Shown piece by piece: positions 1-41,127 of a stretch of DNA of 41,127 nt (within the stretch, counting starts at the first letter, position 1; every line of letters begins with the position of its first letter). The position numbers and the translations under genes were made by a program. The stretch is from NCBI GenBank assembly GCA_937873145.1, contig CALMVK010000221.1, positions 34,994-76,120 of the forward strand, written 5' to 3'. The notes beneath the pieces are model-generated. The model saw nothing but the letters and a program-made list of their open reading frames with translations. It made no database searches and was not told the DNA's origin. Origin of the DNA: an uncultured Granulicella sp. GTDB lineage: Bacteria; Acidobacteriota; Terriglobia; Terriglobales; Acidobacteriaceae.

Positions 1-69
1 GTTTCCGAGTACAAGCTGCACCTGTTGCGGCCAATCCTCATTTTTCCCTCATAGAGGACCTGCGATCTT

Positions 70-85
70 TGGCTGCAAACGTGCG
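70..85 (+). promoter_or_regulatory. Candidate sigma-54 promoter before the TPR/glycosyltransferase gene
   Basis: TGGCTGCAAACGTGCG has the GG of the -24 element and the GC of the -12 element at the invariant distance. The -12 element is GTGC instead of the usual TTGC, so it is the weaker kind of match. A transcript would start near position 96, about 70-80 bases before the coding region. Support comes mainly from similar boxes before other genes of this window. Confidence 0.4.
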
Positions 86-162
86 ACAACGACAGCGGCA
101 GCGAAAATGGCCGGTCCGCAGCGAAGAAGAATGAGCAGCGCCGAATCTGCGTCCGTGTCACT

Positions 163-2178
163 TTGCCCGCAAACGATATGAAGGAACAACGAGCTGTAAA
201 ACAGCCGCATCGAGAGCTTCTCCAAACCGGATTGGTCCATCATCGCGCAGGCCGCTTTGCGCAGGCGTCGGCTTGTTATGGCCGACTGTTGCAGGCGAAC
301 CCACGCAATGCGGACGCCCTGCATCTTTCCGGAGTGCTGGCGCGGCAGCAGGACCGGCTGGACGTGTCGGCGCGGCTGATCGGCACCGCCATCCAACTCA
401 ACGGAGGCGTGTCGACGTACCACTACAATCTCGCCCGCACCTTTGCTTTACAGGGCAGACGCGGCGAGGCCAAGGAGAGCTACCGGCGGGCTATCCGGCT
501 GAACGGCCGCGATCCCGATTCCATGCAGATGCTGGCTCAGTTGCTCGGAGAACCAAGTGAGGCAGCCGAGGCTATCGAGCTGTGCACGCGGGTCGTCGAG
601 CTTGCTCCGGAGCGCGAGCCGGTGTACCTCCATTTAGCATTCCTGCTCAAGTCACGCGGCGAGATGCCGGCAGCTCTGGAGCTTTATCGCAAGGCGGTGA
701 GCTTGTTTCCGGATTCCTCCGACAGCCACTTTAGCCTGGGAAAAGCCCTCTACGAAGCCGGCTTGCCTGAGGAATGCCTTCCATCGTACGAACGGGCGCT
801 GGCCCTCAAACCAGACGATACGGAGGCGCACAACTGCCTGGGACGCGTGCTGCACGAGCGCGGCGACCTGGGTCTGGCGCGGGAGTCGTATCTGCGGGCA
901 GTGACGCTGAACCCGGAGTTCGCTGAGGCACTTTCTAATCTCGGCGCGCTGCAGATGGATGCGGGAGAGTACAAGACAGGCGAGGCTGTGCTGCGCCGGG
1001 CCGTCGCGCTGAAGCCGGACCTGTGGAACGCGCACTGCAATCTCGGCAGCATCCTGGCCCGGCAGGGAGACGCCCTGGGAGCGATCGCGGCGTTTCGGAC
1101 AGTGCTGATGGTGAATCCGCACGACGTGCCCACGCTTTGCAGCCTGGGATTTACGTTCGACGCGCTGGGCGATGAGGCAGGCGCGGCGAGCTGCTTTCGA
1201 CTCGCGCTGAAGGTGCAGCCCGGGTCTTCGCTGGCGCGGTTCAACCTGAGTTCTCACCTGCTACTTGAAGGTAACTTCGCCGACGGTTGGCCGGAGTATG
1301 AGCATCGCTGGAATGTCCGTCAGTTCGCTGGCAAGCGTGAGCCCTTCGCCCAGCCGCAGTGGCGCGGAGAGCCGATCCGGGGAGCGAAAATCTACGTGTA
1401 TGCCGAGCAGGGCCTGGGCGACACGCTGCAGTTTGTGCGCTACATCCCGATGCTGGTGGAGCGTGGCGCGGAGGTCATCCTGGAGGTGCAGCCGCCGCTG
1501 GTAGACCTGCTGGGGAACCTGGGACCCGCCGTGCAGGTGATCGTCAAAGGCGAGCGTCCGCAAGAGGTCGACTGGCACTCTCCTCTATTGAGCCTGCCGG
1601 GAGCATTCGACACAAATTTGAGCAATATACCGGCACCTGTGCCCTATCTGCGCGCCGATCCGGGCAAGTGCGCCGGCTGGTCGCGACGGCTCACGGCGAA
1701 CAGCCTGAAGGTGGGCGTGGTCTGGACCGGCAATCCGGGGCACACACGCGATCGGCTGCGATCCATCTCCTTCGCGCAGTTCCGGCGGCTGACGGAGGTT
1801 GAGGGAGCGACCTTCTATGCCCTGCAAAAAGGTCTGACGGCAGCTCAGCGCGAGGAGATTGCTTCGGCAGGAAAGGTGGTGGATCTCGGCGCGGAGTTGC
1901 AGGATTTCACCGACACAGCTGCGATTGTGGCCAATCTGGACTTGGTCATCACTGTAGATACGTCCGTGGCGCACCTGGCCGGGGCGCTCGGCAAGCCGGT
2001 GTGGATTCTGCTTCCGCACGCGCCCGACTGGCGCTGGCTGCGGGAGCGAGACGACAGCCCGTGGTATCCGACGGCGAGACTTTTTCGCCAAACAGCTGCC
2101 GGGCAGTGGGGGAGCGTGCTCGAGAAAGTGCAGCGCGAGCTGCAATGCGCCGTACGCGCACTCGGCGGAGTTCACTAA
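163..2178 (+). CDS. TPR protein with C-terminal GT9-like glycosyltransferase domain
   Basis: About 350 residues of tandem 34-residue TPR units (repeated A..Y..A..L.P pattern) precede a domain like the ADP-heptose:LPS heptosyltransferase fold. Visible landmarks are YAEQGLGDTLQF near residue 413, VGVVWTGNPG at 517-526 and DTSVAHLAGALGKPVW from 599. TPR-glycosyltransferase fusions of this kind often modify proteins, and in flagellar loci they are candidates for glycosylating flagellin or related structures; that role is inferred. The start is TTG at 163; an in-frame ATG at 178 is equally plausible, and neither has a clear ribosome site. The gene reads toward motAB but is separated from it by 191 bp carrying the motA promoter. 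It probably acts in the cytoplasm, as no signal peptide or membrane segment is visible. Confidence 0.8.
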   Translation: MPANDMKEQRAVKQPHRELLQTGLVHHRAGRFAQASACYGRLLQANPRNADALHLSGVLARQQDRLDVSARLIGTAIQLNGGVSTYHYNLARTFALQGRRGEAKESYRRAIRLNGRDPDSMQMLAQLLGEPSEAAEAIELCTRVVELAPEREPVYLHLAFLLKSRGEMPAALELYRKAVSLFPDSSDSHFSLGKALYEAGLPEECLPSYERALALKPDDTEAHNCLGRVLHERGDLGLARESYLRAVTLNPEFAEALSNLGALQMDAGEYKTGEAVLRRAVALKPDLWNAHCNLGSILARQGDALGAIAAFRTVLMVNPHDVPTLCSLGFTFDALGDEAGAASCFRLALKVQPGSSLARFNLSSHLLLEGNFADGWPEYEHRWNVRQFAGKREPFAQPQWRGEPIRGAKIYVYAEQGLGDTLQFVRYIPMLVERGAEVILEVQPPLVDLLGNLGPAVQVIVKGERPQEVDWHSPLLSLPGAFDTNLSNIPAPVPYLRADPGKCAGWSRRLTANSLKVGVVWTGNPGHTRDRLRSISFAQFRRLTEVEGATFYALQKGLTAAQREEIASAGKVVDLGAELQDFTDTAAIVANLDLVITVDTSVAHLAGALGKPVWILLPHAPDWRWLRERDDSPWYPTARLFRQTAAGQWGSVLEKVQRELQCAVRALGGVH

Positions 2179-2286
2179 TCTGCGACAGTCGTGCTGCGAC
2201 GGCGCCTCTCTTGATCAAGCGGCTTGACCACGCCCGTGCTCATGGAACGCTCATTCAACACAATCGAAGATTTCTACAAAAGTTCG

Positions 2287-2313
2287 TAAAGTTTTCTCCC
2301 TACCTGTCGATAA
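2287..2313 (+). promoter_or_regulatory. Sigma-28 (FliA) promoter of motAB
   Basis: TAAAGTTT at 2287-2294, exactly 11 bases, then GTCGATAA at 2306-2313. This matches the enterobacterial FliA consensus TAAAGTTT-N11-GCCGATAA at all but one position. Transcription should begin near 2320, about 50 bases before motA. The sigma factor itself is encoded at 25481 in this window. Confidence 0.85.
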
Positions 2314-2369
2314 GGAAAGAGAACAGACTGCACGGACTCGATGCCGGGCAGCTACGGGAGAGGCGGCAG

Positions 2370-3236
2370 ATGATTTCAATTGTGGGAATTCTTGTGGTTT
2401 TCGGTGCAGTCATTGGTGGGTTCCTCATGGAAAAGGGTCAGTTGGCAGTCCTGATTCAGCCGGCTGAGGTAGTAACGATTGTGGGCGCCGCGCTGGGAAC
2501 GCTGATTGTGGCAAACCCGATGCATGTTCTCAAAGGGCTTGTTGCGAGTCTGCTGGGAGTTCTCAAGGGATCGCCCTACACAAAACAGCGGTATCTCGAA
2601 ACGCTCAAGATGATGTTCGACCTCTTCAGCAAAGCACGCAAGGATGGCATGGTGGCGATCGAGGCCGACGTCGAAGGCGCAGACAAGAGCCCCCTCTTCG
2701 CGCAATACCCGAGTTTTCTCAAGGACCATCACGTAACCAACTTTGTCTGCGACACGATGCGCATGGCGATCACGGGAGGCGTGCTGCCGTTCGACGTGGA
2801 TCAGATGATGGAACTCGACATGGAAGTGCACCACCACACCACCGGCCAGCCGACTGGTGCGCTGAGTACAGTCGCCGATGCGCTTCCAGGACTGGGAATC
2901 GTCGCCGCCGTACTCGGCATTGTGATCACGATGGGCGCCCTGGGCGGTCCGCCGGAGGAGATCGGGCATAAGGTCGCGGCGGCGCTGGTCGGAACCTTTC
3001 TGGGAATCCTGCTGTGCTACGGCGTGCTAGGGCCGCTGGCTTCGGTCATGACCAAGATCAACGAAGAAGAACACTCGTATTACTCCATCCTGCGGGTTGT
3101 GATGATGGCGTTCATCAAGGGGACGACGCCGATCCTGGCCGTAGAACTCGCGCGGCGGGCCATCCCGGCGCACCTTCGTCCAAGCTTCGCTGAAGTTGAA
3201 AAAGCCTGCCGCAGCAAAGCTGCGGCGGCAGCATAA
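2370..3236 (+). CDS. motA: Flagellar motor stator protein MotA
   Basis: MotA forms the proton- or ion-conducting stator with MotB in the inner membrane and transmits force to FliG. The 288-residue protein has the family length and four hydrophobic segments: residues 1-20 and about 30-50, then a pair after the cytoplasmic loop around PGLGIVAAVLGIVITMGAL and the following GTFLGILLCYGVLGP. The reading frame is open further upstream (to 2001), but the family N terminus MISIVGILVVFGAVIGGF begins at ATG 2370, preceded by a GGGAG purine tract; the upstream extension would also contain the sigma-28 promoter. motB follows after 10 bases, so the two are one transcript. Confidence 0.95.
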   Translation: MISIVGILVVFGAVIGGFLMEKGQLAVLIQPAEVVTIVGAALGTLIVANPMHVLKGLVASLLGVLKGSPYTKQRYLETLKMMFDLFSKARKDGMVAIEADVEGADKSPLFAQYPSFLKDHHVTNFVCDTMRMAITGGVLPFDVDQMMELDMEVHHHTTGQPTGALSTVADALPGLGIVAAVLGIVITMGALGGPPEEIGHKVAAALVGTFLGILLCYGVLGPLASVMTKINEEEHSYYSILRVVMMAFIKGTTPILAVELARRAIPAHLRPSFAEVEKACRSKAAAAA

Positions 3237-3246
3237 GGAGCCTTCC

Positions 3247-4227
3247 ATGGCAAACGAACAACCGATCATCATCATCAAGAAAAAAAGCGGCCACGGCGGA
3301 CACCACGGAGGCGCATGGAAGGTGGCTTACGCCGATTTCGTTACCGCCATGATGAGTCTCTTCATCGTCCTCTGGCTGATGAACTCGACGCCTAAACCAG
3401 TACAGGAACAGATCGCCGGCTACTTCAACGATCCCAAGGGGACCGCGGCGAAGAAGGGCTCAGAGGGCAAACCTCTTCCTAAAGAGGTCAAGGAACTCAA
3501 GCAGGTGAAGGACTCGAAAGATACCAAGAAGATGGACGAACTGAAGAATGAGCTGCTTCGTGCCATCGAGGACATCAACCTGCTGAACAAACTGAAGAAG
3601 CAGATTGAGATTACGATCACCGACGAAGGCCTGCGTATCGAGTTAGTCGAGGATGAAAAGGGTACGTTTTTTGAGTCGGGCAGTGCACAGCCTACCCCGG
3701 CGCTTCAGCAGATTCTCAAGGTTCTGTCTGACCGGCTTAAAATCCTGCCCAACAGAATATCGATCGAGGGACATACGGACGCGCATCCCTACGCAAACCA
3801 AGCAGCCTATGGCAACTGGGAGCTTTCGACAGACCGTGCCAATGTGGCTCGGCGGCAGATGCAGGAGGACGGTGTACGTCCGGACCAGGTCTCGCAGGTG
3901 CGTGGCTTCGCCGATCAGCAGCTGCACTTTCCGGACAAACCACTCGATCCAGCCAACCGTCGCGTGTCGCTTGTGGTGCTGAATCTGCCAGCGGCTGCGC
4001 CAGACAAGATAGCGAAGGCGACTCCGGCAGCTGCCAAGGGGAAACCCTCGGTCGAGGAGGAGGCTAAGCCGAAGACGGTTGCGACCGAAGAACATCCCGC
4101 GGCAGCACCGTCAACGGCAGAACAGGCCGGAGCCAAGGAACCTGCTCCGGCCTCCGCGAAAGCGCCGGCCGGAATGTTTGCTGGAGTCAAGGCAATGTTC
4201 GGCAAGAAAGGCGCGGCGCATCCATGA
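3247..4227 (+). CDS. motB: Flagellar motor stator protein MotB
   Basis: MotB anchors the stator to peptidoglycan. The 326-residue protein has a basic N terminus, one membrane segment (about residues 26-46) with the ion-binding aspartate D30 in the signature YADFVTAMM, a charged linker, and an OmpA-like peptidoglycan-binding domain with IEGHTDA and the late NRRVSLVVL motif. A roughly 70-residue Ala/Pro/Lys/Glu-rich tail follows the OmpA domain and is probably disordered. ATG 3247 is chosen because AAGGAG at 3235-3240, overlapping the motA stop, is ideally placed and the protein then begins as in homologues. It is translated with motA from the sigma-28 promoter. Confidence 0.95.
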   Translation: MANEQPIIIIKKKSGHGGHHGGAWKVAYADFVTAMMSLFIVLWLMNSTPKPVQEQIAGYFNDPKGTAAKKGSEGKPLPKEVKELKQVKDSKDTKKMDELKNELLRAIEDINLLNKLKKQIEITITDEGLRIELVEDEKGTFFESGSAQPTPALQQILKVLSDRLKILPNRISIEGHTDAHPYANQAAYGNWELSTDRANVARRQMQEDGVRPDQVSQVRGFADQQLHFPDKPLDPANRRVSLVVLNLPAAAPDKIAKATPAAAKGKPSVEEEAKPKTVATEEHPAAAPSTAEQAGAKEPAPASAKAPAGMFAGVKAMFGKKGAAHP

Positions 4228-4253
4228 CGGGGATGCGTTACGGCGGCCAAGGG

Positions 4254-4571
4254 TTAGAGAGGCGCCAGCTGCTTGAGAAATTCGCGGAAACCGAGCCGCT
4301 CCTGCACAGACCTGTAGCGGAAGCGGATGCGGGTTTCCTCGTTGCGGGCCGCATAGACCCGCGCGTGGATTTGATAGCCCTCCTCCCCTGCGTGGTCGAA
4401 GTAAAGCGTGAGCAGTCCTTCGATCCCTGCCGGAACCGGAGAAGCAAAAGTGCCACGCAGACCGGATTCACTGACGTCCAGACAAATCCCAGGTACCGCA
4501 ACATCCCCGAAGATCAGGTCCATGCGGCAATCTATCTTGAAGCGGGGAGAACGATAAAGGAAGTCGCGCAT
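4254..4571 (-). CDS. Small PilZ-domain protein
   Basis: About 105 residues, essentially a single PilZ domain; this family usually binds cyclic di-GMP and can brake motility. The DxSxxG motif is clear (LDVSESGLRG). The usual upstream RxxxR motif is not obvious: the corresponding stretch reads YRSPRFKID, an RxxR spacing. The frame is open to a TTG at 4631, but ATG 4571 gives the normal domain length; neither start has a strong ribosome site. It lies tail-to-tail with motB (26-base gap) and diverges from the response regulator gene at 4757. A motility role is inferred from position. Confidence 0.75.
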   Translation of the reverse strand: MRDFLYRSPRFKIDCRMDLIFGDVAVPGICLDVSESGLRGTFASPVPAGIEGLLTLYFDHAGEEGYQIHARVYAARNEETRIRFRYRSVQERLGFREFLKQLAPL

Positions 4572-4700
4572 AGGGGGTCGCAGCGTTTGAAGCAAGCTTG
4601 GACGGCCGGTGGACGGCCTTCCGCACCGCAAGCTTAGCAGACCTGACCGGGTTTACCAGAGGCCGTTTGCTGCTACTTAAGTCGCAAGCGGAGTACCCCT

Positions 4701-4726
4701 TTTCGACTCGTTTCGACTGCTATACC
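4701..4726 (+). promoter_or_regulatory. 10-bp-phased direct repeat upstream of the OmpR-type regulator
   Basis: TTTCGACT occurs at 4701-4708 and again at 4711-4718, exactly one helical turn apart, followed by a TATACC -10-like hexamer at 4721-4726. OmpR-family regulators bind tandem direct repeats with about 10-bp phasing next to the -35 region. The arrangement suggests autoregulation of the gene at 4757; a good -35 hexamer is absent, as in activator-dependent promoters. This is inference from spacing alone. Confidence 0.45.
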
Positions 4727-4756
4727 TAAGCATGCAACGGTTCCGAGGAGAACACC

Positions 4757-5554
4757 ATGCAGGTAGCAGTGAACGAGCAGTTCGGTATGCTGGCCCAGTT
4801 TCTTCCAACCTGGCAGGGAAGTAGCCTCTGCTCTACAGAATCGCCGGCTGAGGCTTCTTCCGGCCTCTCGCGGGTCCTGATCATGGAGGGAAACGATGCG
4901 CTTGCGCGGCTGCTGGCCACCGGACTCTCTGCCGAGTCGCTGGCGGTCGAGTTAGTACCGGACCCCGCTTCCGTAATGCGGCAGTTGGAAAAGCGAACCT
5001 GCCAGCTCCTGATCCTCGACCTCGATCAACCGGACATGGACGGCCTCGCCACTCTGCGCACTCTGCGGGCAATGCAGCCGGAGATGCACATCCTCGTACT
5101 AAGCGGACGCACGGGAGTGGAGGGACTGGTTGCCGCCTTCGATCATGGCGCGGACGAGTACCTCATGAAGCCTTTTTCCCTGCTGGAGATGATGGCCCGG
5201 GTACGGGCGCTGCGCAGGCGCTGTACGTTCCCGGTCCAGGCGCTCGCACCTTCTACCAGCAAACTAGTGCTGCATCGCGAGCAATGCCGTGCGGAACGGG
5301 ATGGGCGCATGATCGATCTCACTCCGCGCGAATTCGCTCTTCTCGATTTCATGATGCAGCATGCAGGAAAAACACTCTCGCGCGCCATGCTCACCCAGCA
5401 GGTGTGGAACATGGAGGTGGAAGGCAATACGAATATTGTCGATGTGTATATGAAGTATCTGCGGGACAAGTTGGATGGCGGCCACAGCGAAAAACTGATC
5501 CGCACCGTACGCGGAATGGGCTACATGCTCCAGACACAGCCATCAACAACATAG
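4757..5554 (+). CDS. OmpR/PhoB-family response regulator, orphan
   Basis: The 265-residue protein has a 38-residue N-terminal extension, a receiver domain (about 39-155) and a winged-helix DNA-binding domain (about 165-262, LTPREFALLDFMM and the final IRTVRGMGYML). The phospho-acceptor aspartate is D88 (LILDLDQPDMDG), the switch residue is S116 and the conserved lysine is K138. The two acidic residues that normally hold Mg2+ after strand 1 are replaced by E44-G45 in VLIMEGND, so phosphorylation may be weak or absent. No kinase lies next to it. ATG 4757 follows GAGGAG at 4745-4750. It sits upstream of the flagellar regulators and is a candidate early regulator of the locus. Confidence 0.85.
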   Translation: MQVAVNEQFGMLAQFLPTWQGSSLCSTESPAEASSGLSRVLIMEGNDALARLLATGLSAESLAVELVPDPASVMRQLEKRTCQLLILDLDQPDMDGLATLRTLRAMQPEMHILVLSGRTGVEGLVAAFDHGADEYLMKPFSLLEMMARVRALRRRCTFPVQALAPSTSKLVLHREQCRAERDGRMIDLTPREFALLDFMMQHAGKTLSRAMLTQQVWNMEVEGNTNIVDVYMKYLRDKLDGGHSEKLIRTVRGMGYMLQTQPSTT

Positions 5555-5620
5555 ACAATGTCAACGTCCAGGCGAGTTTGACTGGTCCCATAAAGCACAC
5601 GCCGCTCAACGTACTTGAAC

Positions 5621-5635
5621 AGCGACTGAGTCGCT
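5621..5635. repeat. Perfect 15-bp palindrome between two regulator genes
   Basis: AGCGACTGAGTCGCT reads as 7-base inverted arms around one central base. It lies 66 bases after the response regulator stop and upstream of the sigma-54 activator. A one-base centre argues for a dimeric protein site rather than a hairpin, although a 5-bp stem with a 5-base loop is possible. No T-run follows. The rest of 5555-5762 shows no convincing promoter. Confidence 0.35.
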
Positions 5636-5848
5636 CAACGCACAAGTCAGGCTTTCAGCTTCGCACCCTTAGGTGAGCCCTGCAACGGCTGCCACGACTC
5701 CGGCATCCAGGAAGGATCGCGCATCAATCTCCTGAGTAGTCTACCGATACGGCGCGAGGAACATGCCTCGGTTCACCTTCTGCTGGTAAGCGGCAATGCA
5801 GGCTTTCGCGCGCAGCTTCGTGATCGTCTCGCTCCGTTACGCTGGAAT

Positions 5849-6892
5849 GTGGCGGAGGCGGTGAGCGGCGCCGAGGCGCTTGATCTGCTGCATGCCCAGG
5901 AGGACGTGGAGCTTCTGCTGCTCGACACTCTGTTGCCCGACCTGTTGCCGGCGGAGTTCATCGGCATGGTACGCCAAGGCTTTCCTGCAATAGAAGTCCT
6001 CACCATGAACACCAACACCGGACATGTGCTGGTAGGCAGCGCGGCACCTACGGCCTTTGCCGCGCAGGTCTCCGAGCTGCTCTACCAGGGAACGAACTCA
6101 AGTTTCAAGCCCGCGCTGCGGTCGCCGGAGTCGTTACGGACGGCGGCCAGCGCGCAGGGTCTGCGCGGAATGATCGGGGACTCCGCACCCATGCAGCAGG
6201 CCTATGCGCTGACCCACATGGTTGCGGCTCGTGAGACCACGGTCCTGGTCACGGGCGAGAGTGGCACAGGCAAAGACCTGATCGCACAGGCCATCCATAT
6301 GGTCAGTCCGCGGCAAAAAGCGCCCTTTGTAGTGGTGAACTGCGCCGCTATCCCCGAGGCGCTACTCGAGGCAGAGCTGTTTGGCTACGCCAAAGGAGCG
6401 TTCACCGGGGCAATGCAGTCGCGCATCGGACGCATCCACGCCGCGCATGGCGGAACCCTGTTCCTGGATGAGATTGGCGATATGCCTCTCTCGCTGCAAA
6501 GCAAGCTGCTGCGCTTTGTGGAGCAGGGTGAAGTGCAGCGGCTTGGCAGCAATGACAATCTGCGCGTCGATGTGCGCGTGGTCGCGGCAACCAACGCAGC
6601 TCTCCCCAGCATGGTCAAGCAGAAGCTGTTCCGCGAGGACCTCTACTATCGGCTGGCCGTGTTTCCAATCCGGCTCGCTCCCCTGAGAGAACGAGGCGAA
6701 GACATCCTGCTGCTGGCCCGTTTTTTCAGCGGAAAGTTCTGCCCCGGAGTGAGCTTGCGGACCGACGCAATCGATGCCCTTTACAAGCATGACTGGCCCG
6801 GCAACGTACGAGAGTTGCGCAACGTGATCGAACGCGCAAGTATCCTGGCCGGCCGGGAACGCGAGATCAGCGCTGAACATATCCTGCTTTGA
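5849..6892 (+). CDS. Sigma-54-dependent activator without DNA-binding domain (FlgR-like)
   Basis: From GTG 5849 the protein has 347 residues: the rest of a receiver-like domain (to about 80), then a full AAA+ sigma-54 activation domain with Walker A GESGTGKD at 136-143, the sigma-54-contacting loop GAFTGA at 183-188 and Walker B LFLDEIG at 204-210. It stops right after the AAA+ lid (ISAEHILL), with no Fis-type helix-turn-helix. The reading frame is open back to 5630 and encodes the missing receiver start (VHLLLVSGNAGFRAQL), but holds no ATG, GTG or TTG upstream of 5849, and GTG 5849 has no usable ribosome site. The receiver keeps an Asp (LLLLDTLLPD) but lacks the acidic pocket and the lysine. 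Helicobacter FlgR likewise activates from solution without a DNA-binding domain. It may act with or on the FlrC-like protein at 8243. Confidence 0.85.
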   Translation: MAEAVSGAEALDLLHAQEDVELLLLDTLLPDLLPAEFIGMVRQGFPAIEVLTMNTNTGHVLVGSAAPTAFAAQVSELLYQGTNSSFKPALRSPESLRTAASAQGLRGMIGDSAPMQQAYALTHMVAARETTVLVTGESGTGKDLIAQAIHMVSPRQKAPFVVVNCAAIPEALLEAELFGYAKGAFTGAMQSRIGRIHAAHGGTLFLDEIGDMPLSLQSKLLRFVEQGEVQRLGSNDNLRVDVRVVAATNAALPSMVKQKLFREDLYYRLAVFPIRLAPLRERGEDILLLARFFSGKFCPGVSLRTDAIDALYKHDWPGNVRELRNVIERASILAGREREISAEHILL

Positions 6893-6921
6893 TCTTGGGG
6901 GCTTTGACCTTTGGGGCCGTG

Positions 6922-6941
6922 TCTACCGCCTTCGTGGTAGA
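6922..6941 (+). terminator. Small stem-loop after the sigma-54 activator gene
   Basis: TCTACC at 6922-6927 pairs with GGTAGA at 6936-6941 around an 8-base loop. It sits between the activator stop and the sigma-54 box of the next operon, where a terminator would be expected, but no T-run follows. Weak call. Confidence 0.25.
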
Positions 6942-6956
6942 GCCACCGACCCGGAT

Positions 6957-6972
6957 TGGCAACGAGGATGCA
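6957..6972 (+). promoter_or_regulatory. Sigma-54 promoter of the flrBC-flgBC-fliE-J operon
   Basis: TGGCAACGAGGATGCA: GG and GC are exactly 10 bases apart, and TGGC and TGCA are intact. The predicted start of transcription is about 6983, which lies after the TTG at 6981 and only 4 bases before the ATG at 6987. It therefore favours the downstream ATG 7032 as start of the kinase. If used, the two-component genes that activate sigma-54 promoters are themselves sigma-54 dependent. Confidence 0.6.
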
Positions 6973-7031
6973 CTTAGACCTTGCACATGACCTTACTCTC
7001 TCATCCGGGACCAATCCAAGCTTCAGGCGCG

Positions 7032-8246
7032 ATGGCGCCTCCGGAGATCATTGCTCTGGCCGACGCGTTCTCTGTCTTCGTCGAGGCATCGTCGCGTCTC
7101 GAAGGCTCGTACGAGCGGTTGCAGGCGGAGGTCGCCTACCTGAGCCATGAGCTGGCTAATCGCAACTCCGCGCTTAAGGCCAGCCTTGCCGAAAACGAAA
7201 GGGTACACCGGGCGCTGCAGCAGATTGTCGATTCTATGCCGTGCGGCGTGCTGGTAGTCGAGTGCGACAGCGTCGTCACGATGATCAACCCAGAGGGCCG
7301 TAAGTTGTTGGATCTAGGCTCTTCCGCAGCCGGCGACCTGGAAACGATCTCCGCGCACAGCGGCCTGGATCTTGCCGGCTTTTTAAGACGAGGCTCCGGC
7401 CGCGAAGAAGAGCAGGAGTTTTGCAGGATCTCAGAGACCGGCAGGCGCTGGCTCGCCGTGCACGAGCGCAGCCTCCTCGATGGCGGAAAGGCGGGCAGCG
7501 GCCGCAGACAGACGATTCTCATTTTGCGCGATGTCACGCCTCATAAGCAGGCGGAACTGGAGCGCGAGCGGGCACGGAAGGCAACCGCCTTGTCCGAGGT
7601 CGCGACGACACTCGCTCATGAAATTAGAAACCCGCTTACCAGTCTGGAGCTGTTTGCCGGGCTAATCGCCACCGGCGGCGAGGATACAGCCGAGTGGGTC
7701 TCTCATCTGCATGCCGGCATCCGGTCCTTGGCGGCAACGGTCAACAACGTGCTTAGCTTTCACGGGGTCGGGTTCTCGGTGTTGGCTCCGCTCGATCTCA
7801 CCGCGGCGATCCGCAGCAGCGTGGAGTTTGCGCGGCCCATCGCTTCAGAGGCGGGCGTAACGCTGGAGTTTGGCTCCGACGGCAGCGGTGTACAGGTGCA
7901 CGGCAATGGTGGCGCGCTACAGCAGATGGTGCTCAACATGGTCACAAACGCCATCCGGCATACACACAAAGGAGGCCGCGTGCGGGTGGAGGTGCGCCGG
8001 CTTACCAATTCAGCGGGCGTGGAAGACACGGATCACGCGGTGGTTCGGTTTGCGGATACCGGCAGCGGAATCCTTCCGGAACACCTGCCCGAGATCTTTC
8101 GTGCCGGCTTCAGTGGTACCGGCAACAGTTCAGGTCTCGGTCTCGCCGTGTGCCAACAGATTGTGAAACAGCATGACGGCGAGATTCGCGTGACGAGTGT
8201 GCCGGGATTAGGAACGACGTTTTTTGTGGAGCTGCCAACTGTATGA
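7032..8246 (+). CDS. PAS-containing sensor histidine kinase, FlrB/FleS-like
   Basis: A 404-residue soluble kinase: coiled-coil-like N terminus, a PAS-type segment (VDSMPCGVLVVE...INPEGRKLL), a HisKA helix with the phospho-accepting histidine in TLAHEIRNPLTSLELF (H196 from this start) and an HATPase domain with MVTNAIRHT, FADTGSGI and SGLGLAV. No membrane segment is visible, as in cytoplasmic flagellar kinases such as FlrB and FleS. The frame extends to TTG 6981 and ATG 6987, but the sigma-54 box at 6957-6972 would put the transcript start at about 6983; ATG 7032 follows a CAGG tract and keeps all domains. Its stop overlaps the start of the partner regulator by 4 bases, so the pair is translationally coupled. 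Confidence 0.88.
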   Translation: MAPPEIIALADAFSVFVEASSRLEGSYERLQAEVAYLSHELANRNSALKASLAENERVHRALQQIVDSMPCGVLVVECDSVVTMINPEGRKLLDLGSSAAGDLETISAHSGLDLAGFLRRGSGREEEQEFCRISETGRRWLAVHERSLLDGGKAGSGRRQTILILRDVTPHKQAELERERARKATALSEVATTLAHEIRNPLTSLELFAGLIATGGEDTAEWVSHLHAGIRSLAATVNNVLSFHGVGFSVLAPLDLTAAIRSSVEFARPIASEAGVTLEFGSDGSGVQVHGNGGALQQMVLNMVTNAIRHTHKGGRVRVEVRRLTNSAGVEDTDHAVVRFADTGSGILPEHLPEIFRAGFSGTGNSSGLGLAVCQQIVKQHDGEIRVTSVPGLGTTFFVELPTV

Positions 8247-9616
8247 GTTCAGTGCTGATTGTGGATGATGAAGCGGGGATCCGGACCGCGCTGCGGGTAA
8301 ACTTCTCGCGCAACGGATGGGATGTTGAGACGGCAAGCGGCGTGAGGGATGCGGCGCGGCTGCTCGAAAACAAACCCTTTCAGTTGATTGTGAGCGACAT
8401 GCGCATGCCGGACGGAGACGGGCTCGAGGTGATGCGCTCGGCGCGTCGGATCGCCCCGGGAACTGCCGTTATCTTGCTGACCGCCTTTGGCACCGTGCCG
8501 GATGCGGTCGAGGCGATGCGCAGTGGTGCGTTCGACTATCTAACCAAGCCCATTTCGTTCGATCAGCTGGAGGAAGCGGCCGCTCGGGTCATGACGCCGA
8601 CGGACGGCAGGCAAGCCGCCATGGACGCCGAAGGCTCCGAGACGAGTGCCATTGTCGGCCGGGCGCCGCAGCTGCTGCGCGCGCTGGAGCGGGCCCGCGC
8701 CGCGGCCACGACCGATGCCGATGTGCTGGTCGAGGCCGAGAGCGGCACAGGCAAGGAGCTGCTGGCGCGCTTTATCCATGAAGCAAGCGATCGCGCGCGC
8801 AAACCGTTTGTCGCGGTCAACTGTGCCGCGGTTCCGGAGCATCTGCTCGAGAGCGAACTCTTCGGGCATGCACGCGGTGCCTTTACGGGAGCGACCGCAG
8901 CCAAGGCGGGACGTTTCGAGCTGGCGAACGGTGGCACGCTGCTGCTCGACGAGATCGGCGAGATGCCGTTGAACCTGCAGCCAAAACTGCTGCGCGCCCT
9001 GCAAGAGCGGGAGTTCGAGCGGCTTGGAGAGACACGTTCAATCAAAGTAGACATCCGTGTCATCGCAACGACTAACGTGGACCTGGGCAGCATGGTCGAT
9101 GAAGGCAAGTTCCGCAGCGATCTCTACTACCGGCTGAACGTGATTCCGCTGGCTTTGCCTCCGCTGCGCGAACGGGCCGGCGATGTCGATCTGTTGGCCC
9201 GTTACTTTGCAGAGAAGTTTGCTGGCAAGCATAGCCGTCCGGTCCAGCGCTTGACTCCGGAGTTCCTCGACCGCCTGCGCGCGCATCACTGGCCGGGCAA
9301 TGTGCGCGAGCTCGGCAACTTCATGCGGCGTGTCTGCTCGCTGCACACAGGCGCGGTGCTCGATGCGGCGTGCTTCGACCAGGAGTTCCGCAGCCGGGAG
9401 AAGCCGGTGGCCAATGTCGCGAACACGTCTGCTCCCACGGCTTCGGCTGTGTTCGCCGGAGCACCCATCCGTCAGATGGAACGAACGCATCTTGAGAACA
9501 CGCTGGCCATGACCCAGGGCAATCGCACCCAAGCCGCCGAGCTGCTGGGCATCAGCATCCGGACCATGCGCAACCGCATTCGTGAATACGGGCTTCCGCC
9601 CCGGAGGTACGCATAA
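8243..9616 (+). CDS. Sigma-54-dependent response regulator, FlrC/FleR-like
   Basis: The 457-residue protein has all three NtrC-type parts. The receiver has the acidic pair D8-D9, phospho-site D52, T80 and K102. The AAA+ domain has GAFTGA at 212-217 and Walker B near 231-239. The C-terminal Fis-type helix-turn-helix is at about 422-455 (NRTQAAELLGISIRTMRNRI). It should activate the sigma-54 promoters of the hook-basal-body genes after phosphorylation by the kinase encoded just upstream. One key position is odd: Walker A reads AESGTGKE (165-172), with alanine for the first glycine of GESGTGKE. The stop codon shares its last base with the flgB start codon, so regulator and structural genes are in one operon. 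Confidence 0.92.
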   Translation: MSSVLIVDDEAGIRTALRVNFSRNGWDVETASGVRDAARLLENKPFQLIVSDMRMPDGDGLEVMRSARRIAPGTAVILLTAFGTVPDAVEAMRSGAFDYLTKPISFDQLEEAAARVMTPTDGRQAAMDAEGSETSAIVGRAPQLLRALERARAAATTDADVLVEAESGTGKELLARFIHEASDRARKPFVAVNCAAVPEHLLESELFGHARGAFTGATAAKAGRFELANGGTLLLDEIGEMPLNLQPKLLRALQEREFERLGETRSIKVDIRVIATTNVDLGSMVDEGKFRSDLYYRLNVIPLALPPLRERAGDVDLLARYFAEKFAGKHSRPVQRLTPEFLDRLRAHHWPGNVRELGNFMRRVCSLHTGAVLDAACFDQEFRSREKPVANVANTSAPTASAVFAGAPIRQMERTHLENTLAMTQGNRTQAAELLGISIRTMRNRIREYGLPPRRYA

Positions 9617-9969
9617 TGGCAACATCTCCTTTAGTTCCTTCGTCCCTGGAGCGTTTTCTTCAGGTGACCGGCGACCGCGAGCAGACCATCGCGGCCAACA
9701 TGGCCAATGTCGATACTCCCGGTTACCACACCAAAGACGTCAACTTCGCTCAGACGCTCTCGCGGGCGAGCCTGGAGAGCGGGCAGGCACAGTTCACGCC
9801 GGTGGTCAACGATGTGCGCGGGTTGCTGGAGCGCCCCGACGGAAACAACGTAGACCTCGATCGCGAAGGTCTGCTGCTCGCCCAGTCGCAGTTGCAGTAT
9901 CAGCTGGGCACGCAACTCGTGAAATCGAACTTCCACACCTTACTTAGCGCCATCAACGGAGGAAGCTAG
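9616..9969 (+). CDS. flgB: Flagellar proximal rod protein FlgB
   Basis: 117 residues, the usual FlgB length. The rod-family N-terminal signature is seen as TIAANMANVDTPGYHTKDVNF, and the C terminus (YQLGTQLVKSNFHTLLSAI) is the helix that packs in the rod. It is exported by the flagellar type III system and forms the proximal rod with FlgC, FlgF and FliE. ATG 9616 overlaps the upstream stop by one base, and GGAGG at 9604-9608 serves as ribosome site. flgC begins 2 bases after its stop. Confidence 0.95.
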   Translation: MATSPLVPSSLERFLQVTGDREQTIAANMANVDTPGYHTKDVNFAQTLSRASLESGQAQFTPVVNDVRGLLERPDGNNVDLDREGLLLAQSQLQYQLGTQLVKSNFHTLLSAINGGS

Positions 9970-9971
9970 CC

Positions 9972-10418
9972 ATGGGTCCATTTGACATGCTGCAGATCAG
10001 TGGTTCGGCGCTCTCGGCTGAACGCCAACGCTCCGAGGTCATCACCGCTAACATGGCCAACGCGGAGACGACCCACACCGACGCGGGCGGGCCGTTCACG
10101 CGCAAGCAGGTGGTCTTTGCCGGGTCCAGCAACTCTTCCTTCCACCTGGCGTTTGCAAGCTCAAGCCAGATGCCGGGACGAACGGCGGGAACTGTGCGGG
10201 TCGCGCAGGTGGTCGACGACACGACGCCTCCGGTCCGGCGTTACGAGCCCGGGCATCCGGATGCGGATGCGGACGGCTACGTGGCGTACCCGGCCATCAA
10301 CCCGGTGCAAGAGATGGTCGACCTGATGGGCTCGACGCGTGCCTACCAACTCAACGCGTCGGCCGTCACTGCGGCCAAGCAGATGATCCAGCAGTCCATC
10401 GATATTTTGAAGAGCTAA
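9972..10418 (+). CDS. flgC: Flagellar proximal rod protein FlgC
   Basis: 148 residues. The N-terminal rod motif VITANMANAETTHTDAGGPFTRKQV and the C-terminal NPVQEMVDLMGSTRAYQLNASAVTAAKQMI are diagnostic; the middle contains the conserved P-V-R-R-Y-E-P-G-H-P-D-A segment typical of FlgC. AGGAAG directly precedes ATG 9972. It lies between flgB and fliE in the usual flgB-flgC-fliE order. Confidence 0.96.
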   Translation: MGPFDMLQISGSALSAERQRSEVITANMANAETTHTDAGGPFTRKQVVFAGSSNSSFHLAFASSSQMPGRTAGTVRVAQVVDDTTPPVRRYEPGHPDADADGYVAYPAINPVQEMVDLMGSTRAYQLNASAVTAAKQMIQQSIDILKS

Positions 10419-10446
10419 ACGGCGGAAAGCACGCAGGAGAGTTTGG

Positions 10447-10758
10447 ATGAGCATGAATATTGCAGCAAGCATGGTATCTCCTCTGGCCTCGGGTCCGCTG
10501 ACTCCCTTCCCAAGTGGAGGGGATGCAGCGGAGAGCAGCGGCGGTTTCGGCGACGTGCTGAAGAACGCGATCAATCAGGTCCAAGGTCTGCAAGGCAGCG
10601 CCGATCAACAGGTCAACACGCTGCTGAGCGGAGGCAATGCCGACATGAGCAAGGTGATGATCTCGGTCGAGAAGGCCGACGTGGCGTTCCAGCTGATGAT
10701 GCAGGTGCGCAACAAGATCGTGAGCGCGTACCAGGATATCGAGAAGATGCAGTTCTAA
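10447..10758 (+). CDS. fliE: Flagellar hook-basal body protein FliE
   Basis: 103 residues, normal for FliE, which joins the MS ring to the rod. The signature is the C-terminal half: DMSKVMISVEKADVAFQLMM followed by VRNKIVSAYQDIEKMQF. The N-terminal part is Gly/Ser-rich and variable, as in the family. A GCAGGAGAG ribosome site lies before ATG 10447. It is 28 bases after flgC. Confidence 0.95.
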   Translation: MSMNIAASMVSPLASGPLTPFPSGGDAAESSGGFGDVLKNAINQVQGLQGSADQQVNTLLSGGNADMSKVMISVEKADVAFQLMMQVRNKIVSAYQDIEKMQF

Positions 10759-10794
10759 ATGCTTGAAACCAGCCTGGGGTGAGTGAAACAACGT

Positions 10795-12402
10795 ATGGCG
10801 GACATGAACCAAATCACGGCGAAGGCAGCAAGGTTCTGGTCAAGCCGGAGCATGAGCCAGCGCATCTTTTTGGGCATCGGGGCGGCGGTGACAATCGGGC
10901 TTGTGGCGCTGTTTGCCAATCTGATGACGACCCCCGATTACAAGCCTCTGGTGAGCGGGCTCGAGACGGCGGACGCGCAGGCGATCTCCACCGAGCTGAC
11001 GGCGAAGCGCATTCAGTTTCAGCTGAGCCCGGATGGAAAGAGCATCAGCGTGGCGGCGGACCAGCTGGATGCGGCACGGCTGCTGGTCGCCGGCAGCCAA
11101 TCCAATCACAGCGGGCGCATGGGCTTTGAGATCTTCGACAAGGTCTCCTGGGGCCAGACCGAGTTCGACGAAAAAGTGAACTATCAGCGGGCGCTCGAAG
11201 GCGAGCTGGAGCGGACGATCCAGACGATGGGCGGGGTGAAGAGCTCGCGCGTGCACCTGGTGATGGCGACGGATTCAGTCTTTCTGGATCGCGAGCGCAG
11301 CGCCAAGGCTTCCGTCACGCTGAAGCTGGGTCGTGGCGGCCTCACTCGGGAGCAGACGCAATCGATCCAGAAGCTGGTGGCTGGAGCTGTGGACGGACTG
11401 AAGCCGGGTGACGTTTCGATCATCGATGCGGACTCGAACGCTTCGCTCGGCGGTCTGGGCGATGCGTCTCCGGGCGAAGAGGGGATGGAGCGGCAGCTCA
11501 CGCAGCGGCTGATTGCCACCCTCACGCCGGTGGTCGGCGACGATCGTCTGCGGGCGAGCGTCAACGTGGAGCTCGATCCCGGAACGACCGAGGAGAGCCA
11601 GGACAAGTACGATCCGGCGGTCAGCGTCCCGCTAAGCGTGCAGCGATCCGACGAGCAGAGCGGGCCTGGTAAAGGCGTTGGCGGCGTTCCGGGTACGGTC
11701 AGCAATGTGCCCCAAGGCAAGGCGAACGTCCCGGCACCGAATGGCGACGATGGCTCGCAGAGCTCGAAGACGGAGAGCGCGACCTATGGCGTGAACAAGA
11801 CGTCTCGCCATACGCTCGAGCCGGCGGGACGCATTCGCCGCATCACGGCCGCGCTGGTGGTGGACGATGTGGTGACGCGCAAGCAGGGGACCAACGGCAA
11901 GTGGACGGAGACGCGGCTGAAGCGTTCGCCACAGGAGCTGCAGCAGATCCAGCAACTGGCCACTGGCGCTATCGGCATCGATGCAGCGCGCGGCGACTCG
12001 ATCAACGTGCAGAACCTGGCCTTTGTGCACGCCGAGGAACCCGATGCAGCGAAGGTGACGGCACTCGACCGCGCGCGCAAGGGAGTCTCGGACAATGCGA
12101 CGCTGGTGCGATACACGATGCTTCTGGTGCTGTTCGTGCTTGCCTATCTGTTAATGATTCGCCCAATGCAGAAACGCGTGCTGGCCGAGCTGCCGGCGGC
12201 GAAGCCGGAGTTGCCGGCACCGATGGCGCTTGAACCAAACGAGCTTCCGGAGCCGGCTGGAGTCGCTGCGTTATCGAAGACGATGTCGGAGGATGTTGTC
12301 CGGACGCTGGCGCTCAAGGACGAGGTGCTGCAGCAGGTAAAGTCTGAGCCGGAGAACAGCGCGCGCCTGGTGCAGGCCTGGCTGCGAGGAGACACGGCAT
12401 GA
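10795..12402 (+). CDS. fliF: Flagellar MS-ring protein FliF
   Basis: FliF assembles the MS ring in the inner membrane, the base for rod, export gate and C ring. About 535 residues, with an N-terminal membrane segment (FLGIGAAVTIGLVALFANLM), the YscJ/FliF ring modules (TDFDEKVNYQRALEGELERTI-like region and the SSRVHLVMA strand), a variable Gly/Ser/Pro loop around the middle, a second membrane segment (YTMLLVLFVLAYLLMI), and an acidic C-terminal tail (SEDVVRTLALKDEVLQQVK) that binds FliG. GTG 10783 is also in frame but touches the GGGGTGA purine tract; ATG 10795 has better spacing. The stop overlaps fliG by 4 bases. Confidence 0.95.
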   Translation: MADMNQITAKAARFWSSRSMSQRIFLGIGAAVTIGLVALFANLMTTPDYKPLVSGLETADAQAISTELTAKRIQFQLSPDGKSISVAADQLDAARLLVAGSQSNHSGRMGFEIFDKVSWGQTEFDEKVNYQRALEGELERTIQTMGGVKSSRVHLVMATDSVFLDRERSAKASVTLKLGRGGLTREQTQSIQKLVAGAVDGLKPGDVSIIDADSNASLGGLGDASPGEEGMERQLTQRLIATLTPVVGDDRLRASVNVELDPGTTEESQDKYDPAVSVPLSVQRSDEQSGPGKGVGGVPGTVSNVPQGKANVPAPNGDDGSQSSKTESATYGVNKTSRHTLEPAGRIRRITAALVVDDVVTRKQGTNGKWTETRLKRSPQELQQIQQLATGAIGIDAARGDSINVQNLAFVHAEEPDAAKVTALDRARKGVSDNATLVRYTMLLVLFVLAYLLMIRPMQKRVLAELPAAKPELPAPMALEPNELPEPAGVAALSKTMSEDVVRTLALKDEVLQQVKSEPENSARLVQAWLRGDTA

Positions 12403-13427
12403 CCGCAAGCGCGCTCGAACTTCAGGACATGTCGGGAGTCCGCAAGGCGGCGATCCTGATGATGCTGCTGGGCGAAGAGGCCGCCGCCATGATCTTTCGT
12501 CATCTTTCCGATGAGGATCTGCAAGAGCTGACGCAGGAGATCTCACGCCTGGGCAGCATCTCAAAGGAGGCCTCGCGCAAGGTGCTCTCGGAGTACCAGG
12601 ATTTGACCATGGCGCAGGACCGGATCGCGCAGGGTGGCTTCGACGTCGCGACGCGGCTGCTGGTGCGAGCTTTCGGAGAGAATGGCGCGCAGGAGATGGT
12701 GCAGCGATTGATGCGCGCGCAGGAGGTCAACTCTTCGCGAGTGGAGTCGCTGCAGCGCATTGAGCCGAAACAACTGGCGCGCTTTTTGGATGGCGAACAT
12801 CCGCAGACGATCGCGCTGATTCTGGGCCATCTTGAGACCAAGCAGGCTTCGGCCTTGCTGATGTGTCTTCCTCATCCGGTGCGAGCGGAGTCGGTGCGAA
12901 GGCTGGCGAACTTGCGCCAGTTCTCGCCCGCCATGGCAGAGAAGGTGGCGATCGTGCTGAACCGGAGGCTGCGCTCGGTTGGCGAGCAGAAGAAAAAAAC
13001 CTACTCCGGATTCCAGAACGTTGCCGACCTGATGAACAATATCGACGCGACCACCTCGGGCGAAATCCTCGAAAAGATTGAGGCACAGGAAGCAGCCCTG
13101 GCGACCAGCATCCGCGACCTCATGTTTACCTTCGACGACTTCCTGGGAGTGTCCGAGGTGCAACTCCGCGCAGTCTCGAGTGGCGTGGACAAAAAAGTAT
13201 TGACGCTCGCCTTGAAGGGAGCGACGGAGGCAGTGCGGAACCATTTCTTCGCGACCATGTCCTCGCGTGCTATCGAGATGATGAAGGAAGAGGCGGAACT
13301 GTTAGGCCCGGTGCGCAGCCGGGACGTAGCCAAAGCGCAGCAGGAGGTCGTGGCTCTGGCGCGGAAGCTCGAACAGGAGGGCAAGATCGTGCTGAAAAGC
13401 GAAGGAGGAGACGAGTATGTCACGTAG
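12399..13427 (+). CDS. fliG: Flagellar motor switch protein FliG
   Basis: 342 residues, standard FliG length. It is the torque-generating ring of the rotor, bound to FliF and facing MotA. The N-terminal domain begins SGVRKAAILMMLLGEEAAAMIFRHL; the middle domain carries the EHPQTIALILGHL motif; the C-terminal domain (RDLMFTFDDFL...VLTLALKGA...MSSRAIEMMKEE) holds the charged MotA-facing helix. Start overlaps fliF (ATGA) and the end overlaps fliH by 11 bases, indicating tight coupling. Confidence 0.97.
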   Translation: MTASALELQDMSGVRKAAILMMLLGEEAAAMIFRHLSDEDLQELTQEISRLGSISKEASRKVLSEYQDLTMAQDRIAQGGFDVATRLLVRAFGENGAQEMVQRLMRAQEVNSSRVESLQRIEPKQLARFLDGEHPQTIALILGHLETKQASALLMCLPHPVRAESVRRLANLRQFSPAMAEKVAIVLNRRLRSVGEQKKKTYSGFQNVADLMNNIDATTSGEILEKIEAQEAALATSIRDLMFTFDDFLGVSEVQLRAVSSGVDKKVLTLALKGATEAVRNHFFATMSSRAIEMMKEEAELLGPVRSRDVAKAQQEVVALARKLEQEGKIVLKSEGGDEYVT

Positions 13428-14085
13428 CAGAGCTTCCCGGACCAGCCTTCATCGAGTTCCGGTGGCGGAGTTCCACTATCGGCAGATGATCCCTGCCTCT
13501 GCGCCGTTCGAGTCGGCGGAAGACCCAGCCGAAGACGCCGCCGAAGAACTATCCGTGCGGATGACCGAGGCCAGCTTCCTGCAACGGCTTGCGCAGGAGC
13601 GGGCAGCCGGATGTGCCGAGGCGGAAGCCGCTTTAGGGCATTTCGCGCAGCAACGCTCCAACCGTGAAGCCGCAAGGATCGCAGCGGCGATCGCCCACTT
13701 CGAACAGACCAGGAAAGAGTACTTCGCGCGCGTGGAAACCGAAGTCGTGCAGCTTGCGCTTACCATTGCAGGCAAAATCCTGCATCGGGAGTCGCAGGTG
13801 GATCGCCTGCTGGTGGCGGCCCTGGTGCAGATCGCGCTGAGTCAATTGCGGGAGGGTGCCGCGGCCACCATCCGCCTGCGTCCGGAAGAGACCGCTCACT
13901 GGAGAACACACTTCGCCGCTGCAGGCCTGAACGTAGAAGTAAAGATCATCGACGACGCCGATCTGACCCCCGGAGATTGCCTGCTAGAAACCGAGATGGG
14001 TACAGTGAACTTCAGTCTGGACGCGCAATTGAAGGAGCTGGAGCGGGGATTCTTGGATGTGCTTGCGCATAGGCCCGCGGCGTGA
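13417..14085 (+). CDS. fliH: Flagellar export ATPase regulator FliH
   Basis: 222 residues in the invariant fliG-fliH-fliI position. FliH binds and restrains the ATPase FliI and docks it at the C ring. The central region is alanine-rich and helical (RAAGCAEAEAALGHFAQQR...EAARIAAAIAHFEQ), and the C-terminal domain shows the HrpE/YscL/FliH pattern (VQLALTIAGKILHRE, then GDCLLETEMGTVNFSLDAQLKEL). Start ATG 13417 has GGAGGAG just upstream within fliG. It overlaps fliI by 4 bases. Confidence 0.9.
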   Translation: MSRSRASRTSLHRVPVAEFHYRQMIPASAPFESAEDPAEDAAEELSVRMTEASFLQRLAQERAAGCAEAEAALGHFAQQRSNREAARIAAAIAHFEQTRKEYFARVETEVVQLALTIAGKILHRESQVDRLLVAALVQIALSQLREGAAATIRLRPEETAHWRTHFAAAGLNVEVKIIDDADLTPGDCLLETEMGTVNFSLDAQLKELERGFLDVLAHRPAA

Positions 14086-15389
14086 CCTCTACTCCGCTAG
14101 CGTCCTACTTCGACCACTTGCGGCAGACCAGCGGCTTGCGCTGGAGCGGGCGCGTGCTGCAGGTGATCGGCAACCTGGTCGAGTCCGAGGGCCCGTTCTG
14201 CTCGGTGGGTGATGCCTGCGAGATCATCGCTCGCGACGGCCAGAGCTTTGACGGCGAGGTGATCGGCTTCCGCGGTCCAGTCATGCTGACCATGACCCTG
14301 GAGCTTCCGCGCGGCATCCGCTACGGCGACCGGATTGAGGCAACTGGACGCCGGCCCTCCATTCGGGTCGGACCGGAGTTGCTGGGGCGCGTAATTGATG
14401 GCACCGGCGAAGCGTTGGACGCAGGCGGCAAATACAGCGCACGGGCTTCGGTTCCGGTAGATGAATCCGCGCCGCTGCCGCTTGATCGTCTGCCCATCCG
14501 TCAGTCCCTGGGCTGCGGCGTGCGGGCCATTGATGCCTTCATCAGCTGCGGACGCGGCCAACGGCTGGGAGTCTTCGGCGGCAGCGGCGTGGGCAAAAGT
14601 ACGCTGCTCGGCATGATGGCGCGCGGCACCGAAGCCGACCTGACCGTAATGGCGCTGATCGGCGAGCGCGGCCGCGAAGTACAGGAGTTCCTGGAGGTGA
14701 TCGGCGAGCAGGGCCGAAAGCGATCCGTGATCGTGGTCTCCACGTCTGATCAATCGCCTCTCTTAAAGATGCGCGCCGCGCTTTCGGCAACTGCCATTGC
14801 GGAACACTTCGCCGCACAAGGCAAGAACGTGCTGCTGGTCGTCGATTCGCTGACCCGGTTTGCTATGGCGCAACGCGAGATCGGCCTGGCCGCGGGCGAG
14901 CCGCCCACCACCAAGGGCTACACGCCTTCGGTGCTGAACATGCTCGCGCGTCTGGTAGAGCGTGCCGGCAACTTCCAGACCGGCAGTATCACCGCGTTCT
15001 ACACGGTGCTGATGGAGGGCGACGACCAGCAGGATCCGGTGGCGGACACAGTGCGCTCGCTGCTCGACGGACACATCATCCTCGATCGCAATCTGGCTCT
15101 GCGCAACCACTACCCTCCTATCTCCGTGCTCGATAGCCTCAGTCGGCTGATGCCGTCGGTGGTCTCTACGGAGCACATGGCTAAAAGCCGCGCCCTCCGC
15201 ATGCTGCTTGCGTCGTACACGAAGTCCGAAGACCTGATCCGGATCGGCGCCTATCAGAAGGGCTTCGACGGTCTTCTCGACCGGGCGGTAGAGATCTTGC
15301 CGCAGCTGAATCAGTTTCTTCAGCAGCCTTCGGAAGAGACTCCCAGCTTCGAATCCGTTACTGAACAGCTCCGCATGCTGCCGAGCTGA
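14082..15389 (+). CDS. fliI: Flagellum-specific ATPase FliI
   Basis: 435 residues. ATPase of the flagellar type III export apparatus, related to F1-beta. Walker A is GGSGVGKST at 166-174, Walker B is NVLLVVDSLTRFA, and the type III ATPase signature PPTTKGYTPSVLNMLARLVER follows. The start is GTG 14082, overlapping the fliH stop (GTGA). fliJ follows after 10 bases. Confidence 0.97.
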   Translation: MTSTPLASYFDHLRQTSGLRWSGRVLQVIGNLVESEGPFCSVGDACEIIARDGQSFDGEVIGFRGPVMLTMTLELPRGIRYGDRIEATGRRPSIRVGPELLGRVIDGTGEALDAGGKYSARASVPVDESAPLPLDRLPIRQSLGCGVRAIDAFISCGRGQRLGVFGGSGVGKSTLLGMMARGTEADLTVMALIGERGREVQEFLEVIGEQGRKRSVIVVSTSDQSPLLKMRAALSATAIAEHFAAQGKNVLLVVDSLTRFAMAQREIGLAAGEPPTTKGYTPSVLNMLARLVERAGNFQTGSITAFYTVLMEGDDQQDPVADTVRSLLDGHIILDRNLALRNHYPPISVLDSLSRLMPSVVSTEHMAKSRALRMLLASYTKSEDLIRIGAYQKGFDGLLDRAVEILPQLNQFLQQPSEETPSFESVTEQLRMLPS

Positions 15390-15399
15390 GAGTTCTCTC

Positions 15400-15885
15400 A
15401 TGGCCTTTGAATTCACGCTCGAAACGGTGCTGCGCGTGCGCAAGATCGCGGAGGACCGCGAAGAGCGTCTCCTCACGCAGATTCTGCAGCAGATCGCGCA
15501 ATGCCGGCAAAGCCTGACAGATCTCGCCTTGCGACGGACCGAGCTTTGTCTCGGGCGGGAGCGTGTCCTCGCCGCAGGGACCTCAGCCGCTGAACTCCTT
15601 TTGCTGAACGGACAGATACGCACCGTCGAAGCGCTGGAGGAGAGCGGCAGGCAGCATTGGGCCGGCCTCGAAAAACTCCGCGCGCAGCAGATGATCGTCT
15701 ACGAGACCGCTCACGCGAATCGGAGCTTGCTGGCCACGATGCGCGAGCAAGCGCGTGACCGCTTTGAGGCTGAGCAGGCGCGCGAGGAGCAGAAGCAGAT
15801 GGACGATCGCTTCTCCGCAGCTAGGCACGGTTTGCCGGGTAAGGTCGGCAACGATTGCCGTAGCTTGCCGGGTGCCTCTTCGTAA
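15400..15885 (+). CDS. fliJ: Flagellar export protein FliJ
   Basis: A 161-residue, almost entirely alpha-helical protein rich in Glu, Arg and Gln, as expected for the coiled-coil FliJ that sits in the FliI ring and escorts chaperones. The N terminus FEFTLETVLRVRKIAEDREE is typical. The last about 25 residues (HGLPGKVGNDCRSLPGASS) are low in helix propensity and overlap a run of TTGCCGG-type repeats, so the native C terminus may be ragged. It is the last gene of the operon starting at 7032; a hairpin follows at 15901. Confidence 0.85.
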   Translation: MAFEFTLETVLRVRKIAEDREERLLTQILQQIAQCRQSLTDLALRRTELCLGRERVLAAGTSAAELLLLNGQIRTVEALEESGRQHWAGLEKLRAQQMIVYETAHANRSLLATMREQARDRFEAEQAREEQKQMDDRFSAARHGLPGKVGNDCRSLPGASS

Positions 15886-15900
15886 GAGCGGCTGCCGTTC

Positions 15901-15917
15901 TTGCCTGGATCCGGCAA
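15901..15917 (+). terminator. Hairpin after fliJ
   Basis: TTGCC at 15901-15905 pairs with GGCAA at 15913-15917 around GGATCC-containing loop sequence, followed by an A/T-rich stretch (ACTATTGATTTTAAAA). A short stem, but the position at the operon end and before the next sigma-54 box fits a terminator. Confidence 0.4.
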
Positions 15918-15967
15918 ACTATTGATTTTAAAAGGCAACTGATGGTTGTAGAAGTTTCGCGGAGTTC

Positions 15968-15983
15968 TGGCGGACCACGTGCA
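15968..15983 (+). promoter_or_regulatory. Candidate sigma-54 promoter of fliK-flgD-flgE
   Basis: TGGCGGACCACGTGCA has the -24 GG and -12 GC at correct spacing; the -12 element is GTGC, not TTGC. The predicted transcript start (about 15994) almost coincides with the GTG at 15996, so either the mRNA is nearly leaderless or fliK starts a little downstream. Confidence 0.5.
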
Positions 15984-15995
15984 TAGAAGTAAGGC

Positions 15996-17753
15996 GTGCA
16001 GATTTTGTCTCAACTCGCAAGTGCTGAGCCCAACCCTATCCCTCGGAGTGCGGCCTCCCCATTAGGGAACCACGCGCCGAGTTTTGAGGAGGCTTTCCGG
16101 ACTGCAGCGACTCAGGGCGAGGCCGCCGGAAAGCCTACAACTGAGAGCGGCGTAGCTTCTGAAGATTCCTCTGCCGCGAATCTCCAGGCTGCCGGCAAGA
16201 GTGAGGCGACACTTGACGGCCCCGTCGCGAACAGCTCCGCGCTGCCCGCTACCGGCCTCTCTGGCGTAGCGTCTTTAAGAACGGTCACCTGGGCAGGTGC
16301 GGACGCAACCGCCGCACTCGGAGCCTCGGCCCTCCGCGCGGACAACTTTTCTGCACGCGCAGGAGAGACCAGGATCAAGAAGACGGCCTCCTCCGACGAG
16401 CAAAGCGGAGTTGCTGCGAGTGCCCCCGCAACGACACCGGAGAGCGCAGCCCTTGCAATCACGCCTCTCTCCACGCCGGTAAACGCCGACAGTGCCCTCG
16501 AAGGCGAAATGGATGCATCTGTCCCTGCTTCCGATGCGACAAACCGGAACCTTCCAGCGTCGGCGAATCAGCAAGTGGTGGAAGCAGACAGCGCTGCGGA
16601 GGCTTCAGGAGACGTGCAGCCGACCGGCTCTACGGCCTCTCCCGCAACAACGCTACCCGCGACCATAACCACAACGGCGGGCCTGGTTGCCAATGCAAGC
16701 ACGACCGCAAACCAGGCGACGCAGGAGTTATCGCAGGCGCATGCGGCATCCGATCCAAAAAATGGGTCGACTTCTGCCTCCCACCCTAAAACCACATTGG
16801 AAGCCACGTCTGTCTCCTCTTCAGAAGCCGCGATCTCCTCTGCAACGAACGGGACACAAACCATTCCTTTCCAGTTCGCTGCCCAGAGCGCACTGCAACG
16901 CGGGACGCTGCAGGACGCGACGCTGCAGGACGGGACTCTCTCGTTAGCTTCTTCGTCTTCAGTCGGGGCCAGCCGCAGCGGTGCCGGAGACGTTCGGGGC
17001 AAGCGCAAAGAGACAGCCGCGGACGGCTCGTCTTCCGAGCGGGATTCAACCATTACCGTATCTCCACCCTTTGCCTCCCGGCTTGCCGAAGCGCAGGCAC
17101 CTGCCCAGGCCGGGGCTAGCACTTTACCCGGGGACGACCCAGCAGTCCTGCAGAGAGCGCTCGAGGCAAACCAGTCTTTGGCATCGACTCTTCCGCCCGC
17201 TTCCACGGCGACGGCTCAGACCGCAGCCCCGCCTGTTGCACCTTCCACGCCTGCCGCGACGAACATTCCGCTCGCCTCCGCAGAAACAGTCGTGATCCCG
17301 GGAGCAAGCAGCGCGCAACTGATTCAGTCGGCCGGTCAAACCGAGATGCGGCTGGGGATGCACTCTGCCGAGTTCGGCAACATCTCGATCAGTACCTCGG
17401 TGAGTCATCAGACCCTCTCAGCACAGATCTCGCTCGATCATTCGGAGCTGGGGCGAGCGCTGGCCGTGCATCTGCCGGCGATTGAAGCGAAGCTGGGTTC
17501 CGCATACGGACTCGAAGCGAGCGTACAGTTGCGGCATGAAACCGTAGCGTCGCGGACAACAACCGATTCCGGACAAGCCGGAGGGGGGCAGGAACAAACC
17601 GGTGGGGCTCGCAACGGACAAAGCAGAAGTGGATCCGAGGCTTCGCCAGCAAGTGCAACGGCGACCACCCAGGCTGGGTCAACCAACCTCGCGGCAAGTA
17701 GTTCAACGTTGCTCGTTCCCGCCGAGAGGTCCCGGCTGGACATCCGAATTTAG
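15996..17753 (+). CDS. fliK: Flagellar hook-length control protein FliK
   Basis: 585 residues. FliK is a secreted molecular ruler that ends hook growth by switching FlhB specificity. As in the family, the first about 440 residues are a low-complexity Ala/Ser/Thr/Pro-rich ruler, and the conserved Flg_hook domain lies near the C terminus (about 445-520: TEMRLGMHSAEFGNISI, LSAQISLDHSELGRALAVHLP). A Gly/Gln-rich tail follows. GTG 15996 is the upstream start; TTG 16005 (same frame) is an alternative better spaced from AAGTAAGG. The position before flgD and flgE supports the assignment more than sequence in the ruler does. Confidence 0.88.
   Translation: MQILSQLASAEPNPIPRSAASPLGNHAPSFEEAFRTAATQGEAAGKPTTESGVASEDSSAANLQAAGKSEATLDGPVANSSALPATGLSGVASLRTVTWAGADATAALGASALRADNFSARAGETRIKKTASSDEQSGVAASAPATTPESAALAITPLSTPVNADSALEGEMDASVPASDATNRNLPASANQQVVEADSAAEASGDVQPTGSTASPATTLPATITTTAGLVANASTTANQATQELSQAHAASDPKNGSTSASHPKTTLEATSVSSSEAAISSATNGTQTIPFQFAAQSALQRGTLQDATLQDGTLSLASSSSVGASRSGAGDVRGKRKETAADGSSSERDSTITVSPPFASRLAEAQAPAQAGASTLPGDDPAVLQRALEANQSLASTLPPASTATAQTAAPPVAPSTPAATNIPLASAETVVIPGASSAQLIQSAGQTEMRLGMHSAEFGNISISTSVSHQTLSAQISLDHSELGRALAVHLPAIEAKLGSAYGLEASVQLRHETVASRTTTDSGQAGGGQEQTGGARNGQSRSGSEASPASATATTQAGSTNLAASSSTLLVPAERSRLDIRI
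16904..16933 (+). repeat. 15-bp tandem duplication inside fliK
   Basis: GACGCTGCAGGACGC at 16904-16918 is repeated at 16919-16933 with one base changed. It encodes the peptide repeat TLQDATLQDGTL in the FliK ruler region, keeping the frame. Such units can change ruler length by slippage. Confidence 0.7.
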
Positions 17754-17777
17754 CAGGTTCTTACCAAGGAGGAAGAG

Positions 17778-18263
17778 ATGTCTGTCTCACAAATCAACGC
17801 ATCGTCGCCGATGGACCTAAGCAGTTTGAGTCCCATGGCGCAAGCTCAAGCCGCGGCCAGCACAACCACTTCAGGCAGCACGGGAGCAAGTCTGACGTCG
17901 ACGACGGCAGGGACGACCTTTCTCAACCTGCTCGTCCAAGAACTGCAGAACCAGGACCCCAGCGCGCCGATGGACTCGACAGCCATGGTAGGCCAGATGA
18001 TCTCGCTCAACCAGCTCGATCAACTGGTCAGCATCAACCAGGCCGTGGGCGGCGCGACCACTACCATTGGCTCCGTGACAGGCGGTACGGCGACCGGCAA
18101 CAGTCAGTCCGCCAGTTCCTCTGCGCTGATGGCTGCACGCACGGCGTTATTGAATAGCAACAACAGCTCGCCCTCCACGGCGCAGACAGCGACGATCTCG
18201 GCGAGTGATCCTAACTCCGTTCTTCAACTTTCCAACCTTACAAATCTCTCTGGAGCGAAATAA
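17778..18263 (+). CDS. flgD: Flagellar hook capping (scaffold) protein FlgD
   Basis: 161 residues, short for the family: it has the conserved N-terminal part (TTFLNLLVQELQNQDPSAPMDSTAMVGQMISLNQLDQL) but not the C-terminal Ig-like FlgD domains of E. coli FlgD. Short FlgD proteins of this form are known in other phyla. FlgD caps the growing hook. AAGGAGGAAG before ATG 17778 is a very strong ribosome site. The final base is shared with the flgE start (TAATG). Confidence 0.9.
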   Translation: MSVSQINASSPMDLSSLSPMAQAQAAASTTTSGSTGASLTSTTAGTTFLNLLVQELQNQDPSAPMDSTAMVGQMISLNQLDQLVSINQAVGGATTTIGSVTGGTATGNSQSASSSALMAARTALLNSNNSSPSTAQTATISASDPNSVLQLSNLTNLSGAK

Positions 18264-19498
18264 TGGGTTTTTTTGGTGTTCCACTCTCGGGCCTGCTGGC
18301 CAGCCAGTCGCAATTACAAGCTGTTTCGAACAATCTTGCCAACCTGGACACGGTCGGCTTCAAAGACCAGACAGTCTCCTTCAGCGACCTCTTCGCGCAG
18401 AGCAGCCTGCTGGACGGGGCGAACAATCCGATCGACACCGGCGTGGGCGTGGCCTCTACCGAAACTTCGACCGACTTTACGGATGTGGCGCCCACCACGA
18501 CCGGCATTCCTTCGAACATGGCCCTCTCCGGCAACGGCTTCTTTGTCGCCCAAACCGCGACGGGTCTGCAGAACTACACCCGCGCCGGTAACTTTACGGC
18601 GAACTCGCAGGGACAACTGACTACAGCGGATGGCGAACTGGTCATGGGTTACCCGGCGGCGAATGGCGTGGTTTCGACTTCTTCCCCGCTGCAGCCGCTG
18701 CAGATCGGTCTGGGCTCGACGGTGACCGCAACGGCCACAACGCAGTTTTCAATCCCCGCCAACCTGGACTCGGCAGCCACGACCGGAACCACATTTCCGA
18801 CGACGATCCCTGTCTTCGATTCCCTGGGACAGACCCATACACTGAGCGTTACCTACAGCAAGACGGGAACCAACTCCTGGAACTACTCGGTCGATGTCCC
18901 GACCGCCGATACGGGGGCTGCCACCACGCAGGTCGCCAGTGGTTCGCTCACGTTCGACTCATCCGGCAATCTGACCTCTCCCACCGGCAACGTTCCAATC
19001 AACATTCCGGCGTTTACCGATGGCGCGGCGCCGCTGAACATGCAATGGGATCTGCATAGTACTTCGGGAAGTCCGAATCTTACCCAGACCGATGCGGCCA
19101 GCGCTCCATCCGGTGCTACGCAGGACGGACGCGCCAGCGGCATTCTGACTGGCTTTACAGTAAGCGCGGATGGCACGATTAATGGAACTTACTCAAACAG
19201 CCAGACCATTGCGCTTGGGCAGGTCGCGGTTGCTACATTCTACAACACGCAGGGACTGGTGCGGACCGGGGGCAATAACTATCAGGTCACGGCAGGATCG
19301 GGGCCGGCTTCAATTGGCGTGGCAGGCACAGGCGGCCGCGGCACCATCACGGGAGGAGCCGTCGAGAACTCGAACGTCGACGTGGCTACCGAGTTCGCCA
19401 AGATGATCGTGGCGCAACAGGCCTACCAGGCCAATGCGAAAACCATCACCACGCTCGATCAGATCTCCCAGACGATCATCCAGATGATCACCACCTAA
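18263..19498 (+). CDS. flgE: Flagellar hook protein FlgE
   Basis: 411 residues, typical FlgE size. N-terminal signature GLLASQSQLQAVSNNLANLDTVGFKDQTVSFSDLF; middle hook domains with ALSGNGFFV; C-terminal NSNVDVATEFAKMIVAQQAYQANAKTITTLDQI. It polymerises into the hook. Starts on the last base of the flgD stop. The operon appears to end here, at the hairpin 19529-19576. Confidence 0.97.
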   Translation: MGFFGVPLSGLLASQSQLQAVSNNLANLDTVGFKDQTVSFSDLFAQSSLLDGANNPIDTGVGVASTETSTDFTDVAPTTTGIPSNMALSGNGFFVAQTATGLQNYTRAGNFTANSQGQLTTADGELVMGYPAANGVVSTSSPLQPLQIGLGSTVTATATTQFSIPANLDSAATTGTTFPTTIPVFDSLGQTHTLSVTYSKTGTNSWNYSVDVPTADTGAATTQVASGSLTFDSSGNLTSPTGNVPINIPAFTDGAAPLNMQWDLHSTSGSPNLTQTDAASAPSGATQDGRASGILTGFTVSADGTINGTYSNSQTIALGQVAVATFYNTQGLVRTGGNNYQVTAGSGPASIGVAGTGGRGTITGGAVENSNVDVATEFAKMIVAQQAYQANAKTITTLDQISQTIIQMITT

Positions 19499-19528
19499 GG
19501 GCAGGGTGCAGTACAGATGAGTGGAGTA

Positions 19529-19576
19529 TGAGAGACAGCGGGCGCGCTTTCCGGAGAGTTTACCGGCTGTCTCTCA
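19529..19576 (+). terminator. Long-stem hairpin terminating the fliK-flgD-flgE operon
   Basis: TGAGAGACAGC at 19529-19539 is perfectly complementary to GCTGTCTCTCA at 19566-19576, an 11-bp stem with a 26-base loop, followed by a pyrimidine-rich CTCTTCTC tract. It lies 30 bases after flgE and before the next sigma-54 box. The remaining intergenic sequence to 19690 shows no gene. Confidence 0.7.
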
Positions 19577-19690
19577 CTCTTCTCATCACTCAATTCTTAA
19601 AGCGTGATAGATGCACCTCTAAATGTGCAAGTCGCCAGATGCCTGACCCTGCGCTATAACCCTTTTGTAGGACGTCTTCCCTCTTCGGTT

Positions 19691-19706
19691 TGGCCCCCGG
19701 TTTGCA
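19691..19706 (+). promoter_or_regulatory. Sigma-54 promoter of the fliN-O-P-Q-R-flhB-flhA operon
   Basis: TGGCCCCCGGTTTGCA contains TGGC and TTGCA with exact -24/-12 spacing, one of the two best matches in the window. The predicted transcript start is about 19717, 35 bases before the first gene. Confidence 0.8.
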
Positions 19707-19751
19707 TTGGATAAGGGTGACTTCCTGTTGTCTGCCCTGGTCGGTTGATCG

Positions 19752-20102
19752 ATGAAGGCTCTCAACGGGAAGACCGCGATTGCGGCATACGAGGCCTTTG
19801 TGGGAAGCTCGACCTCCATTCCTGTATCTCCTGAAACGTCAAGCACGACTACCCTCGCCGCCGCACGCACTGGCAGCGCCGAACAGCAACTGCCGTGGCT
19901 GCCCTGCATGCTGGGCCTCGAAATTCCTGTCGTCAACTTCACGGTGGATACGCTGCTGAAGCTGAAGCCTGGATCGCTGGTCGAAACCTCCTGCCATCAG
20001 AGCACCGATCTTCCGTTGCGGGTCAATGGCATCTTGATGGCCTGGACCGAGTTTGAAGTCATTGGCGAGCGCCTGGCTGCGCGCATCACGGACCTCGTAT
20101 GA
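19752..20102 (+). CDS. fliN: FliN-like motor switch protein (SpoA domain), first copy
   Basis: 116 residues: a variable Ser/Thr-rich first 45 residues and a C-terminal SpoA (surface presentation of antigens) domain, seen in LPCMLGLEIPVVNFTVDTLLKLKPGSLVETS and ending VIGERLAARITDLV. FliN forms the lower C ring with FliM and receives export complexes through FliH. It lies directly before fliO-fliP, the usual fliN position, but a second SpoA protein is encoded at 27209, so the two may divide FliN work. The stop overlaps fliO (ATGA). Confidence 0.82.
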   Translation: MKALNGKTAIAAYEAFVGSSTSIPVSPETSSTTTLAAARTGSAEQQLPWLPCMLGLEIPVVNFTVDTLLKLKPGSLVETSCHQSTDLPLRVNGILMAWTEFEVIGERLAARITDLV

Positions 20103-20449
20103 GCGAGTGGCAGGCCGTGATGCGATCCGGCGAAATCACGATTCGCCGCCGCGCTAGTGCTCCTACTCCCCGTGCAACGGGGCCCACGTTAGCGCAGACC
20201 ATCGAGGTTCATCTGCGCTCCGCGTGGAAGTGGCTGGAGCGTAGACGCTCGGCCCACTTCGCCGCGCGGCGGCTTCACGTCACCGAGACGCTCTCGCTTG
20301 GCGAAAAACGGTTTGTCTCGATCATCGAGGTTGACGGCACACAGTACCTTATCGGCGGATCGGCGGAAAATGTTCAACTGCTGACCCGGCTCGAAGCACA
20401 CGAGGCGATTGGCCTGGCCGAGAGCGCACAGCGGGAGGTGCGTTCTTGA
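20099..20449 (+). CDS. fliO: FliO-like flagellar export accessory protein
   Basis: 116 residues between fliN and fliP. The C-terminal part has the FliO pattern (LHVTETLSLGEKRFVSIIEVDGTQYLIGGSAENVQLLTRL). FliO normally has one N-terminal membrane segment and helps FliP assemble; here the N-terminal half is basic and hydrophilic (RSAWKWLERRRSAHFAARR) with no hydrophobic stretch. The match is therefore to the cytoplasmic domain only. Overlaps fliN by 4 bases and fliP by 4 bases. Confidence 0.75.
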   Translation: MSEWQAVMRSGEITIRRRASAPTPRATGPTLAQTIEVHLRSAWKWLERRRSAHFAARRLHVTETLSLGEKRFVSIIEVDGTQYLIGGSAENVQLLTRLEAHEAIGLAESAQREVRS

Positions 20450-21186
20450 TCGGTGCCGCATCCACGCTATGCCTCGCATTGTTGCAGGTTCCCCTCACTC
20501 CGCCGATGCCGGGAGGGATGACCGCGCCTGCGAACGGACTGCAGATTGCCGGAATCGGCGGCTCCTCCGCTCCGTGGACGATCGTCGTTCTGCTGACGTT
20601 TTTGTCGCTGATCCCCTCCATCCTGCTGTGCGTCACGCCCTTCGCGCGACTTCTGATCGTCTTCCACTTCCTGCGTCAGGCGCTGGGCCTGCAGACCACG
20701 CCGTCCAACCAGACGCTGATTGGCCTGTCGATGATCCTGACGTTCTTCCTGATGCAGCCGGTAGGTGCGGTCATCTACGACACGGCGGTAGTGCCGCTTG
20801 AAGCAGGCAAGATCACGCCACTCAAGGCGCTCGAAGTAGCGAGCGGACCCATGCGGCTGTTTATGGCGCATTACGTGCGCGAGAAGGATGCCGCGCTGTT
20901 CCTCGATCTCGCCAAGGAGCCTCGGCCGCATAGTGTGCAGGATCTCTCCTTCCGCGTCATGCTGCCCGCCTACATCCTGTCCGAGCTGAAGACCGGCTTC
21001 CAGATCGGTACCGTGCTGTTTCTGCCATTTCTGGTCGTGGATATGGTGGTCGCCTCCATTACAACTTCGGTGGGCATGATGCAGCTGCCGCCGGTCGTCA
21101 TCTCGACGCCGCTGAAGCTGCTGCTGTTTCTGATGGTCGATGGCTGGCACCTGCTGATTGGGTCGCTGATGAGGAGCTTCCAGTAA
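20446..21186 (+). CDS. fliP: Flagellar export gate protein FliP
   Basis: 246 residues with an N-terminal hydrophobic leader and four membrane segments. Core motifs are LIPSILLCVTPFARLLIVFHFLRQALGLQTTPSNQ, SFRVMLPAYILSELKTGFQIG and PFLVVDMVVASITTSVGMMQLPP, all family hallmarks. FliP forms the pentameric core of the export gate with FliQ and FliR. The start is TTG 20446, overlapping the fliO stop. The stop shares a base with fliQ. Confidence 0.97.
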   Translation: MIGAASTLCLALLQVPLTPPMPGGMTAPANGLQIAGIGGSSAPWTIVVLLTFLSLIPSILLCVTPFARLLIVFHFLRQALGLQTTPSNQTLIGLSMILTFFLMQPVGAVIYDTAVVPLEAGKITPLKALEVASGPMRLFMAHYVREKDAALFLDLAKEPRPHSVQDLSFRVMLPAYILSELKTGFQIGTVLFLPFLVVDMVVASITTSVGMMQLPPVVISTPLKLLLFLMVDGWHLLIGSLMRSFQ

Positions 21187-21455
21187 TGGGTGCGGATGCA
21201 GTGGTGGCCATGGGCCGGATGATGCTCGAGGAGGTCATGATTCTGGTCGCGCCCGTTCTGCTGGTCGCCATCGCGGTCAGCCTGATGGTGAACGTGGTGC
21301 AGGTGCTCACCTCGCTGCAGGACCAGACGCTTTCGACCGTACCGCGCCTGCTGGTGACCGGGGCGACGCTTTTTTTCCTTATGCCGTGGATGTGGCGGCA
21401 CCTGATCACGTACACACTGCACATATTTTCGGATTTCCACAAGGTGATCGAATAG
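21186..21455 (+). CDS. fliQ: Flagellar export gate protein FliQ
   Basis: 89 residues with two membrane segments. The family pattern is clear: MMLEEVMILVAPVLLVAIAVSLMVNVVQVLTSLQDQTLSTVPRLL. FliQ packs around the FliP/FliR core. ATG 21186 shares its A with the fliP stop (TAATG); fliR starts immediately after the stop codon. Confidence 0.96.
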   Translation: MGADAVVAMGRMMLEEVMILVAPVLLVAIAVSLMVNVVQVLTSLQDQTLSTVPRLLVTGATLFFLMPWMWRHLITYTLHIFSDFHKVIE

Positions 21456-22235
21456 ATGGACATTCCGTTCGGGGACGTTTTAGAAGCGCTGCTGGCGATC
21501 GGGATGCGGATCTCCGGGTTGTTTCTGTTCGCGCCCTTTCTGGGCAGCGGCGTGATCCCGGCGCGGATCAAAGCCATGCTGGTGGTGGCGCTCACGTTCC
21601 TGATGTATCCCGTGCTCTCGCGGACCTGGCCGCATCTTGCGCTCGCCGAGTGGCCGCTGCTGGTCTTTCGGGAACTGCTGGTGGGCGTGGCGGTGGGGAT
21701 CGCTGCTTCCGTCGTTTTTGAAGCCGTGCAGATGTCCGGGCAGATTCTGAGCATTCAGATGGGCTACTCGCTGATCAACATTCTCGACCCGAACACGCAG
21801 GTGGATACCACCGTGGTCGCCATGTTTCAGCAGTCGATCGCCATGCTGATCTTTCTTCGCCTGGACGTGCACCTCTGGCTTTTGCGCGCGATCGGCAACA
21901 GCTTCACCTATCTCCCCCCGGGCGGCTTGCAACTGACGCAACCGTTCATGGTGGCGCTGTTCGGCGCCGGCACGGCAATCCTGGTTACCGGTGTGCAGAT
22001 CGCCGCACCCGTGCTCTCGGCCACGCTGGTCACGGACGTGGTGCTTGGCCTGCTGGGCAAGGCTTCGCCGCAGCTTCCGTTGATCGTGCTGGGTCCGGCG
22101 ATCAAGAGTCTGCTCGGCCTTGGCATCCTCTTCATCTCGCTGAAGTACTGGCCGGTTATGTTTCGCACACTCTTTATGCAGTCGACGGCGTATACCGACA
22201 GGCTGCTGCACCTGGGTACAGTTGGGGCACGGTAG
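21456..22235 (+). CDS. fliR: Flagellar export gate protein FliR
   Basis: 259 residues with about six membrane segments. Conserved features include RISGLFLFAPFLGSGVIPARIKAMLVVALTF, GVAVGIAASVVFEAVQMSGQILSIQMGYS and the late KSLLGLGILFISLKYWP. FliR completes the FliPQR export gate. It follows fliQ without a gap and precedes flhB by 6 bases. Confidence 0.96.
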   Translation: MDIPFGDVLEALLAIGMRISGLFLFAPFLGSGVIPARIKAMLVVALTFLMYPVLSRTWPHLALAEWPLLVFRELLVGVAVGIAASVVFEAVQMSGQILSIQMGYSLINILDPNTQVDTTVVAMFQQSIAMLIFLRLDVHLWLLRAIGNSFTYLPPGGLQLTQPFMVALFGAGTAILVTGVQIAAPVLSATLVTDVVLGLLGKASPQLPLIVLGPAIKSLLGLGILFISLKYWPVMFRTLFMQSTAYTDRLLHLGTVGAR

Positions 22236-22241
22236 GCACGC

Positions 22242-23342
22242 ATGGCGGATTCGAGCAAAACAGAACAGGCAACCGGCAAACGGCGGCAGAAGGCACGAGA
22301 GCAGGGCCAGGTTGCCCGCTCGCGCGAGCTGCCGAGCGTGCTCGCCATCGTGGGCGCGGCGTTCGCTTTGGCCATGATGTCCAAAGGCGCGATCACGCAC
22401 TGGACGACCTTCTACCGCAACATGCTGGATTCCGCGGCCACCGGCAGCTTCGACAGCAACGGTCCCATGCTCTTCTGGAGCGCGGTCGAGGTCTTTCGCT
22501 GGATCGTGCCGGTTCTGCTGACGGCAATGGTGCTGTCGGTCGCCGCGGCCTTGGCGCAGGGCGGCTTCAGTGTTGCGCCGCAGGCCATGGCACTCAAGTT
22601 CGAGCGCTTCAACCCGGCCAGCAAATTAGGCCAGATCTTTTCTCCGGCCGGCCTCAACAATCTGCTGAAATCTCTTTTGCCCTTTGCGGCCATCGCCTGG
22701 ATCGGCGAACAAAGCCTGCACGCACACTGGGGCGTGCTGGTGCAGGCCTCCGCATTCGGTCTGCGCCAGCTCACGACGATCGTCAGCGGGATGATGTTCG
22801 AGGTCGGCTGGAAGTCCTGCCTGGTGCTGGTCGCGTGGTCGGGCGTCGATTACCTCCTGACCTGGTTCAAGATGGAAAGCGATCTGAAGATGACCAAGGA
22901 AGAAGTCAAGGAAGAGGGCAAGCAGACCGACGGCAATCCGCAGATCAAGGGCCGCATCCGGCGGCTGCAGCGCCGTATGCGCAAGAAACAGGCGCTGGCC
23001 GCGGCCAAGACCGCGACGGTGGTGGTCACCAATCCGACCCACTATGCGGTCGCGCTCCAGTACACGCCAGACATGGGCGCACCCATCGTAGTTGCCAAAG
23101 GCATGAACCTGATCGCTCAGGAGATCAAGGCGCAGGCCACCGAGCACGGGATCGCCGTACTCGAAAACAAGCCGCTGGCGCAGGCGCTCTATAAGACGGT
23201 CGAAGTCGGCCAGGCCATCCCATCGGCACTTTACCAGGCCGTCGCGGACATCCTTGTCCTCGTCTTCCGCGCGCAGGCCGAAGTTCGTAAGCAGGAAGCC
23301 ATGCGCCGCAACCGCAATGCCTCCGGAGAGGTCACCCAATGA
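22242..23342 (+). CDS. flhB: Flagellar export switch protein FlhB
   Basis: 366 residues: short cytoplasmic N terminus (SSKTEQATGKRRQKAREQGQVARS), four membrane segments to about residue 210, and a cytoplasmic domain with the autocleavage motif NPTH at 264-267. Cleavage there, together with FliK, switches export from rod/hook to filament substrates. The linker is rich in Lys/Arg/Glu as usual. The start is 6 bases after fliR, and the end overlaps flhA by 4 bases. Confidence 0.97.
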   Translation: MADSSKTEQATGKRRQKAREQGQVARSRELPSVLAIVGAAFALAMMSKGAITHWTTFYRNMLDSAATGSFDSNGPMLFWSAVEVFRWIVPVLLTAMVLSVAAALAQGGFSVAPQAMALKFERFNPASKLGQIFSPAGLNNLLKSLLPFAAIAWIGEQSLHAHWGVLVQASAFGLRQLTTIVSGMMFEVGWKSCLVLVAWSGVDYLLTWFKMESDLKMTKEEVKEEGKQTDGNPQIKGRIRRLQRRMRKKQALAAAKTATVVVTNPTHYAVALQYTPDMGAPIVVAKGMNLIAQEIKAQATEHGIAVLENKPLAQALYKTVEVGQAIPSALYQAVADILVLVFRAQAEVRKQEAMRRNRNASGEVTQ

Positions 23343-25432
23343 CGGTCAAGAAGCAAGAAGGATGGGCTGCGCGGCTGGCACGCTCCGGCGAGTGGATTAT
23401 TCCCGTGGCCGCGGTGTCGATGGTCTTCGTCATGCTGGTCCCGCTGCCGAGCATCCTGCTCGACCTGCTGTTGACAGTCAGCATCACCGCCTCGGTCCTG
23501 GTACTGCTGACGGCCGTGCAGATTTTGAAGCCGGTCGAGTTCTCGGTCTTTCCCAGTCTGCTGCTGCTGCTTACGCTGCTGCGGCTCTCGCTTGACCTGG
23601 CCAGCACGCGGCGCATCCTGCTGCACGGCAATGAAGGCTCGTCGGCTGCGGGCAAGGTGATCGAGGCGTTCGGCCAGTTCGTCGTCGGCGGCAACTATAT
23701 AGTAGGGTTCGTTTTATTCCTCGCGCTCATCGCCATCCAGTACCTGGTCGTCAGCCATGGTGCGGTGCGCACCGCGGAGGTGACGGCGCGCTTCACGCTC
23801 GACGCCATGCCTGGCAAGCAGATGGCCATCGACGCGGACCTGAATGCCGGCTTGATCACCGAGCAGCAGGCCCGCAAGCGGCGCGAAAGCGTCTCCCGCG
23901 AGGCCGAGTTCTGCGGCGCGATGGACGGCGCGGCCCGGTTCTCGCAGCGTGACTCGCTGGCGACGATCCTGATCATGGCGATCAACATCATCGCCGGCTT
24001 CCTGATCGGCGTCTTCCAGCAGGGCATTCCGTTTCAGGAGGCGCTGAAGACCTACACGATCCTCACCGTGGGTGACGGCCTGGTGTCGATCCTGCCGTCG
24101 CTGCTGGTCTCGGTGGCCGGAGGCATTGTTGTCACGCGCGCCGCTTCGAAGGAGTCGCTGGGCGTCAACGTGCGCAAGCAGATCCTGGGCAGTCCGCGGC
24201 TGATGTGGATCGGCGGCGGTGTGCTGGCGGCTCTGGGCCTGATCCCAGGCCTGCCCAAACTGCCGTTCTTCGCCGTGGCCGGCGCTCTGATGTACGCCGC
24301 GTACCGCGTGAAGACCGAGCGCACGCCGGACGAAGCCGAGGCAGAGACCCCGGCAGCGCTGGCCGTCAAGCCGGGAGGTCCGGCGGCGGCTGGCGTTGAA
24401 GCGGTGGACTCGGTGCTCAAGCTCGATGAGCTGACGCTTGAGGTAGGTCTCGGTTTGGTGCCGCTGGTCGATGCCAAGCAGGGCGGTCAGTTTCTGGCGC
24501 GGGTAAAGGCATTGCGCAAGAGCCTGGCGCAACAGCTCGGGTTCATGGTGCCGTCGATCCACATCACGGACAACCTGTCTTTGCGCGAAGGCGAGTACGT
24601 CGTGCAGCTACGCGGGGTGGAGATCGCCCGCTGGGAGATGCGCCAAGGCATGCTGCTGGCCATCAGCTCCGATACCGGCATGCCGAATCTGCCAGGAGAG
24701 CCGACCCGCGAGCCTGCCTTCGATGTGCCGGCCAAGTGGATCAGCCGCGAGTTGCAGGCACCGGCGATTGCTGCGGGCTACGCGGTGGTCGACACCACCT
24801 CCGTCATGGCAGCGCATCTCGCGGAGCTGATTAAGCGCAACGCCTACGAGTTGCTCTCACGCCATGAGACCAAGAGACTGATCGATCGCCTGAACGACTC
24901 TCATCCCAAGCTGGTCGAGGAGCTGATCCCCAAGCTCATGAGCCTCGGCGAAGTGCAGAAGGTGCTCCAGCAGCTGCTGCGGGAGCAGGTCTCGATCCGC
25001 GACCTGGGAACGATTTTGGAGTCGCTGGTCGACACAGCCGCCACCAACAAGAATCCCGTGACGTTGGTGGAAGGCGTGCGCCAGGCGCTCGGTCGCGCAT
25101 TAATTCGACCGCTGCTCGACCCGAAAGGAGAGCTGCGCGTAGTGACGCTCGACAGCGCAATCGAAGAGGAATGTATGCGCGCTGCCAACCAAAATAGCGG
25201 CCAGGTGTCGTCGAGCGCCCTGCAGATCTCGGTCGCGCGCCGGGTGCTGGACAGCCTACGCGCCAGCTTCGGAGAACAAATCGGCGAGGCTCCTCCGGTT
25301 CTGCTCTGCTCTTCGCCGGGGAGGTTCTATCTGCGCCGTTTGCTGGAGCCGTTTTTACCCAAGATCGTCGTCATCTCACCCGGCGAGATCCCCCCCATGA
25401 CGATGGTTCAATCCGTCGGAGTGGTTCGCTAA
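23339..25432 (+). CDS. flhA: Flagellar export platform protein FlhA
   Basis: 697 residues, full length. About eight membrane segments in the first half include the strongly conserved cytoplasmic loop (RFTLDAMPGKQMAIDADLN, EAEFCGAMDGAARF). The C-terminal half is the soluble substrate- and chaperone-binding domain (LEVGLGLVPLVD, LREGEYVVQLRG, GYAVVDTTSVMAAHLAELI). FlhA forms the nonameric export ring. The usual downstream genes flhF and flhG are absent; fliA follows after 48 bases. Confidence 0.98.
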   Translation: MTVKKQEGWAARLARSGEWIIPVAAVSMVFVMLVPLPSILLDLLLTVSITASVLVLLTAVQILKPVEFSVFPSLLLLLTLLRLSLDLASTRRILLHGNEGSSAAGKVIEAFGQFVVGGNYIVGFVLFLALIAIQYLVVSHGAVRTAEVTARFTLDAMPGKQMAIDADLNAGLITEQQARKRRESVSREAEFCGAMDGAARFSQRDSLATILIMAINIIAGFLIGVFQQGIPFQEALKTYTILTVGDGLVSILPSLLVSVAGGIVVTRAASKESLGVNVRKQILGSPRLMWIGGGVLAALGLIPGLPKLPFFAVAGALMYAAYRVKTERTPDEAEAETPAALAVKPGGPAAAGVEAVDSVLKLDELTLEVGLGLVPLVDAKQGGQFLARVKALRKSLAQQLGFMVPSIHITDNLSLREGEYVVQLRGVEIARWEMRQGMLLAISSDTGMPNLPGEPTREPAFDVPAKWISRELQAPAIAAGYAVVDTTSVMAAHLAELIKRNAYELLSRHETKRLIDRLNDSHPKLVEELIPKLMSLGEVQKVLQQLLREQVSIRDLGTILESLVDTAATNKNPVTLVEGVRQALGRALIRPLLDPKGELRVVTLDSAIEEECMRAANQNSGQVSSSALQISVARRVLDSLRASFGEQIGEAPPVLLCSSPGRFYLRRLLEPFLPKIVVISPGEIPPMTMVQSVGVVR

Positions 25433-25448
25433 TGGTTCTTGAATTGCA
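25433..25448 (+). promoter_or_regulatory. Candidate sigma-54 promoter of fliA
   Basis: TGGTTCTTGAATTGCA has a perfect TTGCA -12 element and GG at the correct -24 distance (the base after GG is T instead of C). It begins at the base after the flhA stop codon. The predicted start, about 25459, is 22 bases before fliA. It would let sigma-28 be made independently of the long fliN-flhA transcript. Confidence 0.55.
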
Positions 25449-25480
25449 CTGCTGTTGAATGTTGCTCTGGAGAATTTTAG

Positions 25481-26275
25481 ATGGCCGCCGCACACACCGT
25501 TTATACAATGATCGCCCGCGAAGAAAAGGAAATCGACGAGCGCAACGAGCTTATCGTGCAGGAGCTGCCGCAGGTCTATTTTCTTGCGGCCCGCATTCGC
25601 GAGAGACTGCCCCAGCAGGTAGACCTCGAAGACCTGGTACACGCCGGCGTCCTCGGCCTAATCGAGGCGTACCAGCGCTTTGACCACACCCGCAACGCAC
25701 AGTTTAAAACCTATGCCAAGTTCCGCATTGAGGGCGCGATTCTGGATAGCCTGCGCTCGCTGGACTGGGGATCGCGCAGCCTCCGGGTCAAGGCACGCGA
25801 TATTGAAAAGGCCACCGCCAGACTCGAGGCCGAGCAGGGTCGGCAGCCCACACGGGAGGAGCTTGCCGCCGAGCTCAACCTGAGCCTGAGCGTACTTGAG
25901 ACCGTGCAGAACGAAATTCACGGGCTCTACACGGTAGGACAGGAGGCGCAGTCCACCTTCGAAGGTGAGGCATCGCTGGACCTGATCGAGTCCGCTCCCA
26001 GTCATTGGGAGAACCCGTTTGAGATGTATTGCAAGACCGAAGCCAGGGCGCATTTGACCCAGGCCGTCTCCGAGCTTACCGAGCGCGAGCAGCTCATCCT
26101 GTCGCTTTACTACCGCGAAGAGCTGACCATGCGCGAAGTGGCCCACGTCGTCGGCCTGGCCGTTTCGCGGGTCTCGCAGCTGCACACGGCCGCCCTTGAA
26201 AAGCTGAAGCAGAAGCTCGGCGTTCCGGGCGCCGAGGAGCAGGAGCAGCCACGGAAGATGAGGAGATCCGCATGA
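25481..26275 (+). CDS. fliA: RNA polymerase sigma-28 factor FliA
   Basis: 264 residues. Region 2 is seen in DLVHAGVLGLIEAYQRFD and FKTYAKFRIEGAILDSLRSLDWGSRSLR, region 3 in REELAAELNLSLSVL, and region 4 in LTEREQLILSLYYREELTMREVAHVVGLAVSRVSQLHTAALEKLK. It transcribes late flagellar genes and is held by FlgM (33538) until hook completion. GGAG at 25469-25472 is correctly spaced before ATG 25481. It has its own candidate sigma-54 box and overlaps fliM by 4 bases. Confidence 0.95.
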   Translation: MAAAHTVYTMIAREEKEIDERNELIVQELPQVYFLAARIRERLPQQVDLEDLVHAGVLGLIEAYQRFDHTRNAQFKTYAKFRIEGAILDSLRSLDWGSRSLRVKARDIEKATARLEAEQGRQPTREELAAELNLSLSVLETVQNEIHGLYTVGQEAQSTFEGEASLDLIESAPSHWENPFEMYCKTEARAHLTQAVSELTEREQLILSLYYREELTMREVAHVVGLAVSRVSQLHTAALEKLKQKLGVPGAEEQEQPRKMRRSA

Positions 26276-27204
26276 CGACGCTTGAAGGAAACGATCGCGC
26301 GGCGGGCGCCGGACCAAGAGTCTCGCCCTGCAACTTCCGCTCCGCGGGCCGGCTGTCCAACGAGAGTGCGCGCAGTCTTCGGACGCTGCATGAGGTGCTG
26401 GCCCGCAATCTCAGCAACTCGCTCGATGTCTATCTCGGCACGGGCCTCGAAGTGCGGCTGGTCTCGCTTGAGCAGTTGACCATGGACGACTTCAAGGCCA
26501 AGTGCGTCGCGGGTGCCTATATGCTGCCCTACACCATGCGGCCGTCCACCAGCGTGGTGCTGCTTGAGGTAGAAAACCAGCTCATGTTTACCATCGTCGA
26601 TCTGCTGCTGGGAGGCACAGGCGCCAAGCTCGAAATTGCCCGCGAGCTGACCGAGATCGACGAAGAGATTATGGAAGGCGTGGGGGCACTGATCGCTCAG
26701 CAGATTGAGCGGGTGTGGCCGCCGCTGGGCTCGCCTCTCTCGCCCGGTAAGTGCCTCAAATCAAACGTTGCGCACCGGCTCTTTCCGCCTACGGACAAGG
26801 TGCTTCGAGTTCACTTCGACTTGAGCGTCGCAGGCATGACCGGCTCAGTGTTTCTTGCGTTCCAGGCTGCGCTCGCCGGCCACCTGGTGCGGAACATGCG
26901 CAACGAGATGGCGAGCGGCGGGAGCGTGCGTTACCTGCCCATGGCCAGTCTGCAGAAACGCATGCTGGAGTGCCGCTTCGCTCTCTCAGGAGATTTGCCC
27001 GACCTGCGCGTTTCGGTACGGGAGCTCGCGCAGATTCAGCCCGGGAGCGTACTGATGCTCTCCGCGCCGGTCGCCGGGCCGGGCAAGCTGGCGCTTGAAG
27101 GAAAGCTCTTCTTCGAGGCCCAGCCGGTGCGCCAGGGCGACACCAAAGCCATGCAACTTTTGAAGCGCCTGAAGACAGAGGAACCCGAAACGGATGAGGA
27201 GTAG
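26272..27204 (+). CDS. fliM: Flagellar motor switch protein FliM
   Basis: 310 residues. The middle CheC-like domain has the GGxG motif as GGTG at 114-117 (FTIVDLLLGGTGAKLE), and the C-terminal SpoA domain spans about 235-305. FliM links FliG to FliN in the C ring. The N terminus normally starts with the CheY-P binding motif LSQxEIDALL; here it reads TTLEGNDRAAGAG and contains nothing like it. The start overlaps fliA (ATGA) and the stop is 4 bases before the next gene, so all three are coupled. Confidence 0.88.
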   Translation: MTTLEGNDRAAGAGPRVSPCNFRSAGRLSNESARSLRTLHEVLARNLSNSLDVYLGTGLEVRLVSLEQLTMDDFKAKCVAGAYMLPYTMRPSTSVVLLEVENQLMFTIVDLLLGGTGAKLEIARELTEIDEEIMEGVGALIAQQIERVWPPLGSPLSPGKCLKSNVAHRLFPPTDKVLRVHFDLSVAGMTGSVFLAFQAALAGHLVRNMRNEMASGGSVRYLPMASLQKRMLECRFALSGDLPDLRVSVRELAQIQPGSVLMLSAPVAGPGKLALEGKLFFEAQPVRQGDTKAMQLLKRLKTEEPETDEE

Positions 27205-27208
27205 CCGC

Positions 27209-28003
27209 ATGCAGCCAGACAGCAAACAAGGATGGAAGACACTCGGGCATTGCCTGTGCGAGGCGCTTACGGCAGCTCTCGAGCAGGCCTGCCAGCACTC
27301 CTGGCAGACCTCAGCCGCAGACGAGCCCTATGGTCCGCGGCCGGTCGATGAAGCCACCGTTACCTTCCGGTTGCGCCTTCGCGGGGCGCTCGAAGGGGAA
27401 GCCTTTGTGCTCATCAAGCAGGCGGAAGTCCCGCGGCTCGGGCTGCGCACGGCCTCCGCTCCCATCTTTGAAGAGGCTCACGCGGCCGGTTTGCTCCTCT
27501 TGCTGGAAGGGTGCACCGCGGCTTTGGGCAACGCGCTCTCGCAGGCCGGCACAGTCGCAGTGCAGGTGGAGCGAGTCGAACATCCCGAGCTGCCCGATGA
27601 GCACGAGATGGAGCTTTGGGCGCAGGCCGAGGACGAAGCGACTTCAGGCAAGCAGCGCGTCTCCTTCTATCTCTCTCTGGATCGAAAACTCGGCAGTGCC
27701 ATTGCGCTCTCCGCAGCCCGCGCTTTACCGTACCCCTCCGTGAGCGACGCCGCTCCAGCCGCCAATCTCGACCTTGTTCTCGATGTCGAGTTGAACGTCA
27801 CGCTTCGCTTCGGTCAGCGGCAGCTTACGCTCCGCGAGATCCTTGGCCTTACCAGCGGCTCGGTCGTGGAGCTGGACCGGCAAGTGGACGAGCCGGTCGA
27901 TCTGGTCCTCGACGGCCGGGTCGTGGCGCGTGGCGAAGCCGTCATCATCGACGGCAACTATGGTCTGCGCGTGACGCACGTCATGGCGCCGCAGCTGCAG
28001 TAG
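27209..28003 (+). CDS. FliN/FliY-type motor switch protein, second SpoA-domain copy
   Basis: 264 residues. The C terminus is a SpoA domain (DLVLDVELNVTLRFGQRQLTLREILGLTSGSVVELDRQV, then GNYGLRVTHV), the FliN hallmark. The first about 180 residues form a separate domain with a helical segment EEAHAAGLLLLLEGCTAALGNALSQ and strands; this size is reminiscent of FliY, but I cannot show a CheC active site. The frame is open from ATG 27194 inside fliM, but ATG 27209 has GAGGAG 7 bases upstream. It closes the operon begun at fliN. Either FliN or a hybrid C-ring subunit. Confidence 0.75.
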   Translation: MQPDSKQGWKTLGHCLCEALTAALEQACQHSWQTSAADEPYGPRPVDEATVTFRLRLRGALEGEAFVLIKQAEVPRLGLRTASAPIFEEAHAAGLLLLLEGCTAALGNALSQAGTVAVQVERVEHPELPDEHEMELWAQAEDEATSGKQRVSFYLSLDRKLGSAIALSAARALPYPSVSDAAPAANLDLVLDVELNVTLRFGQRQLTLREILGLTSGSVVELDRQVDEPVDLVLDGRVVARGEAVIIDGNYGLRVTHVMAPQLQ

Positions 28004-28087
28004 GCGCCGCGGCTAAAGTCACAGATTCTGTCAAATTATTTTGCGTACTGTATGAATGACCGGACCCATTCTGCCGATAGAGGAGTT

Positions 28088-28103
28088 AGCTCTGCGAAGA
28101 GCT
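28088..28103 (+). promoter_or_regulatory. GNRA-capped hairpin just before the HDOD gene ribosome site
   Basis: AGCTCT and AGAGCT form a 6-bp stem closed by GCGA, a stable GNRA-type tetraloop. The bases right after it (CTCCTGGAGG) contain the ribosome site and can also fold back on it, so the leader could change translation of the gene at 28120. No promoter of good quality was found in 28004-28087. Confidence 0.35.
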
Positions 28104-28119
28104 CCTGGAGGCCACCGGC

Positions 28120-28854
28120 ATGTTCCGCGAGTCCGCACTGACGCAAGACCTCAGTATGCCCCTTCCTTTGTTCCTGGCGGGGGTTCCTCTGCCTGAGGCC
28201 GGCGATACGCTGCCCAGTATGCCTATCCTGGCGGCCACGCGACTGCAGCTAGAGCTGTTGCTGCAGGAACGTTCGGTCGACCTGAAGAATATGGCAGAGA
28301 TCATCCTTGCCGATGCGGGAGCGACATTGCAGGTCCTGCGCCTCATCGGGGAGGAATACGCCGGGGAAGAGGAACGCCCGACTCGCATCGAAGACTGCAT
28401 CGTTAGCCTCACCCGTGAGCGTTGGCATGAGGTTGTCTGCGCGTCCTCTACGTCGCACAGCGCACCTCTGCTGGCGGAGTGGCAGCACTGCCGCCGCATC
28501 GCGGAGTGCGCGCGAGAACTTGCCCGGTGCATGGATGGCTTTCAACCCGAGGAAGCCTACCTCGTCGGGCTGCTCTTCCGCCTCGGGAAGTTCCCCCGCC
28601 TACTCGGCTGGAGACCGATTGGCGACCTGCCCCGGATAAATGCTCTTGACGCTCACCACGGGGAAGACCACGCGGTAAGTCTTATGCTCGCGGAGTACTG
28701 GCATCTTCCTGCCTATTTGCTCTCTGCGCTGCGCGAACAGGCCCCCGCTGCCCTGCCGTGCACGGACTCCGCCCTGGGTTGGGCCGGCATCCTGCAAAAC
28801 GCGCAGGAGCTCGCGGAGCGTGCTCAGGCCTCGTGCTCGGGCGCAATGCTGTGA
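28120..28854 (+). CDS. HDOD-domain protein
   Basis: 244 residues. The fold is recognised from LQLELLLQERSVDLKNMAEIILADAGATLQVLRLI, the HDOD first helices, followed by TRIEDCIVSL, the helix HCRRIAECARELAR and EEAYLVGLLFRLGKF. HDOD proteins are metal-site-lacking relatives of HD phosphohydrolases and serve as signalling adaptors; some bacterial members affect motility. The conserved HD pair of active enzymes is not apparent. CTGGAGG at 28105-28111 is the ribosome site. It stands alone between two flagellar operons on the same strand, so a regulatory role in the flagellar system is likely but inferred. Confidence 0.75.
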   Translation: MFRESALTQDLSMPLPLFLAGVPLPEAGDTLPSMPILAATRLQLELLLQERSVDLKNMAEIILADAGATLQVLRLIGEEYAGEEERPTRIEDCIVSLTRERWHEVVCASSTSHSAPLLAEWQHCRRIAECARELARCMDGFQPEEAYLVGLLFRLGKFPRLLGWRPIGDLPRINALDAHHGEDHAVSLMLAEYWHLPAYLLSALREQAPAALPCTDSALGWAGILQNAQELAERAQASCSGAML

Positions 28855-28884
28855 CGCTTTCGGCACAGAATCGCCAACTAAATT

Positions 28885-28917
28885 AGAGCGATCCTCCTGC
28901 AGGCTCTCATTCGCTCT
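28885..28917 (+). terminator. Possible terminator hairpin after the HDOD gene
   Basis: AGAGCGA at 28885-28891 pairs with TCGCTCT at 28911-28917 around a 19-base loop, followed by a pyrimidine-rich tract (CACCTTTCC). It sits between the HDOD gene and the sigma-54 box of flgF. Confidence 0.4.
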
Positions 28918-28991
28918 CACCTTTCCACCGCTGAGCCTGCTTTCCTTCCCCGTCCGTTGTAGAAAAACTAGGCAAACTTTGCCGTTTCAAT

Positions 28992-29007
28992 TGGCCCCTG
29001 CGTTGCA
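28992..29007 (+). promoter_or_regulatory. Sigma-54 promoter of flgF-G-A-H-I-J
   Basis: TGGCCCCTGCGTTGCA matches the consensus TGGCACG-N4-TTGCA with exact spacing; with the box at 19691 it is the best in the window. The predicted start is about 29018, directly before the ribosome site GAGGA at 29020-29024 of flgF. Confidence 0.82.
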
Positions 29008-29030
29008 CTTGTTGTCCGCGAGGATTGCTC

Positions 29031-29774
29031 ATGGACAGCGGACTTTACGCAGCCTGCACGGCCCTAATGGCACGCACCGACGCTCTCGACACCATCGCCA
29101 ACAATTTGGCGAACGCGAGCACCAACGGCTTTCGCGGCCGTCAGACAAGCTTCAGTTCGGTGTTGGCCGGCTCCGGCCATCCGACCGCCACGCAGTTGAA
29201 CGACGTAACCAACAGCTATGGACTGCTGCGTAACTCGCGGCTCAACCTGCAGGCAGGCTCGCTCGAGCGCACCAACAACGACCTGGATGTCGCCATCGAG
29301 GGCCCAGGCTTTCTAAGCGTGCAGACCGCCCACGGCACGGTGTATACACGCAACGGCAGCCTCCAGGTCTCGCCCGCCGGCCAGTTGCAGACCGCAACCG
29401 GCGACCCGGTTCTTGGTGAGCGCGGTCCAATCCTCCTTCCGACTGGCGCTAAAGTGACGATCAGCCCGGACGGCACAGTCTCCGCCGACAGCACGATCGC
29501 CGGCAAGCTCAAACTCGTCGAGTTCAAGCCAACCGCCGATCCGCAGAGTGCCGGCGGCAGCGACTACACCGCGGCCGCCGCCGACGTGGTCGCCTCTCCG
29601 AGTTCGACCCTGCGCCAAGGCATGCTCGAAAGCTCTAACGTCAACCCGGTCACCGGGGTCATCGACCTCATCAGCGCGCAGCGAGCTCTCGAAGGCATGC
29701 GCCACGCTCTCACCATGATCGACTCCGAGATGGACAAGACCGCCACCGTCGATCTCCCACGGGTCACCGCCTAA
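29031..29774 (+). CDS. flgF: Flagellar proximal rod protein FlgF
   Basis: 247 residues. N-terminal rod motif DALDTIANNLANASTNGFRGRQTSF, central AIEGPGFLSVQT...YTRNGSLQVSPAGQLQTATGDPVLG, and C-terminal ESSNVNPVTGVIDLISAQRALEGMRHALTMID. Relative to FlgG it is shorter and starts MDSGLYAACTALM, as FlgF does. ATG 29031 is preferred over TTG 29025 because GAGGA at 29020-29024 is spaced for it. First gene of a six-gene operon. Confidence 0.92.
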   Translation: MDSGLYAACTALMARTDALDTIANNLANASTNGFRGRQTSFSSVLAGSGHPTATQLNDVTNSYGLLRNSRLNLQAGSLERTNNDLDVAIEGPGFLSVQTAHGTVYTRNGSLQVSPAGQLQTATGDPVLGERGPILLPTGAKVTISPDGTVSADSTIAGKLKLVEFKPTADPQSAGGSDYTAAAADVVASPSSTLRQGMLESSNVNPVTGVIDLISAQRALEGMRHALTMIDSEMDKTATVDLPRVTA

Positions 29775-29809
29775 CTCTCAACTTCTAAACTGAAAGGCTC
29801 TTCTCTCCC

Positions 29810-30601
29810 ATGCTTCGTGCTCTCTATACAGCTGCCAGCGGAATGACCGCGCAACAACTGAACCTCGATACCATCGCCAACAATCTGGCAAACTCCAGCA
29901 CCAATGGCTTCCAGCAGCGGCGCATCGGGTTTTCCGATCTGCTCTACCAGAACACCGTCATGCCCGGCTCGGCTGCCACGCAGCAGACCACCAACGCCGC
30001 CGGCCTGCAAGTCGGCCTGGGCGTCCGTCCCACCTCCACCGAGACAATCCAGACCCAAGGCGACTTCAATCAGACCGGTAACCCTCTCGATCTCGCCATC
30101 TCCGGCGGAGGCTTCTTCCAGGTCCTGCTGCCCAACGGCCAGACCGGCTATACCCGCGCCGGCTCCTTCCACCTGGACGCCCAAGGCAACGTCGTCACCG
30201 GCGACGGCAACCCCATCCAGCCCGCCATTACCGTCCCGCCGGACGCGACCAACCTGACCGTCGGCACCGACGGAACCGTCAGCGTCGTGCAGCCTGGACA
30301 GACGGCAGCCTCGCAGGTAGGCAGCATGCAGCTCGCGCTGTTCATCAATCCCGGCGGCCTCAATAGCGTCGGCAACAACATCTACCTGCCGACCACGGCT
30401 TCGGGCGATCCCATCGTCGGAACCCCCGGCGGAGCCGACGGCTTGGGCATCCTCCAGCAAGGCATGCTCGAGCAGTCAAACGTCAGCGTGGTCGACCAGT
30501 TTGTCCAGATGATCGTGGCGCAGCGCACCTACGAGTCGAACTCCCGCGTGGTCAAGGCCGCCGACGAAATGCTCCAGCAGCTCAACCAGCTCGCCCAGTA
30601 A
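29810..30601 (+). CDS. flgG: Flagellar distal rod protein FlgG
   Basis: 263 residues, the FlgG standard. N terminus MLRALYTAASGMTAQQLNLDTIANNLANSSTNGFQQRR, centre DLAISGGGFFQVLLPNGQTGYTRAGSFHLDAQG, and C terminus LEQSNVSVVDQFVQMIVAQRTYESNSRVVKAADEML are all classical. It forms the distal rod. A purine-rich GAAAGG precedes ATG 29810. Follows flgF by 35 bases. Confidence 0.97.
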   Translation: MLRALYTAASGMTAQQLNLDTIANNLANSSTNGFQQRRIGFSDLLYQNTVMPGSAATQQTTNAAGLQVGLGVRPTSTETIQTQGDFNQTGNPLDLAISGGGFFQVLLPNGQTGYTRAGSFHLDAQGNVVTGDGNPIQPAITVPPDATNLTVGTDGTVSVVQPGQTAASQVGSMQLALFINPGGLNSVGNNIYLPTTASGDPIVGTPGGADGLGILQQGMLEQSNVSVVDQFVQMIVAQRTYESNSRVVKAADEMLQQLNQLAQ

Positions 30602-30612
30602 GGACCCTTTTC

Positions 30613-31239
30613 ATGAAGCAGTGTCTTCGTAACCAGGCTAGATGGACGGATCAGTGGAACCGTGTGTGGCTGCTTTTCGCCATGCTGGCCGTGATCCCAA
30701 ACATACGCGCCCAGGCTCCACGCTTTTCTGTTACCTCCGAGCAGGTCGTTGCCGCCATGCAGGGGCATGCATGGTCCATCGAGGGCGTGCACGTCACTCT
30801 TCCGACAACGATCACGACCGCGGTCGCAGACCCAAAGCTCGGCATTGAAACCGCCTCGATGCTGAACACGCATGAAGCTCGTCTTCGTGTCGTGTGCCGC
30901 GTGCCTGCCGCGTGTCTGCCGTTTTTCGCCACGGCAGTATGGCCCGAGAGCGCGGAGTCCCTCTCCCCACCCTTGAACCGAAATGCAGAGGGAGCCAGCC
31001 GTAAACCGGTAATTCAGACTGCCGACAGCGGGGGTGAGAGCTCCGCTGACAGGATGCGCGCCGGTGCGTCGGTAACATTGCGTCTCGAGGGAGAACGCGT
31101 CCACATCGAAATGCAAGTGGTCTGCCTTCAAGGTGGAGCCGTCGGAGAAAAAATCCGCGCAGCCACTCGGGATCGCAAACAAACCTACGTCGCCGAGATC
31201 GTCAGCTCCACGCTTCTAAAAGGGAGCCTGCCCCGATGA
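30613..31239 (+). CDS. flgA: Flagellar P-ring assembly chaperone FlgA
   Basis: 208 residues. A signal peptide is visible: polar start, hydrophobic VWLLFAMLAVI, and a likely cleavage after AQA (residue 34), so it is periplasmic. The C-terminal SAF domain is the recognisable part (MRAGASVTLRLEGERVHIEMQVVCLQGGAVGEKI...YVAEIVSSTLLKG), which assists FlgI ring assembly. A poorly conserved linker lies in between. It overlaps flgH by 4 bases (ATGA). Confidence 0.88.
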   Translation: MKQCLRNQARWTDQWNRVWLLFAMLAVIPNIRAQAPRFSVTSEQVVAAMQGHAWSIEGVHVTLPTTITTAVADPKLGIETASMLNTHEARLRVVCRVPAACLPFFATAVWPESAESLSPPLNRNAEGASRKPVIQTADSGGESSADRMRAGASVTLRLEGERVHIEMQVVCLQGGAVGEKIRAATRDRKQTYVAEIVSSTLLKGSLPR

Positions 31240-31958
31240 CACCTTCTCTTCGGCTCAGCCGCATCGGTGCCGGCACGCTGTTGCTTTTGTCCCTGGCCGG
31301 CGAGGGACGCGCCTTACCCAAACTCAAGCCGGCCAAGAAATCCGCCCAGGAGCTGCGTGCAGACTATCTCGCTCGCCTGCATGAGCAGTACATGCCTCCA
31401 CCGGATGCCCGCACTGTCGGGAGTCTGTGGTCGGCGGCCAACGCTTTGGGCGATCTTTCCTCGGACTATCGTGCCCGCAACGTCAACGACACTATCGTCG
31501 TGCAGGTCTCGGTGCAAACGACCGCCGCCCAAAGCGGCAACGTCGACAGCGAACGCGCCTTCAACACCACCTCCGGCATCTCCGGCATCGTCGGGGGAAT
31601 CGCGACCCACGGAACCAACCCGCTGCTGACCGCAAACTCTTCGACCACGCTAAAAGGACAGGGCTCCACTGCTTCAAACACCACCTTCTCGACCAGCCTT
31701 ACCGGCCAGATCATCGCCGTGCTCGCCAACGGCAACATGGTCATCGAGGCCGAACGCCAAATCGCGATGAACAATCAGCACGAGGATCTAGTCATCCGCG
31801 GCATTGTGCGTCCCGGCGACATCAGCTCCGCAAACACCATTCCGTCCGCCGCCCTCAGCAACCTGGAGATCGAGATGAAAGGCAAAGGCATCATCTCCGA
31901 CAGCGTCCGCCCACCCAACCCCCTCACCCGCGCCGTACTTTGGCTGTTCGGATTCTGA
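31236..31958 (+). CDS. flgH: Flagellar L-ring protein FlgH, lacking the lipobox cysteine
   Basis: 240 residues. FlgH builds the outer-membrane L ring. Family landmarks are GSLWSAANALGDLSSDYRARNVNDTIVVQV, LTGQIIAVLANGNMVIEAERQIAMNNQHEDLVIRGIVRPGDIS, and the final LEIEMKGKGIISDSVRPPNPLTRAVLWLFGF. FlgH is normally a lipoprotein with a cysteine after the signal; here the leader is followed by GEGRALPKL and the whole protein has no cysteine. Processing by signal peptidase I at ALA-like RAL is possible. Coupled to flgA by a 4-base overlap; flgI starts 5 bases after its stop. Confidence 0.93.
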   Translation: MTPSLRLSRIGAGTLLLLSLAGEGRALPKLKPAKKSAQELRADYLARLHEQYMPPPDARTVGSLWSAANALGDLSSDYRARNVNDTIVVQVSVQTTAAQSGNVDSERAFNTTSGISGIVGGIATHGTNPLLTANSSTTLKGQGSTASNTTFSTSLTGQIIAVLANGNMVIEAERQIAMNNQHEDLVIRGIVRPGDISSANTIPSAALSNLEIEMKGKGIISDSVRPPNPLTRAVLWLFGF

Positions 31959-31963
31959 CCTCC

Positions 31964-33103
31964 ATGCGATCTCTTCTTTCACTCTTCCGCTTTCCCCGTC
32001 TAGTCTGGCTCATGGCGGCCTCGCTGCTGCTCGCCCCGCTCAGCCACGGGAGCGCAACGGAGCGAACCGTGCAACTGCGAGACGTCACTGAGGTCGAAGG
32101 CGTGCGCGACAATCAGCTGGTCGGCTACGGTCTGGTCACAGGCCTGCGCGGCACCGGCGATCGCCAGCAGACTTTCTTCACGGTGCAGACGCTCGCCAAC
32201 GCCATGAAGCGCATGGGGGTCCAGATCGCTCCCGGACAGGTCGTCGTCAAAAACGTCGCCGCTGTGTTCATCACCGCGACGCTCCCCCCATTCTCGCGCC
32301 CAGGCATGAAGCTGGACATCACCGTCTCCTCGGTCGGCGATGCCAAGAGCCTTGAAGGCGGCGTGCTCCTGATGACCTCCCTGCGCGGCCCGGATGGACA
32401 GGTCTACGCCGAGGCACAGGGCCCGCTGGCGCTCGGAGGCTACTCGGAAGGAGCCGTGGGCAACCTGCGCGCCGTCAACCATCCCACCGTGGGCCGCATC
32501 CCGGAGGGCGCCATCGTCGAGCGGGAGTCGCAAGTGGACCTGAGCCGCTTCACCACCGTTTCGCTCATCCTGCGCAGCCCCGACTTCACCGCGGCCCGCG
32601 ACATGGCCGAAGTCATCAACCAGGAGTTCCGCCACACCGTAGCAACCACGCTTGACAACCGCGCCGTCCGCATCGATGTAGCGGAGTCCGGCATGAGCTC
32701 GGTTCCGCTTCTCATCTCGCGCGTGCAGGGTCTCTCCATCCACTTCCACGCGCCGGCGAAGGTCATCATCAACGAGCGCACGGGAACCATCGTCATGGGC
32801 GGCAACGTTACGCTCTCCCCGGTTTCGGTGCTACACGGCAGTCTCAGCATTGAGGTCGAGACCACCTACACCGTCTCGCAGCCGCTGCCCTATAGTGCAG
32901 GTGGAACCACCCAGCCCATCGCCAATACTGCGGTCGCGGTCAAAGACCTTCCGGCACAATCGATCCGGCTCGAAAACGGCGCCAACGTGGACGACCTGAT
33001 CCGAGGCCTGCACGCCATTGGGGCCACTTCTCACGATATTGTCGCCATCCTGCAAGCCGTCAAAGCCTCGGGCGGTCTGCAGGCAGATTTGGAGCTCATC
33101 TAA
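31964..33103 (+). CDS. flgI: Flagellar P-ring protein FlgI
   Basis: 379 residues. A signal peptide (LVWLMAASLLLAPLSHGSA) directs it to the periplasm, where it forms the P ring around the rod. Conserved segments are VEGVRDNQLVGYGLVTGLRGTGD, FTVQTLANAMKRMGV, NVAAVFITATLPPFSRPGMKLDITVSSVGDAKSLEGGVLLMTSL and the C-terminal NVDDLIRGLHAIGATSHDIVAILQAVKASGGL. The frame is open further upstream inside flgH, but ATG 31964 gives the proper signal peptide and family length. Confidence 0.96.
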   Translation: MRSLLSLFRFPRLVWLMAASLLLAPLSHGSATERTVQLRDVTEVEGVRDNQLVGYGLVTGLRGTGDRQQTFFTVQTLANAMKRMGVQIAPGQVVVKNVAAVFITATLPPFSRPGMKLDITVSSVGDAKSLEGGVLLMTSLRGPDGQVYAEAQGPLALGGYSEGAVGNLRAVNHPTVGRIPEGAIVERESQVDLSRFTTVSLILRSPDFTAARDMAEVINQEFRHTVATTLDNRAVRIDVAESGMSSVPLLISRVQGLSIHFHAPAKVIINERTGTIVMGGNVTLSPVSVLHGSLSIEVETTYTVSQPLPYSAGGTTQPIANTAVAVKDLPAQSIRLENGANVDDLIRGLHAIGATSHDIVAILQAVKASGGLQADLELI

Positions 33104-33104
33104 T

Positions 33105-33440
33105 ATGACAGGAATCAGCGATCGACAACTTGCCACGGGAGCCCTCGACGCCCAAAACGACCAGCTCTTGCAGCACGCCAAGATTGACAAGGCAGGCAAG
33201 GACTTTGAGTCCATCTTGCTAGGCAACTGGCTGCAGGGCGCCGAGGAGAGCTTCGCCAAGGTTCCAGGAGGCGATGGAGAGGATGACGATGCAGGCAGCG
33301 GTCAGTTTCAAGGCATCGCCATGCAGGCTCTTGCAGGATCTCTTACCGCCTCTGGAGGAATCGGAATCGCAAAGATGATCACCCGCTCTCTACAGGAGCG
33401 CGCGCACGATCAACCAAATGGACCCGCGAAAGACATTTAG
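33105..33440 (+). CDS. flgJ: Rod-binding protein FlgJ, N-terminal domain only
   Basis: 111 residues corresponding to the rod-binding domain of FlgJ (KAGKDFESILLGNWLQGAEESF, GSGQFQGIAMQALAGSLTASGGIGIAKMI). The C-terminal peptidoglycan hydrolase domain of proteobacterial FlgJ is absent, which is common outside gamma- and betaproteobacteria; a separate hydrolase must open the wall. ATG 33105 lies one base after the flgI stop, and GGAG at 33091-33094 is its ribosome site. Confidence 0.9.
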   Translation: MTGISDRQLATGALDAQNDQLLQHAKIDKAGKDFESILLGNWLQGAEESFAKVPGGDGEDDDAGSGQFQGIAMQALAGSLTASGGIGIAKMITRSLQERAHDQPNGPAKDI

Positions 33441-33482
33441 GCCCACAAAAACTAGAAAAATGAACGGACTACGATTTTTGAC

Positions 33483-33510
33483 TGAACAAATCGACCGAAG
33501 ATGTCGATAA
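33483..33510 (+). promoter_or_regulatory. Sigma-28-type promoter of flgM-N-K-L
   Basis: TGTCGATAA at 33502-33510 is identical over nine bases to the -10 region of the motA sigma-28 promoter. The -35 part (around GAACAAAT, 33484-33491) is only a partial match to TAAAGTTT. The position, 28 bases before flgM, fits late-class control with FliA feeding back on its own anti-sigma factor. Confidence 0.55.
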
Positions 33511-33537
33511 AAGGTTTGGTCAGAAGGAGGTCCGCTC

Positions 33538-33903
33538 ATGAAAATCGAAAGCTATGGGCCCACGCTTGCAGATACCTCGAAACAACTCAACTCTACGAAT
33601 GCCGCACAGACTGCGAAGTCTCAGGACACTCACAGCTCGGTAGCGGTCGATAAAACAACGCTCTCGTCCGTCCCAACCGCGACGAAAGCTCAAACAACCC
33701 CACCCGCTTCTGCGGCAGCAACGGAAGACAAGACGACGCTCTCGTCCACCCCGGCGGCTGCGCAGTCGCTGACGCAAGCTGCTCTCCAAACCGCGGCTTC
33801 ACGGGCAGCCAAGGTCGAGGACCTGAAGCAGGAGGTCAATAGCGCACAGTACAAGCTGGACGCAGCCAAAATCGCAGAAGCGCTTTCGAATGGCGGATTC
33901 TAG
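33538..33903 (+). CDS. flgM: Anti-sigma-28 factor FlgM
   Basis: 121 residues, polar and largely disordered, with the FlgM C-terminal sigma-binding helices (ASRAAKVEDLKQEVNSAQYKLDAAKIAEALSNGGF). FlgM holds FliA inactive and is exported after hook completion. The motif DKTTLSS appears twice (residues 38-44 and 64-70), 78 bases apart, an internal duplication of the segment preceding the helices. GAAGGAGG at 33523-33530 is a strong ribosome site before ATG 33538. It opens the flgM-flgN-flgK-flgL unit. Confidence 0.9.
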   Translation: MKIESYGPTLADTSKQLNSTNAAQTAKSQDTHSSVAVDKTTLSSVPTATKAQTTPPASAAATEDKTTLSSTPAAAQSLTQAALQTAASRAAKVEDLKQEVNSAQYKLDAAKIAEALSNGGF

Positions 33904-33957
33904 CCCGAGGTCAAAGCCATTGAGTTACGCGCACCCCGGTGAAAGGAGGACACGATC

Positions 33958-34404
33958 ATGCAAACCGAACTGAGTTCGACCTCCGCCGCTCCAGGCAGCT
34001 CCGCAGAGGCTGAACTGTACCTCCACACGGTGGAGGAGCTTAGCCTGCATCTGGAGCAAGCCATGAAGGCGATCGTAGCCCGTTCTCTTTCAGCGTTTCA
34101 GGATAGTCTCTGTCGGCAGCGGGAGGCATGTTCGCAACTGCTCGCCCTCCCAAGGTACTTGGACCCGGAAGGTGAGTGGGCGTCCACCCGCTCCCATGCG
34201 GGCGTGGATGTGGATCTCACCATGCGCATTACCGCCGCGGGGAACACCTTACAAGCCTTAAATCAACGGTACTCCGCGCTACTAGGGCACACCGGAGACA
34301 CCATGAAGCTGCTGGCACGTCTTCTCGGAGGCTACTGTCCGCCGGCCATGACAGTTACGGCAGCGGGTCAACCAAATCGAAGCACCTGGTCCTGCGAGGT
34401 TTAG
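33958..34404 (+). CDS. flgN: FlgN-like export chaperone for FlgK/FlgL
   Basis: 148 residues, helical. FlgN keeps the hook-filament junction proteins FlgK and FlgL unfolded and takes them to FlhA. The N-terminal amphipathic helix (LYLHTVEELSLHLEQAMKAIVARSL) and the C-terminal ITAAGNTLQALNQRYSALLGHTGDTMKLLARLLG follow the family pattern. AAAGGAGG at 33941-33948 lies before ATG 33958. Its place between flgM and flgK is the classical one. Confidence 0.85.
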   Translation: MQTELSSTSAAPGSSAEAELYLHTVEELSLHLEQAMKAIVARSLSAFQDSLCRQREACSQLLALPRYLDPEGEWASTRSHAGVDVDLTMRITAAGNTLQALNQRYSALLGHTGDTMKLLARLLGGYCPPAMTVTAAGQPNRSTWSCEV

Positions 34405-34413
34405 AGAATTCCT

Positions 34414-35787
34414 ATGAGTCTGACCGCAACCTTATCAACGGCGACCCAATCCTTGTTCGCTCAGGAACTCGAGCTCCAGGTGACGAACAACAACATCGCC
34501 AACGTCAACACCGCCGGGTACAGCCGGGAGGTCGTCAACCTAAGCGAGGCAGACCCAACCCAAAGCGGAACGCTCAGCATCGGCAACGGCGTAAACGTTG
34601 CAGGAATCCAGTCGGTCCAGGATGAGCTCCTCACCGGCCGCATCCAGCAGCAAACTTCGCAACAAAGCAGCGCGGATGCTCAAGTGAGTGCGCTCAACGA
34701 GCTCCAAACCCTCTTCCCAAGTTCCGGCTCGAGCGTCGCCAGCAATCTTTCCTCATTCTTCACAAGTCTCACCGCGCTTTCAACGGATCCGGCAAACGCG
34801 GCAGACCGCCAGGCCGCTCTCTCCAGTGCTCAAACGCTGGTGCAACAATTCAACTCCGTCGCGAGTGGATTGAGTGCAGCAAGCACCAGCCTCGACACAA
34901 CCGTTGGCACCGATGTCACCCAAATCAATCAACTGGCCACACAAGCAGCAAGCCTCAACCAGGAGATCGTGCAGCAAAACGCCTCCGGGCAGAGTGCAGG
35001 CACACTCAGCGATCAGCTCAACCAGGTCGAGCTCAAACTTGCCGGCTTAACCAATATCTCCGTCATCCACAGCGACCAGGGAGATTCAATCAGTACCGGC
35101 AGTGGCACGCCGCTGGTCCTCAACTCCCAAAGCTACAGTCTGCAAACCACCACTGGCTCCGACGGACATCTGCAGGTGCTTGACGCAACTGGAAACAACA
35201 TTACCTCCAGCATCTCGGGCGGAGATCTCGGCGGCACCATCCAGGTGCGAGACACGCAGATTCCTGCACTTCAAAACTCACTGGACACTCTAGCCAACCA
35301 GTTTGCTACCTCCTTCAATGCAGCGCAGGCGCAAGGTTTCGACCAGAACGGCAATGCCGGAGCGGCTCTCTTTACTGTCCCGACGACGGTCAGCGGATCA
35401 GCCGCAAGCCTTGCCCTCACTACGACCAACCCGACGGCAATTTCAGTTAGCTCAATCAGCGGTTCCGCAGCCTCGGGAAGCAACGGCAATTTGAGCAATC
35501 TCACCGCAATCCAAAATGCAGCACTTCCTTCCGGCGGAACAATCACCACGTTGTCCTCCGGCCTTGTCTATCAAATAGGCAGTTTGGCCTCTAACGCCTC
35601 TACCCAGTCCAGCTCGATCCAGCTGAGCCTAACGTCACTGAACGATCAGCAGGGTGCGGTCTCAGGCGTATCCATTGATGAGGAGTCTGCCAATCTAGTC
35701 CGATTCCAACAAGCCTACGAGGCTGCGGCCAAGGTCGTCTCTACCATTCAGAGTCTCTTCGACACCACCATCAACATGATCAACTAA
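34414..35787 (+). CDS. flgK: Hook-filament junction protein FlgK (HAP1)
   Basis: 457 residues. N-terminal D0 helix LFAQELELQVTNNNIANVNTAGYSREVVNL and C-terminal SGVSIDEESANLVRFQQAYEAAAKVVSTIQSLFDTTINMIN are diagnostic of FlgK; the middle is Ser/Thr/Asn-rich. It forms the first junction zone between hook and filament. Starts 9 bases after flgN and is followed by flgL after 12 bases. Confidence 0.96.
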   Translation: MSLTATLSTATQSLFAQELELQVTNNNIANVNTAGYSREVVNLSEADPTQSGTLSIGNGVNVAGIQSVQDELLTGRIQQQTSQQSSADAQVSALNELQTLFPSSGSSVASNLSSFFTSLTALSTDPANAADRQAALSSAQTLVQQFNSVASGLSAASTSLDTTVGTDVTQINQLATQAASLNQEIVQQNASGQSAGTLSDQLNQVELKLAGLTNISVIHSDQGDSISTGSGTPLVLNSQSYSLQTTTGSDGHLQVLDATGNNITSSISGGDLGGTIQVRDTQIPALQNSLDTLANQFATSFNAAQAQGFDQNGNAGAALFTVPTTVSGSAASLALTTTNPTAISVSSISGSAASGSNGNLSNLTAIQNAALPSGGTITTLSSGLVYQIGSLASNASTQSSSIQLSLTSLNDQQGAVSGVSIDEESANLVRFQQAYEAAAKVVSTIQSLFDTTINMIN

Positions 35788-35799
35788 GGCCACTTCACC

Positions 35800-36693
35800 A
35801 TGCGCGTCAATCCAAACTTCAACGCTTCCATTCTCCAGGATATTCAGCAGAGTGACTCCTCCTTGCAGACCGCCTTTCAGCAGGTCTCCACCGGGCAGAA
35901 AGTCAATCTGCCTTCCGACAATCCGGCCGCAGCTGCCGCCGAGCTTCAGGTGCAGGCACAATCAGCCAATGTCGATCAATACACCACCAACTCTGAATCC
36001 GCGCTATCGCAGGCGCAACTCGGGGATTCGGTTCTTACCTCCGTCGTTTCTTTACTGAATAAGGCAGTCACGCTGGGCACGGAAGGCGCCAACAGCACCT
36101 CTTCTCCCGCAGATCGCGCATCCATCTCAACCGATGTACAGGGTCTACTGTCGAACGTAGTCTCGCTAGCCAACACGACCTTCCAAGGCATCTCCATCTT
36201 CGGGGGAACAGTGAGCAGCCAAGCAGCTTTTACCGCAGACCCCACCTCCGCAACCGGATATACCTATAACGGCAACAACACGGTCAACCAAGTACAAGTA
36301 GGTGATTCTCTTTCGGTGCAAACTAACATTCCCGGCTCTACGCTGTTCACGAACCCGAATGCAAGTGTGCTGGGTGCGCTCAGCAATCTTTCAACCGCGC
36401 TCAGCAGCGGAACCAGCGCTGATATCGGAACTGCGACGGCTGCAGTTACAACTGCGCTGAACTACGTAACGCAACAGCATGTGGTGTACGGCAGCACAAT
36501 CAACCAACTTACCTCGCAGGAGACATATCTCTCGCAAGAAAAGGTTACGCTTACCTCGCGCACTACTTCATTGGTCGGCATAGACACGGCAACGGCCGCA
36601 GAAAATCTGAGCCAGGCAGAGACGGAAAACTCCGCTGTCTTTGCCTCCGCTGCAAAAGTGCTTCAAAACAGCTTACTCAACTATCTAAAGTAA
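35800..36693 (+). CDS. flgL: Hook-filament junction protein FlgL (HAP3)
   Basis: 297 residues of flagellin-like architecture. N terminus LQDIQQSDSSLQTAFQQVSTGQKVNLPSDNPAAAAAEL with the following long helix, C terminus SLVGIDTATAAENLSQAETENSAVFASAAKVLQNSLLNYL. It is FlgL rather than flagellin because of its place right after flgK and the VNPNFNASILQ start. It ends the flagellar locus; 23 bases separate it from a convergent gene, so no flagellin gene is here. Confidence 0.93.
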   Translation: MRVNPNFNASILQDIQQSDSSLQTAFQQVSTGQKVNLPSDNPAAAAAELQVQAQSANVDQYTTNSESALSQAQLGDSVLTSVVSLLNKAVTLGTEGANSTSSPADRASISTDVQGLLSNVVSLANTTFQGISIFGGTVSSQAAFTADPTSATGYTYNGNNTVNQVQVGDSLSVQTNIPGSTLFTNPNASVLGALSNLSTALSSGTSADIGTATAAVTTALNYVTQQHVVYGSTINQLTSQETYLSQEKVTLTSRTTSLVGIDTATAAENLSQAETENSAVFASAAKVLQNSLLNYLK

Positions 36694-36716
36694 GAAGTTA
36701 TGCGTTCGCTTCAAAA

Positions 36717-37718
36717 CTAGCTCGGGGAGGGATCCGCAAACGATGGAAGCGATGTATCGACAGCATCTGTCTTCGGCACTTCGCGGCGCGACGCAGCTTG
36801 TGTCGGGGCGGGTAAAAAGTATTCGTTCGCCAAAGACGCCAAATACTGACTCGTCTCGGGCATCAACCCTACAATCCGCGCAGCCAGCCAAGCCTGTGGG
36901 GAGATCGTAATCTCCGAGCGCCCCGTCTGCACCGCGAGAAAGATCTTACGGGCGGCATGATTGACAGAGCTTGAGAGGCCGGGAGTCTTTGCGGAGAACA
37001 TAAACCAAGCCGCTTCTTTCTCACGATCACCGTGGAATCGCGCATGATCCTCGCCTCCCGTGCGCATCAAGCCTGGACAGATCGTCGTGACGCAGATGCC
37101 GTGCTGCCGCAACTCGGTATGCAGCCCTTCCGAGAGGCCGGTCAAGGCGAACTTCGCACCGACGTACGGCAGCAGATGTGGCACTGGAATCTTCCCGCCG
37201 ATCGACGAGATGTTCACGATGGCACCTGATCCGCGACTCACCATATGCGGAACGGCGGCCTGAATGGTATACAGTGCGCCAAAGTACGTCACCTGCATCG
37301 CGCGATAGAAGGCATCCGTGGGTTGATCGACAAACGGTCCTACCTCAATGATTGTAGCGTTATTGATCAGCAAGTCGATTTTGCCGAAGACCCGTATGGT
37401 TTGTTCCACAAGACCAGTCGCCTGCTCAGGATCGGTAACATCGGCGACGATGAGCTGAATGTCATCCTCGTGCGCTACATCCCCGCTGGCGAGCAACTTT
37501 TGCCGGGCTTGCTCCAATTCATCCTGGTGCCGAGCCGCCAGCACCAGCTTCAACCCGGCCCGTCCAAACTCGTGCGCCATGGCCAGGCCCAGACCACGCG
37601 AACCACCGGTAATCAAGGCCACTTGTCCGGCTTGCAAACGCGGCTTGCGCGGTACCAGCGCATATGCCAAAAGCGTCCCGGCAACGATTGAACCACCCCA
37701 AAAAATTGTCTTCTTCAT
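36717..37718 (-). CDS. Short-chain dehydrogenase/reductase with N-terminal membrane anchor
   Basis: 333 residues. A hydrophobic N-terminal segment (IFWGGSIVAGTLLAYALV) probably anchors the protein in the membrane. The classical SDR fold follows: cofactor motif TGGSRGLG at 37-44, an aspartate in VADVTD, NNA at 119-121, catalytic Ser in NISSIGG (171-172) and YxxxK at Y185-K189. The residue pattern ARHQDELE after strand 2 (Arg) suggests NADP preference. The C-terminal about 80 residues extend beyond the basic fold. The substrate cannot be told. It is divergent from the regulator at 37802 with an 83-base gap and convergent with flgL; no link to flagella. Confidence 0.88.
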   Translation of the reverse strand: MKKTIFWGGSIVAGTLLAYALVPRKPRLQAGQVALITGGSRGLGLAMAHEFGRAGLKLVLAARHQDELEQARQKLLASGDVAHEDDIQLIVADVTDPEQATGLVEQTIRVFGKIDLLINNATIIEVGPFVDQPTDAFYRAMQVTYFGALYTIQAAVPHMVSRGSGAIVNISSIGGKIPVPHLLPYVGAKFALTGLSEGLHTELRQHGICVTTICPGLMRTGGEDHARFHGDREKEAAWFMFSAKTPGLSSSVNHAARKIFLAVQTGRSEITISPQAWLAARIVGLMPETSQYLASLANEYFLPAPTQAASRREVPKTDAVDTSLPSFADPSPS

Positions 37719-37801
37719 TCAGGGTGAGATGCAATCGGCCGCACTGCGTTGATCCGATGCAGATCGCCTGAGTCGATCGGGTAGAGCTAGACTGGAGCAG
37801 C

Positions 37802-38236
37802 ATGGCAAGCAAACGAAAATCACGGGGCGGTTATATGATCTCGGTGGTGGCCGAGATGTACGAGATCCACCCGCAAACCCTTCGCATGTATGAACGCGAG
37901 GGTCTGCTCCGTCCCAGTCGCTCGGACGGCAACACTCGGCTCTATACTGACGAGGACCTGGAGCGACTGGAGTTCATTCTGAATCTGGCCCGCGACCTGG
38001 GCGTCAACATCGCCGGTATAGCCATCATCTTGCAGATGCGCGAACGCATGGAAGAGATGAACCGGCAGATGCAGGGCTTTGTCGACTATGTACGCGAAGA
38101 GATGCTGACGCGCATGACACAGCAAGCGGAGCCCGGAGCGGCCCTGGTACCACTTGGCCGCGCGGCTCTGGTCACGATGAGGCCCGTTGGCCGCACAGCC
38201 GCGAAAGACTCCAGCCGGCCTGCAAAAAAGCGTTGA
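37802..38236 (+). CDS. HspR-like MerR-family transcriptional regulator
   Basis: 144 residues. The N-terminal MerR helix-turn-helix and wing (YMISVVAEMYEIHPQTLRMYEREGLLRPSRSDGNTRLYTDEDLERL) match the HspR heat-shock repressor subgroup, which has HPQTLR and a following GVNIAGI. A dimerisation helix with many Met and Glu follows, then a basic Lys/Arg tail. HspR represses dnaK/clpB operons in actinobacteria and epsilonproteobacteria; no chaperone gene is in the window. No clear HAIR-type operator (CTTGAGT-N7-ACTCAAG) was found in the 83-base intergenic region. GGAG precedes ATG 37802. Confidence 0.82.
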   Translation: MASKRKSRGGYMISVVAEMYEIHPQTLRMYEREGLLRPSRSDGNTRLYTDEDLERLEFILNLARDLGVNIAGIAIILQMRERMEEMNRQMQGFVDYVREEMLTRMTQQAEPGAALVPLGRAALVTMRPVGRTAAKDSSRPAKKR

Positions 38237-38290
38237 CTTTCGATGGATGGTTGTGAACCGAGCGTAGGTGATTGCACCAGAAACTTCCGT

Positions 38291-38311
38291 TCACCGACAA
38301 CGAACCGGTGA
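38291..38311 (+). repeat. Inverted repeat before the exported TPR gene
   Basis: TCACCG at 38291-38296 pairs with CGGTGA at 38306-38311 around a 9-base spacer, directly upstream of the ribosome site AAGGGGAG. It could be a leader hairpin or an operator; function unknown. Confidence 0.3.
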
Positions 38312-38330
38312 CAGCAAGGGGAGCACAATT

Positions 38331-40604
38331 ATGCCGGCTGCATCTGCACAACGGTGCCTAGAAGCGTCCATCATCGCGCGATGCGGCCTCTTTCTTACTT
38401 TCTTTGCCGTTCTTGCCAACGCCGCAGCCGGACAGACCACCGCTCCGCCTGCGGACCTCCCGACGCACGCAACAACGCTTGAAGCCAGCCTGCTGCCCGC
38501 CCGAATCCACTCCGCCCAGGCTTTGATTGTGCTCCGTCCCAACGATGCTGCGGCGCACATCGCCTACTCTGCCGCGCTGCTCGAAGCCAATGCCGGGGAC
38601 TACGCCCAGGCCGAAGCGCGTCTGGCTACCCGGCTCGATCCGGCTTCTGCACCCGCTTTCGCCCAATTGGCGACAACGCTGCTGTGCAACAGCATCGGCA
38701 TCCAGTTCGGCAGCGGCTTCCATCGCGATGCGGCGATCGAGGCCGGCCGGACTGCCGTTCAGCTAGAGCCAAAGAACCCCACCTACCTTGCCGCGCTGGC
38801 CCAGCTCTACAATGTGAGTCCACGGGGCGAACCCTACGGTGAGGGTGCCCAGTACGCCGACGCGATTCGGGAGTTCGGCAAACTCAAGGCCATCGATCCC
38901 AAGACTGCCTCCCGCTATGACGGCGAGCTTCTGGCCTCCATGCTCCTCAACCATCAAGTCGACAAGGTGTTTCGTGACCTCCCCAGCTATCCGCCCAGCC
39001 CGGCGCGTGAGGCCGTCGCCATCGCCGCGTTGAGTGCTTTCCGCTCGGTCGCCGAAGCCCGCGAGCGTGCGAAGCTGATTTCCGATCCCAAGCAACGGGA
39101 CGCCACCCTGCGTACCGCCGCTACTTTGACCATGCGTCTCGGCCTCTATCCGCAATCGGCCGACCTGCTGGAGGACACGCTGCAGGGACCGGAGGACGCG
39201 CTCGTGAAGCAACAGGTGCAGCTCCTGCGCTACCTTCAGCACACGCGCGACGAGCCGCCGACTCCTCTTGACCCGCGCTCGCCCGTCTATCTTCTGCTGC
39301 AGGCCACGGCCAGCGGCGATCTCGCCGAGCATGCCTCCCAGATTTACAGCCGGCATGCCAGTTCCAATGACGCCGAGTGGCAGGAACAGAACCAGGAACG
39401 CGCCCGTTCGCTCGACTTCATTCAGGTTGCCGCGCGTCAGTACCAGCTGCCAGTCAACGTGATCCAGGAAGTGGTTTTATCGAATGCCACCATCACCGCA
39501 ACCGGAGACGACCTCCACGGCTATTTGGTCACGCTGGCAACCGTCGGCGTGCCGCGCCAGACCTTCGTAGTCTCCCGTGACGATGGCCGCTACCGCATCG
39601 TCGGCGACGCAAACGGAACCGCAGAGGCCGGAGACTACGCTCTATATCTCTTTGCATCCGAGCGACTTACCGAAGCACAAGCGCTGCTCGACTGGCATCA
39701 CACCCTCCTCTCCTCCCCGGCCAGCAAAGATCCACTAGGCGGCAATCTCTTCCTGCGCCTCTGGCCCTCCCCCGCCGCAGAAGCCGATCCGAACACCATC
39801 GCCGTCGCCGCGCTGGCCCTCACTCTGGCTCACCCCGGCAGTCAGGCGTCGCTCACACCTGCCCTCGCCGTCTACACAAAATCCCCGGACAACCTGGCTC
39901 TCACCCAGCTCCTCGCCGCCGCGTATCTGGCTCGCAACGAGCCCGCCGCCGCCAAACCGCTCCTTGACAAGCTGCTGGCCAAATATCCGGATTCCCTCTC
40001 CGCGCTCGTCCTCATGGGCCAATACTTCGCGCTCACTCATGATTACGTCGCCTGGTCGAGACTCCTCGCCGCCGCCCTCTCTCGGCATCCGGGCGACCCC
40101 GACCTCCTGCGCCAGTCCGCCCTGCAAGCCGAATGCGCCAACGACTTTCCGCAAGCCCGCAAGATTCTTGCCCAGCTCATCGCCGCCGCCCCTACCCCGG
40201 GCGACCGCAACAACTACGCCTGGCTCTCACTCTTCGACCCGCCCCCCACGATCACCGCCGAAGCCCAAGTCGACGCCACCTCGCTCGACGACGCCAAGCT
40301 CGCCGTCGAGCAGACCCACCACGCATTCTTCGGCACCCTGCACACCCTTGCCTGCCTCTACGCCGGACAGGACCACCTGGCCGAGTCCCGTCTTACTCTC
40401 TTTGAAGCCATGGCAGCCGGACGCCTCGCGCAGCCCAACCCCGCCATTTGGTTTGGTTTCGCCAGCATCTATCAGCAGCTCGGCGCCACCGATGCCGCCA
40501 TCGCCGCCTATCAGCGCATCCCCCACCCGGAAGGCACGCCGCTCGACCCCACCGACGTCTGGGTCCTCGCCCAGGCTAGGCTCACTGCCCTCCACGCACA
40601 CTGA
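38331..40604 (+). CDS. Exported TPR-repeat protein of unknown function
   Basis: 757 residues. The N terminus is a signal peptide ([22 protein letters not shown], likely cut after AAG or AGQ), so the protein acts in or beyond the periplasm. The rest is a helical TPR-like solenoid: repeats of the [23 protein letters not shown] kind occur near the start and again in the last 250 residues ([43 protein letters not shown]). No enzymatic domain is recognised. ATG 38331 follows AAGGGGAGC; the frame is open to 38268 without a better start. glmS follows on the same strand after 52 bases. Confidence 0.75.
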
Positions 40605-40656
40605 CCCCCAAAGGTGTTACTCGGGGCACCCAACCCTTTCGCATACACTAGTCCCC

Positions 40657-41127
40657 ATGTGCGGAATCGTCGGTTACATCGGTCCTAAGCCCGTCGTCGA
40701 AGTCATCATTGAAGGCCTGCGCCGCCTCGAGTACCGCGGCTACGATTCAGCCGGCATCGCCGTCGGCGGCTCCCTCTCCTCCCCCAACACCCTCGAACTC
40801 CGCCGCGCCCCCGGCAAGCTCAAGAACCTCGAAGCCGTCATCGCCGCCTCGCCCATCCACGGCACCTTCGGCATCGGCCACACCCGCTGGGCCACCCATG
40901 GCCGGCCGACCGAAGAAAACGCCCACCCCCACCGCGACGGTACGGGCACCCTCGTCGTCGTCCATAACGGCATCGTCGAAAACTATCTCCAGCTCAAGCA
41001 GTCCCTCATCGCCAAGGGCCACAAGTTCCAGTCCGAAACCGACACCGAGATCATCGCCCACCTCATCCAGGACGAACTCGAGCTCGCCGCCCAGCAACCT
41101 CACACCCCCGACCGCACCGTCACCACC
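40657..41127 (+). CDS. glmS: Glutamine--fructose-6-phosphate aminotransferase GlmS, N-terminal part
   Basis: The first 157 codons, cut by the window end. It makes glucosamine-6-phosphate from fructose-6-phosphate and glutamine, the entry to peptidoglycan and LPS amino sugars. The class II glutamine amidotransferase domain is plain: catalytic Cys2 in [40 protein letters not shown] and [10 protein letters not shown], then [12 protein letters not shown]. An insertion of Ser/Pro-rich residues follows AVGG. No ribosome site is seen directly before ATG 40657 (GTCCCC), so it may be poorly initiated or leaderless. No glmS ribozyme fits in the 52-base leader. Confidence 0.95.

Follow-up and report, generated by a model that had tools for sequence, protein, structure and literature searches.

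The DNA analysed here, hereafter the window, is a stretch of 41,127 nt from an uncultured Granulicella sp. (assembly GCA_937873145.1, contig CALMVK010000221.1, positions 34,994-76,120), and it contains a flagellar locus whose features are listed in Table 1. The locus encodes FliA and FlgM as well as two sigma-54 activators from adjacent genes, of which the first lacks a DNA-binding domain and the second has one. The former is FleQ-like and has a sigma-54 ATPase domain (PF00158) with GAFTGA in its translation; a Pfam scan found no C-terminal Fis-type HTH in it, and its counterparts in relatives have the same C-terminal end, with the stop directly after the ATPase lid. The latter forms with the kinase a pair of the FlrBC/FleSR/FlgSR type (a kinase and an HTH-bearing sigma-54 response regulator) within the flagellar cluster. 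None of the NCBIfam models for the kinase and both activators reached cut-off, the best being AtoS, AtoC and an FlgR domain. The rpoN gene, on which the original prediction of sigma-54 control depends, is present in the genome (PF04552, E = 7.9e-57). For footprinting, the window locus was compared with the loci of six relatives (codes in G or L denote the genomes and loci compared).

Table 1. Features of the flagellar locus in the window. Rank, place of the sigma-54 matrix score among 82,222 positions; +1, predicted transcription start.
Feature	Position	Strand	Remarks
Doubtful sigma-54 box before TPR/glycosyltransferase gene	70..84	+	Rank 65; N run just upstream
Sigma-28-like -10 GTCGATAA before motA	2306..2313	+	GTCGATAG in 4/4 relatives holding motA
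FleQ-like sigma-54 activator without DNA-binding domain	5723..6892	+	PF00158 and lid; putative ATC start, from comparison of start codons
Sigma-54 box, sensor-kinase/FlrC-type operon	6957..6971	+	5/5 relatives holding the region; rank 3; +1 at 6983
Sensor histidine kinase	6987..8246	+	HisKA and HATPase_c; ATG position conserved
FlrC-type response regulator	8243..9616	+	Pfam: receiver, sigma-54 ATPase, Fis-type HTH
Enhancer-like palindrome 1, fliK	15822..15838	+	146 bases before box; equivalent in 6/6 relatives
Enhancer-like palindrome 2, fliK	15845..15861	+	123 bases before box
Sigma-54 box, fliK	15968..15982	+	6/6 relatives; rank 119; +1 at 15994
fliK, GTG start	15996..17753	+	Flg_hook below cut-off, gene order; GTG-box distance fixed in 7/7 genomes
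Sigma-54 box, fliN-OPQR-flhBA	19691..19705	+	6/6 relatives, one as TGGT; rank 2; +1 at 19717
Doubtful sigma-54 box before fliA	25433..25447	+	Directly 3' of flhA stop codon; rank 7; absent in 5/5 relatives
fliA (sigma-28)	25481..26275	+	TIGR02479, NF005413 above cut-off
Sigma-28-like -10 GCCGATAG before HDOD gene	28073..28080	+	-
Enhancer-like palindrome, flgF	28969..28985	+	23 bases before box; 6/7 genomes; terminator-like in scan
Sigma-54 box, flgF operon	28992..29006	+	6/6 relatives; rank 1; +1 at 29018
Sigma-28-like -10 GTCGATAA before flgM	33503..33510	+	GCCGATAG in 5 relatives

Sigma-54 boxes in the window and in relatives

The original prediction placed sigma-54 boxes at 70, 6957, 15968, 19691, 25433 and 28992, and all six strings are there with exact TGG-N9-TGC spacing. 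As claimed, TGGC-N8-TGC is common to five of them (box 25433 was counted only under the looser TGG-N9-TGC), and according to our own gene calls all six fall between genes, each ahead of a gene start and with its GG and GC doublets exactly spaced. TGGC-N8-TGC occurs 20 times on both strands of the window and 14 times on the plus strand (11.0 expected from shuffles). By the same gene calls, the plus strand has five copies in 2,365 intergenic bases (0.32 expected, Poisson P = 2e-5) and nine in 38,762 coding bases, and the minus strand has none and six, respectively. Box density on the plus strand is thus not equal inside and outside genes (odds ratio 9.1, P = 0.0008, Fisher test), and chance intergenic matches to this string are rare, as had been expected. 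The looser TGG-N9-TGC has an odds ratio of 3.1 (P = 0.02), with 6 matches in intergenic and 32 in coding DNA, so that under this pattern one or two of the six boxes could be due to chance.

Comparison with the six relatives divided the boxes into supported and unsupported ones. Four boxes (6957, 15968, 19691 and 28992) were kept in orthologous position in the relatives' loci while the spacers diverged, and the predicted start of each is a G in the window and agrees with the original prediction. A sigma-54 matrix trained on relatives only gave the ranks in Table 1, in which the fliK box of the window is the weakest copy of its family. With held-out matrices, the four boxes ranked 1-4 in G030, G070 and G003 and 1, 2, 4 and 5 in G036; weaker cases were G026 (1, 6 and 22) and G006, whose fliN box ranked 8. 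G036 was omitted from training, column counts and the leave-one-out row of G003 because it is near-identical to G003. Across the class the picture of conservation is mixed. A box precedes fliK in G040, G051 and G032, and a weak one does so in L152; no box was found before fliK in L154 or G022, nor at the place equivalent to the fliN box in G040, G051, G032 and G022. In the G022 system, a different gene upstream of fliN has a strong box in front of it.

Within the 220 bases upstream of fliA no box was found in any of the five relatives, the best matrix score being 4.3 or less. For box 70, an assembly gap (a run of N) lies immediately outside the start of the window, and the only match to the TPR/glycosyltransferase gene in the relatives' loci is a 28% partial one in G040. 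The complete six-promoter map was therefore rejected, since the fliA box is unconserved and box 70 is weak and beyond comparison. The two genes might have gained boxes in this lineage, which would make all six functional and the map complete; their intergenic position and correct spacing, the TTGCA end of box 25433 with its seventh place, and an unrelated-looking box before fliA in G039 would fit. However, the absence of the fliA box from five of five relatives, the low rank of box 70 and the sigma-28-like sites heading other units make this very improbable.

Nor was the "complete sigma-54 regulon map" of the original prediction borne out. The map does not hold for all six boxes, and it is not complete either: sigma-28-like sites precede motAB, flgM, the HDOD gene and the distant fliC. 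A sigma-54 box is also missing from the operon of the FleQ-like activator; instead, a GACTGCTATA -10-like sequence is conserved there in 6/6 genomes. Judged from these sequence comparisons, it is very probable that four sigma-54 promoters, not six, control the flagellar locus. In the whole genome, TGGC-N8-TGC occurs 1,391 times (871 for the reversed control), and the seed TTGGCM-N6-TTGCW has 25 matches, two of which are window boxes (reversed control, 7). Two of the 25 seed sites have no overlapping ORF of 60 aa or more. Spurious ORFs also cover the two window boxes, so ORF overlap is a poor filter and no genome-wide regulon is claimed from this seed.

Palindromes, hairpins and start codons

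A palindrome, TAGGCA-N4-TTGCCTA, was found upstream of fliK in 7/7 genomes and of flgF in 6/7. A second fliK copy follows 22-24 bases further on in 5/7 genomes and about 33 in G003 and G036. In the untrained loci G040, G051 and L152, the top-scoring palindrome falls in the fliJ-fliK gap. G040 has a palindrome-like sequence also between the FleQ-like and kinase genes, which counts against a strict hook/rod-only rule, and none was found in the commoner system of the genus (G032 and G022). Over the whole genome, the core palindrome shows no enrichment (30 strand hits versus 26 for the reversed control). It occupies 26 places; a box follows at each of the three places that lie in this locus, and a poor box follows at one other.

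The original prediction also held that terminator-like hairpins precede several boxes. This is so for a strong hairpin between flgE and fliN (z = -5.7), but the sequences ahead of 6957 and 15968 show no more folding than their shuffles do, and the hairpin before 28992 is the flgF palindrome itself, for which an enhancer reading replaced that of a terminator. Terminator-like sites in our scans were not in excess over shuffles (18 versus 16.9; 12 versus 15.5). The palindrome probably serves as the enhancer to which the FlrC-type activator binds. It could also be a repressor site, a terminator or a site of another regulator, with the FlrC-type protein acting elsewhere, perhaps joined to the FleQ-like protein in a hetero-oligomer that works on all four promoters. 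Such a FleQ/FleT hetero-oligomer is known from the available part of work on Rhodobacter sphaeroides (PMC7277832), and the flgF palindrome is labelled terminator-like and lies close to its box for looping activation. Nevertheless, we consider this unlikely, given that both fliK copies are more than 100 bases upstream, as enhancers are, and that boxes follow the core palindrome as described above.

The box of fliK is followed by its start codon as TGC-N13-GTG in 7/7 genomes, and that of the kinase as TGC-N14/15-ATG in 6/6. The predicted transcription starts thus lie about 2 and 4 nt before the start codons of fliK and the kinase, respectively, and both mRNAs are predicted to be leaderless. Alternatively, the two genes might be read from leadered mRNAs of other promoters, the closeness of box and start codon being coincidence. 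In so few lineages, chance alone would often keep 13 bases free of indels; in G032 the leader is longer and has AGGAGG, and in L152 the gap is longer. This explanation appears rather doubtful, because start codons and their distances are conserved, no normally spaced SD occurs, and in the window the GTG has an in-frame TAA two codons upstream. Returning to the leaderless reading, we tentatively suggest that the sigma-54 promoters fix the translation starts of fliK and the kinase and that the FleQ-like activator starts at an isoleucine codon (ATC/ATT/ATA). Unusual modes of translation initiation might therefore tune the cascade at three of its steps. If the prediction is true, leaderless translation would be linked with sigma-54 control, a combination not found in the parts of the literature on the subject available to us, one of which mentions that genes controlled by other sigma factors, WhiG for example, can be leaderless. 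In the available part of one study, on average 13.3% of genes in Acidobacteria (3/3 genomes) were predicted to be leaderless (PMC3160421). Those predictions were made from a sigma-70 -10 box, whereas ours rely on sigma-54 boxes and include, in fliK, a GTG start.

A proposed cascade and its closest relatives

Taken together, the locus probably represents a flagellar cascade under sigma-70, sigma-54 (at four promoters) and sigma-28, its labour being divided between two activators; which activator serves which promoter is assigned below with about even confidence. A sigma-70-type promoter would first express an OmpR-like regulator and the FleQ-like ATPase. The latter, lacking a DNA-binding domain, would activate the palindrome-less promoters from solution (kinase/FlrC/flgBC/fliEFGHIJ and fliN-OPQR-flhBA-fliA). 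Assembly of the MS ring and export gate is probably the cue for the kinase, which would then phosphorylate the FlrC-type regulator; this regulator would bind the palindromes and switch on the hook and distal-rod operons (fliK-flgDE and flgFGAHIJ). Finally, FliA would read motAB, flgMNKL, the HDOD gene and fliC-D-S. The sigma-54 rod/hook design would thereby be extended to Acidobacteriota, and exact predicted 5' ends and a putative enhancer motif are offered for this locus; no title among the literature matches listed concerned sigma-54 control of acidobacterial flagella.

The regulatory logic resembles that of FlrA/FlrBC and FlgSR systems. According to the available parts of one account, rod and hook genes are turned on by flagellar two-component systems together with sigma-54; FlrA/FlrBC of Vibrio cholerae and FleQ/FleSR of Pseudomonas aeruginosa likewise have two sigma-54 activators, one of them in a kinase/regulator pair, and late genes on sigma-28, and fliA of P. 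aeruginosa is independent of sigma-54, as it appears to be here (PMC7064773). Unlike in these hierarchies, the FleQ-like protein has no DNA-binding domain, hook and basal body genes are grouped otherwise, and no FlhF was found above cut-off in the 91% complete genome, with weaker matches only (the same search was positive in 14/14 control genomes). FlgR of Helicobacter pylori and FleT of Rhodobacter sphaeroides are activators without a DNA-binding domain. To our knowledge, FlgR is the only such activator in FlgSR systems; here, in contrast, a complete HTH-bearing FlrC-type regulator is also present. The available text on FlgSR of Campylobacter jejuni and H. pylori describes, as is proposed here, a kinase/regulator pair that works through sigma-54 on rod/hook genes (PMC7064773). 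The FleQ/FleT description, in its available part, has no kinase gene and makes FleQ the master regulator, but the Fla1 system of R. sphaeroides is similar to this locus in that a second activator accompanies the first, its gene standing with fliEFGHIJ (PMC7277832).

Sigma-54 boxes and their conservation

The strings of all six sigma-54 boxes in the original prediction are present at the positions listed in the table. With the gene calls used here, the + strand of the window has the pattern TGGC-N8-TGC at five places in 2,365 intergenic bases and at nine in 38,762 coding bases; the odds ratio is 9.1 (p = 0.0008). The sixth box needs the looser TGG-N9-TGC, with six intergenic and 32 coding occurrences in the window (p = 0.02), and therefore contributes little.

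Positions of features in the window and conservation of the boxes
Feature	Position	Gene or operon	Relatives keeping the box
Sigma-54 box	70		
Sigma-54 box	6957	sensor kinase/FlrC-type operon	5/5
Sigma-54 box	15968	fliK	6/6
Sigma-54 box	19691	fliN-OPQR-flhBA	6/6
Sigma-54 box	25433	fliA	0/5
Sigma-54 box	28992	flgF	6/6
Palindrome related to TGGTACTTAAGTACCA	about 4670-4690	OmpR-like regulator gene	
SD-like AGGAAGGA	5709-5716	FleQ-like gene	
FleQ-like gene	5723..6892 (putative start)		
Sensor kinase gene	6987..8246		
FlrC-type gene	8243..9616		
Hairpin	19515-19600	downstream of flgE	

For footprinting, the locus was compared in six relatives. The fliN box has the form TGGT in G006. Column counts over 23 sites (window included, G036 left out) revealed that the information sits in the TTGGC and TTGCA columns, while the mid-spacer carries little. 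In leave-one-genome-out matrix scans, the boxes of G030, G070 and G003 each ranked at 1-4, those of G036 at 1, 2, 4 and 5, those of G006 at 1, 2, 3 and 8, and those of G026 at 1, 6 and 22. The four conserved boxes of the window ranked 1, 2, 3 and 119; the last is the fliK box, so that among the copies of this conserved site the window's is the weakest. Upstream of fliA, no box was found in the five relatives (best matrix score ≤4.3 in the 220 bases before the gene), so that fliA is probably transcribed together with flhA. In the more distant G039, fliA is preceded by a box. No fliA match was found in the G026 locus, whose contig begins inside fliH, and no motAB match in the stretch of the G006 locus examined. 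A run of about 100 Ns (L109) lies directly upstream of window position 1, adjoining the context of the box at 70.

Locus type and other promoters

The source genome (4.18 Mb, 344 contigs, 91% complete) carries the window cluster on contig C221. Genes were named by Pfam for 20 scanned proteins and by NCBIfam for seven (FliA is above the cut-off of two NCBIfam models); the remaining names come from the arrangement of the genes and from characteristic features of the translated products. FlhA was matched in 39 of 61 genomes. Judged by FlhA identity, the closest relatives with a name are an Acidobacteriaceae MAG and an Acidobacteria MAG (67%) and Silvibacterium bohemicum (59%). By FlgF search, the window locus type is present in 7 of the 62 genomes of the genus that it covered (FlgF 57-100% identical), a more distant FlgF alone in 47 (best full-length matches 40-50%), and no FlgF match in 8. 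Because the window type is found in these seven genomes, five of which also carry the commoner, more distant system, it may be a second or mobile flagellar system.

Sigma-28-like sites were detected upstream of flgM, the HDOD gene and motA, that of the HDOD gene being weaker in G030 and G070. The fliC gene on contig C303 (L124) has a sigma-28-like site with the -10-like sequence GCCGATAA; this contig, apart from the window cluster, carries flagellin, FliD-like and FliS-like genes and a second motAB-like pair. Upstream of the OmpR-like/FleQ-like operon, GACTGCTATA is present in 6 of 6 genomes. Elsewhere in the same genome, two strong sigma-54 seeds without an overlapping ORF (L057 and L068) are followed, at 201 and 83 bases, by ORFs whose products, judged by their N-termini, resemble TonB-receptor/carboxypeptidase-domain proteins. 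The main texts of PMC12316311 and PMC3162934 contain no mention of Acidobacteria.

Palindromes and activators

Terminator-like hairpins had also been proposed before several boxes. A strong one follows flgE (z = -5.7), but that before flgF, although classed as terminator-like in the terminator scan, is a palindrome, which therefore accounts for part of the proposed hairpins. This enhancer-like palindrome (TAGGCA-N4-TTGCCTA-like), a candidate activator element, lies upstream of fliK in all seven genomes, at a distance of 131-146 bases from the box. A second copy follows after 22-24 bases in five of them and after about 33 in G003 and G036. Before flgF the palindrome is present in six of the seven (23-24 bases before the box; none in G026). 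A matrix trained on these sites was used to scan nine untrained loci. The top matches of G040 and G051 each lie 68 bases before their own fliK box, whereas in L152 the top match is 134 bases upstream of a weak fliK box; no palindrome was found before fliK in L154, G032 and G022, and the sequences of L153, G039 and G037 do not include this region. A similar sequence between the FleQ-like and kinase genes of G040 counts against a hook/rod-only rule. The bare core is not enriched genome-wide (30 strand hits at 26 places, against 26 in the reversed control); three of these places, within the window locus, precede a box and one other precedes a poor box. Some 70-105 bases upstream of the OmpR-like gene, the window and relatives share the palindrome related to TGGTACTTAAGTACCA, which is most distinct in G030 and G070.

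The FleQ-like protein has a sigma-54 ATPase domain, and no HTH was found in it by Pfam scan. Four relatives share its C-terminal end point, and its match in G070 extends to the last residue. Related proteins in G032, G022 and G040 end, by eye, without a recognisable HTH. The FlrC-type protein has receiver, sigma-54 ATPase and HTH domains (Pfam). No NCBIfam model reached its cut-off for the kinase or either activator. Which promoters each activator would serve we infer here; FlrBC, FleSR and FlgSR are described as activating rod and hook genes with sigma-54 (PMC7064773), and FleQ and FleT of Rhodobacter as working together (PMC7277832).

Translation starts and leaders

The FleQ-like frame is open from 5630, and its first ATG, GTG or TTG does not come before 5849. 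An Ile codon (ATC in the window) stands behind an SD-like purine run at the same position in 6 of 6 genomes (ATC in four, ATT and ATA in one each), which suggests a rare AUH start. However, there is an ATG six codons downstream in G030, a TTG six codons upstream in G036, and a GTG further inside the frame in G070, G003 and G006.

The sigma-54 +1 is placed by convention twelve bases 3' of the -12 C. The fliK gene has TGC-N13-GTG in 7 of 7 genomes and the sensor kinase TGC-N15-ATG in five of six (TGC-N14-ATG in the sixth), so that by this convention leaders of only about 2 and 4 nt, respectively, are predicted. The predicted +1 base is G at 15 of 23 sites (T at 5, C at 2, A at 1), and an in-frame TAA lies two codons upstream of the window fliK GTG. 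Among the untrained loci, fliK has TGC-N12-GTG in G040, TGC-N16-ATG in G051 and a longer leader carrying AGGAGG in G032. The leaderless starts described in S. meliloti are all AUG (PMC3616915), and the leaderless mRNAs described in C. jejuni come after sigma-70 boxes (PMC3847290). Many leaderless mRNAs are reported for Leptospira (PMC5243855), and 13.3% leaderless is the prediction given for Acidobacteria (PMC3160421).
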